A DNA stretch of 64,000 bases, from contig JACPQY010000011.1 in assembly GCA_016190245.1 (NCBI GenBank), positions 1 to 64,000 on the forward strand, in the 5' to 3' direction. Made by a program: the position numbers and the translations under genes. This DNA comes from Nitrospirota bacterium (GTDB taxonomy: Bacteria > JACPQY01). Of this stretch, positions 1-64,000 are shown one piece after another. The stretch's first letter is position 1. Every line of letters starts with the position of its first letter. The notes below the pieces were generated by a model that saw only the letters and a program-made list of their open reading frames with translations, searched no databases and was not told where the DNA came from.

Positions 1-2
1 CA

Positions 3-116
3 CCCCCGTTACAGCGTTATGTGCCCCGCATCCTGCGGGGCTTCCTCTCGCAGTACCAGGCCCTCCTGGGCCAGGTATCCCCTCTGAACTATTCGGAGAA
101 TCAGGAAAAATCATGA
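3..116 (+). CDS. 3' end of a gene cut by the window edge
   Basis: One forward frame is open from the window edge to a TGA at 114-116 and would encode about 37 residues ending in a polar, Gln/Ser-rich tail. The leucine- and arginine-rich stretch before the stop looks like ordinary protein, but the piece is too short to assign to a family. Stop lies 20 bases before a palindromic repeat. It could also be a chance open frame. Confidence 0.3.
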   Translation, partial: PPLQRYVPRILRGFLSQYQALLGQVSPLNYSENQEKS

Positions 117-136
117 CCGAAAAAGGGCGTTGTAGT

Positions 137-297
137 GCTAGGCTCTGTTTGAAAACCCTTCGCCGGCCACCGCAATCCTTGTAGGGGAGGGTGCTTGCAC
201 CCTCCCTCCCTTCGGGCGGGTCCAAGGACCCGCCCCTACGAAGAACCGTCCTGCCCATGGTCGATCCCCTTAAGGTCGTTTTCAAACAGAGCCTAGC
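137..297. repeat. Palindromic MITE-like element with 20-bp terminal inverted repeats
   Basis: A perfect 20-bp inverted repeat lies at 137-156 and 278-297 (GCTAGGCTCTGTTT... and its complement). Between the arms sits a GTAGGGG...CCCCTAC palindrome (about 182-239) made of two perfect side-by-side hairpins, GGGAGGGTGC-TT-GCACCCTCCC and GGGCGGGTCC-AA-GGACCCGCCC. The whole would fold as a three-way junction. No coding capacity is evident. A second element with the same plan but different sequence is at 58174-58307. Mobility is inferred from shape only. Confidence 0.7.
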
Positions 298-352
298 TCG
301 CCCTGAATCCCGACCCTCTTCTGTCTGGCCACGACCGATCAACGAACGTGCC

Positions 353-1450
353 GTGATCGGGTGCCAGTTCCTCCTCGACTTGCTCATCCTCACCACCTCC
401 GTCGCCGGTCTGCGCGGCACCCGTGAGCTGTGCACCCAAGAGAAATATTGGGAATGTGCCGTCGAGTTGAATCGGTTCATTCTTGAAGAAACCAATCCCG
501 ACGAACGCGCCGAGGCGCTACTCCTCCTGGGCGATGCCTATCTGGAGCTCGGAGAGGACTCGAAGGCGCGTGACGCCTACGAGGATGCGATGGAGATACC
601 CGGCCACCGCGCAACCGCGCTGCGCCGGATGGGTGACGCCTACCTTCGCCGCGGCAACCACTCCGAAGCGATTGCCGTCATGGATCACCTTCTGACCGAG
701 CAGGCCGTACCCGTGGACGACGCCGCCCTCTTCAAAGCCCGTGCCTTCCTGTACGAGGAAGAATGGGCAGCCGCCTCGGCGCAACTTGCCCTCGTGCCCG
801 AAACCCACGATGGGGTGCGCGACGCCAGGCTCGCATTGGAAGGCGTCCAGAACCTTCCCCGACGATCCCCGGCCCTGGCAGTCGGGCTGTCGGCCATCCT
901 CCCCGGCGCCGGACAAGCCTATGCCGGACGCCCCCTCGACGGCATCCAGACACTCCTCATCAACGGTCTGCTCGCCACCGGCATCGGATTCGCGTTCACC
1001 AAAGGCGAGCCGGTCGCCGGATCCGCGTTGATCTTTCTCACCGTGCCGTTCTACGGCGGCAACCTCTACAACGCGCATCGCCATGCGGACGACTACAACG
1101 CCCGGCAGGCGCGGAAGGTCATAGAGGAGATAGATTCCAAGCTCGGCTTCCAGCCTGTCCCACGGCCTCACAGTTCAAGTCGAGAACCGGCGCAACCGAC
1201 CTCCGCCTCGGCCGGTGAAGGCGCGATCGAGTTCTACCAGTCCTTCCTCTCGCGGCACTGGGGCGGGCGGTGCGCGTTCATCCCGAGCTGTTCGCGCTAC
1301 GGTCACGCGGCCGTCATGAAGTACGGCTTTCTTCGCGGAACGATCCTGATCGGCGCGCGCCTCTTGCGGGACAACCCCTCAGCCTTGGCCTACTACCCGC
1401 TCACCCGGGACGCGGAGGGGCGGTTGCGGGCCGTGGATCCGGTGGAGTGA
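353..1450 (+). CDS. TPR-repeat membrane protein fused to a YidD domain
   Basis: The protein has about 365 residues from the GTG at 353. An upstream ATG at 191 in the same frame lies inside the palindromic repeat, so it is an unlikely start. Residues about 10-160 are tetratricopeptide helices (for example LLLGDAYLELG, LRRMGDAYLRRG). Residues about 170-240 are hydrophobic with Gly/Pro-rich turns, as in small TM2/DUF5683-like membrane segments. Residues about 290-343 are a YidD domain with the signature IEFYQSFLS and the two conserved Cys around CAFIPSCSRYG. YidD is normally a free protein of about 80 residues that helps YidC insert membrane proteins. Here it is the C-terminus of a larger protein. 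No yidC, rnpA or rpmH is nearby, which is where free yidD usually sits. Confidence 0.85.
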   Translation: MIGCQFLLDLLILTTSVAGLRGTRELCTQEKYWECAVELNRFILEETNPDERAEALLLLGDAYLELGEDSKARDAYEDAMEIPGHRATALRRMGDAYLRRGNHSEAIAVMDHLLTEQAVPVDDAALFKARAFLYEEEWAAASAQLALVPETHDGVRDARLALEGVQNLPRRSPALAVGLSAILPGAGQAYAGRPLDGIQTLLINGLLATGIGFAFTKGEPVAGSALIFLTVPFYGGNLYNAHRHADDYNARQARKVIEEIDSKLGFQPVPRPHSSSREPAQPTSASAGEGAIEFYQSFLSRHWGGRCAFIPSCSRYGHAAVMKYGFLRGTILIGARLLRDNPSALAYYPLTRDAEGRLRAVDPVE

Positions 1451-1588
1451 GGTTCGCGTTGCGCAAACGATGGCACATGCGTCTTGTCCGCGCGGCTCTC
1501 GCCCGCAGCCTCCGCGCGTGGCACCCCTGCGAGAAAGCAGGCGCAATTGGAAGGCCCGACGGTCGCATGCCAAGCCGCATCGCGTGAT

Positions 1589-2842
1589 CTACGAGTCCGT
1601 TCCCTCCCACAGGGCACGGATGGGGACGGCGAAGAGATCGTCGCCAAAACGCGCTCCCACCTCGCCATCGTAGAGCACGACTCCGGCCGCGAACCGCCTG
1701 CCCGCGGCGGCCTTCAACTTTCGGAGGCCACGAAAATCCGCGGCCGTGACCGTGGCGCCCGCCTTCACCTCCACCCCCGCCACTCGACCGGGACCGCGCT
1801 CGAGCACGATATCCACCTCGACCGCGTCCTTGTCGCGGTAGTGGAAGAACCGGATCTCCTCCTCATGCCCACTTGCCTGTCGGCGGAGCTCCTGGAACGC
1901 GAAGGTCTCAAGCATCTGGCCGAGCGTGGGGCGATCTTCCCAAAGGGAGGCCGCATCCAGCCCCAGCAGTGCGCAGGCAACGCCCGTGTCGCCGACGTGC
2001 AACTTGGGGGTCTTGATCAGGCGGCTCAGCCGATTGCTGTGCCATGGCGAAAGCTCCTCCAGAAGGAAGATCCTCTCCAGCAAGGTCACATAGTCGCGGA
2101 TGGTCGGCCGACTCAGCTTGAATGGACCCGCTAGGTCGCTGATGTTGACCAGCCGCGCCGTCTGGCCCGCGGCCAGCGCGAGCATCCGGGGCATTGCATC
2201 GAGGGAGTTGATCCGTGCCAAGCTTCGGACATCGCGCTGGACGAGCGTCTCGATGTAGTCGCGATACCACGCGGCCCGGCGGCGCGGCGTGGACCGCTCA
2301 AGCGCCGCCGGATAGCCGCCGGCCGCGATGCGCTCCGCGAGTGCCCTTCCGAGCCGCTCCGCCCTGCGAGCCCTGAACACACCGTCGAAGAGCCGGTCGA
2401 GAAAGCGCGGCGCATTCCCGTCGAGCTCGCACTGAGCCAACGGGTGCAGCCGGAGGATGCCGATGCGGCCGGCCAGCGAGTCCGCCAGCGCCGGGACCAA
2501 TAGCACATTAGAGGATCCCGTGAGGAGGAATCGGCCCGGGCCGCGCCGGCGGTCCACGGCCGACTTGAGTGCGTTGAAAATCCCCGGTACGCGCTGCACC
2601 TCGTCCAACACCGCCCGCTCCGGCAGGTCACCGACGAAGCCCACGGGGTCGGCGGTTGCCGCGGCGCGGGTCACATCCTCATCGAAGCTGAAGTAGGCGT
2701 GGCCCAACCTCTTGCCTACGACCTGCGCCAGCGTCGTCTTGCCGGACTGGCGTGGGCCGTGGATCAGGACCACGGGCGTATCCGCGAGCGCCTCGACAAG
2801 ACGAGCCTCCGCCAAGCGGGCGTAGAGCGGGCCGACTCCCAT
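1589..2842 (-). CDS. AAA family ATPase with DUF4143 C-terminal domain
   Basis: The protein belongs to the AAA_14/DUF4143 family. The N-terminal third carries a Walker A motif (GPRQSGKTT), a Walker B-like segment (RAVLDEVQRVP) and sensor 1 (RFLLTGSSN). The C-terminal half has the DUF4143 region with a nuclease-like ending (FHYRDKDAVEVDIVLE then VEVKAG), which resembles a PD-(D/E)XK fold. The role of the family is not settled; members are often patchily distributed and suspected to be defence or toxin-related. I prefer the ATG at 2842 because family members usually start a few residues before RLAEARLVEAL and because a 23-bp repeat array begins 2 bases upstream. A longer version starting at 2890 is also open. 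Confidence 0.85.
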   Translation of the reverse strand: MGVGPLYARLAEARLVEALADTPVVLIHGPRQSGKTTLAQVVGKRLGHAYFSFDEDVTRAAATADPVGFVGDLPERAVLDEVQRVPGIFNALKSAVDRRRGPGRFLLTGSSNVLLVPALADSLAGRIGILRLHPLAQCELDGNAPRFLDRLFDGVFRARRAERLGRALAERIAAGGYPAALERSTPRRRAAWYRDYIETLVQRDVRSLARINSLDAMPRMLALAAGQTARLVNISDLAGPFKLSRPTIRDYVTLLERIFLLEELSPWHSNRLSRLIKTPKLHVGDTGVACALLGLDAASLWEDRPTLGQMLETFAFQELRRQASGHEEEIRFFHYRDKDAVEVDIVLERGPGRVAGVEVKAGATVTAADFRGLRKLKAAAGRRFAAGVVLYDGEVGARFGDDLFAVPIRALWEGTDS

Positions 2843-2844
2843 GC

Positions 2845-2936
2845 CGGCCAATTGTAACTCGGTGCCTCGGCTAATTGCAACGTTCTTCATCGGCCAGATG
2901 AAACTTCATGGCTCGGCCAAACGAAATGCTGGGCAT
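2845..2936. promoter_or_regulatory. Four direct repeats with exact 23-bp period (candidate operator array)
   Basis: The core CGGCCAATTGTAAC and its variants recur on the plus strand at 2845, 2868, 2891 and 2914, exactly 23 bases apart. The copies read CGGCCAATTGTAAC, CGGCTAATTGCAAC, CGGCCAGATGAAAC and CGGCCAAACGAAAT. Repeat 3 overlaps a palindrome TTCATC-GGCCA-GATGAA at 2886-2902. The array lies directly upstream of the AAA/DUF4143 gene, so it is probably its promoter/operator region. Which protein binds is unknown. Confidence 0.6.
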
Positions 2937-3044
2937 CACGCCCCGCCCAGGCCGCCGGCTATGTCCTCTCCGAATCTGCGCACCGAGACTCGCGTGCCCT
3001 GAGAGTCAACGAACACCCCCAGCCCCCCCCCCGGCCGCGCATCT

Positions 3045-4460
3045 TCAGGCGATCGATGTCTCGAAGCCGCGGCGGTCCATGCGGCCCCAGCCTTTCGCGC
3101 CCCGGAGGGCGCCCAGAAACCCACGAAAGCGCCAGAACGCGCAGAGCTGCCGGTAGCCCAGGTTCTCCACGAACGCGAGCGCGAAGAGCCGGACGAGGTC
3201 GGCCGTGCGCGGATAGCGGCGAAGCGACAGTTCCTCCAGTGCAACCGCCGCCACGGAGAGCGCCATCCCCAGCACGATCGCAACCATGATGAACGCCAAC
3301 ACATACGGTCCGCGCAGGCTGCCCAGAAAGAGCGCGAGGGCCAGGGACACGTATCCCCCCATCTCGATCACCGGCCCGAGCATCTCGAGGAAGAAGAAAT
3401 AGGGGTAGACGAACAGGCCGATCCTCCCGTAGCGCGGGTTGAGCATCATCGGCCAGTACCGGGCAACCGACTCGACAAGCCCGCGCTGCCAGCGATCACG
3501 TTGCCGGCCCAACGCACGCAGCGTTTCAGGGCACTCGGTCCACGCGACGGGATCGGGGACGTAGGCGATTCGATAAGGGATTCGCTTCCGCCGGCAGTAG
3601 CGGTGAAGCCGGACCACGAGTTCCATGTCCTCCCCCACAGTCGAGCGGCTATACCCGCCTGCGTCCACCACGGTCCTCCGGCGGAACATACCGAACGCCC
3701 CGGAGATGATGAACGTGCCTTGCATCGCGGCCCACCCCATCCGACCCGACAGGAACGCCCGGAGGTATTCGAGCACCTGGAGTTGGGCAAGAATTCGCCT
3801 CGGGAATCGCACTTCCTTGAGCACCCCATCCTCAACGCGACAATCGTTCGCGATGCGGACGATCCCTCCGGCGGCGACGGTGGACCCGTCTTCGAGAAAC
3901 GGTCTCACGAGGCGGATGAGCGCCTCGCGTTCCAGCAGGCTGTCCGCATCCACGGCGCAGAAGAGCGGCGTCGAGGCGAAGTTGATCCCCGCGTTGAGAG
4001 CATCGGCCTTGCCGCCGTTTTCCTTGTCCACCACCCAGAGATTCCGCGCGCGACGACTTCGGTACGTGCCGCGCACAGCCGCCGTGGGGAGACCCGCCGT
4101 GGGGGCGCGTGGCGCGGGTTCGAGTTCGAAAGCCTCGATCATCCGGGCCAGCGTGTCATCGGTTGATCCGTCATTCACGAAGAGAACCTCTACGCGGGGA
4201 TAGACCACGCCAAGGAGCGAGCGGACGGCGGCCACGCACGTGGGCGCCTCGTTGAAGGCCGGGGTGATGAGCGTGACCGGTGGCGCGCCGGCGCCCGCCA
4301 TCAGCTCCTCGAGATCGAACGAGCGCAGCCGGCGCGAGTGGCGCTTGAGAGCCCGAAACGCAAAGACGCTCGTGGCAAGGTAGACCGAGTTCAGAACAAG
4401 GAAGTAGAGGAGAACCAGGTCGTTGAGGAAACCCAGGACGACAAAGGCGGCCGCCGTCAC
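3045..4460 (-). CDS. Family 2 glycosyltransferase, processive type, membrane-bound
   Basis: This is a 471-residue inner-membrane glycosyltransferase like PgaC or hyaluronan/cellulose synthases. A transmembrane helix is at about residues 3-25. The GT-A domain follows with TPAFNEAPT, FVNDGSTDDT, GGKADALNAG, the DxD motif in CAVDADSLLE, GAFGMFRRR, GEDMELVVR and the processive QRDRW motif (here RQRDRWQRGLV). Two or three helices follow at about 330-400. Expected role: polymerise or export an extracellular polysaccharide. The start is the GTG at 4460, which overlaps the HEAT gene stop as GTGA. A longer open frame continues upstream through that gene but is not expected to be translated. Last gene of a three-gene operon. 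Confidence 0.9.
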   Translation of the reverse strand: MTAAAFVVLGFLNDLVLLYFLVLNSVYLATSVFAFRALKRHSRRLRSFDLEELMAGAGAPPVTLITPAFNEAPTCVAAVRSLLGVVYPRVEVLFVNDGSTDDTLARMIEAFELEPAPRAPTAGLPTAAVRGTYRSRRARNLWVVDKENGGKADALNAGINFASTPLFCAVDADSLLEREALIRLVRPFLEDGSTVAAGGIVRIANDCRVEDGVLKEVRFPRRILAQLQVLEYLRAFLSGRMGWAAMQGTFIISGAFGMFRRRTVVDAGGYSRSTVGEDMELVVRLHRYCRRKRIPYRIAYVPDPVAWTECPETLRALGRQRDRWQRGLVESVARYWPMMLNPRYGRIGLFVYPYFFFLEMLGPVIEMGGYVSLALALFLGSLRGPYVLAFIMVAIVLGMALSVAAVALEELSLRRYPRTADLVRLFALAFVENLGYRQLCAFWRFRGFLGALRGAKGWGRMDRRGFETSIA

Positions 4461-5587
4461 GACGCGGCACCCGAGAGGACCTGACGGACCAGCTCCGCGC
4501 GGGGGTGGCTCGAGGCCGCCACCCGGGCCAGAAGGTCGGTGGCCTTCAGCCTCTTGAGGCCCCACGCGGCCTGGAGAGCCACCCAGGGGGAACGGTCCGA
4601 GAGCGCGACACGGAGAGGCTCGACGTCGGCCTCCTCCCCCAAACGGCCCAGGGCGGCCACCGCATGCGTGCGGACCACAAAATCCGCGCTGCCGCACACG
4701 GCGCGGACGGCCGGTAGGTGGCGCGTCTGTCCCACCGCGCCCAGAAGCCGGAGGCACGCGCCGCGCAGATCGCGGCCCTTCTCGCGCGCGAGAACCGTCG
4801 CAGCCACGTCCGCCGCCTGGGTATCGCGAAGCTGCCCGAGCGTGTCCGCGAACACGGCCCGGGTCCAGTCCGGATTGTCCGGGTTCGCAAGTTGCGAGCG
4901 GAGTTCGGCCCCCGCCTCGGGCCCGGCCGCGGCCAGCATCGAGGCGAGGAAGCCGGCACTCCACGTTTCGAAGCGGTGCAGCGTGTGGAGCACGGCGCGC
5001 GCGTACCGCGCATTCCCGCTCCTCATGAGCGCCCGCGCCGCCACCATGGCGACAAGCGGTGAGGCATCGTCGAGCGCCTCCACCACCGCGTCCGAGTGTG
5101 CGGGAAGTCCCAACGCCCCGAGGATCCGCACCGCTTCCGCGCGACCCTCCGGAGCCGACCGTTTCCAGCGGCGCGCCAGGTCGTCCAGAAACGGCTGCGC
5201 GATCTCGATGAGGACGCTCTTTGCCTCGCCCCTCAGCCGACCCGCCAGGCGGGCGACGTAGGCCAGAAAGTGCGGGATGTCCTGCCGCCGCACGTGTTTC
5301 CAGAGCAGATGAACGCGCAGTCGCCCGGCCGCCTCGGCTTCCGGCCGCGCGTGTGGAGAAGTGATCTCCAGGAGGAGCGGGCGCCAGACCGATTCCAGGC
5401 GCGACCACCGTCGCTCGCGCAACCGGTTCCTAAACCGAAACGCCACGGTCGAGAGGGCAAACGCGAAGACGAGACAGAACAGGAACACCACCGTGACTAC
5501 TAAGTAGAGCAGGACCCTGTCGCTCAGGAAGACGGCCGGGATGGTCGCGGACTCGCCGCCCATCAATCCCATTGCGGGCCAGATCAC
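4457..5587 (-). CDS. Membrane-anchored HEAT-repeat protein
   Basis: The product has about 376 residues. One hydrophobic helix near residues 20-45 is followed by a basic stretch and then HEAT/PBS-type repeats (AVVEALDDASPLVAMVAARALMRS, AVRAVCGSADFVVRTHAVAALGRLG and ALSDRSPWVALQAAWGLKRL are each one unit, shown here only in part by position in residues 170-370). Such repeats bind other proteins. The likely start is the GTG at 5587, which overlaps the regulator's TGA as GTGA with a GGGGA about 6 bases upstream. Another GTG at 5602 is possible. Position between a response regulator and a glycosyltransferase suggests a scaffold or adaptor for polysaccharide synthesis. Confidence 0.8.
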   Translation of the reverse strand: MIWPAMGLMGGESATIPAVFLSDRVLLYLVVTVVFLFCLVFAFALSTVAFRFRNRLRERRWSRLESVWRPLLLEITSPHARPEAEAAGRLRVHLLWKHVRRQDIPHFLAYVARLAGRLRGEAKSVLIEIAQPFLDDLARRWKRSAPEGRAEAVRILGALGLPAHSDAVVEALDDASPLVAMVAARALMRSGNARYARAVLHTLHRFETWSAGFLASMLAAAGPEAGAELRSQLANPDNPDWTRAVFADTLGQLRDTQAADVAATVLAREKGRDLRGACLRLLGAVGQTRHLPAVRAVCGSADFVVRTHAVAALGRLGEEADVEPLRVALSDRSPWVALQAAWGLKRLKATDLLARVAASSHPRAELVRQVLSGAAS

Positions 5588-7113
5588 GAAGTCCCCAGGC
5601 ACCGGCGCACCCTCGCCAGGAGGTCCACCGGAGACACCGGTTTGACGACGCAGTCCGCCGCGCCTAACTCGATCGCGCGCCCCACGGCGTCCTCGTCCTC
5701 CGGCGTCGTCAGCATGATCACCGGCACTTTCGCGGTTTCGGGGCGACGGCGAAGCACTTCCAGAAGCTGCAGACCACCGATGCTGGGCGTCTGAAGATCC
5801 AGGAGGACAAGCGAGACACTCGGATCCACGGCGGCTTGAAGCGCCGAGGCCCCATCCGCGCAGTGCACCACCTCGTATCCCTCTCTCGACAAGCGATGTT
5901 TCATGGCGGCGGCCGCGAGATCGTCGTACTCCGCGATGAGGATCTTGGGCGCCTCCGCGAGCTCCAACTCGGCGGCTTCGGGAACGAGCACGGCGCTGCG
6001 CCCCTCGGCGCGGGCCTGTCGCAACAGTTCACCGATGGTGGCCACCGCACTCTCCGCCGACATGTCCGCCGAGACCCTCGTGAAACCGGCGCTGAGCGTG
6101 AGATGAAACGTGATGCCGTCGCCCGAGCGGAATGTGCGGGCGCGCGCGGCGTCCAAAACCTTCTTCAAGGCCCTCCGGCCCCCGGCCAGAGCCGTGGCGG
6201 GCAGCAGTGCGGCAAACTGGGCGCCGCCCCACCGGGCCACGAAGTCCGATCGCCTCAAGCTCCGGGCCACGCCCGCGCCTGCCTCGCGAAGGACCATGTC
6301 CAGGATCACGCGCCCGAACGCCTCGTGGAGCCCCGTCACGTCGTCCAGTTCCAGCAACGCCAAGACCAGAGGTTTTCCGGTTCGGACCGCCTCGGCCTTG
6401 GCCCGCTCGAACGTCTCGCCGAGCACGGTCCGATTGGGAAGACCGGTCAGTGCATCGCGATGCGAAGCCGCGAGCGCGGCCGATTCCCGCGCCAGAATCC
6501 CTTCCACGGCGGCGGCCAACTCGCCGGGATCAACGGGCGCCTTCAGCCACGCGTCCGCCCCCAGAGCCACGCACTCTCGCCGCTCCGCCTCGTTTCCCGA
6601 AACGGAGAGCACGATCACGGGAATTCCCGCCGTGGAGGGATGCTCCTTCAGGCGCGCGAGGAGGCTCCGGCCGTCTGCATCGAGCACGGCCATGTCAACG
6701 ATCACCAGATCGAACCGGCGCGCGCGAAGGTGTCGGACGGCCTCGGCGCAGGATGAGGCGATTACGGGTTCCCCCCCACGAGGGGCAAGTGCGGCGATCA
6801 GTTTCGCCGCTTCAGCCGATCCCACGATGAGGAAACCATCTCTCGCCGGTCCCGCCGCCTGGCGGCCGAGCGCGGTCAGGAGGGGCTCCAGACCGTCGAG
6901 CGGCTTCCCTGCCGCCGATTTCTCGAGTGCCTCCGCCGCGAGGGCCACATCGAGGAAGCCGCCCGCCGCGGCCCTCCGCCTCAACGAGCGAGCAAGCCGC
7001 CGGACCGACGCCACGGCTCCCGCCTCACCGTGTCGCAGGGGCTCTGCGATCAGTTCCAGCGCATCGAGAAAACTCCTCGCGAACTCGCTAGGCCGGCCTG
7101 CCCCTTCCTCCAT
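5584..7113 (-). CDS. Response regulator with REC, degenerate GGDEF and REC domains
   Basis: The protein has 509 residues. An Hpt-like helical region (1-80) precedes a first receiver domain (about 92-205, Asp in LVIVDMAVLDADG), a diguanylate-cyclase-like domain (about 215-372, DALTGLPNR) and a second receiver domain (about 392-509, Asp in LVLLDLQTPSIGG, Lys in CVVKPVSP). The active-site GG(D/E)EF is replaced by GGAQF, so c-di-GMP synthesis is unlikely and the domain may only bind nucleotide or protein. As first gene of an operon with a processive glycosyltransferase it probably controls polysaccharide output, which is the known theme for GGDEF proteins near such synthases. Confidence 0.88.
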   Translation of the reverse strand: MEEGAGRPSEFARSFLDALELIAEPLRHGEAGAVASVRRLARSLRRRAAAGGFLDVALAAEALEKSAAGKPLDGLEPLLTALGRQAAGPARDGFLIVGSAEAAKLIAALAPRGGEPVIASSCAEAVRHLRARRFDLVIVDMAVLDADGRSLLARLKEHPSTAGIPVIVLSVSGNEAERRECVALGADAWLKAPVDPGELAAAVEGILARESAALAASHRDALTGLPNRTVLGETFERAKAEAVRTGKPLVLALLELDDVTGLHEAFGRVILDMVLREAGAGVARSLRRSDFVARWGGAQFAALLPATALAGGRRALKKVLDAARARTFRSGDGITFHLTLSAGFTRVSADMSAESAVATIGELLRQARAEGRSAVLVPEAAELELAEAPKILIAEYDDLAAAAMKHRLSREGYEVVHCADGASALQAAVDPSVSLVLLDLQTPSIGGLQLLEVLRRRPETAKVPVIMLTTPEDEDAVGRAIELGAADCVVKPVSPVDLLARVRRCLGTS

Positions 7114-7592
7114 TTTCCCCCGCGCGCCGCAGGATTCCGTGCGATCGGACAGCGCTCACCGGCGCCATCCACCCGCTCGAAACGCGTCGCGCCACGAGCG
7201 CGGTGCCTTGCTCGCCTCCGTCCGCACCGTGCCCGAGAAGCCCCTCATGGTTGTGGTCGCAGAGGTCAGGTTTCGCCACGCACCCTCGCGGTGCCGAAAA
7301 ATCGTCGCCCCCTCGCCAATCGCCCGTCGCGCGCTGATCGCACACAACCTCCGATCGCGAGTGCGGCGTGGATAGAACTACGAGGTTGGTCGTCATCCCT
7401 GACCCTGCACCATTCCTAATCCGCGTATTGTCGCCTAGCCATGTCCTCTTTGTCAAACCACGTGCCGCCGCCGGCACCCCACACTTCAATCCCCCGGACT
7501 CCCCCTTTTCTGCTTGCTCACCGCGCCCGGACGCGGTAATTGGATCGCTTTAGTCGTTGAGAGCTATGCGCTGCTAGTCGATGGGAGGTGTT
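7114..7592. other. Intergenic region between divergent genes
   Basis: This 479-base spacer separates the regulator operon (leftward) from the cytochrome gene (rightward), so it should hold both promoters. I see no clear -35/-10 pair, repeat or terminator. A 133-codon reverse frame overlaps it but has no recognisable motif and low plausibility. The last bases carry a strong Shine-Dalgarno GGGAGGTG for the cytochrome gene. Confidence 0.4.
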
Positions 7593-8585
7593 ATGGAACC
7601 ATTCTTTTCAAAGCGCCGTGCTGTCCCCTTTCTCGCCCTGTTGCTATCCTCGTGTGCCCTGATCTTTCGATCAACGATCCCGGATGTCGGACCGCCACCG
7701 GATCTTCGGGTCGAGATCACGCCTGCCCGCCTCGCGCGCGGGGAGTACCTCGCCCGGCACGTGATGGCCTGCATCGACTGCCACTCGGATCGCGACTTCG
7801 GGCACTTTGCGGGACCCGTCGTGACCGGCACGGAAGGCAAGGGAGGGACAAGGTTCGGGAAGGAGCTCGGTCTCCCCGGCACGCTCTACGGGAAGAACAT
7901 TACACCCGCCGCGCTGGGGGCGTGGACCGATGGCGAGGTGGCCCGCGCCATCACGTCGGGCGTCGGCCGCGACGGTGAAGCGTTCTTCCCGATGATGCCC
8001 TACCCGAACTACCGGCAGATCGCCACAGAAGATCTGTACTCCCTGATCGCCTACGTACGCTCTCTCAAACCCATCACGAACGAGGTCCCGAAGCGGGAGC
8101 TGAACTTCCCCCTCAAGTACGTCGCCCGCACACTGCCGCGCCCCTACGAGCCGGCCCCACCGCCAAATCCTTCCGATACTGTCGCGCGCGGGAAGTATCT
8201 CGTCATCATCGCCTCCTGCGCGGATTGCCACACGCCCATGAACGACCGCGGCCAACCCCTGCCGGGGATGTACATGGCGGGGGGGAACGAGTCGGAACTA
8301 CCGTGGGGGACGCTTCGCGCAGCCAATATCACTCCGGACGTGGAGACCGGCATCGGCCGCGTCCCCCGCGAGGTGTTCATCAAGCAGTTCAAGGGATTCT
8401 CCACTCCCGAGGGGAAGCGCCTGCCCAACGGGACGGACGGGTTCAACACGGACATGCCGTGGACGGAGTACGGCGGTATGACCGAGGGGGACCTGGGCGC
8501 GATCTACGACTATCTGCGCACGATCCCGCCGGTCAAGAACGCCGTGAGGTGGTTCACGCCGCCCGGCGGGCCGGCAAACCCGTGA
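7593..8585 (+). CDS. Dihaem cytochrome c lipoprotein
   Basis: About 330 residues. The start at 7593 is preferred over 7581 because GGGAGGTG ends 4 bases upstream. A short signal peptide ends in the lipobox LLSSC, so the protein is probably anchored in the periplasm or outer membrane. Two class I cytochrome c domains follow, each with a CxxCH haem motif (CIDCH near residue 50, CADCH near residue 210) and later Met candidates for axial ligands (FFPMMPYPNY, FNTDMPWTEYGGM). This two-domain layout is seen in cytochrome subunits of quinoprotein dehydrogenases. No dehydrogenase gene lies beside it, so the electron donor is unknown. Confidence 0.9.
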   Translation: MEPFFSKRRAVPFLALLLSSCALIFRSTIPDVGPPPDLRVEITPARLARGEYLARHVMACIDCHSDRDFGHFAGPVVTGTEGKGGTRFGKELGLPGTLYGKNITPAALGAWTDGEVARAITSGVGRDGEAFFPMMPYPNYRQIATEDLYSLIAYVRSLKPITNEVPKRELNFPLKYVARTLPRPYEPAPPPNPSDTVARGKYLVIIASCADCHTPMNDRGQPLPGMYMAGGNESELPWGTLRAANITPDVETGIGRVPREVFIKQFKGFSTPEGKRLPNGTDGFNTDMPWTEYGGMTEGDLGAIYDYLRTIPPVKNAVRWFTPPGGPANP

Positions 8586-8679
8586 GACGAGGCGCCATGA
8601 AATCCCTCGCCAGCCTGAGATCGCCGCGGACGTCCCCGCCGCCAGGCAGGCGCCCCGTCGCGATGACAGAAGGCACGTC

Positions 8680-8709
8680 ATTGCGATCCGCCGCAGGCGG
8701 AGAAGCAAT
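8680..8709. repeat. REP-like hairpin
   Basis: ATTGC-GAT-CCGCC-GCA-GGCGG-AGAA-GCAAT forms two stacked stems. It lies in the spacer between two convergent genes (cytochrome and glycosidase), where it may also help transcription stop. It resembles the GTCATTGCGA...GCAATCTC repeats common in many bacterial genomes. Confidence 0.5.
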
Positions 8710-8750
8710 CTCGAATGGGTCACACGCCCCCACACCTTCTGGTCCAGCCA

Positions 8751-10139
8751 TCAGAACTCTTCCGGCAATCGATTGACCTTCGCCGTCCGCTCCACCAGCA
8801 CGTCGTAGGGCTCGTCCGCCACGTTCACGAGCCCCCAGTTGTTGTTCTCGCCGTCGAATCTCCCCTCGGCGGGCTGATCGGCGTACTCGAACCAGTGGTA
8901 TCCCACGACGTACGGCGCGGCAAAGCACCGCCGGGCGTACGCCTCGAAACGATCCGCACGCTCGATCTGGTTTTCGAGCGTGGGATAGATCGGCGGCCAC
9001 GTGTTCGGCAAACCCGAGTCGGCCGCGCGGAAGCCGAACTCCGTGACGAGGATCGGGCGTCCCGTGAGAGCGTGGAAATGCTCCAGCCACTGCGATGTAT
9101 CCGTCCGCACCAGCCCGAGCTGATCGGCGGGAAACGCAAGCGCCGGATCGATCACGAACTCATAGGCATTGACCGAGACCACGTCCAGATGGGCCGCCGA
9201 GGCCGCGGCCACCTCGCGGGGCGTCATCGCGCTCACGAAGCGCGCGCCCAGAACGAGATGATTCGGATCGAGCCCGCGAATCGTCCCCGCGGTGACGGCG
9301 AAGAAACGATCCGAGAGCCGGCGCAGAAAGTCGGCCCGGTCCGCACGCGCCTCCGGGGACAACCCCTCCGACGGCAACTCGCCCGTGGCGGCGAGCTCTT
9401 CGAACGACCCGAATGAGGTTCCCCAGGCTTCGTTGAAGCGAGCGATGTTGTCCCTGTGCCTTTCTTTCAGTGTCTCGAGAACCGCTTTCTTCCCGGCGAC
9501 CGAGGCGTCCAGCTTCAGGTAGTCGTCGAAGATCTCCCGCCCGACGCGCCAGTCCGGCCCCCAGTGGAGCTCGTTATCTATGAAGTAGCCGACGAGGAGC
9601 GGGTCGCTCTCGCGTCCGGCGATCCCCTCCCCCGCGAGCCGGGCCACCCCGGCCTCCCACTCGGTCGAAAAGTAGTCCGGGATTCGGCCCGTCTGCCAGT
9701 CGGCCTGCGCAAGATTCAGGATGATCGTGTATGGCATCCGTTTCCCGAGCGATTCGTTGCTGCTCCACGCGCCCACGGTGGTCCAGCCCCATTTCAGAAG
9801 GCGTCGCGACGTCTCGTCCGCCCACGCCTCCTCGCCTCCGTACTTCTTCGCGACCGCCTCGTGATAGGGGTTCTGGTCGCTCTCGCGCCCGCGGTCGCCG
9901 TTGTAGGACGCGTGGTTCACGCCCGTCGAGTAGAAGCGCCCTCCATCGGGACCCACCAACCACCACCGATCGCACCGCAGTTCGACGCGGAAGAATCCCG
10001 TTGCCTCACCCCGGTAGGAGGGGTCGCACGGGTCCGTCGCCGCGGAGGAGCATGCGACCGATCCGATGCCGATGGCCAGCAAGAGGGCGGCAACCGGTCC
10101 CGACCGACTCTCTACCCCTGCCGGCGCCCGACACCTCAC
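8751..10139 (-). CDS. Agarase-like glycoside hydrolase lipoprotein (clan GH-A)
   Basis: About 462 residues. The start is taken as the GTG at 10139, which overlaps the PIN toxin stop as GTGA. The resulting N-terminus is a basic stretch plus hydrophobic core ending in the lipobox SVAC, so it is a secreted lipoprotein. The rest is a TIM-barrel glycosidase: GGRFYSTGVNH, WGWTTVGAWSS, the acid/base Glu in YFIDNELHWG and the nucleophile Glu in ILVTEFGFRAADSG. These are typical of beta-agarase-like proteins and clan GH-A. The true substrate cannot be read from sequence. The longer open frame that extends into the toxin gene is not credible as protein. Confidence 0.82.
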   Translation of the reverse strand: MRCRAPAGVESRSGPVAALLLAIGIGSVACSSAATDPCDPSYRGEATGFFRVELRCDRWWLVGPDGGRFYSTGVNHASYNGDRGRESDQNPYHEAVAKKYGGEEAWADETSRRLLKWGWTTVGAWSSNESLGKRMPYTIILNLAQADWQTGRIPDYFSTEWEAGVARLAGEGIAGRESDPLLVGYFIDNELHWGPDWRVGREIFDDYLKLDASVAGKKAVLETLKERHRDNIARFNEAWGTSFGSFEELAATGELPSEGLSPEARADRADFLRRLSDRFFAVTAGTIRGLDPNHLVLGARFVSAMTPREVAAASAAHLDVVSVNAYEFVIDPALAFPADQLGLVRTDTSQWLEHFHALTGRPILVTEFGFRAADSGLPNTWPPIYPTLENQIERADRFEAYARRCFAAPYVVGYHWFEYADQPAEGRFDGENNNWGLVNVADEPYDVLVERTAKVNRLPEEF

Positions 10140-10570
10140 CGCAGCGGATTCACCACGCGCAGGAAGGGGAAGCGGTGGAAATCCACGTCCGCGCTCTGGA
10201 TCTCCTGGATGCCGTTCTCGCGGAGAACGACCGCGATGTGGACGTCGTGCACGAAGCGCCCGCCCGCGACGGCCACCTCGCCCGCCACCTGTTTGAGAAC
10301 GGCCAGGTGACGGTCCGTGTGACGCAGGATGACAAGCGAAGGGCTCGCCAGGAGGCCTTCGAGAAAGGCCAGGGCCTGGGGAAATGTCATCGGGTGAGGC
10401 AGGAGGGCGCGGTGCGTGGACGTACGCAGGAACTCGTAGACGATGGACCACGTGAGGCACCACGGCTCCGCCCCGGCACGCCACCCTTCGAGAGCCTTGA
10501 GCGCCGGTGTATGGTGGGGGGCTCCCCTGACGGCAGCCGCCACGAGAACGTTCGTATCAACGGCGAACAC
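10136..10570 (-). CDS. PIN-domain ribonuclease toxin (VapC-like)
   Basis: 144 residues with the PIN fold acidic residues in order: Asp in FAVDTNVLV, Glu in SIVYEFLRTST, Asp in GRFVHDVHIAVV and Asp in QSADVDFHRF. PIN toxins are Mg-dependent RNases that cut tRNA or rRNA and are blocked by a partner antitoxin. The start is a GTG that overlaps the antitoxin gene by 14 bases, the usual arrangement of type II toxin-antitoxin pairs. Its own stop overlaps the start of the downstream glycosidase gene, which is unusual. Confidence 0.9.
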   Translation of the reverse strand: MFAVDTNVLVAAAVRGAPHHTPALKALEGWRAGAEPWCLTWSIVYEFLRTSTHRALLPHPMTFPQALAFLEGLLASPSLVILRHTDRHLAVLKQVAGEVAVAGGRFVHDVHIAVVLRENGIQEIQSADVDFHRFPFLRVVNPLR

Positions 10571-10802
10571 GCTCGTCGCGCTCGATCGCTTCCTCGATGG
10601 CCTCGCGGTTGGTCAGGTCCACCAGCGGCTTGCCGCACTCGAAGGTGGGCAGAGGCTTCAGCTTCGGCCTGCGCCCCAGACGCGGGTCGAGCCCCCTCCT
10701 GAGTGTCTCCTCCACCGTGCGCGACAGCGTGGACCCCATCTCCACGGCCCGGCGCTTCAGGGTCTTTATCACATCATCCGGAATAATTAGGGTGGTCTTC
10801 AT
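10557..10802 (-). CDS. Antitoxin partner of the PIN toxin
   Basis: 81 residues from the ATG at 10802. The N-terminus (MKTTLIIPDDVIKTLKRRA) is a typical ribbon-helix-helix DNA-binding start and the charged C-terminus (EAIEEAIERDERVRR) would be the toxin-binding tail. A start 3 codons upstream or at 10838 is possible. The upstream sequence around 10797-10815 holds an imperfect dyad centred on GAATTC, a candidate autoregulatory operator. Confidence 0.8.
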   Translation of the reverse strand: MKTTLIIPDDVIKTLKRRAVEMGSTLSRTVEETLRRGLDPRLGRRPKLKPLPTFECGKPLVDLTNREAIEEAIERDERVRR

Positions 10803-10931
10803 ATGGGAATTCATACCACACATGGGGCGGCCCATCAAGGTTCGACCGCTCGGTCGCGAAACGCCCCCAGGCAGCGGATCGCCCCGCCCCTCGCACTAGG
10901 CCGTCACCGGCGTCTATAATCCGACCCCAAG

Positions 10932-12029
10932 ATGATCTCCGACCGCCTCTCCCCGGACCAGAGACCTCGCCCGAACCGCCGCCTCGATCCATCGCCCCTG
11001 CCGCCCGAACCTTCCACGGCCGACGCCTCCTCACCGGCTCGCACCCTGGGCCGAATTCGGCCCCTTCGCCTCGCCGCCCTCGCCCTCGTTCTGGCACCGC
11101 TGGTCCTCGCGGTGGACACGATCCGCAGAGCCCCAGGAGTGGCCTTTCTCGAGCGCGAGAACCCCGAACGCACGCATTGGATGGAGGTAAGGGAGAAGCA
11201 GGCCCGCAAGGCCGGGGCGCGATGGAAGGTCAACCAGAAGTGGGTTCCGCTGTCCCGGGTCTCGCGCCCGGCGCGCCTCGCCGTGATCGCCGCCGAGGAC
11301 AACGATTTCTACAACCACGAGGGGTTCGACCTCGAAGAGATCCAGGCCGCGATGGAGCGGAACTGGAAGCGCAAGCGGTGGGTCCGCGGGGCGAGCACGA
11401 TCTCCCAGCAGCTCGCGAAGAATCTCTGGCTCTGGCCCGGCAAGTCCCTCTTCCGCAAAGCCGAGGAGGCGCTTCTCACGTACCGCCTCGAAAAGAGCGT
11501 GAGCAAGAATCGCATCCTGGAGTTGTACCTCAACGTCGCCGAGTGGGGCCCCGGGATCTTCGGGATCGAGGCGGCGTCGAACCGCTACCTCGGCAAGTCA
11601 AGCGCCTCCCTCTCCGCGGACGAGGGCGCGCTCCTCGCCGCGATGCTGCCCAATCCCTTCCGGCTGAGCCCTGAGAAAAATCGGGGCGGAGTCGAACGCC
11701 GTCAGCGGATGATCCTTCGCCGGATGCGCCGTCTCGGTTATCTCTCCCCGCCTCCCACGACCGCTCCCCCGCCACCTCCGCCCCGTCCCGCCGCAGTCAC
11801 AGAGATCATCGAGGTCCCACCCGCCGTCGCCCTGCCGGAGACATCACCGCCTTCGAGTGCGCAGCCTCCACCCAAGAACCAGGCCGAAGCAAGCGGGATC
11901 GAGCCCGAACCCGAAGAAGAGGAACTCCCTGCCGAAGAGAGCGAGATCGGTGCGCAAGACCTCACTCCGGAGGACGCCCCCAGCCCGCCCGTCGCAAGCC
12001 CGGACTCCCCCCCGCAGGGCGGGGAATGA
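10932..12029 (+). CDS. mtgA: Monofunctional peptidoglycan transglycosylase
   Basis: 365 residues, family GT51. One transmembrane helix is at about 44-63. The transglycosylase motifs are present: catalytic Glu in AVIAAEDNDFYNHEG, RGASTISQQLAKNLWL, KSVSKNRILELYLN and GIFGIEAASNRYLGKS. MtgA polymerises lipid II glycan chains at the inner membrane. Unlike E. coli MtgA (about 240 residues) this one carries a 100-residue C-terminal tail rich in Pro, Ala and Glu with no recognisable domain. A TATAAT at 10915-10920 ends only 11 bases before the ATG and no Shine-Dalgarno is visible, so the mRNA may be nearly leaderless. Confidence 0.92.
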   Translation: MISDRLSPDQRPRPNRRLDPSPLPPEPSTADASSPARTLGRIRPLRLAALALVLAPLVLAVDTIRRAPGVAFLERENPERTHWMEVREKQARKAGARWKVNQKWVPLSRVSRPARLAVIAAEDNDFYNHEGFDLEEIQAAMERNWKRKRWVRGASTISQQLAKNLWLWPGKSLFRKAEEALLTYRLEKSVSKNRILELYLNVAEWGPGIFGIEAASNRYLGKSSASLSADEGALLAAMLPNPFRLSPEKNRGGVERRQRMILRRMRRLGYLSPPPTTAPPPPPPRPAAVTEIIEVPPAVALPETSPPSSAQPPPKNQAEASGIEPEPEEEELPAEESEIGAQDLTPEDAPSPPVASPDSPPQGGE

Positions 12030-12183
12030 CGCCCCCGGCCCACTTTGCCGAAGACGTCGAACCTTGCGCCGTTCAAATGGAATTCCCTGACAGCCGTGGT
12101 AGGATAGTACGGGCTGGGGAGGCTTGGGGCTCCGGCACATGAAGATGTCTTGCAGCAGGAGCGAACGCAGGAGGTCATAAGGG

Positions 12184-12735
12184 GTGTCGTCGAAGAGAAT
12201 GGTTCTGTGGGGAGCGCTTCCCCTGGGGCTCCTCGCGTTCTTGATCGCGATCGTCTCCGGGATGGTCGGGCCGAAGGGCGATTCAACTCCGGCGGCCCCC
12301 CCCCTCTCGAATAGGAGTGCCGAGAAGGAGACTGCGCCCACGGCCGAAACAGCCTCATCGCCCGCCGATCAGGTGGTGCCGACTCCATCGCCGGCGCCGC
12401 ACCAGAGAACCGGAACACCCACCTTCACCGCTCCCCAACTCAACTCCAAAGGCTGGGAGAAATACCGCTCGGGGAATCTGGATGAGGCAGAGGGGCTCTT
12501 CAGGCACGCGACGGTCCTGGATCCCCTCTTTCCGGACCCCTACCTCAACCTCGCCCGGGTGATGAACGACAGAGAGGACTTCGATGGCGCCTACCTGATG
12601 CTGAAAAAGTTCCGAACCCTCGCGCCCCACCATCCGGACATCGGCGCGGTTGATGACGTGATCACGCAATACGAAACGAAAAAGGGGCTGAGAAGTCCCG
12701 GCACCCAAGACCTCGGTTCCCCCGCGGAAGAATGA
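12184..12735 (+). CDS. Small TPR protein with N-terminal membrane anchor
   Basis: 183 residues from the GTG at 12184, which has GGAGGT 8 bases upstream. One transmembrane helix (about 8-28) is followed by a Pro/Ser/Thr-rich linker (about 30-85) and two TPR units (GWEKYRSGNLDEAEGLFRHA, then PYLNLARVMNDREDFDGAY). The TPR part would sit in the periplasm and bind another protein. The stop overlaps the start of the phosphoesterase gene (ATGA), so the two are co-translated and may act together. No specific function is recognised. Confidence 0.75.
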   Translation: MSSKRMVLWGALPLGLLAFLIAIVSGMVGPKGDSTPAAPPLSNRSAEKETAPTAETASSPADQVVPTPSPAPHQRTGTPTFTAPQLNSKGWEKYRSGNLDEAEGLFRHATVLDPLFPDPYLNLARVMNDREDFDGAYLMLKKFRTLAPHHPDIGAVDDVITQYETKKGLRSPGTQDLGSPAEE

Positions 12736-14390
12736 ACACTGGAGGCCACGTGGAAAGGTCAAACCCGCAGATCCGCACCATCCTGGCCGTCGCGGCCACG
12801 CTTCTCGCCCTTCCCCTCTTTCCAAGTTCGTCCCCCGCCGTGAACCCCAACGGCGCGCGGCACTCCTCGGATCCGAACCAACTCTTCTGGTTCATCCAGG
12901 TGGGTGACTCGCACGTCGGCGAGAACTTCGACGGCGGCACCCAGGACAGCGAGTACCTGAACTGGCTCGTGACCGAGGCGCGGACCGTCGTCAACCCCGC
13001 CTTCATCGCCCTGAACGGCGATCTCACGGACTCCACCAACGGCGGCCTCATTCCGAACGGTCCCCACCAAGCCGAGTGGAACGAGTACAAGGGCCTGGTG
13101 GACCCCAGTGTCAACGCGACCAACTTCTTCGATGCGGCCGGCAATCACGACCAGTACAACGACGGGAGCCTCTCCTACTATCTCAACAACTCCATCCAGG
13201 GCAGGGCAACCCAGGCAACGCAACAAACATGGATCAGAACATTCGCCTTCGGGAAATACGCCTTCGTGAACGTAAGCACCCCGGGTGATGACGGCGCGTC
13301 GTGGCCCTTTGACCACGCCGGTCTCCGGGCGGCCGAACTGGCTTTCATGGAGTCCTACTTCGGCTCGAACATGGATTCGAAGCTCCTCTTCATCTTCGGC
13401 CACCACCCCTCCAACGATTTCAACTACGGCAAGACGGAGTTCTTGAACGACCTGAAGAAGTACAGGGTCGCCGTCTACGCCTACGGGCACACTCACAGCT
13501 ACAACGAGGGGCGCTCGGATCAGGTCTTTCACCTGAACGTGGCCTCGCTCGGGAAATCCTCCGGCAATCACTACAACCTCGTGGCGGTGGACAACAACGG
13601 CGTCTCCATCGTCGCCCACAACGCGAAGGACTGGCCCGCGGTACTCATCACCACACCCGTAGACAGGAACCTGGGAGGTTCGAATCCCTACGCCTATCCC
13701 CTTTCCAAGAACTCAACGTCCAATGCGCTGAGGGCCATCGTCTTCGACAAGAACCCCGTGACGTCGGTCTCCTACAAGATTGACAGCGGAGGCTTGGTCG
13801 CGATGAGCCAGGTCGCGCCCGGTGTGTGGCAAGCCTCGTGGGATTCGACCGGCGTCGCAGTCGGACAGCACACGCTCACAGTCCAGGCCGTGGGATCCGC
13901 CACGCGAAGCGACGCGGTTACCTTCGACCTCAAAGTGACGGCCTGCGATGACGGCCTCGACAACGATGGCGATGGAAAGACCGACTATCCCGCCGATCCC
14001 AAGTGCTACGGGGAGAGCGACGACTCCGAGGGCAACTGCGACTACGGCACGGACGCCGATCTCGATGGGTCATCCGTGTCGTGCGACTGCAACGACACGA
14101 ACCCCTATGTCTCCCCCAACCACCTGGAAATCACCGGGAACGGAGTGGACGACGACTGCAACCCGAACACGCCCGACGAGGGCGGGGGTGACGGCGGCTG
14201 CGCTGCCGAGCCCGTCCCGGAGGCGCAGGCGAGCCCGGTCCTCTTCATCAGCAGCGATTCGGTGCCCCACCGGCCCGTCATGAGTGCCTCGCGCTTCGGA
14301 TCCGGAACCGCGGGGGGATTGTGGCCCGTGGGAGCGCTATTCATGGTCGCCCTGGCCTTCCGGCTGGCGAGGAGGAAGAGAGGAGCCTGA
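12732..14390 (+). CDS. Secreted metallophosphoesterase with MopE-like metal-binding repeat and C-terminal sorting tail
   Basis: 552 residues. A signal peptide (about 15-36) is followed by a calcineurin-like phosphoesterase domain with metal ligands in GDSHVG, LNGDLTD, AAGNHDQ, FGHHPS and YGHTHSYN. An Ig-like segment (about 300-400) comes next. At about 400-480 lies a Cys/Asp-rich segment (CDDGLDNDGDGKTDYP, CDCNDTNPYVSP, NGVDDDCNP) of the MopE/putative metal-binding type. The protein ends with a Gly-rich stretch, one hydrophobic helix and RRKR, the layout of GlyGly-CTERM or MYXO-CTERM surface-sorting tails. Likely a surface or secreted phosphohydrolase. It starts inside the stop of the TPR gene. 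Confidence 0.85.
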   Translation: MNTGGHVERSNPQIRTILAVAATLLALPLFPSSSPAVNPNGARHSSDPNQLFWFIQVGDSHVGENFDGGTQDSEYLNWLVTEARTVVNPAFIALNGDLTDSTNGGLIPNGPHQAEWNEYKGLVDPSVNATNFFDAAGNHDQYNDGSLSYYLNNSIQGRATQATQQTWIRTFAFGKYAFVNVSTPGDDGASWPFDHAGLRAAELAFMESYFGSNMDSKLLFIFGHHPSNDFNYGKTEFLNDLKKYRVAVYAYGHTHSYNEGRSDQVFHLNVASLGKSSGNHYNLVAVDNNGVSIVAHNAKDWPAVLITTPVDRNLGGSNPYAYPLSKNSTSNALRAIVFDKNPVTSVSYKIDSGGLVAMSQVAPGVWQASWDSTGVAVGQHTLTVQAVGSATRSDAVTFDLKVTACDDGLDNDGDGKTDYPADPKCYGESDDSEGNCDYGTDADLDGSSVSCDCNDTNPYVSPNHLEITGNGVDDDCNPNTPDEGGGDGGCAAEPVPEAQASPVLFISSDSVPHRPVMSASRFGSGTAGGLWPVGALFMVALAFRLARRKRGA

Positions 14391-14405
14391 GCCGGCCGCG
14401 CAGCG

Positions 14406-14517
14406 GCCCAACGCCCGGGCGTCAGCGGCGGGGGCGGCACCGCCCCAGACCTACGGTTAAGCCACCGAGTAGGAAAACCCCTCTCTCCCCCCTGTCCGCT
14501 GCACGCCTTTGTTAGAT
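14406..14517 (-). repeat. Integron attC site of the SnoaL-like cassette
   Basis: Read on the minus strand: R'' ATCTAAC (14511-14517), L'' GGCGTGCAGCGGAC, then a variable loop, L' GCCGCTGACGCC and R' GTTGGGC (14406-14412). R'' fits RYYYAAC and R' fits GTTRRRY. L'' and L' pair along GGCGT-CAGCGG with one extra, unpaired G in L'', the hallmark that orients attC recombination. Length 112 bp is inside the known range. The upstream gene's TAA stop lies within R''. Confidence 0.8.
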
Positions 14518-14931
14518 GCCGTCACGTTTAGTTAGCTGACGCAGCAGCCCGTGGATGTCGCCCAACACCCAGACCTCACGGATTTTCTCACCCTCAAAGG
14601 AGAACACTCCTGCCCCGGCATACGTGACCTCTTGGTGCGTCGGTGCGACGCCGAAGAGCTCGCCCGCGTGGGTACCGATGTAGGTGAGGCGGGCGAAGGC
14701 TTTCTCCCCTTCCGAGATGATGTCCTCAATACGATTCGTGAAGTCGGGGAAGGCCGTGCGGATGAAGTCCATGTACTCGGAGAGTCCTTCGTAGCCCCGC
14801 TTCACTTGCCCGAGCGAGCCACGGAAGGCGATGTCTGGCGTCAGAATCTCCTCGAAGGCGCTCTTGTCCCACCGGTTCCACATCCGGTAGTACCAAGTCT
14901 CGATGAGTCGGACATTCCTGCTCCGTGACAT
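14512..14931 (-). CDS. SnoaL-like ester cyclase family protein carried as an integron cassette
   Basis: 139 residues of the NTF2-like/SnoaL fold (ester cyclase family). Family features: WYYRMWNRWDKSAFEEILTPD at the start, FRGSLGQVKRGYEGLSEY, FPDFTNRIEDIISEGEKA, and the closing GVFSFEGEKIREVWVLGD. Members cyclise, hydrolyse or simply bind small hydrophobic molecules, so the substrate is unknown. GAGGAG is about 6 bases before the ATG. The gene is flanked by two attC sites in the same orientation and its stop is inside one of them, so it is a complete cassette of about 550 bp. Confidence 0.85.
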   Translation of the reverse strand: MSRSRNVRLIETWYYRMWNRWDKSAFEEILTPDIAFRGSLGQVKRGYEGLSEYMDFIRTAFPDFTNRIEDIISEGEKAFARLTYIGTHAGELFGVAPTHQEVTYAGAGVFSFEGEKIREVWVLGDIHGLLRQLTKRDGI

Positions 14932-14956
14932 GCCTGCTCCTCACATCATGCCAAGC

Positions 14957-15038
14957 ACCTAACGGGGCGCGCGGCTGAGCGGCGAACCGGAGGCGATTCT
15001 ATCGCCAAAGGGCCGTCCGCTCCAGCCGCGTGTTCGAC
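14957..15038 (-). repeat. Second integron attC site
   Basis: Read on the minus strand: R'' GTCGAAC (15032-15038; one mismatch to RYYYAAC), L'' CGCGGCTGGAGCGGAC (15015-15030), central loop, L' CGCCGCTCAGCCGCG (14970-14984) and R' GTTAGGT (14957-14963). L'' and L' pair with a single extra G bulge in L''. Length is 82 bp. Orientation is the same as the other attC. It closes a short, apparently non-coding first cassette between itself and the integrase remnant. Confidence 0.75.
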
Positions 15039-15214
15039 CGCCGTCAGGCGGGCGGACGCGCGGCATCAGCCACGGGCCCCGTTCGCGCCGATCGCAGGCG
15101 GTCTGATCGAACTACTCATTGTCCGCTTTTGTATGTCCTGCGAGTAGTATGGTCTGGTGGACAAGTCAAATGGGAATTGCGCCCCGGATCGCGGAAAAAG
15201 GATGACGTGATGAG

Positions 15215-15221
15215 GCTTAAC
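15215..15221 (-). other. Candidate attI recombination core
   Basis: GTTAAGC on the minus strand fits the GTTRRRY core. It lies about 40 bases from the start of the integrase remnant and just before the first cassette, where attI belongs. A 7-base match is weak alone; position is the main support. Confidence 0.4.
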
Positions 15222-15260
15222 ACGGGCTGTCGTAGGACTATTACCCATCATGGCAGGCCG

Positions 15261-15540
15261 ATGAATACGGAGGAAAAGTCATCGTCCTCTCCCAAGACGG
15301 GAGGATTCAGAACCTTCCTCCTCCAACAAGGGCTGGTTCCGGAAGCCAGGGTGAGATTCTTCGTCCACGCCTGCGCCACAGTTGTGCCAGGCATCTCCTC
15401 GAACACGGATACGACATCCGGAGGATCCAGGAACTGCTCGGGCACAAGAATCTCGAGACGACGAGGATCTACACGCACGTAGCCGTCAAGAATCGCCTGG
15501 GCGTCCGCCCGCCTCGGCCGGCAGCTTCCCGAGCGAGCGC
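15261..15540 (+). pseudogene. intI: Decayed integron integrase (intI remnant)
   Basis: Two pieces of an integron-type tyrosine recombinase are joined with a frameshift. From the ATG at 15261 the frame reads [23 protein letters not shown], the start of an IntI core-binding domain (shown here over residues 14-36 of the frame). From about 15371, in another frame, comes the catalytic C-terminus: [13 protein letters not shown], then [13 protein letters not shown], then RIYTHV with the catalytic Tyr, then LGVRPP, which corresponds to the GV(R/K)SPLD end of IntI proteins. About 200 internal residues are missing, so it cannot be active. It is divergent from the cassettes on its left, exactly as in a normal integron. 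Confidence 0.75.
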
Positions 15541-15546
15541 CGAGGC

Positions 15547-16332
15547 TCACTCCACCTCTTTCAAGAAACTCACCAAGTCCTCCACCAGCACCTCCGGCCG
15601 CACCACGATCATCTCGTGCCCCATTTCGGGATACAGGCGCAGGCGAGCGCCCGGGATTGTTTCCGCGAGATAGCGCGCGAATTTCGGCGGGGTGTTCACG
15701 TCCGCCTCGCCAGACAGGACGAGCGTGGGGACACGGATCTGCTGGATCTCCTGCATCACGTCGAACCGATCGCAGCAGGTCCAATCCGAGTAGCGAACAG
15801 CGGCTGTCACATGCGATTCCGGATCGGCCGGTCGGGTCGAGCCCCCGAAGACCGGATCTCTCGCCGTCTCCCCGCCGGCCTCGGCCTCCACCGCTTCCTT
15901 CTGGGCAGCGAGGATCGCCGGGGAGACGCGCAGCCGCGCGCCCGTGGAAACGAGCACGAGCCCCCACGGCGGTGCGCTCCAACGCAAGCCCGCCTCCAGC
16001 GCAACCGCCCCGCCCATGGAAACGCCACCGACCATGGGATCGCCGATCCCCAGAGACCCGCAAGCATCCGCCAAGGCCTCGGCGTACTCGCCGATGGACG
16101 ACCGATGCGGCCCCTCGCTTCGGCCGTGGCCCGGCAGATCGAAGGCCCAGGCGTCCACCTCTTCCGGGAGGCAGTTGAAAAGGGGTTGGAAGAGGAGGCT
16201 CGTGTAGCCCGCGCCGTGGATGAGAACCAGCGGCTGTAGCCCCTCGCGCAATGGAGGACGCCGCCGGTAGAAGATCTGCTCCGTCCCCCCCCCGGTTGAT
16301 TGGATCCTGGCAAATCCCGCTTCGGTTCTCAC
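15547..16332 (-). CDS. Alpha/beta hydrolase
   Basis: 261 residues. Motifs in order: [11 protein letters not shown] (oxyanion loop), [12 protein letters not shown], nucleophile Ser in [11 protein letters not shown], catalytic Asp in [12 protein letters not shown] and catalytic His in PEMGHEMIV. This is the plain esterase/lactonase-like alpha/beta hydrolase family; substrate cannot be assigned. The 3' end abuts the integrase remnant. Confidence 0.88.
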
Positions 16333-16817
16333 GCCCGACGTCCGAGTGCTACCACACCTACGGGCCGGTTGGAAGCGCAGAGATTCAGGGTCAGCGATCC
16401 ACCGGGTTGCTGATCTCTCGCAAAACGGATCCCAGAACCCGAAAGAAGCCGGTCATGGTGAGATCATCGAGACACTCGGGGACTCCTCCGGCCCTGGGCT
16501 ATTCGAAGGGCTGGCCGGACCACGACCCGCTCACGAACAACCGGCGTCGGACCGCTTGATGTGAAGGGTACTACTGTACAGAGGACGGCCGTCTTCTGTA
16601 CAGTATAGAGGCAATCCGCGCCGGACCGCGTGGAGTTAAGGCGGCTGCCGTTCAGTACGCGGCTCCTGTCTTTTCCAAAACGCGTCTGCCACAATGACGC
16701 GGGATCGTTCTCTTTCGATCCGCCGCAGCGGCGCAGGGCGAACGACCCTTCTCCCACATGCAACGCCTCGTTCACGACGCGCGTGGCCGTCCCCATCCGG
16801 TACGGTTTCCCGCCCGA
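16333..16817. other. Intergenic region between divergent genes
   Basis: This 485-base spacer holds the promoters of the hydrolase (leftward) and nucleoside hydrolase (rightward). Its one clear structure is the 34-bp palindrome at 16572-16605. Short open frames in it have no recognisable motif. Confidence 0.4.
16572..16605. promoter_or_regulatory. 34-bp near-perfect palindrome
   Basis: TACTGTACAGA-GGACGGCCGTCT-TCTGTACAGTA pairs at 16 of 17 positions. Each arm contains TGTACA, itself a palindrome. No T-run follows, so a terminator is less likely than a repressor operator. It lies in the spacer between two divergent genes. Confidence 0.55.
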
Positions 16818-17840
16818 ATGGAGGAACGGACCGGGCGCAGGTGGACCCGATGGCTGCTCGCGGCCGCCGCTCCCGCCTTTTCGGCGTGCGCGGATGGGAC
16901 CGCCGAGAAACTCCTGCTTGTGATCGATGACGACGTCTCCATCGGCGAGACGGCGCAGAACGCGGGGTCGTACTGGTGGGGCGAAGGACTGAACTTCACG
17001 GCGATCAACGAGATTGATGGCGGACTCGAGATCGCCTACGCGGCGCATTCGCCGGGCGTCGAACTCCTGGGCATCTCCACGGTGTTCGGCAACACGTGGG
17101 TGGACCGCGCGGTCGAGTCCACGCACGAGATCCTCGGCGTTCTCGGGCGCACCGACATCCCCGTGTATCGCGGCGCCGCGAGCCCGGAAGACGTGGAGAC
17201 ACCCACCCCGGCATCCGACTTCCTGGTCCGCGTGGTCCGCGAGAACCCTGGCAAGATCGTCCTTGTAGCCTCCGGGCCCCTCACGAACATCGCGACGGCG
17301 CTCGCGCAGAATCCCCACCTCCTCGAAGGCGTCCACTCCTTTCACTACCTGGGCGGCGCATTCACGATGGACCGCTTCCCCGACATGCAGGACTACAATA
17401 CGTCCGGCGACCCGGACGCCTTCAATTATCTCTTCCGCTACGGGACCCGGCTGAACCTGTACCCGGACAGCGTCACGATGGGCGCGCCATTTACATCCGA
17501 GGACCTCGCGCACCTGAGAACCGTGCGCTCGGCCTCGTCAGAGTACCTCGTCTCCAGAATCGAGCCGTGGCTAAGGCTGCAATCCACCCTCTTCCAGATG
17601 GACGGTTTCTTTCCGTTCGACATGTCGGGTCTCGCCGTTGTGCTGGAGCCGGAGTTGGCGGGGCGCACCGAGCAGGCGGCGATCCAGGCCGACGTCACCG
17701 GCGAGCCGATGCGCAATCTCAAGAAAGGGTTTGCCTCGATCCGCATCATGGACGCGGCGGGCCTTCCCCTGGCCACCGTGTGGCACGACATCAATGCCGA
17801 GGAGGCGCGCCGACGGTACCGAGAGAGGTTGGGGCGGTGA
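16818..17840 (+). CDS. Nucleoside hydrolase-like lipoprotein with altered active site
   Basis: 340 residues from the ATG at 16818, chosen because it gives a signal peptide with lipobox FSAC; an upstream start at 16758 is open. The body matches inosine/uridine-preferring nucleoside hydrolases: GVELLGISTVFGNT, ASGPLTNIATAL, HYLGGAFT, NTSGDPDAFNYLF. However the N-terminal DTDPGxDD calcium site is replaced by NEIDGGLEIAY, and the late HD motif reads FPFDMSGLAVV, with Phe where the catalytic His is expected. It may bind rather than cleave nucleosides, or act on another N-glycoside. It is exported, unlike most family members. Confidence 0.8.
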   Translation: MEERTGRRWTRWLLAAAAPAFSACADGTAEKLLLVIDDDVSIGETAQNAGSYWWGEGLNFTAINEIDGGLEIAYAAHSPGVELLGISTVFGNTWVDRAVESTHEILGVLGRTDIPVYRGAASPEDVETPTPASDFLVRVVRENPGKIVLVASGPLTNIATALAQNPHLLEGVHSFHYLGGAFTMDRFPDMQDYNTSGDPDAFNYLFRYGTRLNLYPDSVTMGAPFTSEDLAHLRTVRSASSEYLVSRIEPWLRLQSTLFQMDGFFPFDMSGLAVVLEPELAGRTEQAAIQADVTGEPMRNLKKGFASIRIMDAAGLPLATVWHDINAEEARRRYRERLGR

Positions 17841-18138
17841 GCGGGGAAGTAGACACACCTGGGCAGGAAGCCCGTGGACCTTGCGGCTTCGAGAGCAAGG
17901 CCCACGTGCCATGAGCGGAAAGCAGCCCAGGCCATGGTCCATGCCGCGCCATCTCCGCCGCGGCGGACGCGGCGACACTGCATGGCCCCATGCCCTACAT
18001 GGCCTTTCCACCGCCGCTCGCGCCGGCGCGCCCCCCGCTTCTTGACCTGCGTCATGTTCCAAAGCATGATCCAGACATAGCTTGTTTGACAGACTGGAGG
18101 AGAGCCACGACACGCACGGACAGACAGGGAGAAGCTCC
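17841..18138. other. Intergenic region, no clear content
   Basis: About 298 bases, GC-rich. I see no promoter, repeat or gene here apart from an AGGGAG Shine-Dalgarno at 18126-18131 for the downstream dehydrogenase. Confidence 0.35.
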
Positions 18139-19008
18139 TTGAATCTCGAACAGGTCCGAAACATCGGCATTGTGGGTTCCGGGCAGATGGGGAGTGGCAT
18201 CGCCCAGGTGTGCGCCACTGCGGGGTACTCCGTTTGGCTGCAGGACGTATCGACGCGTCAGCTTGAAAAGGCCCTTTCCGGCATCCGTCGTTCGCTCGAA
18301 AGACTGGCCAGCAAGAAGGTGGTGACCGACGACCAGGCCGCCGGGGCCGTGAAGAACATCCGCGTCACGGAAAAGCTGGAGGATCTGGCAAGCTGCCAGT
18401 TCGTGATCGAGGCCATCACGGAGAGCCCCGAGGCCAAGCTGGCCCTGTTCCGCGACCTCGACCACGCCTGTCCACCCGAGGTCGTTCTTGCCTCGAACAC
18501 GTCATCCATCCCCATCACGAAGCTGGGTGCCGCCACGCGCCGACCGCCGTTGGTTGTCGGGATGCACTTCATGAACCCGCCTCCGCTCATGAAACTGGTC
18601 GAAGTCGTCCCCGGCCTCGACACGAGCGACCAGACGAGCGCCCTCACCCGCGCCCTGGCCGAAAAGCTCGGCAAGACTCCCGTGTGCTGTGTCGAACAAC
18701 CCGGTTTCATCGTCAACCGGATCCTCCTCCCGATGATCAACGAGGCCATCTACGCCCTCCAGGAAGGGCTCGCTTCGGCCGACGACATCGACAAGGCCAT
18801 GAAGCTTGGAACGAACCAGCCGATGGGCCCCCTCGCGCTCGCCGATCTGATCGGGCTGGATGTTTGCCTCGCGATCCTCGAAGTCATGCACCGCGAGATC
18901 GGCGATCCCAAGTACCGCCCAGCTCCCCTCCTGCGAAAGTATGTGGATGCAGGGCACGTGGGCCGCAAGAGCGGGCGGGGGTTCTACCGGTACGCCGCAC
19001 AAGGCTGA
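18139..19008 (+). CDS. 3-hydroxyacyl-CoA (3-hydroxybutyryl-CoA) dehydrogenase
   Basis: 289 residues. The start is taken as the TTG at 18139 with AGGGAG 8 bases upstream; it begins just before the Rossmann motif NIGIVGSGQMGSGIA. Further family features are FVIEAITESPEAK, SNTSSIPITKLG, GMHFMNPPPLMKLVEVV (catalytic His), QPGFIVNRILLPMINEA and GPLALADLIGLDV. It oxidises 3-hydroxyacyl-CoA with NAD(P). Size fits the short Hbd/PaaH type. The next gene starts 13 bases after its stop. The fatty-acid genes at 53-57 kb could supply a pathway. Confidence 0.93.
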   Translation: MNLEQVRNIGIVGSGQMGSGIAQVCATAGYSVWLQDVSTRQLEKALSGIRRSLERLASKKVVTDDQAAGAVKNIRVTEKLEDLASCQFVIEAITESPEAKLALFRDLDHACPPEVVLASNTSSIPITKLGAATRRPPLVVGMHFMNPPPLMKLVEVVPGLDTSDQTSALTRALAEKLGKTPVCCVEQPGFIVNRILLPMINEAIYALQEGLASADDIDKAMKLGTNQPMGPLALADLIGLDVCLAILEVMHREIGDPKYRPAPLLRKYVDAGHVGRKSGRGFYRYAAQG

Positions 19009-19021
19009 CACCGCCTCGATC

Positions 19022-20152
19022 ATGGCCGACACCCGCAACGCCAACGGCGGCATCATCGTCGTCGGCGGCGGGATCATGGGCCTCTCGATCGCCTGGCAAC
19101 TCGCCCGCCGGGGTCGCGCCGTGCAGGTTTTCGAACGCGAGCGAGCGGGCCACGGGGCGAGCTGGATTGCCGCGGGCATGCTGGCCCCCCAGGCTGAAGC
19201 CGGCTTCGAGGAGGCCGAGCTGCTGCAACTCGGCGAGGAGAGCCTCCAGCTCTACCCGCGCTTCCTGCAGGAATTGGAAGAGGACAGCGGCATCCGCGTG
19301 GCTCTCCGGCGATCGGGCACGCTCATGGTCGGATTCGATGCGGACGATGAGGCGCGGCTGCGCCGACTTCACACGTTCAGAACCGCCCACAACCTGCCGG
19401 GCGAATGGATCCAAGGCGAGGACCTGCGGCGATGCGAGCCGCTCCTCGCACCGGAGGCATCGGTGGGACTGTGGATCGAGCACGATGCCCAAGTCGACAA
19501 CCGCGCGCTCGTGGACGCCGTGCGGCAGGCGCTCCTGGCGCGAGGAGGAGCCCTGCACGAGCACACCGGGGTGGACGCGCTGTGGGCCAAGGGCAGCCGC
19601 ATCCAAGGCGTGCGCGTCGGCGGGTGCCTCGTCCACGCCGAGACGGTCGTCCTTGCCGCGGGCTGCTGGTCCAAGACCATCGGCGGGCTCGCCGCCGAGC
19701 TGACCCCGCCGGTCCGCCCCGTGAAAGGGCAGATCGTGGCCCTCCGCACGGACGAGCGGCGGCCACTCCAGCGGATGGTCCGCGCGCCGGACGTCTACAT
19801 CGCCGAAAAAGGCGACGGGCGAGTCCTTCTCGGCGCCTCGAGCGAGGAGGTCGGATTCGACACCCGTCCAACTGCCGGCCCCGTCATGAAACTTCTGGAA
19901 CACGCGACCGAGGCCATCCCGAGCCTGCGCGACCACCCCTTGGTTGAGTTCCTCGCGGGACTCCGCCCCGGAAGTCGCGACCACTCCCCGCTCATCGGCG
20001 ACTCCGGTGTGTCGGGGCTCTACTTCGCCACAGGCCACCACCGGAACGGGATCCTCCTCGCACCGGCCACCGCTTTTGGCTTGGTGGATGCTCTTTTCGG
20101 GGCGGCCTATCGGCCGTCTCTGATCCCTTTCTCACCTACTCGGTTCCACTAG
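19022..20152 (+). CDS. thiO: Glycine oxidase / FAD-dependent D-amino-acid oxidase family (ThiO-like)
   Basis: 376 residues from the ATG at 19022; the longer frame upstream overlaps the dehydrogenase and is not protein-like. The FAD-binding motif IIVVGGGIMGLSIA is near the start. ThiO features: GHGASWIAAGMLAPQ, PVRPVKGQIVAL, VYIAEKGDGRVLLGAS, and the end GLYFATGHHRNGILLAPATA. ThiO makes the dehydroglycine used for the thiazole ring of thiamine. No other thiazole gene is beside it, so a general amine or amino-acid oxidase role is possible. Confidence 0.87.
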   Translation: MADTRNANGGIIVVGGGIMGLSIAWQLARRGRAVQVFERERAGHGASWIAAGMLAPQAEAGFEEAELLQLGEESLQLYPRFLQELEEDSGIRVALRRSGTLMVGFDADDEARLRRLHTFRTAHNLPGEWIQGEDLRRCEPLLAPEASVGLWIEHDAQVDNRALVDAVRQALLARGGALHEHTGVDALWAKGSRIQGVRVGGCLVHAETVVLAAGCWSKTIGGLAAELTPPVRPVKGQIVALRTDERRPLQRMVRAPDVYIAEKGDGRVLLGASSEEVGFDTRPTAGPVMKLLEHATEAIPSLRDHPLVEFLAGLRPGSRDHSPLIGDSGVSGLYFATGHHRNGILLAPATAFGLVDALFGAAYRPSLIPFSPTRFH

Positions 20153-20301
20153 CAGCAGTTTTCAATAACGATCTGTAAGTACACATATATCAAATCGAAA
20201 GCCCTGCAAATAAGTGAGCAATACCATCCGGAGCCAGCGGAAATACATTGACGCTCGTCAAGGTTTCGTAGCGGTTTTGGGAGTACCCTCAGGCCCGTCC
20301 C
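20153..20301 (+). promoter_or_regulatory. AT-rich spacer upstream of the kor-por-nuo cluster
   Basis: About 150 bases, visibly more AT-rich than the flanking genes over 20155-20225 (for example TTTTCAATAACGAT, ACATATATCAAATC). Probably the promoter region of the downstream oxidoreductase genes. I cannot define a firm -35/-10 pair. Confidence 0.35.
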
Positions 20302-22203
20302 ATGGAGCTTGCCGTAGCTGAAGGATTGCACAGGATCGGCCCCGAAGGACATCTTCCGGAGCACCCCCAACCGGTTGACCAGCACATCGTCGAGATCGTC
20401 AGCGACTCCGGCGAGGGCGCTCAGACCGCCGGACAGTTGTTCGGCTCGATCAGTGCCCGGATGGGCAACGGCGTCTGGACGGTCGAGATCATCCCCGCCG
20501 AGATCGAGCCCCCGCCCCGGTCCCGCCCGGGCGCGAGCGGCAACCGGATCCGACTGGGGCGGACGCGAGTCACGAATTCGGGAGACACGGCAGACGTCAT
20601 GGTGGCCTTCAACGAGCAGGTCCTTTTCGGCCGCATAGACTCGGGCGCCCTGCGCCCCGGCTCGCGCGTGTTCATGGACAACAAGTGGGCCACGGACCCG
20701 CAACCCGAAATTCGCCAGCAGTACGCGGAGGCGCTCGAAGAATTCCGCAAGCGCGGCTATCTGGTCCAGGAGATACCCCTCGAGGAGGAATGCAAGCGGC
20801 TCGTACCCGACCCCCGCCGCGGCAAGAACATGTGGACTCTCGGCCTGTTGTGCTCCCTGTACCAGCGGGACATGAACATCGCCCGCGAAGAGGTCAAGCG
20901 CGTCTTTTCCAAGAAGAAAACGGATACGCTGGAGCGCAACTGGCAACTCGTTCAGGCCGGCTATGAGTGGGCCAACACCCACCTGCCTCTTCGCTACCAG
21001 ATTTCGGCCACCCCGAGCGCCGAGCCCACGGTGGTGATGAACGGCAACCAGGCCGTCGCCCTCGGCCTGATGGCGGCGGGCATAGACGTCGTCTCCATGT
21101 ATCCCATCACACCCGCCACCTCGGCCACCCATTATCTTGCGGGCGTCCTCGAGCGCGCGGGTGGCTTCATTCACCAGGCGGAGGACGAGATCGCCGCCGT
21201 CAACTTCGCCATCGGGGCCTCTTATGCGGGCCGCACGGCGGCGACGGTCACTTCGGGCCCCGGCCTCGCCCTCAAGACGGAGGCGCTGGGGCTGGCGGTC
21301 ATGGCGGAGATTCCGCTGGTGGTGGTCGTCGTCCAGCGCGGCGGTCCGTCCACGGGCCTGCCCACCAAGGTTGAACAAGGTGATCTCCTCGCCTCGATGT
21401 TCGGCCAACCCGGCGATGCACCGAAGATCGTCATGGCTCCTTCCACGATCGCAGAATGTTTCGAGTTCATGATCGAGGCCCGCAAGCTGGCCGAGACCTA
21501 CCGCGGCCCCGTGATCGTGCTCACGGATGCCAACCTCGCCACTGGGCAGCAACCTTTCCCGAGGCCGGACGTCCAGGAAAAAGACCTCGCGCCACCGATC
21601 CCCCAGTCTCCCTGGCCGCAGGGTCAGCCCCCCTACGCTTGGGATCCCGTCACGGGGCTCTCCCCGCGCCCGATCCCGGGCCAACTGAACGGCATCCATG
21701 TCGTGACGGGGTTGGCCCATGACGAGCACAGCCACGTCGCGTACGAATCGGGCACCAACCAGCGGTCCTCGGTGATGCGGAGCCGAAAGCTGGCGACTTT
21801 CTTCAGAACCCTGCGACCCCCCAAGATTTATCGCGAGCCCGAAGGCGACCTCCTCGTGGTCGGGTGGGGCTCGACCCGCGGGGCCATCGAGGAGGCGGTG
21901 GACCGCGTGCGCGACGAGGGAAAACGCGTGTCCGCCCTGCACCTGCGTTTCCTCTCCCCCCTCGAACCGGGCCTTCGTGAGATTTTCAGCCGCTTCAAGA
22001 AGGTCCTAACCGTCGAGATCAACTACAGCGACGATGGGCGTGACGAGGCGGTCCCGCCCGAAGCCCGACGGTACGGGCAGCTCGCTTGGCTGCTTCGCGG
22101 CAGCACGTTGGTGGACGTGGACTGCTGGACCCGCGTGCCCGGGCATCCCCTCCAGCCGTCGGAGATAGAAAACGAGCTCCGGCGGCAGCTCGATCTCGCG
22201 TAG
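20302..22203 (+). CDS. korA: 2-oxoacid:ferredoxin oxidoreductase, gamma-alpha fusion subunit
   Basis: 633 residues. Residues about 28-205 are the gamma (POR) domain (IVEIVSDSGEGAQTAGQLFG, VMVAFNEQVL). Residues about 245-430 are the pyrimidine-binding alpha domain (GNQAVALGLMAAG, YPITPAT, FIHQAEDEIAAVNFAIGAS, TSGPGLALKTEALGLA, GGPSTGLPTKVEQGDL). The C-terminus is the transketolase-like domain II. This is the KorA/OorA type that oxidises 2-oxoglutarate or another 2-oxoacid to acyl-CoA and reduces ferredoxin. It pairs with KorB 10 bases downstream. No separate delta ferredoxin subunit is seen. The ATG at 20302 lacks a good Shine-Dalgarno. Confidence 0.92.
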   Translation: MELAVAEGLHRIGPEGHLPEHPQPVDQHIVEIVSDSGEGAQTAGQLFGSISARMGNGVWTVEIIPAEIEPPPRSRPGASGNRIRLGRTRVTNSGDTADVMVAFNEQVLFGRIDSGALRPGSRVFMDNKWATDPQPEIRQQYAEALEEFRKRGYLVQEIPLEEECKRLVPDPRRGKNMWTLGLLCSLYQRDMNIAREEVKRVFSKKKTDTLERNWQLVQAGYEWANTHLPLRYQISATPSAEPTVVMNGNQAVALGLMAAGIDVVSMYPITPATSATHYLAGVLERAGGFIHQAEDEIAAVNFAIGASYAGRTAATVTSGPGLALKTEALGLAVMAEIPLVVVVVQRGGPSTGLPTKVEQGDLLASMFGQPGDAPKIVMAPSTIAECFEFMIEARKLAETYRGPVIVLTDANLATGQQPFPRPDVQEKDLAPPIPQSPWPQGQPPYAWDPVTGLSPRPIPGQLNGIHVVTGLAHDEHSHVAYESGTNQRSSVMRSRKLATFFRTLRPPKIYREPEGDLLVVGWGSTRGAIEEAVDRVRDEGKRVSALHLRFLSPLEPGLREIFSRFKKVLTVEINYSDDGRDEAVPPEARRYGQLAWLLRGSTLVDVDCWTRVPGHPLQPSEIENELRRQLDLA

Positions 22204-22213
22204 CGAGGGCTCC

Positions 22214-23167
22214 GTGTACGGACTGAAACAGGATTGGGGCCAGCGCACGCCGCCGCGCTATTTCTTTCTGGAAGACTACGTCAGCGACGTCCCGCGCTGG
22301 TGTTCGGGATGCGGCGATCATTCCGTGCTTGGGGCCCTCCAGCGCCTGGCGCGCGACGAACAGCTCGCCCCTGAAAAGACCGTGGTCGTCTCCGGCATCG
22401 GATGTTCGAGCCGCCTGCCGCACTACATGAAAACATACGGCTTCCACGGCCTTCACGGCCGGGCGCTCCCCATCGCCTGCGGTGTGCGCAGCCGCCGGCC
22501 GGACCTCGACGTGTTCGTCATCACCGGCGATGGCGATTGCTGCGCGATCGGCACGGGCCACTGGATACACGCCATCCGCTACAACATGAAAATGGCGGTC
22601 ATGCTCCTGGACAACAACATTTACGGCCTCACCAAGAAACAGACCTCGCCCACCACGAAGCTCAAGGGTCGCTCCAATACCCACCCCGACGGCTCGCCCC
22701 TGGACCCGATCAACCCCCTGTCCGTCACGCTGAGCGTGGCGAACGTGTCGTTTGTAGCGCAGACGATTGATTGGAACCCGCCGCACCTGTACGCCACGCT
22801 CCAGGCGGCGCACCGGCACCCGGGTTTCGCGTTCGTACGCGTCCTCCAGCGGTGCCCTCACTACACACCGGAGGTCTTCGAGCCCGTCCAGAAGGACCGA
22901 TCGCTCGTCCTCTACCTGTCGCACAAGAAGGGGATCCAAGTGGATGGAGCTGTCTCGAAATTGTTCAAGAACCAGGCCGAGCACGATCCCTCGAACCTGG
23001 CCGCGGCGCGCGCGGTGGCCGAGCGCGCGGACGCCTACCCCATCGGCCTGCTCTACCAGAAACCCGAAACTCCCCGATATGACCTCCTCTCGGCACGAGG
23101 CCTGGACACGCCGCCCGCCGCGAGGATCCAGGCGATCAACCGACTCCTCGACAGCTTCCAGATCTGA
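22214..23167 (+). CDS. korB: 2-oxoacid:ferredoxin oxidoreductase beta subunit
   Basis: 317 residues, GTG start after GCGAGGG. It holds the thiamine-diphosphate site: WCSGCGDHSVLGAL, SGIGCSSRLPHYM, GDGDCCAIGTGHWIHA and LLDNNIYGLTKKQTSPT, where the GDG...NN motif binds Mg and the diphosphate. The Cys residues in SGCG and GIGCS help hold the Fe-S cluster of this subunit family. Works with the alpha-gamma chain just upstream to make a two-subunit enzyme. Confidence 0.92.
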   Translation: MYGLKQDWGQRTPPRYFFLEDYVSDVPRWCSGCGDHSVLGALQRLARDEQLAPEKTVVVSGIGCSSRLPHYMKTYGFHGLHGRALPIACGVRSRRPDLDVFVITGDGDCCAIGTGHWIHAIRYNMKMAVMLLDNNIYGLTKKQTSPTTKLKGRSNTHPDGSPLDPINPLSVTLSVANVSFVAQTIDWNPPHLYATLQAAHRHPGFAFVRVLQRCPHYTPEVFEPVQKDRSLVLYLSHKKGIQVDGAVSKLFKNQAEHDPSNLAAARAVAERADAYPIGLLYQKPETPRYDLLSARGLDTPPAARIQAINRLLDSFQI

Positions 23168-23308
23168 GTCCCGTGCCATGCAGACGGGGCATCATCCTGG
23201 CTGCCGCGCGACTTGGTCGAGCGCCCCAAGGAGGCGGAGGCCGTCGTCGTGGATACCGAGGGACATCAGCATCTGAGCAAGGACTTCGATCGAAATGAAG
23301 GAGGAAAC

Positions 23309-26300
23309 ATGAAGCGCGCCGAAGCCAAACTCAGCGAGGGCGTGGAGCGGCCCTCCCCGGCCGTCGCCCGAGAGTCGGGGAAAGGCGTCACGAAGACCGA
23401 GGGCTCCAAGCCCAAGTATCCCGGAACCCTCCAGGCCATGGACGGGACGACCGCCGTGGTCGCCATGGAAACCGCGGCCTCCGAGGCCGCCGGCGCGTAC
23501 CCCATCACGCCTTCCACGCAGATGGGCGAGGGCTGGGCGGAAGCGGCCGCGGAAGGCCGACCCAACGTCTTCGGCCGCCGCCTCATCTTCTTCGAGCCCG
23601 AAGGCGAACACGCCGCGGCCGCCGTGACCGCGGGCCTGAGCCTCGTGGGCCTTCGCTCCGCCAACTTCTCCGCCGGTCAAGGAATCGCCTACATGCACGA
23701 ATCCCTCTATGCCGCTGTCGGCAAGCGCCTCACGTACGTCCTCAATGTCGCCGCCCGCGCGATGACCAAGCACGCCCTCAACATCCACTGCGCCCACGAC
23801 GACTACCACGCCGTGGACGACACGGGCTTTTTCCAGCTCTTCGCGAAAAACGCCCAGGAGGCGGCGGATCTCAACCTCATCGCCCACCGACTCGCCGAGC
23901 TGGCCCTCAACCCCGGACTTATCGCCCAGGACGGCTTCCTGACGAGCCACGTCCTCGAGACCCTGCACCTCCCCGAGCCCGAACTGGTGAGGGAATTTCT
24001 CGGCGCGCCGGAGGACATGATCGAGTCGCCCACCCCCGCACAGAAACTCATCTTCGGTGAGCACCGTCGCCGCATCCCCGAGCTCTTCGATCTCGACAAG
24101 CCCGCCGTCCTCGGCTCCGCGCAGAACCAGGAGAGCTACGCCCAGGGCGTGGCCGCGCAGCGCCCCTTCTTCTTCGATCATGTCGCCGGGCTCGCGGACC
24201 GAGCCTTCGACGAATTCGCGCGTCTCACCGGCCGGCACTATGCCCGCACAACGGGCTACCGCGTGGAAGATGCGGAGTACATCATTCTGGCCCAGGGGTC
24301 CGTGATACCCACGGCCGAGGTTCTCTGCGACCGGTTGCGCGAGGAAGGTCGGATCCGGGCCGGCGTGGTCAACCTCACCATGTTCCGTCCCTTTCCGGCG
24401 GATCTCATCACGTACCTGCTCAAGGGCAAGCGCGGCGTCGCCGTGCTCGAGCGCGTGGATCAGCCCCTCGCAGTGGACCCGCCGATGATGCGCGAGGTCC
24501 GTTCCGCCATCCTCAAGGCCCTCGAAAACGGCCGCGCGACCAAGGACCGCAGGCCGCACCCCTCTCTGGCCGCGTACCGGCCCGAGGACGCACCCGAATT
24601 CTACTCGGGATGTTTCGGGCTGGGCAGCCACGAGGTGCAATCCGGCGACCTCGTTGCCGCCCTCGAGAACATGCTCCCCGGCGGACACGGTCGCCGCCAG
24701 TTCTACCTCGGGATTGATTTCATCCGCGAAGGCACGCGCCACAAACAACTCGCCGAGTGGCAGGACAAGATCCGCAAGTTCTACCCCCACGTGGCCGATC
24801 TCAGCCTCCCCACAAGCGGTGAGATCCATCTCATGCCCAAGGACGCTCTCGCCCTTCGGATCCACTCTGTCGGCGGCTGGGGCGCCATCACGATGGGCAA
24901 GAACCTCGCCCTCCTCATGTTCGAAATGCTCGGTCTTCATATCAAAGCCAACCCCAAGTACGGCTCCGAGAAGAAAGGGCAACCCACGACATTCTCCGCC
25001 GTCGCCTCCTCCGAACCGATCCGGCCAAACGGGGAACTGCGGCGCGTGGACGTTGTTCTCTCACCGGATCCGAACTCCTTCCTCCACTCCAACCCGCTCG
25101 CCGGCCTGCGAGCCGAAGGAACCCTCGTCCTCCAGAGCGATCGCGAGCCCGAGGCCGCATGGCAAAGACTCCCGCGGTGGGCCCGCCAGACCATCCGCGA
25201 GCAACGCATCCAGCTCTTCGTCCTGGACGGTTTCAAGATCGCCCAGGCGGAGGCCTCCGATCCGGACCTGCGCTACCGCATGCAGGGGGCGGCCTTCCAA
25301 GGTGCCTTCCTCCGCATCACACCTCTCATGGGCCGCCACGGCATCTCGGAGCAAAGCCTGTTCGAACGCATCCGGCATCAGCTCGAGGAGAAATTCGGCA
25401 GCCGCGGCCCCCGCGTGGTCGAGGACAACTTCCGAGTGGTCCGCCGCGGATACGACGAGGTGCGCGAAATCAACTGGGCGTCGGTCGGAGATGCGAAAGC
25501 CGAGGAAGAGCGCCACGGTGTTGACATCGTCTGGCAGGGGCCGCCCTCGGCCATGGATGGCGAGGTCGCCGATCCACACCGCTTCCTGGGCCAGGTCTGC
25601 GAGTTGTATCGCTCGGGTGAAGACCCGATCGCCGAGCCCTTTTCCACCCTCGGCGCCATCCCGGCCGCCACGGGCGCCCTCCGAGACCTGAGCGGAATCC
25701 GCCTCGAGGTCCCCCAGTTTGTGGCCGAGAACTGCACCGGCTGCGGCCAATGCTGGGTCCAATGCCCGGACGCCGCCATCCCCGGCCTCGTCGTCGAGAT
25801 CGAATCCCTCCTCGAGACAGGGGCCCGCCTCGCGAACAAGAACGGAGGCGAACTGGCACGCTTCAAGACCCTCCTCCAGCCGCTTGCAAACGAGATCCGC
25901 ACGACGCTCACGAAGGAGCCCTTCGTGACCTTCCGCGACCTGCTGTGCAAGGCCTACGTCCGCGTGGCCCCCGCGCTGGATCTGAAACCGGAAGACCGCA
26001 CGGCCCTCAACGGAGAGTTCGACGCGGTGGCCTCGATCATCGCCGATCTCCCCCTGGCCCAGACGTCGGCCTTCTTCTCCATCCCCGAGCGCAAGGAAGC
26101 GCGCAGCGGCGGACTGCTCGCCGTCACGGTGAACCCCTATGCCTGCAAGGGATGCATGCTTTGTGTCGAGGTCTGCCCCGATAACGCCTTGGTCCGCGCC
26201 CGACAAGAGGATCACCTCCTCGACCCCATGCGCCACCAGTGGGCCGTCTGGGACGAGTTGCCGGACACGCCCAACCGCTTCCTGAAAGTGCGGGACATGA

Positions 26301-28387
26301 AACAAGGGATCGGCGTCCTCCACACCCTCCTTCTGAAAAAGAAGACCTACCGCTCGCTCGTGTGCGGCGATAGCGCCTGCATGGGCTGCGGTGAGAAAAC
26401 CGCCACGCACCTCATCGTCTCGGCCGTTGAAGCGGCGATGCAGGACCGCGTGGAGAGGTTCGTGAAACACCTCGATGAGCTTCTGGCCGGCCTCCAGGCC
26501 AAAACCGGCAGTCTCCCCGTGGAGGGCGCCGACGTCCGGACCGGCTCCGGGGCCCCCGTGCGTGCGGACGTCGATCTCCCGGGTGAGCCTCAACGGCGCC
26601 TCGACCGAATCCGTAGACTCCAAGAGCAGCTCAAGGATCTCAAGTGGCGCTACACGAACGGCCCGAGCGGGCGCGGGCGCGCCGCCCTTGGGATCGCGAA
26701 TGCCACGGGCTGCTCGAGCATCTGGGGCAGCACGTTCCCCTACAACCCGTACCCGTATCCCTGGGTGAATCACCTCTTCCAGGACTCCCCCTCGATCGCC
26801 ATCGGACTCTTCGAAGGCCTTATGCGCAAGATGGCGGACGCCTTCGCCGCCATCCGCCGCGCGGAGCTCGAAATCAAGGACGGGTACGATCCCTCCGTCC
26901 ACGAGAAGGAGTTCGCGGCCTTCGATTGGCAGAAGTTCACGGACGACGAGTTCATGCTCTGTCCGCCGATCTTTGCCATCGGCGGCGACGGGGCGATGCT
27001 GGACATCGGCTTCCAGAACCTCTCGCGCCTTCTCGCCTCCGGCAAACCCCTGCGCGTGATCGTGCTCGACACGCAGGTGTACTCGAACACCGGCGGTCAG
27101 GCCTCGACGGCGACCTTTGCGGGCCAGGTGGCGGACATGGCCGCCTTCGGCGGCGCCCAGCACGGCAAGACCGAGCAGCGCAAGGAGCTGAGCCTCCTCG
27201 CGATCGCCCACCGCGGGGCCTATGTCCTCCAAAGCTCGCAGGCCCTCCCATCGCACCTCATCGGCGGCGTCCTCCGCGGGCTCCACTCCCGGCGCCCCGC
27301 GGTGTTCAACATCTACACGCCCTGCCAACCGGAGCACGGCCTGCCGGACGACGGCTCCGAGAATGCGGCGAGGCTGGCGCTCGAAAGCCGGGCCTTCCCG
27401 TTCCTCATCTACGACCCGGATGGGGGCCCTTCCCTGGCGGACCGGCTGGACCTGGCGAGGAACCCGGACGCGGAGGCCCAGTGGCCGGCGTACAAGCTGG
27501 AGTACGTGGACGAGAAAGGCGAGAGCAAAACGATGTCGCTTCCGATGACCACGGCGGACTGGGCCGCGACGGAGATGCGCTTCGCGAAGCACTTCAAGAA
27601 GATCGCACCCGACACGCCGGCCGACCGCCTGGTGCCTTTCCACGAGTTCATCGCCCTGAAGACGAGCGACCGGGAGGGCAAGACTCCGTTCATCTACACA
27701 CTCAATGCGCAGAAGCGCCTCGACAAGCGCAGCGTGTCGCCCGAGATCGTCCGCCTGACCGAGGACCGGATGCATCTATGGGCCGAGCTCAAGGAGATGG
27801 CCGGGTTGAGCCCGGCCACGAAGGTTCGAGACGCCGTGGGAAAGGAAATCCAGGCGAAATACGAGCAGCAGCTCGCCGTCGCCCGCAAGGAGGCCGAGAC
27901 CGCACGCGCCACTTCGGAGGAAGAGACCGTCAAGCGGATCGTACAGGGCCTCTTGTCCTCGGCGGCGCCTCAGAGCGCGCCCGCGAAGCAACCCGCAGCG
28001 GCCGCCGCCGCGCCCGCGCCCAAGCCTGCCGCGCCCAAGGCCCCCCCCGCTTCCTCTCGCGGCAACGGGGCCTCCGTCGAGCCTCAAACCGCTCCCGTGC
28101 CTGCGGCCGCTGCCGCCGCTCCCAAGGCCGAGGCCGCGTCTTCCGAACCCCACATCGATTCGGCGCTGTGCACAACATGCGATGAATGCACCCGGCTCAA
28201 CCCGCGGATGTTCGTCTACAACGCGGACAAGCAGGCCTACATCAAGGACCCCCGCGCGGGGACCTACCAGGAACTGGTGCGCGCGGCCGAGTTGTGTCCC
28301 GCCTCCATCATCCACCCGGGAACGCCGCTCAACCCGAGCGAGAAAGACCTGGACCAGTGGACCAAGCGAGCCGAACCGTTCCGGTAG
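23309..28387 (+). CDS. Very large pyruvate:ferredoxin oxidoreductase-like protein with C-terminal ferredoxin domain
   Basis: 1,692 residues from the ATG at 23309, which has AAGGAGGAAAC upstream; a longer frame from 23213 is open. Domain order: pyrimidine domain (about 40-230, AAGAYPITPSTQMGEGW), domain II (to about 420), gamma domain (about 510-720, VGGWGAITMGKNLA), dicluster ferredoxin domain with CTGCGQCWVQCP (about 809) and CKGCMLCVEVCP (about 945), and TPP domain (about 1020-1360, CMGCGEKTATH, GIANATGCSSIWGST, GGDGAMLDIGFQN). Then come an extra helical region, an Ala/Pro-rich linker (about 1552-1614) and a last single-cluster ferredoxin domain (CTTCDEC near 1620, then LCPAS). NifJ-type enzymes are about 1,170 residues, so this is far longer. 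nuoA starts 20 bases downstream, which suggests it feeds electrons to that complex. Confidence 0.88.
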   Translation: MKRAEAKLSEGVERPSPAVARESGKGVTKTEGSKPKYPGTLQAMDGTTAVVAMETAASEAAGAYPITPSTQMGEGWAEAAAEGRPNVFGRRLIFFEPEGEHAAAAVTAGLSLVGLRSANFSAGQGIAYMHESLYAAVGKRLTYVLNVAARAMTKHALNIHCAHDDYHAVDDTGFFQLFAKNAQEAADLNLIAHRLAELALNPGLIAQDGFLTSHVLETLHLPEPELVREFLGAPEDMIESPTPAQKLIFGEHRRRIPELFDLDKPAVLGSAQNQESYAQGVAAQRPFFFDHVAGLADRAFDEFARLTGRHYARTTGYRVEDAEYIILAQGSVIPTAEVLCDRLREEGRIRAGVVNLTMFRPFPADLITYLLKGKRGVAVLERVDQPLAVDPPMMREVRSAILKALENGRATKDRRPHPSLAAYRPEDAPEFYSGCFGLGSHEVQSGDLVAALENMLPGGHGRRQFYLGIDFIREGTRHKQLAEWQDKIRKFYPHVADLSLPTSGEIHLMPKDALALRIHSVGGWGAITMGKNLALLMFEMLGLHIKANPKYGSEKKGQPTTFSAVASSEPIRPNGELRRVDVVLSPDPNSFLHSNPLAGLRAEGTLVLQSDREPEAAWQRLPRWARQTIREQRIQLFVLDGFKIAQAEASDPDLRYRMQGAAFQGAFLRITPLMGRHGISEQSLFERIRHQLEEKFGSRGPRVVEDNFRVVRRGYDEVREINWASVGDAKAEEERHGVDIVWQGPPSAMDGEVADPHRFLGQVCELYRSGEDPIAEPFSTLGAIPAATGALRDLSGIRLEVPQFVAENCTGCGQCWVQCPDAAIPGLVVEIESLLETGARLANKNGGELARFKTLLQPLANEIRTTLTKEPFVTFRDLLCKAYVRVAPALDLKPEDRTALNGEFDAVASIIADLPLAQTSAFFSIPERKEARSGGLLAVTVNPYACKGCMLCVEVCPDNALVRARQEDHLLDPMRHQWAVWDELPDTPNRFLKVRDMKQGIGVLHTLLLKKKTYRSLVCGDSACMGCGEKTATHLIVSAVEAAMQDRVERFVKHLDELLAGLQAKTGSLPVEGADVRTGSGAPVRADVDLPGEPQRRLDRIRRLQEQLKDLKWRYTNGPSGRGRAALGIANATGCSSIWGSTFPYNPYPYPWVNHLFQDSPSIAIGLFEGLMRKMADAFAAIRRAELEIKDGYDPSVHEKEFAAFDWQKFTDDEFMLCPPIFAIGGDGAMLDIGFQNLSRLLASGKPLRVIVLDTQVYSNTGGQASTATFAGQVADMAAFGGAQHGKTEQRKELSLLAIAHRGAYVLQSSQALPSHLIGGVLRGLHSRRPAVFNIYTPCQPEHGLPDDGSENAARLALESRAFPFLIYDPDGGPSLADRLDLARNPDAEAQWPAYKLEYVDEKGESKTMSLPMTTADWAATEMRFAKHFKKIAPDTPADRLVPFHEFIALKTSDREGKTPFIYTLNAQKRLDKRSVSPEIVRLTEDRMHLWAELKEMAGLSPATKVRDAVGKEIQAKYEQQLAVARKEAETARATSEEETVKRIVQGLLSSAAPQSAPAKQPAAAAAAPAPKPAAPKAPPASSRGNGASVEPQTAPVPAAAAAAPKAEAASSEPHIDSALCTTCDECTRLNPRMFVYNADKQAYIKDPRAGTYQELVRAAELCPASIIHPGTPLNPSEKDLDQWTKRAEPFR

Positions 28388-28407
28388 CGCGTCGGTAGCC
28401 TCCATCC

Positions 28408-28896
28408 ATGAGCCCCCGTCTCTCGTTTGACCTCGCCGTTGTCTTTGGCTTCCTCCTCGTCAGCGCCGCGCTGCTGTGGGTCCTCCTCGCGTTCGGCAAG
28501 CTCGTGCGGATGCGAAGGCCGATCGGCGACAAGCTGACGACCTACGAGTGCGGTGAACGGCCGTTCGGCTCGGCGTGGTTCAGCTTCAACAACCGCTTCT
28601 ACGTCATCGCGCTCGTTTTCGTGGCGTTCGACGTGCAGGTGGCGCTGGCGGTGCCGGCGGTCGTGGTGTTCCGCCGCCTCCTCCAGGGAGAGGGGGCCGG
28701 CCTCGTGTTCGGAGTCTTGTTCGTCTACCTCGGCCTCATGATGCTGGCGCTGGCCTACGTCTGGCGGCACGGCGACCTGGGCTGGGTGCGCGAGCTGCGC
28801 AACAGAGGGCCTGCGGCCGCGGATCCGCGCGAGGCCGCAACCGTGCCCGCGCCTGCGGTCAACGAGGCGCCCGAGCAGGCGGGAGGAAATGCCTGA
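28408..28896 (+). CDS. nuoA: NADH-quinone oxidoreductase-type subunit A
   Basis: 162 residues with three transmembrane helices. Signature residues: TTYECGERPFGSAWF in the long loop and IALVFVAFDVQVAL in helix 2. NuoA lies at the junction of the membrane and peripheral arms and lines the quinone site. The C-terminal 35 residues are an Ala/Pro-rich extension. It is the first of eleven nuo genes, 20 bases after the PFOR-like gene. nuoB overlaps its end by 8 bases. Confidence 0.95.
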   Translation: MSPRLSFDLAVVFGFLLVSAALLWVLLAFGKLVRMRRPIGDKLTTYECGERPFGSAWFSFNNRFYVIALVFVAFDVQVALAVPAVVVFRRLLQGEGAGLVFGVLFVYLGLMMLALAYVWRHGDLGWVRELRNRGPAAADPREAATVPAPAVNEAPEQAGGNA

Positions 28897-29479
28897 GATG
28901 GACCCGTACATCGAACGCAGCCCCGACGGCGCCGTCGCCATCGGCACGCTCGACTCGCTCCTGAATCTCGCCCGCAAGAACAGCGAGTGGTACCTGCTGT
29001 TCGCCACCGCCTGCTGCGGCATCGAGCTGATGCAGACGGGTGGACCGCGCACCGACGCCGATCGCTTCGGATTCGTGTTTCGGCCGACCCCCCGCCAGGC
29101 GGACACCATCATCCTGGCCGGGACGATCACGTACAAGATGGCGAGCCGGGTGCGCCTGTTGTACGAGCAGATGGCCGAGCCGAGGTACGTCATCTCCATG
29201 GGCTCGTGCGCGAATACCGGCGGTCCCTTCTACGACAGCTACCCCGTCGTCAAGGGCGGCGACCTGATCCTCCCGGTGGACGTCTACGTCGCGGGCTGTC
29301 CGCCGCGGCCGGAGGCGCTCATCGAGGCACTCATGCTCGTCCAGGACAAGATGGCGCGCGAGCCGTGGCTCAGGAAGGCGCGCGGCCGCTGGCCGGACCC
29401 CAAAGACCCCTGGCCGCAGCCCTCCGCGGTCCTCGGTTCATGCGCCGCCGCGGCCAAGGGACCGACGCCGAAGGGATAG
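28889..29479 (+). CDS. nuoB: NADH-quinone oxidoreductase-type subunit B
   Basis: 196 residues. It carries the ligands of the terminal [4Fe-4S] cluster N2: the adjacent Cys pair in TACCGIELMQTG, Cys in SMGSCANTGGPFYD and Cys in VAGCPPRPEAL. N2 passes electrons to quinone. GGGAGGAA precedes the ATG. A second ATG lies 3 codons downstream. The C-terminal 25 residues (PWPQPSAV...) are variable. Confidence 0.96.
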   Translation: MPEMDPYIERSPDGAVAIGTLDSLLNLARKNSEWYLLFATACCGIELMQTGGPRTDADRFGFVFRPTPRQADTIILAGTITYKMASRVRLLYEQMAEPRYVISMGSCANTGGPFYDSYPVVKGGDLILPVDVYVAGCPPRPEALIEALMLVQDKMAREPWLRKARGRWPDPKDPWPQPSAVLGSCAAAAKGPTPKG

Positions 29480-29486
29480 GGATGAG

Positions 29487-30011
29487 GTGAAACCCGAAGA
29501 GATCCGAGACAAACTCACCGCTTCACTCGGGGCCGCCGAATACACTCCCGGGCCTGGCGATGCGGCCATCACCGTGCCGGTGGACAGGTGGCACGAGGCG
29601 GCAACCGTTCTGCGCCGCGACCCCGACCTGGACTTCGACTTCCTGCGCAGTCTCTCGGGCGTCGACAGGCCCGCGGTGGGCAAGATCGAGGTGGTCTGTC
29701 ACCTCCTGAGCTACCGCCACCGCCACACCATCGTCCTCAAGACAGGGATCGACCGATCCGCGCCCGCCGTCCCCACTCTCAGCGACGTGTGGCCCGCAGC
29801 CAACTGGCACGAGCGCGAGCTGTACGACCTCTTCGGCGTGAACGTCACCTCGCACCCGGACCTGCGGCGCCTTCTGCTCCCCGAGGATTGGGTCGGCCAC
29901 CCCCTCCGCAAAGACTACAAGGAGCCCGACTCCTACCGCGGCATCCCCATGCAGCGGCCCCAAACGGCCGCGGAGGCCGTCACGCCACCCGCGGCGCCGG
30001 AGAAGCCCTGA
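29487..30011 (+). CDS. nuoC: NADH-quinone oxidoreductase-type subunit C
   Basis: 174 residues with GTG start (GATGAG just upstream). The 30-kDa subunit signature WPAANWHERELYDLFGVNV is followed by LRRLLLPEDWVGHPLRKDY. NuoC is a peripheral-arm protein that supports NuoD and NuoB. It is separate from nuoD here, not fused as in E. coli. Its TGA overlaps the nuoD ATG (TGATG). Confidence 0.95.
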   Translation: MKPEEIRDKLTASLGAAEYTPGPGDAAITVPVDRWHEAATVLRRDPDLDFDFLRSLSGVDRPAVGKIEVVCHLLSYRHRHTIVLKTGIDRSAPAVPTLSDVWPAANWHERELYDLFGVNVTSHPDLRRLLLPEDWVGHPLRKDYKEPDSYRGIPMQRPQTAAEAVTPPAAPEKP

Positions 30012-31135
30012 TGGCCGTCGCCATCCCGCACCGCGAAGAGCTGATGCTCAACATGGGGCCGCATCACCCCTCCACGCACGGGGTGCTGCGCTTCATTCTG
30101 CACACGGATGGCGAGGTCATGCGCAAGGCCGTGCCGGACGTCGGCTATCTGCACCGGGGCATCGAAAAGATCGCCGAGCGCCAACCCTTCGCAGGTTTCG
30201 TGCCGTTCACCGATCGCGTCAACTATCTCGAGGCGATCTTCGCCAATCAGGCCTACGCCTTGGCGGTCGAGCGGCTCGCCGGCATCCAAGTGCCGCCGCG
30301 CGCGGAGTATCTCCGCGTCATCGCCGCGGAGCTCAATCGCATCGCGAGCCACCAGATCTCGATCGGCTCCGTCTCCATGGACATCGGCGCGTACACCCCC
30401 TTCCTCTACCTGCTGCGCGAGCGGGAGAAGATCAACGATCTCTTCGAGGCCCTGTGCGGCCAGCGGCTCACCTTCAACTACCTGCGCCTCGGCGGCGTCG
30501 CGTTCGACGTCAAGGACGAGTGGTTGCGTCGCCTGGAGGCCTTCCTCGATCATTTCGAGCCGGCGATCGACGAGTTCAACTCTCTCATTTCCGCCAACGA
30601 AATCTTCGTGAAACGCCTCGCGCACGTTGCGCCGATCTCCGCGGCGGACGCCGTGGGCTACGGCCTCGTCGGCCCCAACCTGCGCGCGAGCGGGGTGGAT
30701 TGGGACCTCAGGCGCGACCAGCCCTACGGCATCTACCCCGAGCTGGAATTCGACGTGCCGGTCGGCAGGGGCATTCGGGGCGAAGTCGGCGACTGCTACG
30801 ACCGCTTCTGGCTGCGTGTGGAGGAGATGCGCCAGAGCTGCCGCCTCCTGCGCCAGGCCGTGGCCAAGCTCCCGGCGGGAGACGTCTGCGCCAAGGTCCT
30901 CCGCAAGCTCAAACTTCCCGCAGGGGAGGCCTACGGCTGCGTCGAGGGGGCGCGCGGCGAGCTCGGTTTCTACGTGGTGACTGACGGCACCGACAAACCC
31001 TACCGCGTCAAGATCCGCTCGGGTTCGTTTGCGGCCCTGAGCATCATCGAACATCTCAGCCGCGGCTTGATGATCGCCGATCTCGTTGCGGTCATCGCCA
31101 CATTGGACGTCCTCGCGCCGGAGATGGACCGCTGA
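30011..31135 (+). CDS. nuoD: NADH-quinone oxidoreductase-type subunit D
   Basis: 374 residues, the 49-kDa subunit that forms the quinone pocket with NuoB. Conserved parts: LNMGPHHPSTHGVLR (His that contacts quinone), DVGYLHRGIEK, SHQISIGSVSMDIGAYTPF, GVDWDLRRDQPYG, GDCYDRFWLRVEEMRQS and the ending SIIEHLSRGLMIADLVAVIATLD region. A longer open frame starts inside nuoC but the ATG at 30011 fits the family length. nuoH starts 3 bases downstream. Confidence 0.96.
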   Translation: MAVAIPHREELMLNMGPHHPSTHGVLRFILHTDGEVMRKAVPDVGYLHRGIEKIAERQPFAGFVPFTDRVNYLEAIFANQAYALAVERLAGIQVPPRAEYLRVIAAELNRIASHQISIGSVSMDIGAYTPFLYLLREREKINDLFEALCGQRLTFNYLRLGGVAFDVKDEWLRRLEAFLDHFEPAIDEFNSLISANEIFVKRLAHVAPISAADAVGYGLVGPNLRASGVDWDLRRDQPYGIYPELEFDVPVGRGIRGEVGDCYDRFWLRVEEMRQSCRLLRQAVAKLPAGDVCAKVLRKLKLPAGEAYGCVEGARGELGFYVVTDGTDKPYRVKIRSGSFAALSIIEHLSRGLMIADLVAVIATLDVLAPEMDR

Positions 31136-31138
31136 GCC

Positions 31139-32422
31139 ATGCAGCTCCTCGCCGAACGCATCGCAACGTGGCTCGGGATGGAGGGCTTACCCCGCCAGGC
31201 GGTCGTGGCCGGAGTCGTCCTGGTGGTGGCGCTCGTCGTCGCGACGGTCGTCCTCACCATCGCCGGGATCCTCACCTGGGCTGAGCGCCGCGTGGCCGGC
31301 CGCACGCAAAGCCGCGTTGGCCCCAACCGCGTCGGGCCACTCGGTTTCCTCCAGTGGGTCGCCGATGGCATCAAGCTCATCACCAAAGAAGACGTCATCC
31401 CGGCGGCAGCCGACCGGACGCTCTTTCGCCTGGCGCCGTACCCGGTCATCGTCGGCATCTTTGCCGCCTTTGCTTCCGTTCCGTTCGGACAGAAACTCAT
31501 CGCTGCCGATCTGAATGTGGGCGTTCTGTACCTGATGGCCATCACGTCGCTCGTGGTCGTCGGCGTGCTCATGGCCGGCTGGGCCTCGAACAACAAGTGG
31601 GCCCTGCTGGGCGGGGTTCGGTCCGCGGCCCAGATCGTCTCCTACGAGGTGCCGTCCGTGCTCGCGGCGCTCTCCGTGGTGCTGCTCGCGGGGACGCTGT
31701 CCCTGCAGGGCATCATCGGCAAGCAGGGCGGCTGGCCGTGGGAGTGGTACCTCTTCTACAACCCGTTCACGTTCGTCGCCTTCTTCCTGTTCTTCACGTC
31801 CGCGGTGGCCGAGGGTAACCGCACGCCCTTCGACCTCCCCGAGGCCGAAAGCGAGCTCGTGGCCGGCTACAACGTCGAGTACTCGGGGATGCGCTTCGCA
31901 GGCTTCTTCCTCGGCGAGTTCGCCAACGTGTACCTGCTGAGCGCCATTGCCACCGCGCTGTTCTTCGGCGGCTGGCAGATCCCGGGAGTGACGCCCGACA
32001 TGCAGGCGGCTTCACCCGTGTGGCAGGCCGTGGGCGTCGGCCTGTTCGCGCTCAAGGCCGGCACGGGGGCCTTTGTCGTTCTGTGGCTGCGGTGGACCAT
32101 GCCGCGACTGCGCGTGGATCAGCTCATGGGCCTCTGCTACCGCTACCTCCTGCCGCTCTCCTTCGCGATGCTGCTCGGCAATGCCGCCTATGTGTGGCTC
32201 GTTCCCCAATGGGCCGCCTGGGTTGTGCAGGGGGCGACGACCACCGTGGGGTTGGCGGTCGCCGGGGTATTCGTCAGGCGCGTGTTCTATCACATCCGGC
32301 ACGTGGGGGATGACGTGAGCCTCGACCTGGCCCGCGGCGAATCGGGCACGTTTGATCCCCAATTGCAGGTGCGCGTCTACGGCGCCTTCCGTCGCCGACA
32401 CGCCGGGGACTCCGCCTCATGA
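31139..32422 (+). CDS. nuoH: NADH-quinone oxidoreductase-type subunit H
   Basis: 427 residues with about nine transmembrane helices. Landmarks: LTWAERRVAGRTQSRVGPN, QWVADGIKLITKEDV and AEGNRTPFDLPEAESELVAGYNVEYSG, the latter shown by its Glu-rich loop near the quinone tunnel. NuoH links the quinone site to the proton-pumping subunits. The C-terminus is about 70 residues longer than in E. coli, with a charged tail. nuoI overlaps by 4 bases. Confidence 0.95.
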   Translation: MQLLAERIATWLGMEGLPRQAVVAGVVLVVALVVATVVLTIAGILTWAERRVAGRTQSRVGPNRVGPLGFLQWVADGIKLITKEDVIPAAADRTLFRLAPYPVIVGIFAAFASVPFGQKLIAADLNVGVLYLMAITSLVVVGVLMAGWASNNKWALLGGVRSAAQIVSYEVPSVLAALSVVLLAGTLSLQGIIGKQGGWPWEWYLFYNPFTFVAFFLFFTSAVAEGNRTPFDLPEAESELVAGYNVEYSGMRFAGFFLGEFANVYLLSAIATALFFGGWQIPGVTPDMQAASPVWQAVGVGLFALKAGTGAFVVLWLRWTMPRLRVDQLMGLCYRYLLPLSFAMLLGNAAYVWLVPQWAAWVVQGATTTVGLAVAGVFVRRVFYHIRHVGDDVSLDLARGESGTFDPQLQVRVYGAFRRRHAGDSAS

Positions 32423-33102
32423 GGGCGTTCATCGAGTACTTCGCCGCCATCGGGCGGACGGTGGTGACCCTGGGGGACGGGCTCGCGGTGACGGGCTCGT
32501 ATTTCCTGCGTCGCCCGGTGACCCTTCAGTATCCGGACCGGACGGAGAAACCCATGGTGGCGCTTCTCCCAGAGCGATCGCGCGGCATGCTCGAGGTGGA
32601 CCTCGACCGCTGCCCGGGCTGCACCGCGTGTGAGACGGCCTGCCCTATCGGCTGTATCCGCATCGAAGTCTCCAAAGGCAAGCCCCGCCTGATCACCCGC
32701 TTCGACATTGATCTCGGCAGGTGCATGAACTGCGGCCTGTGCTCGGAACCCTGCCCCACGGAGTGCCTGAAACACACGAAGGAGTTCGAGGGCGGCATGT
32801 ACAAGCCCGACCTGCTGCTCATTCACTTTGTCGAGCAGCCGGTGCCCGTGGCCCCCGTGAAGAAAGGCGAGCCGGGTCCGCCGCCGAAACCCCTGGGCTC
32901 CATCCTCCGCCGCCTGCTCACCGATCCCTACGGTCGCAAGCGCCCTGCGCCGGCACCCGCGCCGGCCGCAGCGGCGAGCGCCCCGGCCCCTCCGGTGGCC
33001 GTTGCGGCTCCGCAGCCGGTGTCCGCGAGCACGCCTCCGGTGTCGGCGACGCCAAGCGCGGCTCCCCCTTCGACGCCGGCCACATCCGGAGGGCCCTCAT
33101 GA
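32419..33102 (+). CDS. nuoI: NADH-quinone oxidoreductase-type subunit I (dicluster ferredoxin)
   Basis: 227 residues. Two [4Fe-4S] motifs: CPGCTACETACPIGCI and CMNCGLCSEPCPTECL, which carry clusters N6a and N6b. In complexes without NuoEFG this subunit is the likely entry point for electrons from ferredoxin. The last 55 residues or so are almost only Ala, Pro, Ser, Thr and Val, a disordered tail absent from most NuoI proteins. The stop overlaps the nuoJ start (ATGA). Confidence 0.95.
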   Translation: MRAFIEYFAAIGRTVVTLGDGLAVTGSYFLRRPVTLQYPDRTEKPMVALLPERSRGMLEVDLDRCPGCTACETACPIGCIRIEVSKGKPRLITRFDIDLGRCMNCGLCSEPCPTECLKHTKEFEGGMYKPDLLLIHFVEQPVPVAPVKKGEPGPPPKPLGSILRRLLTDPYGRKRPAPAPAPAAAASAPAPPVAVAAPQPVSASTPPVSATPSAAPPSTPATSGGPS

Positions 33103-33620
33103 CGTATCTCAGCCTCCCCGATCTCGTCTTCTACGGTGTCGCCGCCGTGAGTGTGACCAGCGCCGCTTTCGCGGTCTTCTCGCGCAACATCGTGCGCGCC
33201 GTCTTCTCGCTGCTGGCCACCTTCTTCGGCGTCGCCGTGATCTACGGTATGCTCGCGGCCGACTTCGTGGCCGTCGTACAGGTCATGGTCTATGTGGGCG
33301 GCATCCTCGTCCTCATGCTCTTCGCCGTGATGCTGACGAGCCAAATCGAGAACGTGGAGCGATCCAACCCGGCCGGCGGCTGGGGCTTTGCCTTGCTCCT
33401 CGGTATCGCCGTGTGTGTCCTCCTGGTCTCGGTGGCGATCGAGGCGCCCTGGCGGCAGGTGACTCCTCCCGCCGAGGCGACACCCACGACCGTCGCCCTG
33501 GGCGAGGCCCTGCTCGGGCCCCTCGTCCTGCCGCTCGTCACCGTGGGTCTCCTGCTCCTGGGCACGGTCATCGGGGCCGTCACACTCACGCGTCGCCGGA
33601 ACGATCCTGGAGTGAACTAG
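33099..33620 (+). CDS. nuoJ: NADH-quinone oxidoreductase-type subunit J
   Basis: 173 residues with five transmembrane helices. The conserved helix 3 region reads VVQVMVYVGGILVLMLFAVML, given here as the YVGGILVLMLF core. NuoJ contributes to the proton-coupling helices near NuoH. A longer open frame begins inside nuoI, but the ATG at 33099 that overlaps the nuoI stop is the natural start. nuoK begins right after its TAG. Confidence 0.94.
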   Translation: MTYLSLPDLVFYGVAAVSVTSAAFAVFSRNIVRAVFSLLATFFGVAVIYGMLAADFVAVVQVMVYVGGILVLMLFAVMLTSQIENVERSNPAGGWGFALLLGIAVCVLLVSVAIEAPWRQVTPPAEATPTTVALGEALLGPLVLPLVTVGLLLLGTVIGAVTLTRRRNDPGVN

Positions 33621-33932
33621 GTGGCGCAGGTCGGCCTCCAGCACTTCCTCGTTGTGGCGGCACTGCTGTTCGCTCTCGGAATCGTTTGCGTCGTCACCCG
33701 CCGGAACGCCGTTGCCGTGCTCATCGGAATCGAGCTGCTCCTGAACGCCGCGGGCATCAACGTCGTCGCCTTTGCCCGCTACGGCGGCAACCTCCTCGCC
33801 GGCTCGGCCTTCGCCCTGTTCATCATCGCGCTCGCGGCGGCCGAGGCGGTGGTCGGTCTGGCGCTCATCTTCGCCATCCACCGGCGGTTGCGGTCGGTTG
33901 ATCTCGAACAAACCGAGACGCTCAAGGGATAG
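33621..33932 (+). CDS. nuoK: NADH-quinone oxidoreductase-type subunit K
   Basis: 103 residues with three transmembrane helices and GTG start directly after the nuoJ stop. Conserved Glu residues lie in LIGIELLLNAAGIN and in AAAEAVVGLALIFAI; both are part of the proton path. Size is typical for the family. Confidence 0.95.
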   Translation: MAQVGLQHFLVVAALLFALGIVCVVTRRNAVAVLIGIELLLNAAGINVVAFARYGGNLLAGSAFALFIIALAAAEAVVGLALIFAIHRRLRSVDLEQTETLKG

Positions 33933-33941
33933 TCAACCGCC

Positions 33942-36080
33942 GTGGAATCCCGCGTCCTCCCCACGAACCTGCTCGCCTTCATCCCTCTCTTTCCGCTTGT
34001 CGGCGCGGCCATCAACGGCCTGTTCGGCGCCCACCTTCAGCGCGCCTTCGGCAAGAAGGCCATCGGCCTCGTCGGAGTGGCCCTTCCGTGGGCCGCCTTC
34101 GTCTTCGCGGTACTCGCCGTGGCCCAACTCTGGCGAGAGCCTGAGGGCACCACGCTGGTCCACCGCGTCTACGGCTGGATCGGCGTGGGGTTCCTTTCGG
34201 TCGAGGTCGCCTTCGCCCTCGACCGGCTGTCGGCGATGATGGTTCTGGTCGTAACTTTCGTCGGCAGCCTCATCCATGTCTACTCGCTCGGCTACATGGC
34301 CGAGGACAAGGCCTTTTGGCGGTTCTTCAGCTATCTGAACCTGTTCCTGTTTGCCATGCTCGTTCTGGTCCTCGCGGACAACGTGCTTCTGATGTTCGTG
34401 GGCTGGGAGGGCGTGGGACTCTGCTCCTACCTCCTCATCGGCTTCTGGTACGAGGACCTGGCGAACGCGAGAGCCGGGGCGAAGGCCTTTGTCGTCAACC
34501 GGATCGGAGACTTCGGCTTTCTCGTCGGCTTCTTCATCCTGTTCTGGGGACTGGGGGGCGCCTTCACCGAGACCGGCTACCACATCGGCTCCGGCTATTC
34601 GCTCGCGTTTCGCGACCTGCCGGCGCTCGTCGCCACGGCCGGAGACAAGACCCTTTGGGGCCTCGACCTCTTCACCTGGGTCGGCATCCTCTTCTTCGTC
34701 GGCGCCACCGGAAAGAGCGCGCAAATCCCCCTCTACGTCTGGCTTCCCGACGCCATGGCCGGCCCAACGCCGGTCTCGGCGCTCATCCACGCCGCGACGA
34801 TGGTCACCGCGGGGGTGTTCCTGGTCGCCCGCATGAACTTCCTGTACGCCCATAGCCCGCTGGCGATGACGATCGTGGCGATGGTGGGCGCGGCGACCGC
34901 CCTGTTTGCGGCCACCATCGGCGTCTTCCAGTACGACATCAAGAAAGTCCTGGCTTACTCCACGGTGTCACAGCTCGGCTACATGTTCGTCGGCGTCGGC
35001 GTCGGCGCCTTCTGGGCCGGCGCCTACCACCTGCTTACCCACGCCTTCTTCAAGGCGGCTCTCTTCCTTGGCGCGGGCTCCGTCATCCTCGCCATGCACC
35101 ATGAGCAGGACATGCGCAAGATGGGCGGCCTCGGGAAGGTGATGCCGGTGACGCGCTGGACGTACTGGCTCGCGTGCGTCGCGATCAGCGGCTTTCCCAT
35201 CGCCTCGGGCTTCTTCTCCAAGGACGAGATCCTCTGGCAGGCGTTCAACACCAACGCCCTCCTCGTGCCGGGGTGGCTGCCGTGGCTGCTCGGATTCGCG
35301 GCGGCGGGATTGACCTCCTTCTACATGTGGCGTTCGTATTTCATGACCTTCACCGGACCCCTCGCCAAGATCGAGGGCCACGGTCACGGACGGGGGCACG
35401 GACACCAGGATGCCGCTCCCAGGGAGCAACCCGCGGTGATCACGGGCGTGCTCGTGGTGCTGGCCGCAGGCGCCGTGCTCGCTTCGCTCATCGGCCTGCC
35501 CATGCTGTGGACGGGCCACGCGCCCTGGCTTGAGCACTTCCTCGCGCCCACGTTTGCCGCCGCCGAAGGGCTCCCCAAGACATTCACCGGCCACGAGGCC
35601 CACCGCCTCGAGTGGCTTCTCATGCTCGCTTCAACGGCCGTGGCCACGATCGGCCTCGGTCTGGCCTGGTGGCTCTATCGCGGTCGCGACAATCCCGTGC
35701 CCGCGCAACTCGCGGCGCGTTTTCCCGGGACGCACCGGGTCGTCTTCAACAAATACTTCGTGGACGAGGCCTACCAAAGGAGCTTCGTGTGGGGATTCAT
35801 GTCCACGAGCCGGCTGAGCGCGTGGTTCGATCAGCACATCCTAGACGCCCTCGTCAACCTCGTCGCCGCCCTCACCCGCCTGTTCGCCGCCCTCGACGGC
35901 CTCATTGACGCGTACGTCGTGGACGGCATGGTCAACACGGTCGGCAACGGCGTCCGTGCGAGCGGCCGCGGGCTGCGGCAGTTGCAAACGGGCCGCATCC
36001 CGCAGTACCTCGCGGTCGTCGTCGCCGGAGCCGTGATGCTCGTGGTGCTCGCCCGCTTCATCGTTGATGTTTACACCTGA
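33942..36080 (+). CDS. nuoL: NADH-quinone oxidoreductase-type subunit L (antiporter-like)
   Basis: 712 residues, GTG start. Typical NuoL sequence: VGWEGVGLCSYLLIGFWY, FVNRIGDFGF-like VVNRIGDFGFLVG, IPLYVWLPDAMAGPTPVSALIHAATMV in its central stretch and LAYSTVSQLGYMF. It pumps protons and ends in the long lateral helix. A loop at about residues 480-495 has alternating His/Gly (GHGHGRGHGHQD), not a normal NuoL feature. Confidence 0.96.
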   Translation: MESRVLPTNLLAFIPLFPLVGAAINGLFGAHLQRAFGKKAIGLVGVALPWAAFVFAVLAVAQLWREPEGTTLVHRVYGWIGVGFLSVEVAFALDRLSAMMVLVVTFVGSLIHVYSLGYMAEDKAFWRFFSYLNLFLFAMLVLVLADNVLLMFVGWEGVGLCSYLLIGFWYEDLANARAGAKAFVVNRIGDFGFLVGFFILFWGLGGAFTETGYHIGSGYSLAFRDLPALVATAGDKTLWGLDLFTWVGILFFVGATGKSAQIPLYVWLPDAMAGPTPVSALIHAATMVTAGVFLVARMNFLYAHSPLAMTIVAMVGAATALFAATIGVFQYDIKKVLAYSTVSQLGYMFVGVGVGAFWAGAYHLLTHAFFKAALFLGAGSVILAMHHEQDMRKMGGLGKVMPVTRWTYWLACVAISGFPIASGFFSKDEILWQAFNTNALLVPGWLPWLLGFAAAGLTSFYMWRSYFMTFTGPLAKIEGHGHGRGHGHQDAAPREQPAVITGVLVVLAAGAVLASLIGLPMLWTGHAPWLEHFLAPTFAAAEGLPKTFTGHEAHRLEWLLMLASTAVATIGLGLAWWLYRGRDNPVPAQLAARFPGTHRVVFNKYFVDEAYQRSFVWGFMSTSRLSAWFDQHILDALVNLVAALTRLFAALDGLIDAYVVDGMVNTVGNGVRASGRGLRQLQTGRIPQYLAVVVAGAVMLVVLARFIVDVYT

Positions 36081-36092
36081 CGGAGGCCGCTC

Positions 36093-37709
36093 ATGATCGA
36101 GACGCAAACAACCTTGCTCACCTGGATGACTTTCACGCCGCTCATCGGCGTGGCCGCTATCGGCCTGCTCCTCATGGCGCGGCCGCTCCTTGGGCTGAGC
36201 CAAAGGGCCGTGGACCATGGCGCGCGCCTCCTTGCCCTGCTCACCACCCTGCCGTCGCTGGCGCTCTCTTATGTGATGTGGCGCGATTTCGACGGGGCCG
36301 CGGGCGGCGTTCAGTTCGTCCACCACACCCCATGGATCCGCGCCTTCAACATCGAATACTTCATGGGCGTGGACGGTCTGAGCGTCACCATGGTGATGCT
36401 CACGGCCCTGATCTCCTCGGTCGCCGTCATCGCCTCCATGCCCTGGGGCATCGCCCGGGACGATTCTCACCACTTTTCGCGCCGCCAGGTTCCGGGCTAC
36501 ATGGCCCTCCTGCTCCTCCTCGAGACGGGCATGTTCGGCGTCTTCTGCGCCCTCGACTTCTTCCTCTTCTACGTCCTTTGGGAGCTCGTGCTCCTCCCGA
36601 TGTACTTCCTCATCGGCATCTGGGGCGGCCCGAGGCGGGAGTACGCCGCCATCAAGTTCTTCCTCTACACGCTGGCCGGCTCCGTGCTCATGCTCCTCGG
36701 CATGATCGCGCTCTACTACGCGAGCGAGCCGACCACGCTCGTGGACGGCACTGCGGCCGCCCATACCTTCAACATGCTCAAGCTCGCCGAGCAAGCGAAC
36801 CGCTTCGAGCTGATGGCGCCCATCCTCGGCTTGCCCTTCACCAAGGTCGTCTGGGTGGGGATGTTCATCGCCTTCGCCATCAAGGTGCCGATGTTCCCCT
36901 TCCACACGTGGCTGCCGGACGCCCACGTGGAGGCGCCGACGCCGATCTCGGTCCTCCTGGCCGGCGTCCTCCTGAAGATGGGCCCCTACGGCATGCTGCG
37001 CGTCAACTATCCCATCCTGCCCGAGGCCACGTTGTGGGCCCAGTGGGGCGTCGCAATCTTCGGCGCCATCAACATCGTCTACGCCGCCTTTGTCTGCATG
37101 GCGCAGAAGGACCTCAAGAAGCTCATCGCCTACTCCTCGGTGAGCCACATGGGTTTCGTGCTCCTGGGGATGGCGGCCTTTACGCCGCAGGGCATCTCGG
37201 GCGCCGTCTACCAGATGTGGAACCACGGGATCATCAGCCCAGCGCTGTTCTTGATTGCGGGGGTGATCTACGACCGCGCGCACCACCGCGAGATCGAGGG
37301 CTTCGGCGGCCTGTCGAAGAATCTCCCCGAGTACACGGCGATCACGGGCCTCGCCTTCATGGCCTCCCTGGGCCTTCCGGGGCTCAACGGGTTTATCAGT
37401 GAGGCGCTGGTCTTGGTCGGCGCCTTCCCGGTCTTCAAGGTGATCACGATCGTCTCCGCGAGCGGCGTGATCATCACCGCGGCCTACTACCTCCTCACCA
37501 TGCAGCGCGTGTTCCTCGGCAAACTGAACGAGAAATACGCGGCGCTGCGCGATCTCAACTGGCGCGAACGGCTGACGCTCTACCCGCTGGTCGCCCTCAT
37601 GGTCGTCCTCGGCTTCTATCCCATGCCGATTCTCGACCTCATGAACCCCACCCTGCACTCGCTGGTCCTCCCGTTCGCGCAGAGGACCGGTCTCGTGACA
37701 GGCCCCTGA
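36093..37709 (+). CDS. nuoM: NADH-quinone oxidoreductase-type subunit M (antiporter-like)
   Basis: 538 residues, about 14 helices. Key parts: FNIEYFMGVDGLSVTMV, LLLLETGMFGVFCALDFFLFYVLWELVLLPMYFLIG (Glu in WELVLLPM is the pump Glu), KVPMFPFHTWLPDAHVEAPTPIS with its conserved Lys and His, and LIAYSSVSHMGFVLLG. 12 bases separate it from nuoL and 15 from nuoN. Confidence 0.96.
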   Translation: MIETQTTLLTWMTFTPLIGVAAIGLLLMARPLLGLSQRAVDHGARLLALLTTLPSLALSYVMWRDFDGAAGGVQFVHHTPWIRAFNIEYFMGVDGLSVTMVMLTALISSVAVIASMPWGIARDDSHHFSRRQVPGYMALLLLLETGMFGVFCALDFFLFYVLWELVLLPMYFLIGIWGGPRREYAAIKFFLYTLAGSVLMLLGMIALYYASEPTTLVDGTAAAHTFNMLKLAEQANRFELMAPILGLPFTKVVWVGMFIAFAIKVPMFPFHTWLPDAHVEAPTPISVLLAGVLLKMGPYGMLRVNYPILPEATLWAQWGVAIFGAINIVYAAFVCMAQKDLKKLIAYSSVSHMGFVLLGMAAFTPQGISGAVYQMWNHGIISPALFLIAGVIYDRAHHREIEGFGGLSKNLPEYTAITGLAFMASLGLPGLNGFISEALVLVGAFPVFKVITIVSASGVIITAAYYLLTMQRVFLGKLNEKYAALRDLNWRERLTLYPLVALMVVLGFYPMPILDLMNPTLHSLVLPFAQRTGLVTGP

Positions 37710-37724
37710 GACCGGAGGCGGACG

Positions 37725-39224
37725 GTGCCGACCCTCGAAAGCCTGCCCCACGTCCTTCCCGAGGTGGCGCTCGCGGTCACCGCTGCGGCCCTGTTCGTCC
37801 TCGAAGCCCTGTGGCAGCCCCGGGGCCGAGCACGGCGCGTTGGGTTTCCGCTCTTGGCGCTGGGGGGCCTGCTCGCGGCGCTGCTGTTCCTCGTCGCCTC
37901 GCCATCCTCGGCGGAGCCGCGGTTCTTTGGCGGCCTCCTGACCCAGGATCCCTTCTCGACGTTCGTGCGCGGCGTCGCCATCGTCGCCACCGCCCTCGCC
38001 GTGGGGCTCGCTCTGGGAAGCCCCTCGCTGCCGTCGAATCGCCGCGTCGAGTATCACGGCCTCTTGGTCCTGCTCGCGCTCGGCATGTGCCTCCTCTCGA
38101 GTGCCGGTCACCTGCTCATGATCTACGTGGCCATCGAGATCGTGAGCCTCACGTCCTACCTCCTCGCCGGCTTCGACGACCGCGGTGGGCGTTCGGCCGA
38201 GGCCGGCCTCAAGTACGTGCTCTTCGGTGGCGTCGCCTCCGGCGTGATGTTGTTCGGCTTCTCCCTGCTCTTCGGCCTCTTCGGCGACCTGTCGCTCTCA
38301 GGCCTCGGCCAGGCACTCGCGCACTCGACCACACTCTCGACGGGCGCCGGTCGCTGGGCGACGCTCCTGGCGCTCGTCTTCGTGCTCGCAGGCCTCGGCT
38401 TCAAGATCGCCGCGGTGCCCTTCCATATGTGGTGTCCCGATGTCTACGAAGGGGCGCCGACGCCCTTCACGGCCCTGCTCTCCGTGGGCCCGAAGGCGGC
38501 GGGCTTCGCGGTGCTGTTACGCTTCGGCACCGGCCTGTGGCCCGAGCTCGCGACCGACGCCGCCGCGGCAACGAGTGCGCTCCCGTGGCTCCTCCTCCTG
38601 GGCGTGATGTCCACGGTCACGATGACGGTCGGCAATCTCGCCGCTATCTGGCAGGACAATCTCAAGCGGCTGCTCGCATACTCGAGCATCGCGCACGCGG
38701 GCTACATGCTCATGGGCGTGGTGGCGGGCGGCCGGGAGGGCCCGGGCGCCGTGGCGGTCTACCTGGCCGTCTACCTGATCATGAACATCGGGGCCTTCGC
38801 CGTGGTCTCCGCCGTGGATCGCTCGGCGCACAGCGAGGACATCGGCGTCTACCACGGCCTCGGACGGCGGGCCCCGCTCCTCGCCCTGGCCATGGCGGTG
38901 TTTCTCCTCTCGCTCACGGGACTTCCACCCACGGCGGGATTCGTGGGCAAGCTGTACCTCTTCGCCTCGCTCATCCATCACGGCGGCTTCTGGTACGTGC
39001 TGCTCGCCGTGGTGGGCGTTCTCAACAGCGTCGTGTCGCTCTATTTCTACGCCCGCGTACTCAGGGCCATGTTCCTTGAGAGCGCGGCCGGCGAGCCCGC
39101 GCCGGTGAGTCTCGCCAACTCGGCGGCGGCGCTCGCGGTCGTTCTCGCCGTCCCGACTCTCGCCCTCGGGATCTTCTGGCAGCCGCTGGCCGCCATCGCC
39201 AATTTCTCCGGCTCCCTCTTCTGA
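37725..39224 (+). CDS. nuoN: NADH-quinone oxidoreductase-type subunit N (antiporter-like)
   Basis: 499 residues, GTG start. Features: YVAIEIVSLTSYLLAGF (pump Glu), EAGLKYVLFGGVASGVMLFG, KIAAVPFHMWCPDVYEGAPTPFTALLS in its central stretch and RLLAYSSIAHAGYMLMG. It is the last nuo gene. No nuoE, nuoF or nuoG exists in the cluster, so the complex lacks an NADH-oxidising module. Confidence 0.96.
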   Translation: MPTLESLPHVLPEVALAVTAAALFVLEALWQPRGRARRVGFPLLALGGLLAALLFLVASPSSAEPRFFGGLLTQDPFSTFVRGVAIVATALAVGLALGSPSLPSNRRVEYHGLLVLLALGMCLLSSAGHLLMIYVAIEIVSLTSYLLAGFDDRGGRSAEAGLKYVLFGGVASGVMLFGFSLLFGLFGDLSLSGLGQALAHSTTLSTGAGRWATLLALVFVLAGLGFKIAAVPFHMWCPDVYEGAPTPFTALLSVGPKAAGFAVLLRFGTGLWPELATDAAAATSALPWLLLLGVMSTVTMTVGNLAAIWQDNLKRLLAYSSIAHAGYMLMGVVAGGREGPGAVAVYLAVYLIMNIGAFAVVSAVDRSAHSEDIGVYHGLGRRAPLLALAMAVFLLSLTGLPPTAGFVGKLYLFASLIHHGGFWYVLLAVVGVLNSVVSLYFYARVLRAMFLESAAGEPAPVSLANSAAALAVVLAVPTLALGIFWQPLAAIANFSGSLF

Positions 39225-39351
39225 CGCCGACGCCTAGGCGGAACCCCTCCATCTCCCCGTTGAACCGGTGCGAGATCGGACAAGATCGCTTGGATGTGGG
39301 CGCTCGTGCGCCGCAGTCCCACAGGGGTGGTGCCTGCCACGTCCGTATCCC

Positions 39352-39480
39352 GCCGCGGCTCCGGCCGCCGAGGCCATCGCCGAGGATCCGTAAGTTGATT
39401 CCGAAATGTGCACGACCTGCGACGAGTGCACGCGGATCAATCCGAGGATGTTCGCCTACAACGCGAACAAGTACTACTGG
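39352..39480 (+). pseudogene. Remnant of a second PFOR C-terminal ferredoxin domain
   Basis: The frame reads an Ala/Pro/Glu linker, an in-frame TAA, then VDSEMCTTCDEC, TRINPRMF and AYNANK before it runs into repeats at 39475. This matches residues around 1600-1650 of the PFOR-like protein (HIDSALCTTCDEC, TRLNPRMF, VYNADK) including the linker. The second half with the fourth Cys is missing. It lies 130 bases after nuoN on the same strand. Confidence 0.75.
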
Positions 39481-39517
39481 GGGTCACTACTGGGGGTCAG
39501 GTCTTGCAATCGTGCAA
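39475..39517. repeat. GGGTCAGG repeat, copy A, with a 13-bp tandem duplication
   Basis: TACTGGGGGTCAC and TACTGGGGGTCAG stand side by side at 39475-39487 and 39488-39500. They lead into GGGTCAGGTCTTGCAATCG. A close match of the second part is at 43893-43917, and shorter forms are near 43804 and 44252. Such GGGGTCAGG(T)CTTGC repeats often mark REP/RAYT-type elements. Confidence 0.55.
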
Positions 39518-39620
39518 TACGACGCAGAAGAGCGGCATGTGACGATTCCTGCGCACAGAGAAATCGATGCGGGAACACTCCGTGCGATCAGGGCCGAGAA
39601 CGGCCGGACTATTTCCACAG

Positions 39621-39715
39621 GAACTCCCCTCCTTTGTAAGGAGGGGAAAGGGGAGGTAGAGGCCGCCGGCGGGCTCTACCCCACCCAACCTCCCCTTACA
39701 AAGGGGAGGAGATTT
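39621..39715. repeat. Nested inverted repeat (MITE-like)
   Basis: The left arm 39621-39661 (AACTCCCCTCCTTTGTAAGG... ending GGGGAGGTAGAG) is the near complement of the right arm 39674-39715 (CTCTACCCC...CCCCTTACAAAGGGGAGG). Each arm also folds on itself. This type of CCTCCCCTTACAAAGGGGAGG element is widespread in bacterial genomes. Confidence 0.6.
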
Positions 39716-39772
39716 CGGATGCACTCTGGCACTACTACGCCACTTTCGCAGAGCGGGAAACACCCCGATCCG

Positions 39773-39832
39773 TCGTCCCCGTGAAAGCGGGGACCCAGAT
39801 TCTGGATTCCCGCCTGCGCGGGAATAACGAGG
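39773..39832. repeat. REP-like double hairpin, copy 1
   Basis: GTCCCCG-TGAAAG-CGGGGAC and ATTCCCGC-CTG-CGCGGGAAT are two adjacent hairpins joined by CCAGATTCTGG. A second copy of the family is at 63561-63616 (GCCCGC-GGAA-GCGGGC and ATTCCCG-TTTT-CACGGGAAT). Confidence 0.6.
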
Positions 39833-40078
39833 AGTGGCCTCCCAAGTCGCCGGACCCGTCTCATGCACCGTCATCATGGCGAAAACCGGATGGCAACGGA
39901 GATCAAAGATGCGTTGTAGCGCTAGATCGCATCCCTACTGCGGACCCGGACGAGGCGCCCGGGCAGCGGCCGGCCGATCACCTTCGCCAAGAAGTCCAGA
40001 ATCATGCCTGACCCCGGTGTCCAGTAGCACGAGCTCCACGCCGACTCTCGTGGCCACATTCAACATGCCAACCACCTT
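39833..40078. other. Intergenic, no gene recognised
   Basis: About 250 bases between the repeats and the 3' end of the leftward operon. It contains CCTGACCCC at 40009-40017, the complement of the GGGTCAGG repeat core. Nothing else is supportable. Confidence 0.35.
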
Positions 40079-40477
40079 TCAGTTCGGCCCATTCTTCTTG
40101 ACTGCCGTCCGCCACAACACAAAGGCTCCAGCCACGGCGACTTCGGTCCACCGGCAGGGGTAGTAGCACTGCCCCCGGATCTCGCCGGGGGTTGTCCTGC
40201 TCGTCTCGAATGTGACCCCGGGTCGCACGCCCGAGCCGCGCAAGACGGCGAGCTCCGTCCAGTAGAGCACCCCAGCCCAGACGAATCCCTCAATTCGCGT
40301 CAGACACCGGGGGTCCGGCCAGTAGAGCGTTCCGCGGAAACGAGGCGGGTCCACCTGCTCAACGGTCATGATCACGCGAAGGTCCGCGCAGGAATCGTCC
40401 CCGCATTCATGAAACCAGCCGTTCCACTCTCCGCACAGATTCGCCGGTTGGAGCGCAAGTCTGCGCGGATCCTTCAT
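40079..40477 (-). CDS. Hypothetical protein with Cys pairs and W-x-G-W start
   Basis: 132 residues, not recognised. It opens with LCGEWNGWFHECGDDSC and continues as alternating beta-like segments (FRGTLYWPD, IEGFVWAGVLYWTE, EIRGQCYYPCRWTE). The pattern G-x-W-x-G near the start followed by short beta strands suggests a small beta-barrel. Six or so Cys could bind metal or form disulfides. Its ATG overlaps the stop of the small membrane protein upstream (ATGA), so it is the last gene of a five-gene operon. Confidence 0.6.
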   Translation of the reverse strand: MKDPRRLALQPANLCGEWNGWFHECGDDSCADLRVIMTVEQVDPPRFRGTLYWPDPRCLTRIEGFVWAGVLYWTELAVLRGSGVRPGVTFETSRTTPGEIRGQCYYPCRWTEVAVAGAFVLWRTAVKKNGPN

Positions 40478-40677
40478 GGTGGCAACTCACGGGAGGAAGT
40501 TGATTCCCCGATCGTGATGTTCAACTGCTTGTCGACGTACTGTTTGTCGATGTAGTAGGTCGAGCGGCGATACAGCTCGTCGTACAGCTCGATGTCCCGC
40601 TGCCAGCGCCACCTCTCATACTTATCGATGGCCCTAGCGAGGCAGAATATCCCCCAAAGAATCAACAAGAACCCCAT
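40474..40677 (-). CDS. Small membrane protein
   Basis: 67 residues from the ATG at 40677, chosen because AGGAGGT lies 5 bases upstream (a start at 40725 is also open). One hydrophobic helix (GFLLILWGIFCLARAI) is followed by a highly charged segment (KYERWRWQRDIELYDELYRR). Probably a single-pass inner-membrane protein. No family recognised. Confidence 0.65.
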   Translation of the reverse strand: MGFLLILWGIFCLARAIDKYERWRWQRDIELYDELYRRSTYYIDKQYVDKQLNITIGESTSSRELPP

Positions 40678-40728
40678 GGGACCTCCTCTCGTTTTGGACG
40701 TTTTGCCATCACCATGCGGCACCAACCC

Positions 40729-41250
40729 CTATTTTCGGAAAAGGCGTTTCACCCATCCGGAAAAGCCGGAACCTCTCCGTTCCCAAGCAGTCTTGTGCCG
40801 GTGGACGAATGTCGGCAGGAGTTGCATGTTCGACGGCGTATCAAGGCCGCCTTTGAATAGGGGCGTCACGTGGTCGACCTGGTATCCGGTTGGGACCTTT
40901 GAGTATCCCCGGCTTTTCAGAAAGGCCGACTTGGCGAAAAGGCTCCGGGTCCGAACCGCCAGCCCGGTTGTCCTGTATCGACGACCGGTTGTAAAAGATC
41001 GACCAACCGATGCCCCGCCTATCCTCGAGGATCCTGGCCTCCGGATCCTCGGCATCCGAAATCGCGGCGTGGTCGCGGCACGCGAGATGCGAAACGGCTT
41101 GAACGCTGGAGCATGGCTGCGGAACCCTGCAGATATCCTGCTCCGTGGAGTCCGCACCCGGTGCGGTCGGAGTCGAACGCCTCTTCCCATCCGTGGAGAA
41201 CGGAATGGGCGGAAGCTCGATCTGGAGGCACGATACCTAAGTATTCGCAT
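40729..41250 (-). CDS. Arg-rich protein with C-terminal HNH nuclease domain
   Basis: 173 residues from the ATG at 41250 (GGGGGA upstream). Residues 1-95 are extremely basic, with many RxxR steps (RYRASRSSFRPFRSPR), likely nucleic-acid binding and disordered. Residues about 120-165 carry an HNH-type motif: VPTGYQVDHVTPLFKGGLDTP, then SNMQLLPTFVHRHK, with the DH and N..L..H positions of a metal-dependent nuclease. Such domains occur in restriction, phage and mobile-element proteins. Overlaps the upstream zinc-ribbon gene by 14 bases. Confidence 0.75.
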   Translation of the reverse strand: MRILRYRASRSSFRPFRSPRMGRGVRLRPHRVRTPRSRISAGFRSHAPAFKPFRISRAATTPRFRMPRIRRPGSSRIGGASVGRSFTTGRRYRTTGLAVRTRSLFAKSAFLKSRGYSKVPTGYQVDHVTPLFKGGLDTPSNMQLLPTFVHRHKTAWERRGSGFSGWVKRLFRK

Positions 41251-41479
41251 GTGTTCCCCCTTTCGCGGGTTGTTGTGGTCCTGAACCGCAATGAGCGGTG
41301 GTTCGGTCCGAACCTGCCCAACACCGAAGTTTCGCTGCGCGAACTTGCTCGGTGGCGCTCCGGAAGCACCTTGAGCACAGATCATGGCCGTCCACGAACT
41401 TCCAGATCGGCGCGGCCCTGTCCCGAGCCAGTCTGACGACGATTCTCCTACCGCAGGTGCAGATTCTTGGAATTCTCAT
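41237..41479 (-). CDS. Small zinc-ribbon protein
   Basis: 80 residues from the ATG at 41479, which has GGGAGGT upstream and overlaps the previous stop (ATGA). Two Cys pairs, CTCGRRI preceded by RI and LCSRCFRS, spaced about 30 residues apart, suggest a single zinc-binding ribbon. The tail is Gly/Thr/Gln-rich. No family recognised. Tight overlap on both sides shows it is co-translated with the HNH protein. Confidence 0.65.
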   Translation of the reverse strand: MRIPRICTCGRRIVVRLARDRAAPIWKFVDGHDLCSRCFRSATEQVRAAKLRCWAGSDRTTAHCGSGPQQPAKGGTHANT

Positions 41480-41847
41480 GCCGACCTCCCTTGACCATTC
41501 GTGCGATTGAAGGAGCCTTCTGTCTTCAACGGATTCCGGAACAGATTCTCCGCCCACCTGATCTGCTCGTCCGTGAAGAGGGGCCTGAAACGATATTCGA
41601 GCATGAGCGCCTCGAATGACAGGTGGAGACAGCCCGCCATGTGCAGGCGGTAAATCCCATCCGATCCGTGATCCGAATACCTACCCATGAGTTCGAGGAC
41701 AGTACGGTGCGCGTCACCTCCGTTCTTGCGAAGCATTTCAATGATTCGCCCTGGCCGGTACCCGACCTTCGCGGGTATTTCCACGGTGTACCGGTATTGA
41801 AATGCCCGGTTGAACTCTCGTAGAAGATCAGCCTTGTTTGTATTCAT
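41476..41847 (-). CDS. Hypothetical helical protein, first gene of the HNH operon
   Basis: 123 residues, not recognised. Clean start with GGAGGCACGAG before the ATG. Mostly helical: LLREFNRAFQYRYTVEIP, PGRIIEMLRKNGGDAHRTVLELM and FEALMLEYRFRPLFTDEQIRWAENLF are separate segments in residues 8-110. No metal-binding or catalytic motif is clear. It precedes the zinc-ribbon, HNH and two further genes with 4-14 base overlaps. Confidence 0.65.
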   Translation of the reverse strand: MNTNKADLLREFNRAFQYRYTVEIPAKVGYRPGRIIEMLRKNGGDAHRTVLELMGRYSDHGSDGIYRLHMAGCLHLSFEALMLEYRFRPLFTDEQIRWAENLFRNPLKTEGSFNRTNGQGRSA

Positions 41848-42115
41848 CTCGTGCCTCCTTCTTCCGTCTTCCGCATTTAGTAGGGATTCATTCGGGCTCC
41901 GTCATTCGTCTCGTTCATCCAACCATTATATCGTGGGTTCGATCAGGCCATAATTCGTTTTATCGTATTGACAAACTAGTGAATACAAATAGATACAAAT
42001 ATCTAGTTTGAGGGAACTACCAGTTTCCAAACTCTATACAGTAAGTGGGAACTAATACCGATGGGGAGCCGTTGTGGCGATATATGATTGTTGGTTCAGC
42101 CTTTCTGGGGAGGAA
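41848..42115. promoter_or_regulatory. AT-rich spacer, promoter region of the HNH operon
   Basis: About 270 bases, clearly AT-rich against the GC-rich genome. It holds an inverted repeat CAAACTAG (41972-41979) / CTAGTTTG (42003-42010) around a double ATACAAAT. A plus-strand TTGACA at 41968-41973 is present but faces a convergent gene. The leftward promoter of the 41847 operon is probably here; I cannot place it exactly. Confidence 0.45.
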
Positions 42116-43726
42116 TCAGGGGCGGTCGGGATAGCGGCGGCGAAGTATGGTGATGATCTTGTTTACATTTTCCTCAGATAAATCGAATTTCCCCCAAGAT
42201 AATTTCTTGCCTGTGATTTCCCAGAGCAGGTCCAAGTCCGGCTTGGTCACAAATTCGCGGATTCCGTCTTGCCTCTCATACTCGGCGATCCCGTAGGCTC
42301 CCGCTTTTCCGTTTGCGTATGCCCACACCAGCAACTCACCTCGGCAAGAATATATCCTGAAGGTTGGAATCTGGGTCCCGGTCCCGAACATGATCAAGAG
42401 ATCGGGGTGCTCGCGGGCGAAGTTGTACAATCGTCTCGCTTGCTCACCGTCGCCCCCCATCACCCCGCACAGGCCAAAAAAGGATTCCTCATCCCATTTC
42501 GCGCCCTTGCTGGTCTTCACCTCGTAAGGAGGACATCCCACGTGCCGAGCGCCATGTCTCGGCCACCAAAATATTCTCGCGCCCACTTCGATTAGTCCCC
42601 CGCAGGAAAGACAGTGGCCGAGACGCCTGGATTTCATCCCTACTTCCGCAGGTCTTCTCATTGACGATCTCTGACGCAACCAATCGGGCCACCCGCGGGG
42701 GATAGGCTTCGCCTCCGGGACAGCGGCATCGGGGGAGATCAACTTGAACTCCCTTTTCTTGTTGTCCACTTCCGGTTTCTCGAATTTTGGCCGGCTGTGT
42801 GGACCCAGCAGCAAGTTACGCCAGAGACCATCTCCTAATTCGCCGGACGAGATCTCCTGCCCGTGGGCAACCGTTAGGGCCCATCGATAGGAGAATGCAT
42901 TAGAGTATGGTTGATCGGGTGGGACGCGTGCCGGGGCGAGATGGATCAACTCCCTGGCCTCTGAAAGGATCTTGTTGATTCGCGCTCGCAGGCCATTGTT
43001 GTCCGCCCATTCCAAAGTCGAATTCGCCTCGGGTGGTATCCCTCCAAGAAAATCCTCTGGCTCGCTCAGCCTTAATTCAGGCCAGAGAAACCGATGGACA
43101 GCCGTGGAAGGGGGAAGGTTGTGCTGAATGAATCTGCTCAGCACCCCATCCTTTGCCATCCTGACCAGCCCCAGCCGATGGTGGAGGTGCAAATCACCCG
43201 ATCCTTGGACAGGCAATTCGACTTGGAACAAGCCAACGAGCCGAACACCGCCGCCGGAGCGGTGGGTGGAATCCAACTCCACTGATGCGATCCACGTTCG
43301 TTGACCGAGTCCCTCATGGAAATTCTCCGCCGGGCCAAACAGGATCCTCCGGAATGTATCGTGCATCTTCCACGCGGACTGATACGACCCGAGGGGCAAT
43401 CGTCGTTGAAGCTCTTTCGCAGTTGCTCCGCACTCTGCGACCAAGTACGCACCTAGGAACCATTTTCTCACCGGGATCCTGGACCCTTCCATCACCGTGC
43501 CGGCCAGGAGAGACACGTGCTTTCGGCATTTGATACAAGTCCGGCGGCTCGGTCGTTCAGTTTCCCGCCACTTCAAGCCCCCTCCGCATCCGGCGCTTGG
43601 ACACGACAGTCCGCCCTTCCGTCTCTCATGCCACTCCGCGAGATATGCGTAACAGGCTTCATCCGTCCCGAAGCGCGCCGAAAAGTCTGCTACGCCTCGT
43701 TCCTTCTCTTCACCGAAGTTGGCCAT
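42116..43726 (-). CDS. IS1595-like transposase relative with a foreign C-terminal half
   Basis: 536 residues from the ATG at 43726; a GTG at 43798 gives 24 more. Residues 1-130 match the IS1595 N-terminus: FSARFGTDEACYAYLAEW, zinc ribbon CPSAGC...CIKC, then VSLLAGTVMEGSRIPVRKWFLGAYLV and LQRRLPLGSYQSAWKMHDTFRR within that region. Where the DDE domain should begin the usual VEVDE(T/S)Y-xGG reads VELDSTHRSGG. The C-terminal 200 residues are not transposase-like: a CLSCGG...HVGCPP zinc motif, then MFGTGTQIPTFRIYSCRGELLVWAY. No terminal inverted repeats are seen. It may be a domesticated protein. Composition is less GC-rich than neighbours. Confidence 0.6.
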   Translation of the reverse strand: MANFGEEKERGVADFSARFGTDEACYAYLAEWHERRKGGLSCPSAGCGGGLKWRETERPSRRTCIKCRKHVSLLAGTVMEGSRIPVRKWFLGAYLVAECGATAKELQRRLPLGSYQSAWKMHDTFRRILFGPAENFHEGLGQRTWIASVELDSTHRSGGGVRLVGLFQVELPVQGSGDLHLHHRLGLVRMAKDGVLSRFIQHNLPPSTAVHRFLWPELRLSEPEDFLGGIPPEANSTLEWADNNGLRARINKILSEARELIHLAPARVPPDQPYSNAFSYRWALTVAHGQEISSGELGDGLWRNLLLGPHSRPKFEKPEVDNKKREFKLISPDAAVPEAKPIPRGWPDWLRQRSSMRRPAEVGMKSRRLGHCLSCGGLIEVGARIFWWPRHGARHVGCPPYEVKTSKGAKWDEESFFGLCGVMGGDGEQARRLYNFAREHPDLLIMFGTGTQIPTFRIYSCRGELLVWAYANGKAGAYGIAEYERQDGIREFVTKPDLDLLWEITGKKLSWGKFDLSEENVNKIITILRRRYPDRP

Positions 43727-43892
43727 GAACGAATCATAACCAACGATTAGCCCGCGCTCCAGCTCAGCCCGGCTCAACGGACACCGCACTTTCTGCACGC
43801 CGGGGGTCAGGCTCTGGGGCCAGGATTCTGGACTCTGGTCGATCTATCTTTCGGGTTGAGGGGCCAATCAGAAGGATGCAAGCAAGGGACCT

Positions 43893-43917
43893 GGGGTCAG
43901 GTCTTGCCATCGTTCAG
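43893..43917. repeat. GGGTCAGG repeat, copy B
   Basis: GGGGTCAGGTCTTGCCATCG plus TTCAG matches the repeat at 39493-39517 at about 22 of 25 positions and in the same orientation. Partial copies lie at 43804 (GGGGTCAGGCTC) and 44252 (TGTCAGGTCTTTCG). Confidence 0.55.
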
Positions 43918-43989
43918 GTCGCCGGTTCGTCCGGCCTCCATAGCGCTGGTGGCAGGACATCGGGCAGCCCACGCAGCGGAACCCGGCCG

Positions 43990-44142
43990 GCGAAAGGTGC
44001 GAACCTTGCGGCGGGCCTGCAGACCCTCGCGGGTCCCGGCGAGATCGTCGTCAGCGCCTCCACCTACACCTCGGCCAGAGGCTTCGTCACCGAAACGGAC
44101 CTCGGCGAAGGTCCGGTCAAGGGCATCGCGCGGCCTACCGCG
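43990..44142 (+). pseudogene. Fragment of a class III adenylate/guanylate cyclase
   Basis: The frame reads ANLAAGLQTLAGPGEIVVSAS, TYTSARGFVTETDLGEGPVKG (given in two parts), which is the end of a class III cyclase domain, normally ..NLAARLE.LA.PGEI.VS..T... followed by the VKG of the final strand. The metal-binding first half of the domain is absent and upstream sequence is repeat. No start or Shine-Dalgarno fits. A dead relic. Confidence 0.6.
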
Positions 44143-44464
44143 GGGCGGTCGTCAGTCCACCTCGGTGATGTCGGGGTCGCGCATGTCACGCCCGACAATC
44201 ACCTTCGTCTTCCCATTGCGGTTGTGCGACGGTGCGACGGCGGTGCGACGGTGTCAGGTCTTTCGTTCGTTCTTTTGGAACTGGCTCGAAAAATCCACAT
44301 GGGCCGTTGTTCGCGCGTATGGAAGGGGTTTCGTGGGACAGCTTCGTGCTTCGTGATACCGCGGGGAAAGACTCTCCTTCCGTGCGTCGCACCACTGGTG
44401 CGCGCTTGTCTGTCCCGATCCGTCATTGCTTTTGCCCTCTCGCAGTCGTATCCTATTCTCACTC

Positions 44465-44707
44465 ATGAAACGGAAAATGGAAGCCGTGTACGAAAACGGC
44501 ACCCTCAAACTGGCCGAGCCGCTGCCGCTGGCGGAACACGCACGCGTCTACGTAACTGTTGAGGACCCGCGGGAGAACGACGACGATCCGTCAGAATACG
44601 CATGGCTCCGCGGCGCGGCGTCAAACTCGGCCTTCGACTTCCTGAACGATCCGGCTGAGGATATCTACGGCCCGGCCGACGGGAAGCCGTTCCGTGACGC
44701 GGAATAG
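44465..44707 (+). CDS. Antitoxin of the AF2212/DUF104 family
   Basis: 80 residues from the ATG at 44465 (a second ATG is 4 codons on). The N-terminus MEAVYENGTLKLAEPLPL and the strand ARVYVTVEDPR are the swapped-hairpin signature of DUF104 antitoxins. The rest (EYAWLRGAASNSAFDFLNDP, DIYGPADGKPF) is the toxin-binding tail. The toxin gene that follows overlaps by 14 bases but is frameshifted. Confidence 0.78.
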   Translation: MKRKMEAVYENGTLKLAEPLPLAEHARVYVTVEDPRENDDDPSEYAWLRGAASNSAFDFLNDPAEDIYGPADGKPFRDAE

Positions 44708-45037
44708 CATCGTTCTCGTCCCTTTCCCCTTCGACGATCTTTCCGGAACAAAGGTCAGGCACTCTGTTTGACGTAGCCGATCGGTCCCCAGCGTCACGTG
44801 ATCATCGCCTTCATCACCAGCCGCATCCCACCGGACCCTGTCGGGACCGATCGTGTGATTTCCGCCGACCACCGTGACTTCGCGTCGACCGGTCTGCGAG
44901 TCGCTTCCACGGTACGCCTGCATCGGATGATGACGATCTCCTCGAAACTTGTCCGTCGGAAGTTGGGTTCGCTCCCTTCAGCATTTCATGAGGAGGTGAG
45001 GCGGAACATTTCCGCCCTATTCTCGCTGGTGGAATGA
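44694..45037 (+). pseudogene. Frameshifted PemK/MazF-like toxin
   Basis: From the GTG at 44694 one frame reads VTRNSIVLVPFPFDDLSGTK then VRHSV and a TGA near 44766. The rest continues in another frame from about 44777: PIGPQRHVIIAFITSR, ADHRDFASTGLRVAS, TVRLHRMMTISS and KLGSLP. Together these cover the PemK/MazF mRNA-interferase fold (VPFPF...DLSG, then the RxxS-type strand and LxxV region). The break means the toxin is probably dead unless the shift is a sequencing error. Confidence 0.7.
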
Positions 45038-45157
45038 CCGGACACTTCCAGAGAAGGTAACCAGTGCCGGAATGGCACTCTTGTGCTCCCCCTCAAGGGC
45101 TGGTGATGAGAACTGCCATATGCGTGAGGTCAAATCGGGGAGCTTTCGGATGGACTC

Positions 45158-46672
45158 TTACTTGATCCGCCGGCCCTTGGTGCGGAGGTGCAATGTGCCG
45201 TGGAGGCTCGCCAGGTAAAGCTTTCCGGCGTTCTGGAGACACCACGCGTAGTCCGGACTCGATGCCGAGATGCCCACGTTCAACACGTTGTCCTCCGAGA
45301 GGGTGGGGCCGGACGGGTCGAACACGTCCGTCACGGAAAAGGTCAGCGTCTCGATGCAGGTCCTGGATGCCTGGGTCTCGTCATCCCAGTAGGGGACGGG
45401 GATTTCGACGACCGACGCGCCGCTCATCGAGAGGGGCGAGTGATAGATCACCTCCGTGAGTGTCCGCCTCCCCATGGGCTCGTCCAGCGTCACAAAGAAA
45501 CCCGGCTTCTCCGCCGTGGCGGAGAGGTTGAACGCGACGCCCTCTTCACCTCGAATGAACCTGTTGAGATAAGCCGTATCCACCGTTCGCTCGCGGATGC
45601 AGACATCCGGCGGATCCTCTTCCAACGCGCCGATGCAGGCGGAGTAGCAGACCGCCTGCTCGGCGGCGCCGGTAAGAGACATGCACGTCCGGCGCTCTCC
45701 ACCAGGGCCGGCGGACTCACAGACGCCGAGGAAATCCTCCCAATTCCCAGACGCTGGTGGTTCGGGGGCAAACGCGAAAGCCTTCTCAAGCGATTCCTGT
45801 CCAACCTGCAAGGCTGCGCCAAGTCCCGCAAGGATCTTCTCTGATAAACCCTCCGTGGATCCGCAACCCTCGAAAAGGCCCTCGCTCGTCCAGACGCCGA
45901 ACAGGTACCTCCGGCGGTCCGAGGCCGAGTCTCTGATAACCGCGCGATGGAGATAGATGAGCTTCCCACCGATTTCCATCAAGCGGGGAGGACAGTCTTC
46001 TATCGCCGTGCCCTTCCACCATTTGCACTCCGTCTCCTCCCACGTGCCCGTGAAGTCGAAGTTCGGATCCTCAGCCTCCGCCTGCTTCACCGATGAAACC
46101 ACCACCTGCGAGAGACGCGACAGGTCCGCTACCGCCGCGTAGGCGGCACGGTCAACGATCACGGTGCCGAGATCGGCATCGCGGTCCAGGCTCACACCAC
46201 CGGCGAGGGCCTCGGCCGATCCCACCTTGAAGATGAGGTCGGCCACGCGCTCCCCCGCCCCATCGAGCACGAAGCATCCGAACGGAACCTGGGCGGCGGC
46301 AAGCGACAGGACGAACCGGGACGACGCATCGGTCACTCCCTTCCCGGCCCGGGGCGTTTCTTCAAATGTCACGCAGTAGAGAGCGTATCCGGATAGCGAT
46401 CCTCCCGAGGCGCCGGCACGCCGAAGCCCCGAGGCACGCACACCTTCTTCCTGCCCCGCCCTCACGCCGCCGCTTTGTCCGGCCCGCACGCCCATGCGGA
46501 CCCCGTCGCTCAACACCCCCTCCGCAAGTGTTCCGGTCAGTTTGAGCTCATCGCCCTCCCCCTTGGCCGCGTCGCTGCCGGTACAGCCGAGCATACAGGC
46601 AACGGCCAGGACGCCGGCCGCGCCCCGCACGGTCGGCCAGAGAATCCCCCACTCGGACAAGCTCCCCACCAT
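45158..46672 (-). CDS. Lipoprotein of an unnamed paralogous family, member 1
   Basis: 504 residues. The signal peptide ends in the lipobox MLGC. The next part resembles the lipoprotein at 51484: both have ...L(K/E)(L/I)(T/S)G(T/R)L, several copies of GVR, a Gly-Tyr segment (SGYALYCVTFEE), GVTDASSRFVLSLAAAQVPF (carboxypeptidase-regulatory-like strand) and GCFVLDGAGERVADLIF. Residues about 62-85 hold three degenerate VRAGQ repeats. The C-terminal half is Cys-containing and not recognised. Probably a surface lipoprotein; function unknown. Divergent from the GH31 gene. Confidence 0.75.
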   Translation of the reverse strand: MVGSLSEWGILWPTVRGAAGVLAVACMLGCTGSDAAKGEGDELKLTGTLAEGVLSDGVRMGVRAGQSGGVRAGQEEGVRASGLRRAGASGGSLSGYALYCVTFEETPRAGKGVTDASSRFVLSLAAAQVPFGCFVLDGAGERVADLIFKVGSAEALAGGVSLDRDADLGTVIVDRAAYAAVADLSRLSQVVVSSVKQAEAEDPNFDFTGTWEETECKWWKGTAIEDCPPRLMEIGGKLIYLHRAVIRDSASDRRRYLFGVWTSEGLFEGCGSTEGLSEKILAGLGAALQVGQESLEKAFAFAPEPPASGNWEDFLGVCESAGPGGERRTCMSLTGAAEQAVCYSACIGALEEDPPDVCIRERTVDTAYLNRFIRGEEGVAFNLSATAEKPGFFVTLDEPMGRRTLTEVIYHSPLSMSGASVVEIPVPYWDDETQASRTCIETLTFSVTDVFDPSGPTLSEDNVLNVGISASSPDYAWCLQNAGKLYLASLHGTLHLRTKGRRIK

Positions 46673-46766
46673 GGCGGGACGATCCTACTCCGCCTGCTTT
46701 CGCCCGGTCAAATCCGGAGCGCCATTTGCCGACCCGGTCATGGGCAGCAACGTTCCAGGCCATCAC

Positions 46767-46848
46767 GGAAACGGGGACGTTCCTGTTTTTCCCTCCCCAT
46801 CCGGAATCGCGCCCGGGCGGAAGCGAAAAAGAGGAATGTCCCCTTTTC
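46767..46848. repeat. Inverted repeat with GGGGACATTCCT arms
   Basis: GAAACGGGGACGTTCCTGTT (46768-46787 and on) and GAAAAAGAGGAATGTCCCC (46824-46842 and on) pair at 21 of 24 positions around a 30-base loop. Repeats of the type AGGGGACATTCCTC are known near REP-associated transposases. It sits in the promoter spacer of the GH31 gene. Confidence 0.55.
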
Positions 46849-46871
46849 TCCTTGCTATACTCCCCTCCTCC

Positions 46872-48287
46872 ATGAGATCGCACGCTCACCGAGTCGCGCC
46901 GAGCCTCGTCCGATTCGTCCTCACAATCTCCCTCTGCGCATCGTGCGCGAACGATGGGCCAAGTCCCTCCAGCCAAGCCTTCCCAACCGAACCCACGCCC
47001 TGGCCGCGCTGGGCTTGGGAACACTGGGTGTGGGAAGGCAACGAGGAAGTCTCAAAGCAACAGAGCACGCAGACGGGCGCACTCGACCTCGTGGACGGCT
47101 ACCTGCAGCGCGACATCCCGGTAGACGCGATCATCATAGACAGCCCCTGGGCCACGGCATACAGCACCTTCGATTGGGACCCGGCCCGATACCCCGACCC
47201 CCAAGGCCTGGTGGACGCGATGCACGCCCGCGGCGTGCGCGTCATGGTCTGGACCGTGACGGCGATCAACACGGACAGCCCCAACTTCGCCGAAGCGGAC
47301 CGGAACGGCTACTTCCTCACGAGGGGCCCAGGCGAGGGGACACTCGTAGTCGAATGGTGGAAGGGACCCGGCGGTCTGGTGGACTTCTTCAATCCCGCCG
47401 CCGTGGAGTGGTGGCACTCGCAGCTCGACAATGTGCTGAACCTGGGGATAGACGGCTGGAAGGCGGACGGAACGGATTACTCACTTGCCTTCGGGAAGTT
47501 CTTCTCCCCCGCTGCCGGCCGGTACATCGAGCGTCCCGAGTACTCCCACGCGTATTACCGCGACCTCTATGAACACACCCGCGGCCGGCTCGGCGAGGAT
47601 CGCATCATCACGGCGCGTCCGATCGACAACTACGGCCTGGGGCTCGGGGGCGACCTCGTGGCCTTCGCGCCGGTGGACATCAACTTCGCCGGGTGGGTGG
47701 GCGATCAGGACGCCACGTTCGAGGGGCTCAAGGCCGCGCTCGACAACATGTATCGCTCCTCCGAGCACGGCTACCTCGCCTTCGGGTCCGACATCGGAGG
47801 CTACCGCACCGACCCCTCCGCCCCCGCAGCGTGGGGCCGAACCAAGGAGCTCTTCATCCGCTGGGCACAACTCGGCGCCTTCTCGCCCGTGATGGAAAAC
47901 GGCGGGGGGGGGGAACATCGTCCGTGGATGTTCGACGAGGAAACCAGCGAGATCTACCGCCGATTCGCGAAGATCCACTACGCGTTGCTCGACTACCTCA
48001 TGGCCGAGGGGGCCCGGGCATGGCGCCAGGGTCGTTCGCTCATGCAGTTTCTCAGCCGGCGCGACTTCAGCTATCTCCTCGGGTCCGACCTTCTGGTTGC
48101 GCCGATCCTGCAGGCCGACGGCGAGGTGACGGTCGCCTTCCCCACGGATGGGGATTGGATCTACATGTTCGATCCGGACGAGCGCTACGAGGGAGGCTCA
48201 GGCGCGACCCTCAAGATTCCCCTCACCGAGTTCCCTGCGTTCCTGCGCGAAGGCTCGACGCTGGAGGCGCACTTCAGGCTTCCCTGA
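46872..48287 (+). CDS. Glycoside hydrolase family 31 lipoprotein
   Basis: 471 residues from the ATG at 46872, which gives a signal peptide with lipobox LCASC; the frame is open further upstream. GH31 features: WVWEGNEEVSKQ, VDAIIIDSPWA, ARGVRVMVWTVTAIN, the nucleophile Asp in IDGWKADGTDYSL, acid/base region LAFGSDIGGYRTD, FIRWAQLGAFSPVMENG and LLGSDLLVAPIL. Family members are alpha-glucosidases, alpha-xylosidases and related enzymes. The N-terminal beta domain of most GH31 proteins is missing, so it is a short form. It is exported, which fits uptake of external sugars. Confidence 0.87.
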   Translation: MRSHAHRVAPSLVRFVLTISLCASCANDGPSPSSQAFPTEPTPWPRWAWEHWVWEGNEEVSKQQSTQTGALDLVDGYLQRDIPVDAIIIDSPWATAYSTFDWDPARYPDPQGLVDAMHARGVRVMVWTVTAINTDSPNFAEADRNGYFLTRGPGEGTLVVEWWKGPGGLVDFFNPAAVEWWHSQLDNVLNLGIDGWKADGTDYSLAFGKFFSPAAGRYIERPEYSHAYYRDLYEHTRGRLGEDRIITARPIDNYGLGLGGDLVAFAPVDINFAGWVGDQDATFEGLKAALDNMYRSSEHGYLAFGSDIGGYRTDPSAPAAWGRTKELFIRWAQLGAFSPVMENGGGGEHRPWMFDEETSEIYRRFAKIHYALLDYLMAEGARAWRQGRSLMQFLSRRDFSYLLGSDLLVAPILQADGEVTVAFPTDGDWIYMFDPDERYEGGSGATLKIPLTEFPAFLREGSTLEAHFRLP

Positions 48288-48304
48288 AGCGCGGCAGCGT
48301 AAGC

Positions 48305-48325
48305 CATCAGCGGTCAGCTTTCAGC
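48305..48325. repeat. 7-bp tandem repeat (three units)
   Basis: CATCAGC-GGTCAGC-TTTCAGC. The unit NNTCAGC recurs in other spacers of this window, for example 63487-63514 and 58914-58934. Confidence 0.55.
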
Positions 48326-48458
48326 CGCGTGCTCTGTCGAGAATCGTGGAGGAACACCGCACGGCGTGGTATTTGTGGCAAGGGATGGCGGGCGAACAGA
48401 TCCCTTCAGGCGACAACATCTGTGGCGCGTTCCGGTACCGTCAGGAGGAAATGGAACG

Positions 48459-51125
48459 TTGCTTCGGCTGAGGATCAACGGCCGGTGGTGCGAAGGCGCG
48501 GAGGGCGCGACCGTGTTGCAGGTCCTCCGATCCCATGACGTTCACATCCCCACGCTCTGTCACGACCCCCGCCTGAAGCCGTTTGGCGGCTGTCGCCTCT
48601 GCCTCGTCCGCATTGGAGGGAAACCGAATCCGGTTGCCGCCTGCACCACCCCTGCGGCGGAGGGCATGGAAATCGAAACACATCCGCCTGACATCGAGGA
48701 TCTGCGCCGCTCGCTCCTGCAACTCCTGACCTTCCGCCATCCGGCGGAGGACGCGCGGTCGCGACCGGGGAAGGAGTTCTATCGCCTCCTGGCGGCGTAC
48801 GGGGTTGATGGAACCGGCGTCGGTGGAGGGGAGAGGCGGGCCGCCGACGACTCGCATCCCTACCTTCACGTGGACATGTCCCGCTGCGTTCTCTGCTACC
48901 GCTGCGTGCGCATCTGCGAGGAGGTGCAGGGGCAGTTCATCTGGACGGCCTGGTACCGGGGGGCACGCACACAGATCAGGCCGGGCGACGGGCCCTCTCT
49001 CCTCGAGAGCGGCTGCGTGAGTTGCGGGGCCTGCGCGGACACCTGCCCCACCGGGGCGATCGAAGACCGTTCCGTCCTGGCGCTGGGTGAGCCGGAAACT
49101 CGGACAAAGACCACCTGCCCCTACTGCGGTACCGGATGCGAGATGTCCGTCGGTGTCCGAGCGGGGCGCCTCGTCACGATCGCTCCCGAACGCGATTCCC
49201 CGGTCAACAAAGGCCATCTCTGCGTGAAAGGCCGCTACGCCTTCGAGTTCGTGTACGCGGAGGACCGCGTGACGCATCCGTTGATTCGCCGTGCCGGCGG
49301 GTGGGAGCGGGCGTCGTGGGACGAGACGCTGTCGTTCACGGCAGAGCGGCTCCGGGAGGTCCTCGGTCGCCACGGACCCGACGCGATCGCCGTCCTGGGT
49401 TCCGCGCGTGCCACGAACGAGGAGAACTACCTCGCCCAGAAGTTCGCGCGCGCCGCGATCGGGACGAACAACGTGGACTGCTGCGCCCGCGTCTGCCACG
49501 GGCCGACCGCAGCGGCCATGAAACTCATGCTCGGTACCGGCGCCGCCACGAATTCGTACGACGACATCGAACTCGCGCGTTGCCTGCTCGTGTGCGGGGC
49601 CAACGCAACCGAGAATCACCCCGTCATCGGCGCGCGACTCAAGCAGGCTGCCCTGCGGGGGACGCCCCTGATCGTCATTGATCCGCGGGCGATCGAACTC
49701 ACCCGGTACGCCACCCTCCACCTCGCCCTGCGCCCCGGCACCAACGTCCCGCTCTTCAACGCCCTGGCCTGCGCCATCGTGGAGGAAGGACTGGCCGACG
49801 AGTCGTTTGTCCGTGAACGAGTGGAGGAATGGGACGATTTCCGCGCGTTCATCAGCGCCTACAGGCCCGAGGACGTCGCCTCCCTGTGCGGCGTCGAGGC
49901 CGCCCTCATCCGCAAAGCCGCCCGCCTCTATGCCACGGCCCGACCCGCGATGAGCCTCCACGGCCTCGGGATGACCGAACACGTTCAGGGCACCGAGGGC
50001 GTGATGTGTCTCGTCAACCTTGCCCTCCTTACCGGCAACCTGGGCAAACCCGGAAGCGGCATCAACCCCCTGCGCGGGCAGAACAACGTCCAGGGCTCGG
50101 CCCACATGGGCTGCGACCCGGGGACGCTCACCGGGTCCATCTCGATCAAGGACGGCAAGGCCCTCTTCGAACGCGTCTGGGGTACCCCCCTCCCGACGCG
50201 ACGCGGGCTCAACCTCCTGCAGATGATGGACGCCGCCGAGGCGAACCGGCTCAAGGCCCTGTGGGTGATGGGTTATGACGTCCTCCTCACGAACGCGGAC
50301 GCGCATCGAACGAGAAAGGCCATGAAGAATCTCGATCTCGTCATCGTGCAGGACCTCTTCCTCAATGAAACGGCCAAGGAATTCGGCACGGTCTTCCTCC
50401 CCGCGGCTTCCTCGTTCGAGAAAGACGGAACCTTCATGAACGCCGAGCGGCGCATCCAGATGGTCCGGAAAGTCATCGAGCCGATCGGAGAATCGAAGTC
50501 CGATTGGGAGATCGTCTGCCTTCTGGCCGCGAAGATGGGCCGGGGCAATCTCTTTCCCTATCGGTCCGCCGAGGAGATCTGGGATGAGATCCGTGCCGTG
50601 TGGAATGCCGGGGCCGGGATCAACTACGCGAGGCTCGCCACGGGGGGCATCCAGTGGCCCTGCCCCTCTGGGGACCACCCCGGAACAAAGATCCTGCACA
50701 CCGAGACTTTTCCCATCGGCCCGAAGGCCGTGCTCCGATGCGTCGAGTACCGGCCCACGGCTGAGGCACCTACAGAGGTGTTTCCCCTCCTCCTCACCAC
50801 GGGCCGATCGCTGTACCACTTCAATGCGGGCACCATGACCATGCGGACGGAAAACGCGAAACTCAGGCCGACTGACCTCATCGAGATCTCTCCCGTGGAT
50901 GCCTCCCGCTTGGGATTGGTTGAGGGCGGACGGGCCAAGGTCGTCAGTCGGTACGGCGAGGCCGTCCTTCCGGTCACCATCACCTCCACGGTCAAGCCCG
51001 GCGAGTTGTTTGCGACCTTTCAGGATCCCCGCATCTTCCTCAATCACATCACGAGCCCCTTCCGGGACAAGTACGTGAAGGCTCCCGAGTACAAGGTCAC
51101 CGCCGTGCGTTTGGAAAAGGCCTGA
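48459..51125 (+). CDS. fdhF: Molybdopterin formate dehydrogenase, alpha subunit with N-terminal Fe-S domains
   Basis: 888 residues from the TTG at 48459, which has AGGAGG 10 bases upstream; an ATG between them stops after 6 codons. Order: [2Fe-2S] domain (HIPTLCHDPRLKPFGGCRLC), His/Cys segment, two [4Fe-4S] motifs (CVLCYRCVRICEE, CVSCGACADTCP), the CPYCGTGCEM cluster and the Mo-bis-MGD domain. The active site CCARVCHGPT has Cys, not selenocysteine. MNAERRIQ, LRGQNNVQG and FPLLLTTGRSLYHFN are family landmarks. It oxidises formate or reduces CO2. No diaphorase (fdhB) partner is adjacent, so the electron carrier may be ferredoxin. Confidence 0.9.
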   Translation: MLRLRINGRWCEGAEGATVLQVLRSHDVHIPTLCHDPRLKPFGGCRLCLVRIGGKPNPVAACTTPAAEGMEIETHPPDIEDLRRSLLQLLTFRHPAEDARSRPGKEFYRLLAAYGVDGTGVGGGERRAADDSHPYLHVDMSRCVLCYRCVRICEEVQGQFIWTAWYRGARTQIRPGDGPSLLESGCVSCGACADTCPTGAIEDRSVLALGEPETRTKTTCPYCGTGCEMSVGVRAGRLVTIAPERDSPVNKGHLCVKGRYAFEFVYAEDRVTHPLIRRAGGWERASWDETLSFTAERLREVLGRHGPDAIAVLGSARATNEENYLAQKFARAAIGTNNVDCCARVCHGPTAAAMKLMLGTGAATNSYDDIELARCLLVCGANATENHPVIGARLKQAALRGTPLIVIDPRAIELTRYATLHLALRPGTNVPLFNALACAIVEEGLADESFVRERVEEWDDFRAFISAYRPEDVASLCGVEAALIRKAARLYATARPAMSLHGLGMTEHVQGTEGVMCLVNLALLTGNLGKPGSGINPLRGQNNVQGSAHMGCDPGTLTGSISIKDGKALFERVWGTPLPTRRGLNLLQMMDAAEANRLKALWVMGYDVLLTNADAHRTRKAMKNLDLVIVQDLFLNETAKEFGTVFLPAASSFEKDGTFMNAERRIQMVRKVIEPIGESKSDWEIVCLLAAKMGRGNLFPYRSAEEIWDEIRAVWNAGAGINYARLATGGIQWPCPSGDHPGTKILHTETFPIGPKAVLRCVEYRPTAEAPTEVFPLLLTTGRSLYHFNAGTMTMRTENAKLRPTDLIEISPVDASRLGLVEGGRAKVVSRYGEAVLPVTITSTVKPGELFATFQDPRIFLNHITSPFRDKYVKAPEYKVTAVRLEKA

Positions 51126-51248
51126 GGTTGGCGGGCGGGTTCGCCGGGTGGCCGCTGTAGCCCCGGGCATAGACCCATCCATGCCCCCTCGCGCTTCGCG
51201 CGGTCATCGTGGCCGCGCCTGATGCTCGGGGACAAACCATCCATGGCA

Positions 51249-51321
51249 TGGGTCGTGCAGGACTCGAACCTGCGGCCCGCTGATTAAGAGTCAGCTGCTC
51301 TACCAGCTGAGCTAACGACCC
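51249..51321 (-). tRNA. tRNA-Lys (anticodon CTT)
   Basis: The minus strand folds as a cloverleaf: acceptor GGGTCGT/ACGACCC, D arm GCTCAGCTGGTAGAGC, anticodon arm GCTGA-CTCTTAA-TCAGC with anticodon CTT, and T arm CTGCAGGTTCGAGTCCTGCAG-like (GCAGG-TTCGAGT-CCTGC). 73 bases; CCA is not encoded. Confidence 0.95.
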
Positions 51322-51406
51322 ATCCGGACCTCGGCCGGGAGGGGCCGATACCCGGAGGGGGCGTGAACGAGGGTAAGCATAAACGGATCGTGGGCGCGTG
51401 ACAACC

Positions 51407-51471
51407 GGGGAGGTCAAACGTGGGGAGGTCAAACGTGAAGTCGTGAGGTCGGGAGGTCGGGAGATCGCGAG
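51407..51471. repeat. Two adjacent tandem repeats
   Basis: GGGGAGGTCAAACGT occurs twice in a row (51407-51421, 51422-51436). It is followed by four 8-bp units GTCGTGAG-GTCGGGAG-GTCGGGAG-ATCGCGAG (51440-51471). Lies between tRNA-Lys and a lipoprotein gene. Confidence 0.6.
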
Positions 51472-51483
51472 GCCCCGGAGGGG

Positions 51484-52692
51484 TCACGGGACCGGACGGG
51501 CCTGGGCGCGCAGGCGGAGGCTCCGGGCGAGGGAATAGGGGGAGGCCGGGATCTGCTTGAGGTTGGTCCTGCACCACTCGTAGTCGGTGGTAGTGGGGGA
51601 GATGTGCACCGAGAGAATGAGACCAACGAGGGCGAGATCGTTCGCCCGGCGGGAGACATTCATTTGCATGTCGAAGGCGATGTCGCAAGATCGCGTCCGG
51701 CCCCCGGCGTCGGGCTGAGGCGCCTCCTCGATCTTGAATACCCCCACCGACCAGGTTTCGGGGTCGGAGTAGAGCATCTCGGGAAGGTAGTCGGTGCGGA
51801 GGAAGGTCGGGCCCGCGTCCGAACAACCAGCCTCTCTTGAGGACTCCGCGATTTCGATTCCGTATCTCTCCCGCGCCGAGGAGGGAGTGAGCGCCGAGGT
51901 CCCGCCGCACGACGCAAGCTCGTCACGAGAAGCCCGGATGTCGGCGAGAAAACGGGGGCGGTTGGTTTGGATATCCGTTCCTGAGACCCGCACCAGGTGG
52001 AACGACGGGATCTCCGCCGTGAAGGAGGTGTACACGGACTCCTCGGCCTCCGAACAGGGCTTGTCGTCATGATTACCAAGGCAGCCGGTGAACATCCACG
52101 TGCCGGACGAGTCCCAGTATGCCGACGCGGACGCCGCCCCACTCGGGCCCAGACTCGCGAGCGCAACGCCGGTGTACTCATCCACCCAGACGTCGCCCAG
52201 ATTGGTGGCCCCATCGAGGCGGGCAGTTCCGCTCATCAGGAGGTGGCCATCCGGTCCACGCGTGTCGCGTTGAAAAAAGAGGTCGGCCACCCTCGCGCCG
52301 GAGAGGTCGAGGACCATGCAGCCAGCGGGTACGTGGGATTCCGCGAGGTAGAGCGTGAAGCGACCATCCGGATCCGCGATGCCGCCACCGGCCGCTCCCG
52401 CTTCCGAGAGGACGGCGCAGCGAACGCCGTAGCCCGGAAGGGCCCAGCCGCTGTCCAGGCTGGTCACTTTCCGGTCGCAGGAGGCCCTGACACTGCCCCG
52501 CTCAACCGCGTTCCCTGACGGCGACACACCCCTGCGGACGCCCTCGGAAGCGAACCCGGCGACGAGGCGCCCCGAGATCTCAATTTCGTCGGCACCTGAG
52601 GCGCAACCGTGGACGACGGGGACGGCGAGAGCCACAGCGGCCCACACGATCGGCTGCACCCATTCGAATCCCCCCGAAGACCGGCCGGCCAT
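51484..52692 (-). CDS. Lipoprotein of an unnamed paralogous family, member 2
   Basis: About 402 residues from the ATG at 52692; the ATG at 52731 is an alternative. The signal peptide ends in lipobox VHGC. It shares with the 45158 lipoprotein the early block EIEISGRLVAGFASEGVRRGV, LPGYGVRCAVLSEA, GIADPDGRFTLYLAESHVP and GCMVLDLSGARVADLFF (each under 21 residues, over residues 35-155). The C-terminal halves differ, though both end with a Tyr-x-Trp-Cys element (DYEWC here, DYAWC there) near the C-terminus. Function unknown. Confidence 0.72.
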   Translation of the reverse strand: MAGRSSGGFEWVQPIVWAAVALAVPVVHGCASGADEIEISGRLVAGFASEGVRRGVSPSGNAVERGSVRASCDRKVTSLDSGWALPGYGVRCAVLSEAGAAGGGIADPDGRFTLYLAESHVPAGCMVLDLSGARVADLFFQRDTRGPDGHLLMSGTARLDGATNLGDVWVDEYTGVALASLGPSGAASASAYWDSSGTWMFTGCLGNHDDKPCSEAEESVYTSFTAEIPSFHLVRVSGTDIQTNRPRFLADIRASRDELASCGGTSALTPSSARERYGIEIAESSREAGCSDAGPTFLRTDYLPEMLYSDPETWSVGVFKIEEAPQPDAGGRTRSCDIAFDMQMNVSRRANDLALVGLILSVHISPTTTDYEWCRTNLKQIPASPYSLARSLRLRAQARPVP

Positions 52693-52770
52693 GCCGGATC
52701 TTATCTTACTCGAACGCGCGATCCGGCTCAAAACGCGCGTCCCCGGAACGGGTCGGGCCGCGGGGGCCCC

Positions 52771-53211
52771 TCAGCCCAGAAGGATCGGCTGGAGGCGCAT
52801 GGCGAGGGTCAGCTCGCCCTTGATCTTCACCTTCCCCGTCATGTAGGCGGTCATCCCCCTTTGCTTGCCACGCGCCATGTTCATGAAGACCTCCGACTTG
52901 GACGTCATCGTCACGTCCGGCTCGCGGGTTCCGGCCGGCTCGACCACGAGCTTGCCTTTCTTCATCTGGAGGTCCCACGAGCCTCCCCCTTCTCCCTCGA
53001 CCACGAAACGCACGATCTTCCCTTCGTCGAGCTGACCCTTGAGCTCCTCGGCGCGCTTCTCGTAGCCCACGGGGATGACGACCTCGAGGACCTGCTTGGG
53101 CGTGGCGTCCCAGATCACCTCGCGCAGCTCATCGCGGTTCAGGTAGTCTACGGTCTTCATGATCTTGCGGACTTCTGCGAGGCTCATGCTCGCTTGAACT
53201 TTCTGGCTCAT
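52771..53211 (-). CDS. SCP-2 sterol-transfer family protein
   Basis: 146 residues from the ATG at 53211 (GGAGGTGAG upstream). The SCP-2 fold is read from VVEGEGGGSWDLQMKKGKLVV, then PDVTMTSKSEVFMNMARGK, GMTAYMTGKVKIKGELTLAM in three separate segments. These proteins hold fatty acyl chains or sterols. It is the last gene of the leftward lipid operon after thiolase and acyl-CoA dehydrogenase, separated from the thiolase gene by about 200 bases with a small hairpin. Confidence 0.85.
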   Translation of the reverse strand: MSQKVQASMSLAEVRKIMKTVDYLNRDELREVIWDATPKQVLEVVIPVGYEKRAEELKGQLDEGKIVRFVVEGEGGGSWDLQMKKGKLVVEPAGTREPDVTMTSKSEVFMNMARGKQRGMTAYMTGKVKIKGELTLAMRLQPILLG

Positions 53212-53338
53212 GCTCTCACCTCCATCCGGTTGGCTCAAAGGCCGGAAATGTACCAAATCAGATGCGTGAAGGGGAGCGATTGGGACCGACCTGAGGCCAA
53301 TGTTGCTTCGGTAGTCTCGCCCCTGTTGACCCCCTCGT

Positions 53339-53368
53339 GTAGCAACGCGGCCTGAAGGCCGCGCCTAC
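53339..53368. repeat. GTAG...CTAC hairpin
   Basis: GTAG-CAAC-GCGGCCT-GA-AGGCCGC-GC-CTAC. It has the same GTAG/CTAC ends as the cores of the MITE-like elements at 137-297 and 58174-58307 but no long terminal repeats. Lies between the thiolase and SCP-2 genes and might attenuate transcription. Confidence 0.5.
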
Positions 53369-53419
53369 CATAACCGAGGGTCCGGGGCAGACCCAGCCTT
53401 TGCGCCAGCGGGTGCGCCC

Positions 53420-54595
53420 TCAGAGCACCTCGAACAGGCCGGCCGCGCCCATCCCGCCGCCGATGCACATGGTGACCACGGCGTACTTGGCCTTCCTGCG
53501 GTTGCCTTCGCGGAGGACATGCCCCACTTGGCGCGCCCCGCTCATGCCGTAGGGGTGCCCGATCGAGATCGCCCCGCCGTTCACGTTGTACTTGGCGTTG
53601 TCGATCCCGAGGCGGTCCCGGCAATACACCGTCTGGACCGCGAACGCCTCATTCAACTCGATGAGATCTACGTCGGTCAGCTTGAGACCGGCCCGCTTGA
53701 GGAGCTTGGGAATGGCGAAGACCGGACCGATTCCCATCTCGTCCGGCTCGCAGCCCGCGATGGCGAAGCCGCGGAAGGCGCCGAGGGGGCGCAGGTTCCG
53801 TTTCGCGGCCTCCTTGGCCTCCATCAAAACCACTGCGGCTGCCCCATCCGAAAGCTGGCTCGCGTTGCCGGCGGTCACGGTCCCTCCCGCAACGGGCTGG
53901 AGCGCAGCGAGCTTCTCCAAGGTGGTATCCGGCCGGTTGCCCTCGTCGCGCTCGAGCGTCACCTCACGCACCGACTCCTCGCCCGTCTCCTTGTTTTTCA
54001 CCAGCATCTTCGTGGCGAAGGGCACGATCTCGTCCTTGAACTTACCGGCCGCCTGCGCCGCCGCCGTGCGCTGCTGGCTCTGGAGGGCGTAAACGTCCTG
54101 AACCTCGCGGGAGATTTTGTACCGCTCCGCCACCACCTCGGCGGTCTGGAGCATCGGCATGTACAGGGCGGGCTTGTGCTCGGTGACCCATTCCTCGGTG
54201 TAGCCGTTCAGGTTGAGGTTGTTTTGAACGAGGCTGATGGACTCCACGCCGCCCGCGACCAAGACGTCCGCCTCCCCGGCGATGATCCGTTGCGCCGCGA
54301 TCGCGGTGCTCTGGAGGCCGGAGGAGCAGTAGCGATTGAGCGTCATCCCGGGCACCGTGACGGGGAATCCTGCCCGAATGGCGGCCACGCGCCCGATGTT
54401 GTTGCCTGTCGCTCCCTCGGGGAGTCCGCACCCGATGACCACGTCCTCCACCTCCGCCGGGTCGAGACGGGCTCGCTCGACGGCGTTGCGGATCACGAAC
54501 GCGGTCATGACGGCGCCGTGGGTCATGTTGAGACTCCCCCGGAATGCTTTCCCGATGCCCGTTCGGGCTGTGGAAACGATCAGTGCTTCACGCAT
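53420..54595 (-). CDS. Acetyl-CoA acyltransferase (thiolase)
   Basis: 391 residues, AGGAGG before the ATG. Catalytic residues: acylated Cys in [11 protein letters not shown], base region [19 protein letters not shown] (His) and second Cys in [13 protein letters not shown]. It cleaves 3-ketoacyl-CoA or condenses two acetyl-CoA. Family length is 390-400. Located with acyl-CoA dehydrogenase and SCP-2, so a beta-oxidation role is most likely. AtoB versus FadA type cannot be decided by eye. Confidence 0.93.
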
Positions 54596-54802
54596 GGCTG
54601 CTACCTCCTATCTTTTCCGGCAGTCGGCAGTCGGGATACTCGCCCTTCTGGCGCGGCCTTCCTGGCCGCTCGGGAGGGGGAGAGTACCGCGCCGTCCCTG
54701 GCTGGGTCGGCAGTCGCAGGCGGTCCATCCGGTTTGAGTCCAGTTTCTCCCGTCGGCCGGCCGGCTACTCTGCCACGAGTCCGCGGACGTTTTCCATCCG
54801 GA

Positions 54803-56014
54803 TCACAGCACGCGGATTCCAGTGAGTTCCTTGGCCACGATCGCGCGCTGGATCTCGCCCGTGCCTTCGAAAATGTCGAAGATCTTGGCGTCGCGCATCC
54901 ATTTCTCGACGGGATAGTCGCGCAGGAAACCGTAGCCGCCGAGGATCTGCACGGCCTTGACGGTCACGTCCATCGCCACCTGCGCCGCGAGGTACTTGGC
55001 CATGGAGGCCTCTTTCACATTGGGGATCTGCTTGTCCGCCATCCACGCGGCCTTCCAGATAAGCATGCGGCACGATTCCACCGCCGTGGCCATCTCGGCC
55101 AGCGTGAAGGCGATGTGCTGCTTGCCGGCGAGGGCGCAGCCGAACTGCTCCCGCTCCTTGGTGTAGTCCACCGTGTACTCCAGCGCGGCCCGCGCGATGC
55201 CGAGCGCCATCGAGGCCACCACGGGCCGTGTGGCATCGAACATCTTCTTTGCACCGGAAAAGCCCTGCCCAGTATCGCCCAGGATCCACTTGGCAGGGAC
55301 GCGGCAGTCCTCGAGATAGACCGGCGCCGTCTCGCTCGCGCGGATCCCGAGTTTCTTGTCCTTCGCGCCCGGCACGAGCCCCGGCGTTCCGCGCGGGATG
55401 AGAAAAGCCCGATGACCGGCGCGTCCGGCCTGGGGGTCCACCGTCGCCCAGATGATGAAGATGCTGGCGGAGTGGCCGTTGGTGATGAACTGCTTCTGCC
55501 CGTTGAGGATGTAGTGGTCCCCGTCCTTCTTGGCCGAGGTCCGAATCATGGAGATATCGGACCCGGCCTTCGGCTCCGTTATGGCCATGGCGGCGATCTT
55601 CGGGTGACCGTTTTCGTCGTCGCCCGTCATCGCGTCAATGAACATCTCTTTCTGCTCGGGCGTGCCCATCTTGGCCACGGGCGTCGCGGCCAACCCCGAG
55701 CCGTTAATGGCGTTGGTGATGCCCGCGCACCCCCACGAGAGCTCCTCCGTGGCGAGGACGGCCAGAAGGTTCCACCCACCACTGCCCATGATCTCAGACA
55801 TGGCGGCGGATCCGCCATCCTTCCCGTTCTTTTTCGAGAGGCCGAACGATTGGGGCGTGCCCATGCCCATCACCTGGGCCTGCTTCATGATGGGCCACGG
55901 CATCTCCTCCTTCTCGTCATACTCCGGCGCGGCCGGACGGATGACGTCCGCGGCGAATTGATGGAGCGCATCCTTGATCATCCTCTGCGTTTCCGAGAGT
56001 TCGAATCCGAACAT
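54803..56014 (-). CDS. Acyl-CoA dehydrogenase
   Basis: 403 residues from the ATG at 56014 (AAGGAGGTAG upstream); the frame extends to 56107 but overlaps the tetR 3' end. FAD and substrate parts: AAMAITEPKAGSDISMI, LNGQKQFITNGHSA, LGIRASETAPVYLEDCRVP, REQFGCALAGKQHIAFTLAEM, ILGGYGFLRDYPVEKWMRDA and IFEGTGEIQRAIVAKEL, where the Glu is the catalytic base. It makes the first double bond of beta-oxidation and hands electrons to ETF. Confidence 0.94.
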   Translation of the reverse strand: MFGFELSETQRMIKDALHQFAADVIRPAAPEYDEKEEMPWPIMKQAQVMGMGTPQSFGLSKKNGKDGGSAAMSEIMGSGGWNLLAVLATEELSWGCAGITNAINGSGLAATPVAKMGTPEQKEMFIDAMTGDDENGHPKIAAMAITEPKAGSDISMIRTSAKKDGDHYILNGQKQFITNGHSASIFIIWATVDPQAGRAGHRAFLIPRGTPGLVPGAKDKKLGIRASETAPVYLEDCRVPAKWILGDTGQGFSGAKKMFDATRPVVASMALGIARAALEYTVDYTKEREQFGCALAGKQHIAFTLAEMATAVESCRMLIWKAAWMADKQIPNVKEASMAKYLAAQVAMDVTVKAVQILGGYGFLRDYPVEKWMRDAKIFDIFEGTGEIQRAIVAKELTGIRVL

Positions 56015-56096
56015 GGCTACCTCCTTCAATTTCGGCAGTCGGGAGTCGCCGGAGCGAGAAGTCCCCTGGCTCGCGGTCGCTGTGCCCTCCGGCTGC

Positions 56097-56741
56097 TCAC
56101 TGTTCACTGTTCACTTCTTTTGCGATGCCCTCGACGAGGGCGCGTGTCGCGTGCAGAATCATTTCCTCTTTCGGCACGGCGAATCCGTGGACCATCAGGT
56201 CGGCGAGGTGCATGCAGGCGCCGATCACGCCGTGCACGATCACTTCGAGTTCGTCCTCTTTGAGGGGCCTGACCCGCCCGCCCTCGATGCCGCGGCGGAG
56301 AAGATCGCGAAGGACGAGGGCCATCCCCCCCACGGCCTGATTGACGACGGCCCGGATGGCCGGTCGGGGAACACTGCCCTCTCGGAAGAGGACGATGAAG
56401 TAGGGCCGGTTGCCGTCCACGAAATCGAAGAACGCGCGCATGCCGGCCTCGATGGCGGAGGGGAGCCCTTGCTTCTCGGCGGCGCGGGTGGACACCCTCT
56501 GCTGCAACAGGTGGGCGCCGGCGTGGAGGATCTCGAGAAATATTTCATCCTTGTTCCGGAAGTACTGGTAAAAGGTGCCGATCCCGCAGCGGCAGGCGCG
56601 GACGATGTCCCTAACCTGGGTGTCGGCGTACCCTTTGGAGGCGAAGACTTCGATAGCACCTTTGAGGAGCTCCTGCCGGGTTTCGGGGCGTCCGTGAGGC
56701 TCAGGCGGGGGAATCTGTGGCGACCTTGGTTCGACGTCCAT
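56097..56741 (-). CDS. TetR/AcrR family transcriptional regulator
   Basis: 214 residues. The helix-turn-helix is at about 25-70: LLKGAIEVFASKGYADTQVRDIVR, then CGIGTFYQYFRNKDEIFLEIL (each read as part of residues 25-70). The C-terminal ligand domain includes FREGSVPRPAIRAVVNQ. Just upstream of acyl-CoA dehydrogenase and thiolase, it is probably a fatty-acid-responsive repressor of that operon, as FadR-type TetR proteins are. Its last codons (VNSEQ) are written by a 7-bp tandem repeat that runs past the stop. Confidence 0.9.
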   Translation of the reverse strand: MDVEPRSPQIPPPEPHGRPETRQELLKGAIEVFASKGYADTQVRDIVRACRCGIGTFYQYFRNKDEIFLEILHAGAHLLQQRVSTRAAEKQGLPSAIEAGMRAFFDFVDGNRPYFIVLFREGSVPRPAIRAVVNQAVGGMALVLRDLLRRGIEGGRVRPLKEDELEVIVHGVIGACMHLADLMVHGFAVPKEEMILHATRALVEGIAKEVNSEQ

Positions 56742-57037
56742 TTGCTAGAACGACGCGTCGTTCCGGAAAGCATCATATACGCAATTTTCCAGATGTCAAG
56801 TTGGAATTGAGATACACATAGCTGATTTTATTAATTAGTACTTATATTATTACTAGTAAGTACAATATGATATATTGTAATATGGTAACTTACATAGATG
56901 TAATCAAGACAAATACTTGCTCAACAACAAGCCATCTGAGAATCGCTTGGCTATATTCCTATCGTTCTTCGAGCAACTGATTCTGGACATACCAGCCCTT
57001 GAAAAACCCCCAGCCTGGGCGGGCTGGACGCCGTGGC
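56742..57037. promoter_or_regulatory. AT-rich region with two dyads upstream of tetR
   Basis: 296 bases between tetR (leftward) and the end of the esterase gene. 56770-56960 is strikingly AT-rich. It has GTACTTA...TAAGTAC (56838-56844 / 56857-56863) and a perfect CAATAT-GAT-ATATTG (56863-56877), good TetR-type operator candidates. Near the other end CCAGCC-TGGGC-GGCTGG (about 57010-57028) may end esterase transcription. Confidence 0.5.
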
Positions 57038-58141
57038 CTACAGCAGCCCGTTGAGGTGGTCTTTGAACCAGTCGGCGGCCATGGCGATCGAGCGCCTCGA
57101 ATCGGACTGCCACCAGAGGTTCATGAACCCGTGAATCGAACCGGGGAAGATCTCGAAATGGACGTCGCGTCCCTGTTCGACCAAGTCACGCGCGTAGGAC
57201 CTCGATTGGGTGAAGAGCGGGTCCATCGTACCGCAGAAGAGGAGGGTGGGAGGCACCACCCGCGCGCGGTCGAGGTGCATTCGCGGACTGGCCTCAAGCA
57301 TGGCCGCTTCGCGCTCGGGCCCCTCCGGACCGAAAACGGAGTGTAGGATCTGTTCCGTCCGCCGGTACGGCACCCGCGCAAACTTCCGAAAGTCGAACAC
57401 CCCGTACCAGTGAACGGCCGCGGAGACCTTCGCCAAGTCGCCGTTGTGACGCGATCCCACCGGTCCCAGTCCGTTCGAGAGGAGGACCGCGGCATAGGCG
57501 CTCAGGTGCCCGCCCGCGCTGTCCCCAAACACCCCGACGCGCTCGGGGTTTCCGCCGTAGCGGTGGACATTGGATCGAACCCATTTCAGCACGGCCGCCA
57601 CATCCTCCACGCAGGCCGGGTAGGCATATCGTGGCGCGAGGCGATACTGCGGGACGACCACCAAGAATCCCCGGCGGGCGAGGGCCGCCGCGACCTGATG
57701 CAAGTTCTCTTTCACACCAACGATCCACGCACCCCCGTGGAAGCCGACCACGACCGGGAATGGACCCTCGTCCTTAGGCGCGACCACATCCAGGTGGAGC
57801 ACGTCGTCGCCAGTGTCCCGGTAGGCGATGTTGCGATGAATGCGATAACCCAACCCCGTGCCGAGGCGCGCCACGCGGGGGAGGGCGTTGTTCACAGCAA
57901 ACACCACGGCACGACCCGCCGCCCGATCCATCGCGTTGAGAAGCGTCATCGCCAGGTTGCCGTGGGGTTTCGGTCGCCATCCAACCCACGGCCGAGGGGC
58001 CGCGCAGGCCGCCGCTGTGGTCCCCAGAATGGACGGCTCAGGACCAGCCGCCAACCCCGCAGGCCGTCTTTCAGGGCCACCTCGTCGCCGTCGGACACCG
58101 GCAAATCGAAGAATCTTGCCCACGCTTTCAACTCCATTCAT
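57038..58141 (-). CDS. Alpha/beta hydrolase esterase (hormone-sensitive lipase-like)
   Basis: 367 residues from 58141, or about 303 from an ATG at 57949; the first 64 residues are Arg/Pro/Gly-rich and may not be real. Motifs: oxyanion VVGFHGGAWIVG, VVVPQYRLAPRYAYPACVED, nucleophile GVFGDSAGGHLSA, Asp in FCGTMDPLFTQS and His in PGSIHGFMNLW. This is the BD-FAE/carboxylesterase type that cuts short acyl esters. Proximity to the lipid operon may be meaningful. Confidence 0.88.
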   Translation of the reverse strand: MNGVESVGKILRFAGVRRRRGGPERRPAGLAAGPEPSILGTTAAACAAPRPWVGWRPKPHGNLAMTLLNAMDRAAGRAVVFAVNNALPRVARLGTGLGYRIHRNIAYRDTGDDVLHLDVVAPKDEGPFPVVVGFHGGAWIVGVKENLHQVAAALARRGFLVVVPQYRLAPRYAYPACVEDVAAVLKWVRSNVHRYGGNPERVGVFGDSAGGHLSAYAAVLLSNGLGPVGSRHNGDLAKVSAAVHWYGVFDFRKFARVPYRRTEQILHSVFGPEGPEREAAMLEASPRMHLDRARVVPPTLLFCGTMDPLFTQSRSYARDLVEQGRDVHFEIFPGSIHGFMNLWWQSDSRRSIAMAADWFKDHLNGLL

Positions 58142-58173
58142 GCCTCAACTTGAGGCGGGAAGATACACTCTGA

Positions 58174-58307
58174 GTAATGTTTCGGTGAACCCGTCTGATC
58201 AATACGAGAGAGATAGTGCCTGGTAGCCGCAGGCTTTAGCCTGCGCACGACGGCGCGGACGCAACCTAGAGGTTGCGGCTACCATGATGGGTTCACCGAA
58301 ACATTAC
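58174..58307. repeat. Palindromic MITE-like element with 19-bp terminal inverted repeats
   Basis: GTAATGTTTCGGTGAACCC (58174-58192) is the perfect complement of 58289-58307. Inside, TGGTAGCCGC (58221-58230) pairs with GCGGCTACCA (58275-58284) and encloses two hairpins, GCAGGCT-TTAGCCTGC and CAACCTAGAGGTTG. Same plan as 137-297: long terminal arms, then GTAG...CTAC core with two hairpins, but unrelated arm sequence. Confidence 0.7.
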
Positions 58308-58498
58308 CACCCTGAGATCGGCCAATACTCGGCAACTCTTTAGTTTTCCATGCATATCCCGTCACCTTCGCAATAGACATCTATTCCGACATTTCCGCCT
58401 AATGCAAATGCGCGTTTCGTTCGATTATTGAAAGGAGGGCAAGTCCCCCGGGTGGGGGGCGGAGAGCTGAAGCCTCAACTGAATGGGGAGGACGCAGC
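58308..58498. other. Intergenic, AT-richer, no gene recognised
   Basis: Between the MITE-like element and the next gene. 58320-58430 is moderately AT-rich and probably includes the promoter of the gene at 58499. I see no clear -35/-10 pair. GGGAGGACGC at 58485-58494 is the Shine-Dalgarno. Confidence 0.35.
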
Positions 58499-58903
58499 GT
58501 GACCGAGGAGCGACCGTGGTGGAACCCTGAAGAAGAGAGAATTGACCGACTTGTGGCGGCGGTGACGGACGCGTTGGAGGCGATAGCCGACTCTGCAGAG
58601 CCGCCGTGGAAGCCCGAGGCGGACCGATGCGTGGAGAGCTTTGCGCGGGATCTCACGCGGGCCCGCCGCTATTTCAACGAGCATCGCCGGCACGAGGCCG
58701 GCCTTTTCATCCGGATGGCCGATCATGCCAACGAGGCCGGCTACGTGCTGCGCCGCCTCCTCTACTTGGCGGTGGACGGAGACCTCATCGAGGGCAAGCG
58801 CGGGACGCAGGCGATCCTGCCTTTCCTGTCGCAGATCAACTGCGACCATTTCAACTATCCGGAGCGACTGAGCAGCCTTCTGACGTACTTCCGGGACCGG
58901 TAG
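58499..58903 (+). CDS. Hypothetical helical protein
   Basis: 134 residues with GTG start and GGGAGG about 8 bases upstream. Almost entirely helical and charged (RIDRLVAAVTDALEAIADS, ARDLTRARRYFNEHRRHEAGLF, RLLYLAVDGDLIEGKRG). No Cys cluster, signal peptide or membrane helix. No family recognised. It stands alone between leftward genes. Confidence 0.6.
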   Translation: MTEERPWWNPEEERIDRLVAAVTDALEAIADSAEPPWKPEADRCVESFARDLTRARRYFNEHRRHEAGLFIRMADHANEAGYVLRRLLYLAVDGDLIEGKRGTQAILPFLSQINCDHFNYPERLSSLLTYFRDR

Positions 58904-58913
58904 GGCCGGCAGA

Positions 58914-58934
58914 AATCGGCTATCGGCTATTCTC
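58914..58934. repeat. 7-bp tandem repeat
   Basis: AATCGGC-TATCGGC-TATTCTC. Same NNTCGGC/NNTCAGC family as in other spacers. A related pair AAGCTGA-AAGCTGA is at 59056-59069. Confidence 0.5.
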
Positions 58935-59106
58935 CGCCGAGACTGCGGAGAGGGCGGACACGGCAGCTATCAGCCGGGGGAGGCCAGCCGATTCGAATCA
59001 ACTGTCACGATCGGGCGCCGGTGCCCCGGCGTTGATGCCTCCACTCCGAAATCCGGAAGCTGAAAGCTGATCCGCCTGAGGCGGACTGACCGCTGAGGGC
59101 TCCTGG

Positions 59107-59526
59107 CTACTCCCCGATGATCTTGATCAGCACCCGCTTGCGTCGGCGGCCGTCGAACTCCGCGTAGAAGATCTGCTCCCACGGCCCGAAATCCAACTTT
59201 CCCTCTGTGATCGCCACCATCACCTCCCGCCCCATCAACTGCCGCTTGATGTGGGCGTCGCCGTTGTCCTCTCCGGTTTGGTTGTGGCGGTAGCGGCTCG
59301 TGGGCTCGTGAGGCGCAACGCGCTCCAGGAATTCCTCGTAGTCTTGGAGGAGGCCGCGCTCGTCGTCGTTGACATACACGCTGGCCGTGATGTGCATGGG
59401 GTTCACGAGACACAAACCTTCCTTCACGCCGCTCTTGCTCACAGCAGCCTCGACCTGGGGTGTGATGTTGAGGAACTCGCGGCGGCTCTTGGTGTGAAAG
59501 ACGAGCTCTTCGCGGTAGGACTTCAG
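59107..59526 (-). CDS. yjbQ: YjbQ family protein (secondary thiamine-phosphate synthase-like), CTG start
   Basis: 139 residues if it starts at the CTG at 59526, matching the usual 138-140 of the family. No ATG, GTG or TTG fits; the CTG overlaps the previous stop (CTGA) and has GGAGGAG 8 bases upstream. Conserved parts: [40 protein letters not shown] (given as [13 protein letters not shown]), [17 protein letters not shown] and [13 protein letters not shown]. coli YjbQ has weak thiamine-phosphate synthase activity; the true role is unsettled. Confidence 0.85.
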
Positions 59527-59750
59527 GCCGGGTTCTCCTCCACTTCGAGATTCGAAATCCGAGATTCGAAATCCGGCGTGGCCCTCGCGCCCTCCCGCGG
59601 CTTCTTCTCTTCCTTGTCCAACTCCTCCTGCGCGTCCCGAGCGCGCTCGCGCACGCCGGGATCGGGCTTCGGCTTGGCCGAGGAGCACGAACACATGAAC
59701 ACGCTGAGGACCGCCGCCGCGATCCACCCCCGAGATTGCATCGATATCAT
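59523..59750 (-). CDS. Small lipoprotein
   Basis: 75 residues from the ATG at 59750 (AAGGGGG upstream); the longer open frame before it is not protein-like. Signal peptide with lipobox VFMCSC, then a Lys/Glu/Arg-rich coiled-coil-like tail ([16 protein letters not shown]). The last 20 codons span a 14-bp tandem repeat of GAGATTCGAAATCC. Translationally coupled to yjbQ. Confidence 0.65.
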
Positions 59751-59800
59751 CGATACCCCCTTTCTGCTGATGGGCCCGGCCGCCCGGCGTGCGGCCCGGG

Positions 59801-60286
59801 CTATTCCGCCTCCGGGCCGTCCTTCCTCTGAACTCGAACGTCCGGCCTGAGACGAACCGCTTTGCCCTGCACGGTCACGCACTCCGTGCGGTAAACCCAG
59901 TAGTCGCTCCCTTCCGTGCGCGAGCGCAGGGAGAGAACGAAATCCGCGCCCTTGATCCGTTCGATGGCGTTGTACAGGGCGGCCTCTTCGAGCGCGGTAA
60001 GCCCGGTCCATGGCAGACGCAAGCCGCTCGATGTCCCGGACAGGTAGACCCGCCGATCTTCGTAGCCGATCGGAATAAACCACAGGAGGACGCTTCCGCA
60101 GGCTTGGCCCTCGAAGTCGCCGACGACTTGGAATTCGTCCCGCTTGAGGTTATCGAGTGTGATCGAGCCGATCATCGGCCGGTATTCCTGCCGCATGCCC
60201 TTGAACGAGCACGCGCCAAGGATGAGGCCAGCGCATACCGCGAGGCAGCGGAACCAGTGCGGTCTTCGAAGCACCGCCACGGACAT
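59801..60286 (-). CDS. Lipoprotein of unknown function
   Basis: 161 residues. Signal peptide with lipobox LGACS. The body alternates beta-like segments: [72 protein letters not shown]. The pattern (a GxAxG turn, ALYNAIE, then a [18 protein letters not shown] ending) looks like the small TRL/YoaF-like lipoprotein folds with a conserved ending, but I cannot name the family. 50 bases upstream of the small lipoprotein gene. Confidence 0.72.
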
Positions 60287-60495
60287 GATTCGTAGCTACC
60301 AGATTCGGCGCCGATCGGCAAGGGGGAAAGGCAGCGGAAATCCGAACGGCGAATGTCGGAAGGCGAAAAGGGAAGGGAAAGAAAGGAAGGCCCCGTCCGC
60401 GTTGAAACACTCCCGGCGGGCTGGTATAGCTACGGCACCGTGCACACGGCCCCGCCCACCATGGTTCGCGCGAGTCGGTCGTGTGCCTCGGCGAC

Positions 60496-61428
60496 ATGCC
60501 CAAGTTCGCGCTGATCTACAACCCCAAGGCCAAGCGCAATCGCAAGTTCCCGTGGCGCATGTATCGGTACCGCTCCATCATGCGCCGGCTCGGGGGGGAT
60601 GGAGCATTCATCGTCAGCGAAAACCTGACACACCTCGAGGAGATCCTCGCCGACCTCCGACAGAGGGAGTTCGGCATCCTCGGCATCTGCGGGGGGGATG
60701 GCTCCGTTCAGATCGTGCTCTCCGCCGTGCAGCGCATGTGGGCCGGCGATCCTCTGCCCCGATTCGCGCTCATCAAGGGCGGGACCATGAACACGATCGT
60801 GACGGCCATCGGTTTCCACGGGATGGGGCGATCGCTCCTGCGAGGCATCGTACACCACCTGCTCCACGATCTTCCGCTACGCGAGGTTGAACATCCCATG
60901 CTAAGGATCAACGACACTCACTGCTTCATTTTCGGCCTGGGGCTCGCCACGCGATTCATGACGGCCTACTACGAAGGCGGCGGCGGTGCTCGGACAGCGA
61001 TCAAAGTCATCTCGAAGGCCGTGCCCTCGCTCGTGGCGGACACCGAGTTCGGACGGTGGGTCGCGGAACCCTTCCAGGCTCGCGTCACGCTGGACGGGCA
61101 GGTCTGGTCCATGGACCGATTCACCACCATCCTGGCCGGCACGATCGATCGGTATCCGCTCAACTTCATGCTGATGCCGCGGGCTCGCGAGAGGGAGGGC
61201 CACTTCCAGATTCGATTCACTTCCATGCCCCTGCGCGGGTACATCGGGAACATCTACATCCTGCACCGAGGCCGCCCGACCCCACTCGTTCCCGACGCCA
61301 TGTCGCAGAAGGCGGAGATCGAACTGGCGGTTGAACAACCCGCCATCTTGGACGGGGAGGTGACGACACTGGGCGCGCGCCTGTCGCTGGAATTGGGTCA
61401 GCCCCTCACCTTCGTGGGGCCCGCGTAG
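60496..61428 (+). CDS. Diacylglycerol kinase-family lipid kinase
   Basis: 310 residues from the ATG at 60496 (GTG at 60481 is an alternative). The start MPKFALIYNPKAKRNRKF and GILGICGGDGSVQIVLSAV, with the GGDG nucleotide loop, followed by FALIKGGTMNTIVTAIG, define the DAGK catalytic domain. The C-terminal part is the lectin-like beta domain. Enzymes like YegS and DgkB phosphorylate diacylglycerol or related lipids. Convergent with the pseudouridine synthase gene, 12 bases away. Confidence 0.88.
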   Translation: MPKFALIYNPKAKRNRKFPWRMYRYRSIMRRLGGDGAFIVSENLTHLEEILADLRQREFGILGICGGDGSVQIVLSAVQRMWAGDPLPRFALIKGGTMNTIVTAIGFHGMGRSLLRGIVHHLLHDLPLREVEHPMLRINDTHCFIFGLGLATRFMTAYYEGGGGARTAIKVISKAVPSLVADTEFGRWVAEPFQARVTLDGQVWSMDRFTTILAGTIDRYPLNFMLMPRAREREGHFQIRFTSMPLRGYIGNIYILHRGRPTPLVPDAMSQKAEIELAVEQPAILDGEVTTLGARLSLELGQPLTFVGPA

Positions 61429-61440
61429 GGGCGGACCCTT

Positions 61441-62400
61441 TCAGGCCGGCAGGGTGAGGCCGAGGGCGCCGAGGACGCGGCGGAAATCGTCCGGGACCGG
61501 AGCCTTGAAGGTCACAAAGGCTCGCCGCGCGGGATGGAGAAACGTGATCCGATGCGCGTGAAGCATCGGGCGGGTCGCCTCTCTGGCGAGGTGCCCCGGT
61601 TCAAGCCCCTGCCGGTGGCCCTGTGCGGCGCGTGCACCGTATTCGGGATCCCCCACGATGGGGTAGCCGAGGTAGGCCAGGTGGACGCGAAGCTGATGCG
61701 TGCGGCCCGTGTGGGGATGAAGTTGGACCAGACTCGCGCGCTCGGCGCTCCCCAGCCGTTCCCACGACGTGACCGCCATGCGTCCGCGTCCGCCTCGCAG
61801 AACGGTCATCGTCTTCCGCTTTCGCGGATGCCGGCCCACCGCAGCGTCCAACACTCCGCGCGGACGAATGCACCCCCAAACGATGGCGAGGTAGTCCTTC
61901 TGCACCTCCCGCCGCTCGAACTGGGCCGCCAGCGAGCGATGCGCCACCTCCGTGCGCGCAACAACGATGACGCCCGACGTGCCCTTGTCCAGGCGATGGA
62001 CAATCCCCGGCCGCACCGGCGCACCCAGCGGCGAGAGGCTTCCGTATCGGTGGAGCAACGCGTTGACGAGCGTGCCGCATGCCACGCCTGCGCCCGGATG
62101 AACCACCATGCCGGCGGGCTTGTTGACGACCACGAGATCGTTATCCTCGTGGAGGATGTCCAGGGCGATCGCCTCCCTTCCCAGTTCGACCGCGGCCGGC
62201 GGAGCCAGATCCGCGGTCACCTCGTCTCCCGGGCGAAGCCGGTAGGAGGCTTTCACCGTGTGACCTCCTACGCGGATTTCGCCTGCCTCGATCCCCTCTT
62301 GGAGCCGCGACCGCGACAATTCCGGCAGGACTTGGCGCAGCCACAGGTCTAGCCGCACGGGCGGATCGGTTGGCCCCTCGAAACGGCGAACCGTCTTCAT
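61441..62400 (-). CDS. RluA/RluD family pseudouridine synthase
   Basis: About 319 residues from the ATG at 62400; a GTG two codons upstream (62406) is possible. An S4 RNA-binding domain (about 15-75, LDLWLRQVLPELSRSRLQ) precedes the catalytic domain with LVVVNKPAGMVVHPG and the catalytic Asp in GIVHRLDKGTSGVIVVA, then LHPHTGRTHQLRVHLAYLG and GDPEYG. With the S4 domain it is closest to RluD, which modifies 23S rRNA. Confidence 0.92.
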   Translation of the reverse strand: MKTVRRFEGPTDPPVRLDLWLRQVLPELSRSRLQEGIEAGEIRVGGHTVKASYRLRPGDEVTADLAPPAAVELGREAIALDILHEDNDLVVVNKPAGMVVHPGAGVACGTLVNALLHRYGSLSPLGAPVRPGIVHRLDKGTSGVIVVARTEVAHRSLAAQFERREVQKDYLAIVWGCIRPRGVLDAAVGRHPRKRKTMTVLRGGRGRMAVTSWERLGSAERASLVQLHPHTGRTHQLRVHLAYLGYPIVGDPEYGARAAQGHRQGLEPGHLAREATRPMLHAHRITFLHPARRAFVTFKAPVPDDFRRVLGALGLTLPA

Positions 62401-62452
62401 CTTCACGGGGTCAATTCTGAATATTGACTTCTCGACGGATCGCTTCGCCCCC

Positions 62453-63361
62453 TCAGTCGATCCAAGGCGTCAGATACCGCAGGATTCGCTTCGGGGTCGA
62501 ACGCCGGATCGCGGCCTTGAGTTCCTCGAGGCCCGCCCGGGCCGTTTCTTCTCCGCGGACGAGCGCGCGTTCGAGCTGTGAGAAATCGGCCCAGTGCACC
62601 TCGGGCATCGTGGGACGCCACAGGAGATCGGCTTCCTCGCACAGGAGCCTCATGAGCCGTTTGCGCGCGACGAAGTTGGCGCGGTTGATGATCTCCAAGC
62701 TGTGGCCCAGCTCCGTCACGCGGTCCAGTTCCTCTCCGACGTCCACGGCCAGCACGAATTCAGCGCCCAGTCGATAGGCCGGACGGATCGGCACTTGGTC
62801 TATCCACCCGCCGTCCACTAGTGTGCGACCGTCCAGCCGGATCGGGGGCAGGAGCCCCGGGATCGCGGCGCTGGCCGCCACCGCCTGCCGCAACGGCCCC
62901 TTCGTGAGCACCACTTCTTCGCCCTTGACGAGGTCCGTGGCCACCACCGCGAAGGGAACGCTCAAATCCTCGATCTTCACGTCCGGCAGGACGCTCGCTA
63001 TGATATCCATGTAGAGATCCTCGCGCACGTAGGACGCGCGGCGCATGGAGACAGTGTAGACGTAGCCCTTCTTCAGTGCCGCGGCTATCCCCGAGAACCG
63101 ACCGCCCTGTTCCTCCTGGAGCTGCTGCCGGAAGAATCCGATGCGGCTCTTGTAGAAAAGCGGCCCCGTGAGGAACCGCTTCACGCGTTCGGTGATCTCC
63201 GCGATGTCGTTGTGGACGATGTAAAGGGCCCCGATGATCGCGCCCATGCTCGTCCCTGTCAGGGCTTGAACCCGGATTCCGTTTTCCTTGAGCACCTTCA
63301 GGATGCCGATGTGGGCGAGGCCGCGCGCCGCGCCGCCGCCCAAGGCCAGGCCGATCTTCAT
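62453..63361 (-). CDS. Patatin-like phospholipase (RssA type)
   Basis: 302 residues. Motifs: GLALGGGAARGLAHIG (oxyanion hole), nucleophile in LTGTSMGAIIGALY and catalytic Asp in TLVDGGWIDQVPI. No signal peptide, so cytoplasmic. Family members cleave phospholipids or acyl esters. Its ATG overlaps the stop of a 39-codon frame that repeats its own first 27 bases. Confidence 0.92.
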   Translation of the reverse strand: MKIGLALGGGAARGLAHIGILKVLKENGIRVQALTGTSMGAIIGALYIVHNDIAEITERVKRFLTGPLFYKSRIGFFRQQLQEEQGGRFSGIAAALKKGYVYTVSMRRASYVREDLYMDIIASVLPDVKIEDLSVPFAVVATDLVKGEEVVLTKGPLRQAVAASAAIPGLLPPIRLDGRTLVDGGWIDQVPIRPAYRLGAEFVLAVDVGEELDRVTELGHSLEIINRANFVARKRLMRLLCEEADLLWRPTMPEVHWADFSQLERALVRGEETARAGLEELKAAIRRSTPKRILRYLTPWID

Positions 63362-63477
63362 GGCGACACCTTGGTGGCGGCAGTCCGCTCAGCGCGGACT
63401 CGGCGTCCTGCCTCGCGCGGCACCGCGACTGTCCTGTCGCAGGCCGCGGCGCCGCCCAAGGCCAGGCCGATCTTCAT
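63358..63477 (-). other. Duplicated 5' end of the patatin gene forming a 39-codon leader frame
   Basis: The frame begins MKIGLALGGAAACDRTVAV. Its first 27 bases are identical to the patatin start; after that it diverges (Arg-rich) and its TGA overlaps the patatin ATG (ATGA). It may be a by-product of a short duplication, or it may now act as a leader for translational coupling. Confidence 0.5.
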
Positions 63478-63486
63478 GGGAACCGC

Positions 63487-63514
63487 TATCGGCTTTCAGC
63501 CATCAGCATTCAGC
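63487..63514. repeat. 7-bp tandem repeat (four units)
   Basis: TATCGGC-TTTCAGC-CATCAGC-ATTCAGC. The clearest array of the NNTC(A/G)GC family in the window. Confidence 0.6.
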
Positions 63515-63560
63515 ACGAACCTCGGAGCTGCAGGGCCACGAAAGGCGTTCGCAAGTCTCT

Positions 63561-63616
63561 TGTCATGCCCGCGGAAGCGGGCATCCAGGCTGGATTCCCG
63601 TTTTCACGGGAATGAC
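63561..63616. repeat. REP-like double hairpin, copy 2
   Basis: TGCCCGC-GGAA-GCGGGCA and ATTCCCG-TTTT-CACGGGAAT joined by CCAGGCTGG. Related in plan and flanks (GTCAT...ATGACG) to 39773-39832. Confidence 0.6.
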
Positions 63617-63694
63617 GGATGAGAGGCAAACGGGAGCGAGCCCTTCGCAAGTCGTTGCCGTCACGCTAACTCGCCGTCGGCCCACCGCTGACCA

Positions 63695-64000
63695 CTAGTC
63701 TTCCTGCAATTTCGTGTTCCAATACGCGGCGTCCACGAAGCTCAGGAAGGGAAGCCACTCCTTCTTCACAAGATGGGAAGCGTTGAACTTGGACGTGGGC
63801 CACCACGCCGGCTTTACCGGCGCCCTCACGAGCCTCATACCCGCTTCCTGCGGCGTCCGGCCTCCTTTTCGCAAGTTGCACGGGATGCAGGAGCAAACGA
63901 TGTTCTCCCACGTGGTTCTTCCCCCGCGCGACCGTGGCTTGACGTGATCGAGGGTGAGTTCGTTCTTGGGGAAGTGGGCGCCGCAATACTGACACGTGTT
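63695..64000 (-). CDS. HNH endonuclease, 5' end cut by the window edge
   Basis: The last 101 codons are visible. CQYCGAHF and [13 protein letters not shown] give the zinc Cys pairs; [21 protein letters not shown] has the DH...N of the HNH motif. The ending ([17 protein letters not shown]) is typical of a common, widely conserved HNH family of about 170-190 residues. The start lies beyond 64000. Cellular role unknown. Confidence 0.85.

What the first reader, a model, noticed from the sequence alone, without database searches (positions are those of the whole stretch)
20302..39224. 2-oxoacid oxidoreductases encoded beside a complex I that lacks its NADH module
Seen: korA, korB, a giant PFOR-like gene, then nuoABCDHIJKLMN on one strand; 20 bases separate PFOR and nuoA; nuoE, nuoF and nuoG are absent from the cluster. 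Known: 11-subunit complexes can accept electrons from ferredoxin or flavodoxin. Inferred: the locus encodes a 2-oxoacid to quinone route in which PFOR/Kor reduce ferredoxin and complex I oxidises it while pumping protons.
Basis: partly seen in the sequence, partly recalled or inferred. Interest (0 to 1): 0.8.

Follow-up and report, generated by a model that had tools for sequence, protein, structure and literature searches.

The report
Ferredoxin-tailed PFOR joined to complex I
In this uncultured bacterium, a pyruvate-oxidising enzyme that carries its own ferredoxin on a flexible tail, which other bacteria pair with the Rnf ion pump, is instead followed directly by an eleven-subunit respiratory complex I that has no NADH-reading part, and this names a likely electron donor for that type of complex I.

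Summary
In detail: korA, korB, a giant PFOR (likely start 23309; 1692 aa) and nuoABCDHIJKLMN lie on one strand, with 20 bp between PFOR and nuoA and no nuoE, F or G. NuoF and NuoG are not found in the genome and NuoE only as one sub-cut-off fragment, but the assembly is 84.8% complete. The EFG-less nuo cluster itself is common (19 of 20 fetched regions). The PFOR ends in a disordered linker and a mono-[4Fe-4S] ferredoxin domain. That ferredoxin-tailed PFOR is widespread in many phyla; in 55 of 56 testable loci rnfC follows it directly, and nuo never does. This genome has no detectable RnfD, and nuo occupies the Rnf position. A decayed piece of the PFOR tail lies just after nuoN. Best reading: the membrane acceptor of a conserved PFOR-Kor module was exchanged from Rnf to 11-subunit complex I, giving a 2-oxoacid to tethered ferredoxin to NuoI to quinone route. 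Genes and synteny are shown; electron transfer, its direction and Kor's substrate are inferred. It is a new variant of known parts, seen in one genome, and bears on the open question of what feeds 11-subunit complex I.

The parts
20302..22203 (+). korA: 2-oxoacid:acceptor oxidoreductase alpha (gamma+alpha fused), 633 aa
   Evidence: TIGR03710 531.8 bits over cut-off 482.75; POR_N, POR; about 50-63% identical to korA of the PFOR-Rnf clusters
22214..23167 (+). korB: 2-oxoacid:acceptor oxidoreductase beta, 317 aa
   Evidence: TIGR02177 224.6 bits, below cut-off 261.9; TPP_enzyme_C, PFO_beta_C
23309..28387 (+). Ferredoxin-tailed PFOR, 1692 aa (open frame from 23213): domains I, II, III, two [4Fe-4S] motifs with a helical insert, TPP-binding domain VI with a coiled-coil insert, helix, linker, ferredoxin tail
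   Evidence: phmmer to 6cin 2.1e-90 and 1b0p 4.2e-79
27962..28132 (+). Disordered Pro/Ala-rich linker of the PFOR (about 57 residues)
   Evidence: AlphaFold pLDDT under 50 at model residues 825-881 of a model starting at window 25490, preceded by a 48-residue helix
28154..28315 (+). Tail ferredoxin domain of the PFOR (CxxCxxC...CP)
   Evidence: PF13370 Fer4_13 37.3 bits; phmmer to Desulfovibrio africanus ferredoxin I 1dax, 6.3e-06; model pLDDT 77-91
28408..28896 (+). nuoA, 162 aa, 20 bases after PFOR
   Evidence: PF00507 80.9 bits
28889..29479 (+). nuoB, 196 aa; Cys ligands CC...C...C intact
   Evidence: TIGR01957 198.5 over 142.7; alignment with E. coli
29487..30011 (+). nuoC, 174 aa
   Evidence: TIGR01961 132.3 over 122.45
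30011..31135 (+). nuoD, 374 aa
   Evidence: NF004739 440.7 over 360; start from the TGATG overlap
31139..32422 (+). nuoH, 427 aa
   Evidence: NF004741 333.9 over 305; PF00146
32419..33102 (+). nuoI, 227 aa, eight [4Fe-4S] cysteines, Pro/Ala-rich C-terminal tail
   Evidence: TIGR01971 88.8 bits, below cut-off 113.05; alignment; tail also in relatives
33099..33620 (+). nuoJ
   Evidence: PF00499 111.5 bits
33621..33932 (+). nuoK
   Evidence: PF00420 82.6 bits
33942..36080 (+). nuoL
   Evidence: PF00361, PF00662
36093..37709 (+). nuoM
   Evidence: PF00361
37725..39224 (+). nuoN
   Evidence: PF00361
39407..39471 (+). Relic of a second PFOR ferredoxin tail, cut off after CTTCDECTRINPRMFAYNANK, with a stop codon in the linker part before it
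   Evidence: 85% DNA identity over 65 bases to 28167-28231, E 4e-17; 7 synonymous and 3 non-synonymous codon changes in 21 codons

Best explanation
The locus encodes a 2-oxoacid:quinone route. PFOR (and probably KorAB) oxidises 2-oxoacids with TPP and CoA. Electrons pass through the PFOR's internal [4Fe-4S] clusters to a ferredoxin domain tethered by a helix and a flexible linker. That domain delivers them to the exposed NuoI-side clusters of an 11-subunit complex I with no NADH module, which reduces quinone and pumps ions. The arrangement is a swapped form of a widespread PFOR-Kor-Rnf module in which the nuo operon replaced rnf as the membrane acceptor. Shown: gene content, order, intact Fe-S ligands, ferredoxin tail, near-universal Rnf linkage elsewhere, no RnfD found here. 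Inferred: co-transcription, docking, electron transfer, forward direction, and the order of the swap.
For: Contiguous same-strand order with a 20-bp PFOR-nuoA gap and no terminator- or promoter-like site there. All Fe-S cysteines of NuoB and NuoI present. No NuoF or NuoG in the genome and NuoE only as a sub-cut-off fragment. Same PFOR type followed by rnfC in 54 of 56 loci by rule, 55 with L177 where rnfC overlaps the PFOR end; none followed by nuo; rnfC, D, G, E, A and B identified by Pfam. No RnfD/NqrB in G000 or G001, while controls ring. Tail is a mono-[4Fe-4S] ferredoxin close to D. africanus ferredoxin I, on a linker with pLDDT under 50. The PFOR groups with the Rnf-linked PFORs with support 100 and 99. 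PFOR-tail relic beyond nuoN. No E1-alpha type pyruvate dehydrogenase found; cbb3-type oxidase present. PFOR was proposed from proteomics as donor to the 11-subunit enzyme of Desulfitobacterium (PMC11238625). C. jejuni complex I uses flavodoxin (cited in PMC6682613).
Against: Only one genome shows this junction, from an 84.8% complete assembly. No biochemical or transcript data. The AU test does not reject trees in which this PFOR branches outside the Rnf-linked group (p 0.23 and 0.295), so the direction of the swap is favoured, not proven. A 2-oxoglutarate dehydrogenase E1 is present, so Kor is not the only 2-oxoglutarate route. The AceE type of pyruvate dehydrogenase was not tested. The tail ferredoxin is equally present with Rnf, so it is not a special adaptation to complex I. 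No obvious ribosome-binding site precedes nuoA.
Confidence: 0.65

Rival explanations
1. The electron flow runs backwards: complex I uses the proton gradient to push electrons from quinol to the ferredoxin tail, and PFOR and Kor fix CO2 reductively, as was proposed for Nitrospina.
For: PFOR and OGOR type enzymes are reversible (general knowledge), and an unusual complex I was proposed to reduce ferredoxin in Nitrospina gracilis (PMC3578206).
Against: A 2-oxoglutarate dehydrogenase E1 and a cbb3-type oxidase are present, which suits an oxidative cycle. ATP-citrate lyase was not tested here.
Confidence: 0.13
2. The PFOR and nuo genes are merely neighbours (or share a promoter for joint control); PFOR passes electrons to soluble ferredoxin for other uses, and complex I takes electrons from another donor.
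For: Only one genome has the junction. The 19 related 11-gene nuo clusters have no PFOR upstream of nuoA. A Dehalococcoidia locus (L117) has the same PFOR with neither rnf nor nuo next to it.
Against: The position filled is the one that Rnf, a ferredoxin-using pump, fills in 55 of 56 loci, and no RnfD was found. A different PFOR lies directly after nuoN in G081 and G222, a second PFOR-nuo link.
Confidence: 0.14
3. A canonical NADH module is encoded in the unassembled 15% and this is an ordinary NADH:quinone complex I split across the genome.
For: Completeness is 84.8%. The family genome G001 does hold nuoE, nuoF and nuoG, on other contigs than its nearest nuo cluster.
Against: The closest relatives of this NuoD sit in 11-gene clusters without E, F or G between D and H. 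In G001 the nuoC-E-F-H piece is a separate set from the cluster nearest to this one.
Confidence: 0.08

Closest known systems
[quoted passage not shown] Desulfitobacterium hafniense
   Same: Same 11 genes, no NADH module, Fe-S ligands of NuoB and NuoI kept
   Different: Here a PFOR with its own ferredoxin lies directly upstream in the same run of genes; in D. hafniense the donor is unknown and PFOR is a candidate by co-expression only (PMC11238625)
korAB - rnfB - PFOR - rnfCDGEA clusters, e.g. Gemmatirosa, Marivirga, Allomuricauda, Rubripirellula
   Same: Same KorA (about 50-63% identical) and the same ferredoxin-tailed PFOR (up to 63% identical over the core)
   Different: rnf genes are absent here and nuo genes take their place; the small gene between korB and rnfB is also missing
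Campylobacterota complex I with nuoX and nuoY
   Same: Complex I that does not use NADH and is fed from 2-oxoacid oxidation by a small carrier protein (PMC6682613)
   Different: No gene stands in place of nuoE or nuoF here, nuoG is absent too, and a carrier domain is fused to the PFOR
Homodimeric PFOR (Desulfovibrio africanus 1b0p, Moorella 6cin)
   Same: Domains I, II, III, ferredoxin domain and TPP domain in the same order
   Different: About 500 residues longer: helical inserts, long C-terminal helix, linker and an extra ferredoxin domain

Membership tests
[quoted passage not shown]
[quoted passage not shown]
   nuoD followed directly by nuoH
[quoted passage not shown]
   No match for NuoF or NuoG, one sub-cut-off match for NuoE, in an 84.8% complete assembly
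[quoted passage not shown]
   Alignment with E. coli
[quoted passage not shown]
   Needs biochemistry
Homodimeric PFOR, NCBIfam TIGR02176 equivalog | Score over the curated cut-off of 911.35 | tested here: not met
   407.9 bits: a member of the wider OFOR superfamily, not of this equivalog
2-oxoacid:ferredoxin oxidoreductase superfamily | POR_N, PFOR_II, POR, TPP_enzyme_C domains over Pfam cut-offs | tested here: met
   157.9, 50.1, 91.1 and 24.7 bits
2-oxoacid:ferredoxin oxidoreductase superfamily | Substrate is pyruvate | not testable with these tools
   Sequence similarity only
Ferredoxin-tailed PFOR subfamily (described here) | C-terminal linker plus mono-[4Fe-4S] ferredoxin domain | tested here: met
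   conserved in the loci listed
PFOR-Rnf cluster | rnfC directly downstream and rnfB upstream of PFOR | tested here: not met
   nuoA downstream, korB upstream; no RnfD in the genome
KorAB | KorA over TIGR03710 cut-off; KorB over TIGR02177 cut-off | tested here: inconclusive
   KorA 531.8 over 482.75; KorB 224.6 under 261.9
Campylobacterota NuoX/NuoY complex I | nuoX and nuoY in place of nuoE and nuoF | tested here: not met
   No gene between nuoD and nuoH

The most novel reading that the evidence does not exclude
PFOR and 11-subunit complex I form a physical 2-oxoacid:quinone supercomplex in which the PFOR's tethered ferredoxin replaces the NADH module, and the PFOR-Kor module is a donor unit that plugs into different ion pumps (Rnf or complex I).
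Probability: 0.3. Interest if true: 0.85.

Novelty: new variant of a known kind. Interest (0 to 1): 0.62.

Why it matters
What donates electrons to the 11-subunit complex I is an open question; an earlier search for a common donor protein failed, and it was suggested that the complex is a docking platform for several donors (PMC11238625). This locus names one donor with its carrier attached, and gives a natural comparison in which the same donor is joined to Rnf elsewhere. It also shows that ferredoxin-tailed PFORs are a wide family in which Rnf linkage is nearly universal. No paper on this cluster turned up in the held library, which lacks most subscription journals.

Tried and rejected
One 400-genome search with the PFOR failed and was replaced by a 300-genome search with its last 475 residues. 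The E. coli NuoF query at first suggested 'nuoF-like' genes after PFOR; Pfam showed the one tested to be RnfC, which shares the Complex1_51K domain. The Pro/Ala tail of NuoI looked like a match to the PFOR linker, but Ala- or charge-rich NuoI tails are common in the 11-gene clade, so it is not used as evidence. A codon comparison of the relic was first read out of frame and redone. The NuoD-like complex on G000:C71 was considered as another ferredoxin sink; its large subunit has no CxxC motif, so it is not a standard NiFe hydrogenase. The weaker E1_dh hits on C37 and C53 are transketolase halves, not pyruvate dehydrogenase. A plasmid DNA search gave only distant matches.
Full report
What is there. 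The window is G000:C83:1-64000 of an 84.8% complete assembly of 3.29 Mb in 86 contigs. Its phylum holds only one other genome in the collection, G001, of the same family. On the + strand lie korA 20302-22203, korB 22214-23167, a giant PFOR ending at 28387, and nuoA 28408 through nuoN 39224. Neighbouring nuo genes overlap or lie a few bases apart. The PFOR frame opens at 23213, but a GGAGGA site just before ATG 23309 marks the likely start. G+C stays at 0.65-0.69 from korA to nuoN and falls to 0.56 beyond 40500, so nothing in composition suggests a chimeric join at the junction.

The complex I. nuoE, nuoF and nuoG are not in the cluster. In the whole assembly NuoF (PF01512) and NuoG (PF10588) give no match and NuoE (PF01257) one match below its cut-off. 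G001 has nuoE and nuoF on contig C4 and nuoG on C6, apart from its cluster nearest to ours. All Fe-S cysteines of NuoB and NuoI are present. This cluster type is common: of the twenty regions fetched around the best NuoD relatives, nineteen show 11-gene style clusters (some cut by the end of the region) with nuoD followed by nuoH and no E, F or G between them; in the twentieth (L201) only nuoD was detected. L187 carries in addition a second, divergent set with a NuoG-like gene. None of the nineteen has a PFOR before nuoA. So the missing NADH module by itself is not the news.

The PFOR. It has the usual domains and matches Moorella and Desulfovibrio africanus PFOR structures, but falls below the TIGR02176 equivalog cut-off, 407.9 against 911.35 bits. 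It is about 500 residues longer. The model of residues 760-1724 (numbered from 23213; mean pLDDT 76.5) shows a helical insert between the two [4Fe-4S] motifs, a coiled-coil insert, a 48-residue helix, a stretch of about 57 residues with pLDDT under 50, and a well-predicted C-terminal domain. That domain is a mono-[4Fe-4S] ferredoxin (PF13370), closest among solved structures to D. africanus ferredoxin I, from the same organism as the 1b0p PFOR. The enzyme therefore brings its own ferredoxin on a tether.

The family and its normal partner. A survey of 290 genomes found relatives of this C-terminal part in 42, including about fifteen with long PFORs or PFOR-like genes bearing the tail. Of the loci with at least 1.2 kb beyond the tail, 54 of 56 have rnfC next by rule; in one of the two others (L177) rnfC overlaps the PFOR end; the last, L117 from a Dehalococcoidia, has neither rnf nor nuo. 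None has nuo. rnfB lies before PFOR in Gemmatimonadota-like loci and after rnfA in Bacteroidota. Pfam confirms RnfC, D, G, E, A and B in Allomuricauda profundi. Gemmatirosa kalamazoonensis, a named isolate, has the full korAB-rnfB-PFOR-rnfCDGEA order. G000 and G001 have no RnfD/NqrB.

The swap. In trees of 98 and 35 PFORs, G000 is sister to the Gemmatimonadota-type Rnf-linked clade, with support 100 and 99. By parsimony Rnf is the older partner. The AU test, however, does not reject trees that place G000 outside (p 0.23 and 0.295), and G000 has a long branch, so the direction is favoured, not proven. A broken piece of the ferredoxin tail lies after nuoN at 39407-39471, 85% identical in DNA to 28167-28231, with seven synonymous and three conservative changes in 21 codons. 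One reading is that the nuo genes entered at the 3' end of PFOR and left a partial duplicate behind; another is that a second tail-bearing gene once stood there. This is inference. A second, different PFOR-nuo link exists: in G081 and G222 (same family) another PFOR subclade, without the tail, follows nuoN.

How it probably works. Pyruvate, and perhaps 2-oxoglutarate through KorAB, is oxidised with TPP and CoA; electrons pass along the PFOR's clusters to the tethered ferredoxin, which can reach an acceptor many nanometres away; with the NADH module absent, NuoI's N6a and N6b clusters should be the entry point; electrons pass to NuoB's N2 and quinone while the membrane arm pumps. The first steps follow from established PFOR chemistry, the last from established complex I structure; the contact between them is inferred. 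The genome has a cbb3-type oxidase, a 2-oxoglutarate dehydrogenase E1, and no detected E1-alpha type pyruvate dehydrogenase. The reverse direction, CO2 fixation by reversed electron flow as proposed in Nitrospina (PMC3578206), is the main rival on direction.

What is known. The donor of the 11-subunit enzyme is described as an open question; PFOR is a candidate in Desulfitobacterium by co-expression (PMC11238625). In Campylobacterota nuoEF are replaced by nuoXY and flavodoxin or ferredoxin is the likely donor (PMC6682613). Searches of the held library for Rnf with PFOR in aerobes, and for PFOR with nuo, found no description of this cluster; that library lacks most subscription journals, so prior description cannot be excluded.

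Verdict. Observation confirmed with small corrections.

Noticed in passing
L092:5567-10120, L096 (G081, G222:C17): A different PFOR subclade of about 1517 aa, without ferredoxin tail, lies directly after nuoN of an 11-gene nuo cluster: a second PFOR-complex I link.
   Followed up: partly
L088:7116-9281, L073:16081-17601, L081:6247-10395, L176:24158-24941: Degenerate PFOR-like genes that follow korAB; in L088, L073 and L081 the ferredoxin tail is kept while catalytic motifs appear lost, possibly scaffolds (L176 is cut off by the end of the locus).
   Followed up: partly
L117:1839-8245: Dehalococcoidia locus with the ferredoxin-tailed PFOR but neither rnf nor nuo beside it; a small membrane-like protein and a nitroreductase-like gene follow.
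   Followed up: partly
L031:8097-15644 (G000:C71) and L032:8106-15511 (G001:C41): Hydrogenase-4-like membrane complex; in G000 the large subunit lacks every CxxC motif, so it is unlikely to be a NiFe hydrogenase; possible other ferredoxin-linked pump.
   Followed up: partly
window 39624-39711: 88-base imperfect palindrome (77% self-complementary) just after the relic; 39768-39838 also matches 63559-63627. May be mobile-element or structured repeats.
   Followed up: no
L118:21433-24768 and L143:409-4270: A second rnf gene set close to the PFOR-Rnf cluster.
   Followed up: no
window 18860-20152: FAD-dependent oxidoreductase (DAO family) on the same strand, about 150 bp before korA; relation to the cluster unknown.
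   Followed up: no
L187 (G176:C6): Two nuo clusters back to back on opposite strands: one 11-gene type and one divergent with a NuoG-like gene.
   Followed up: no
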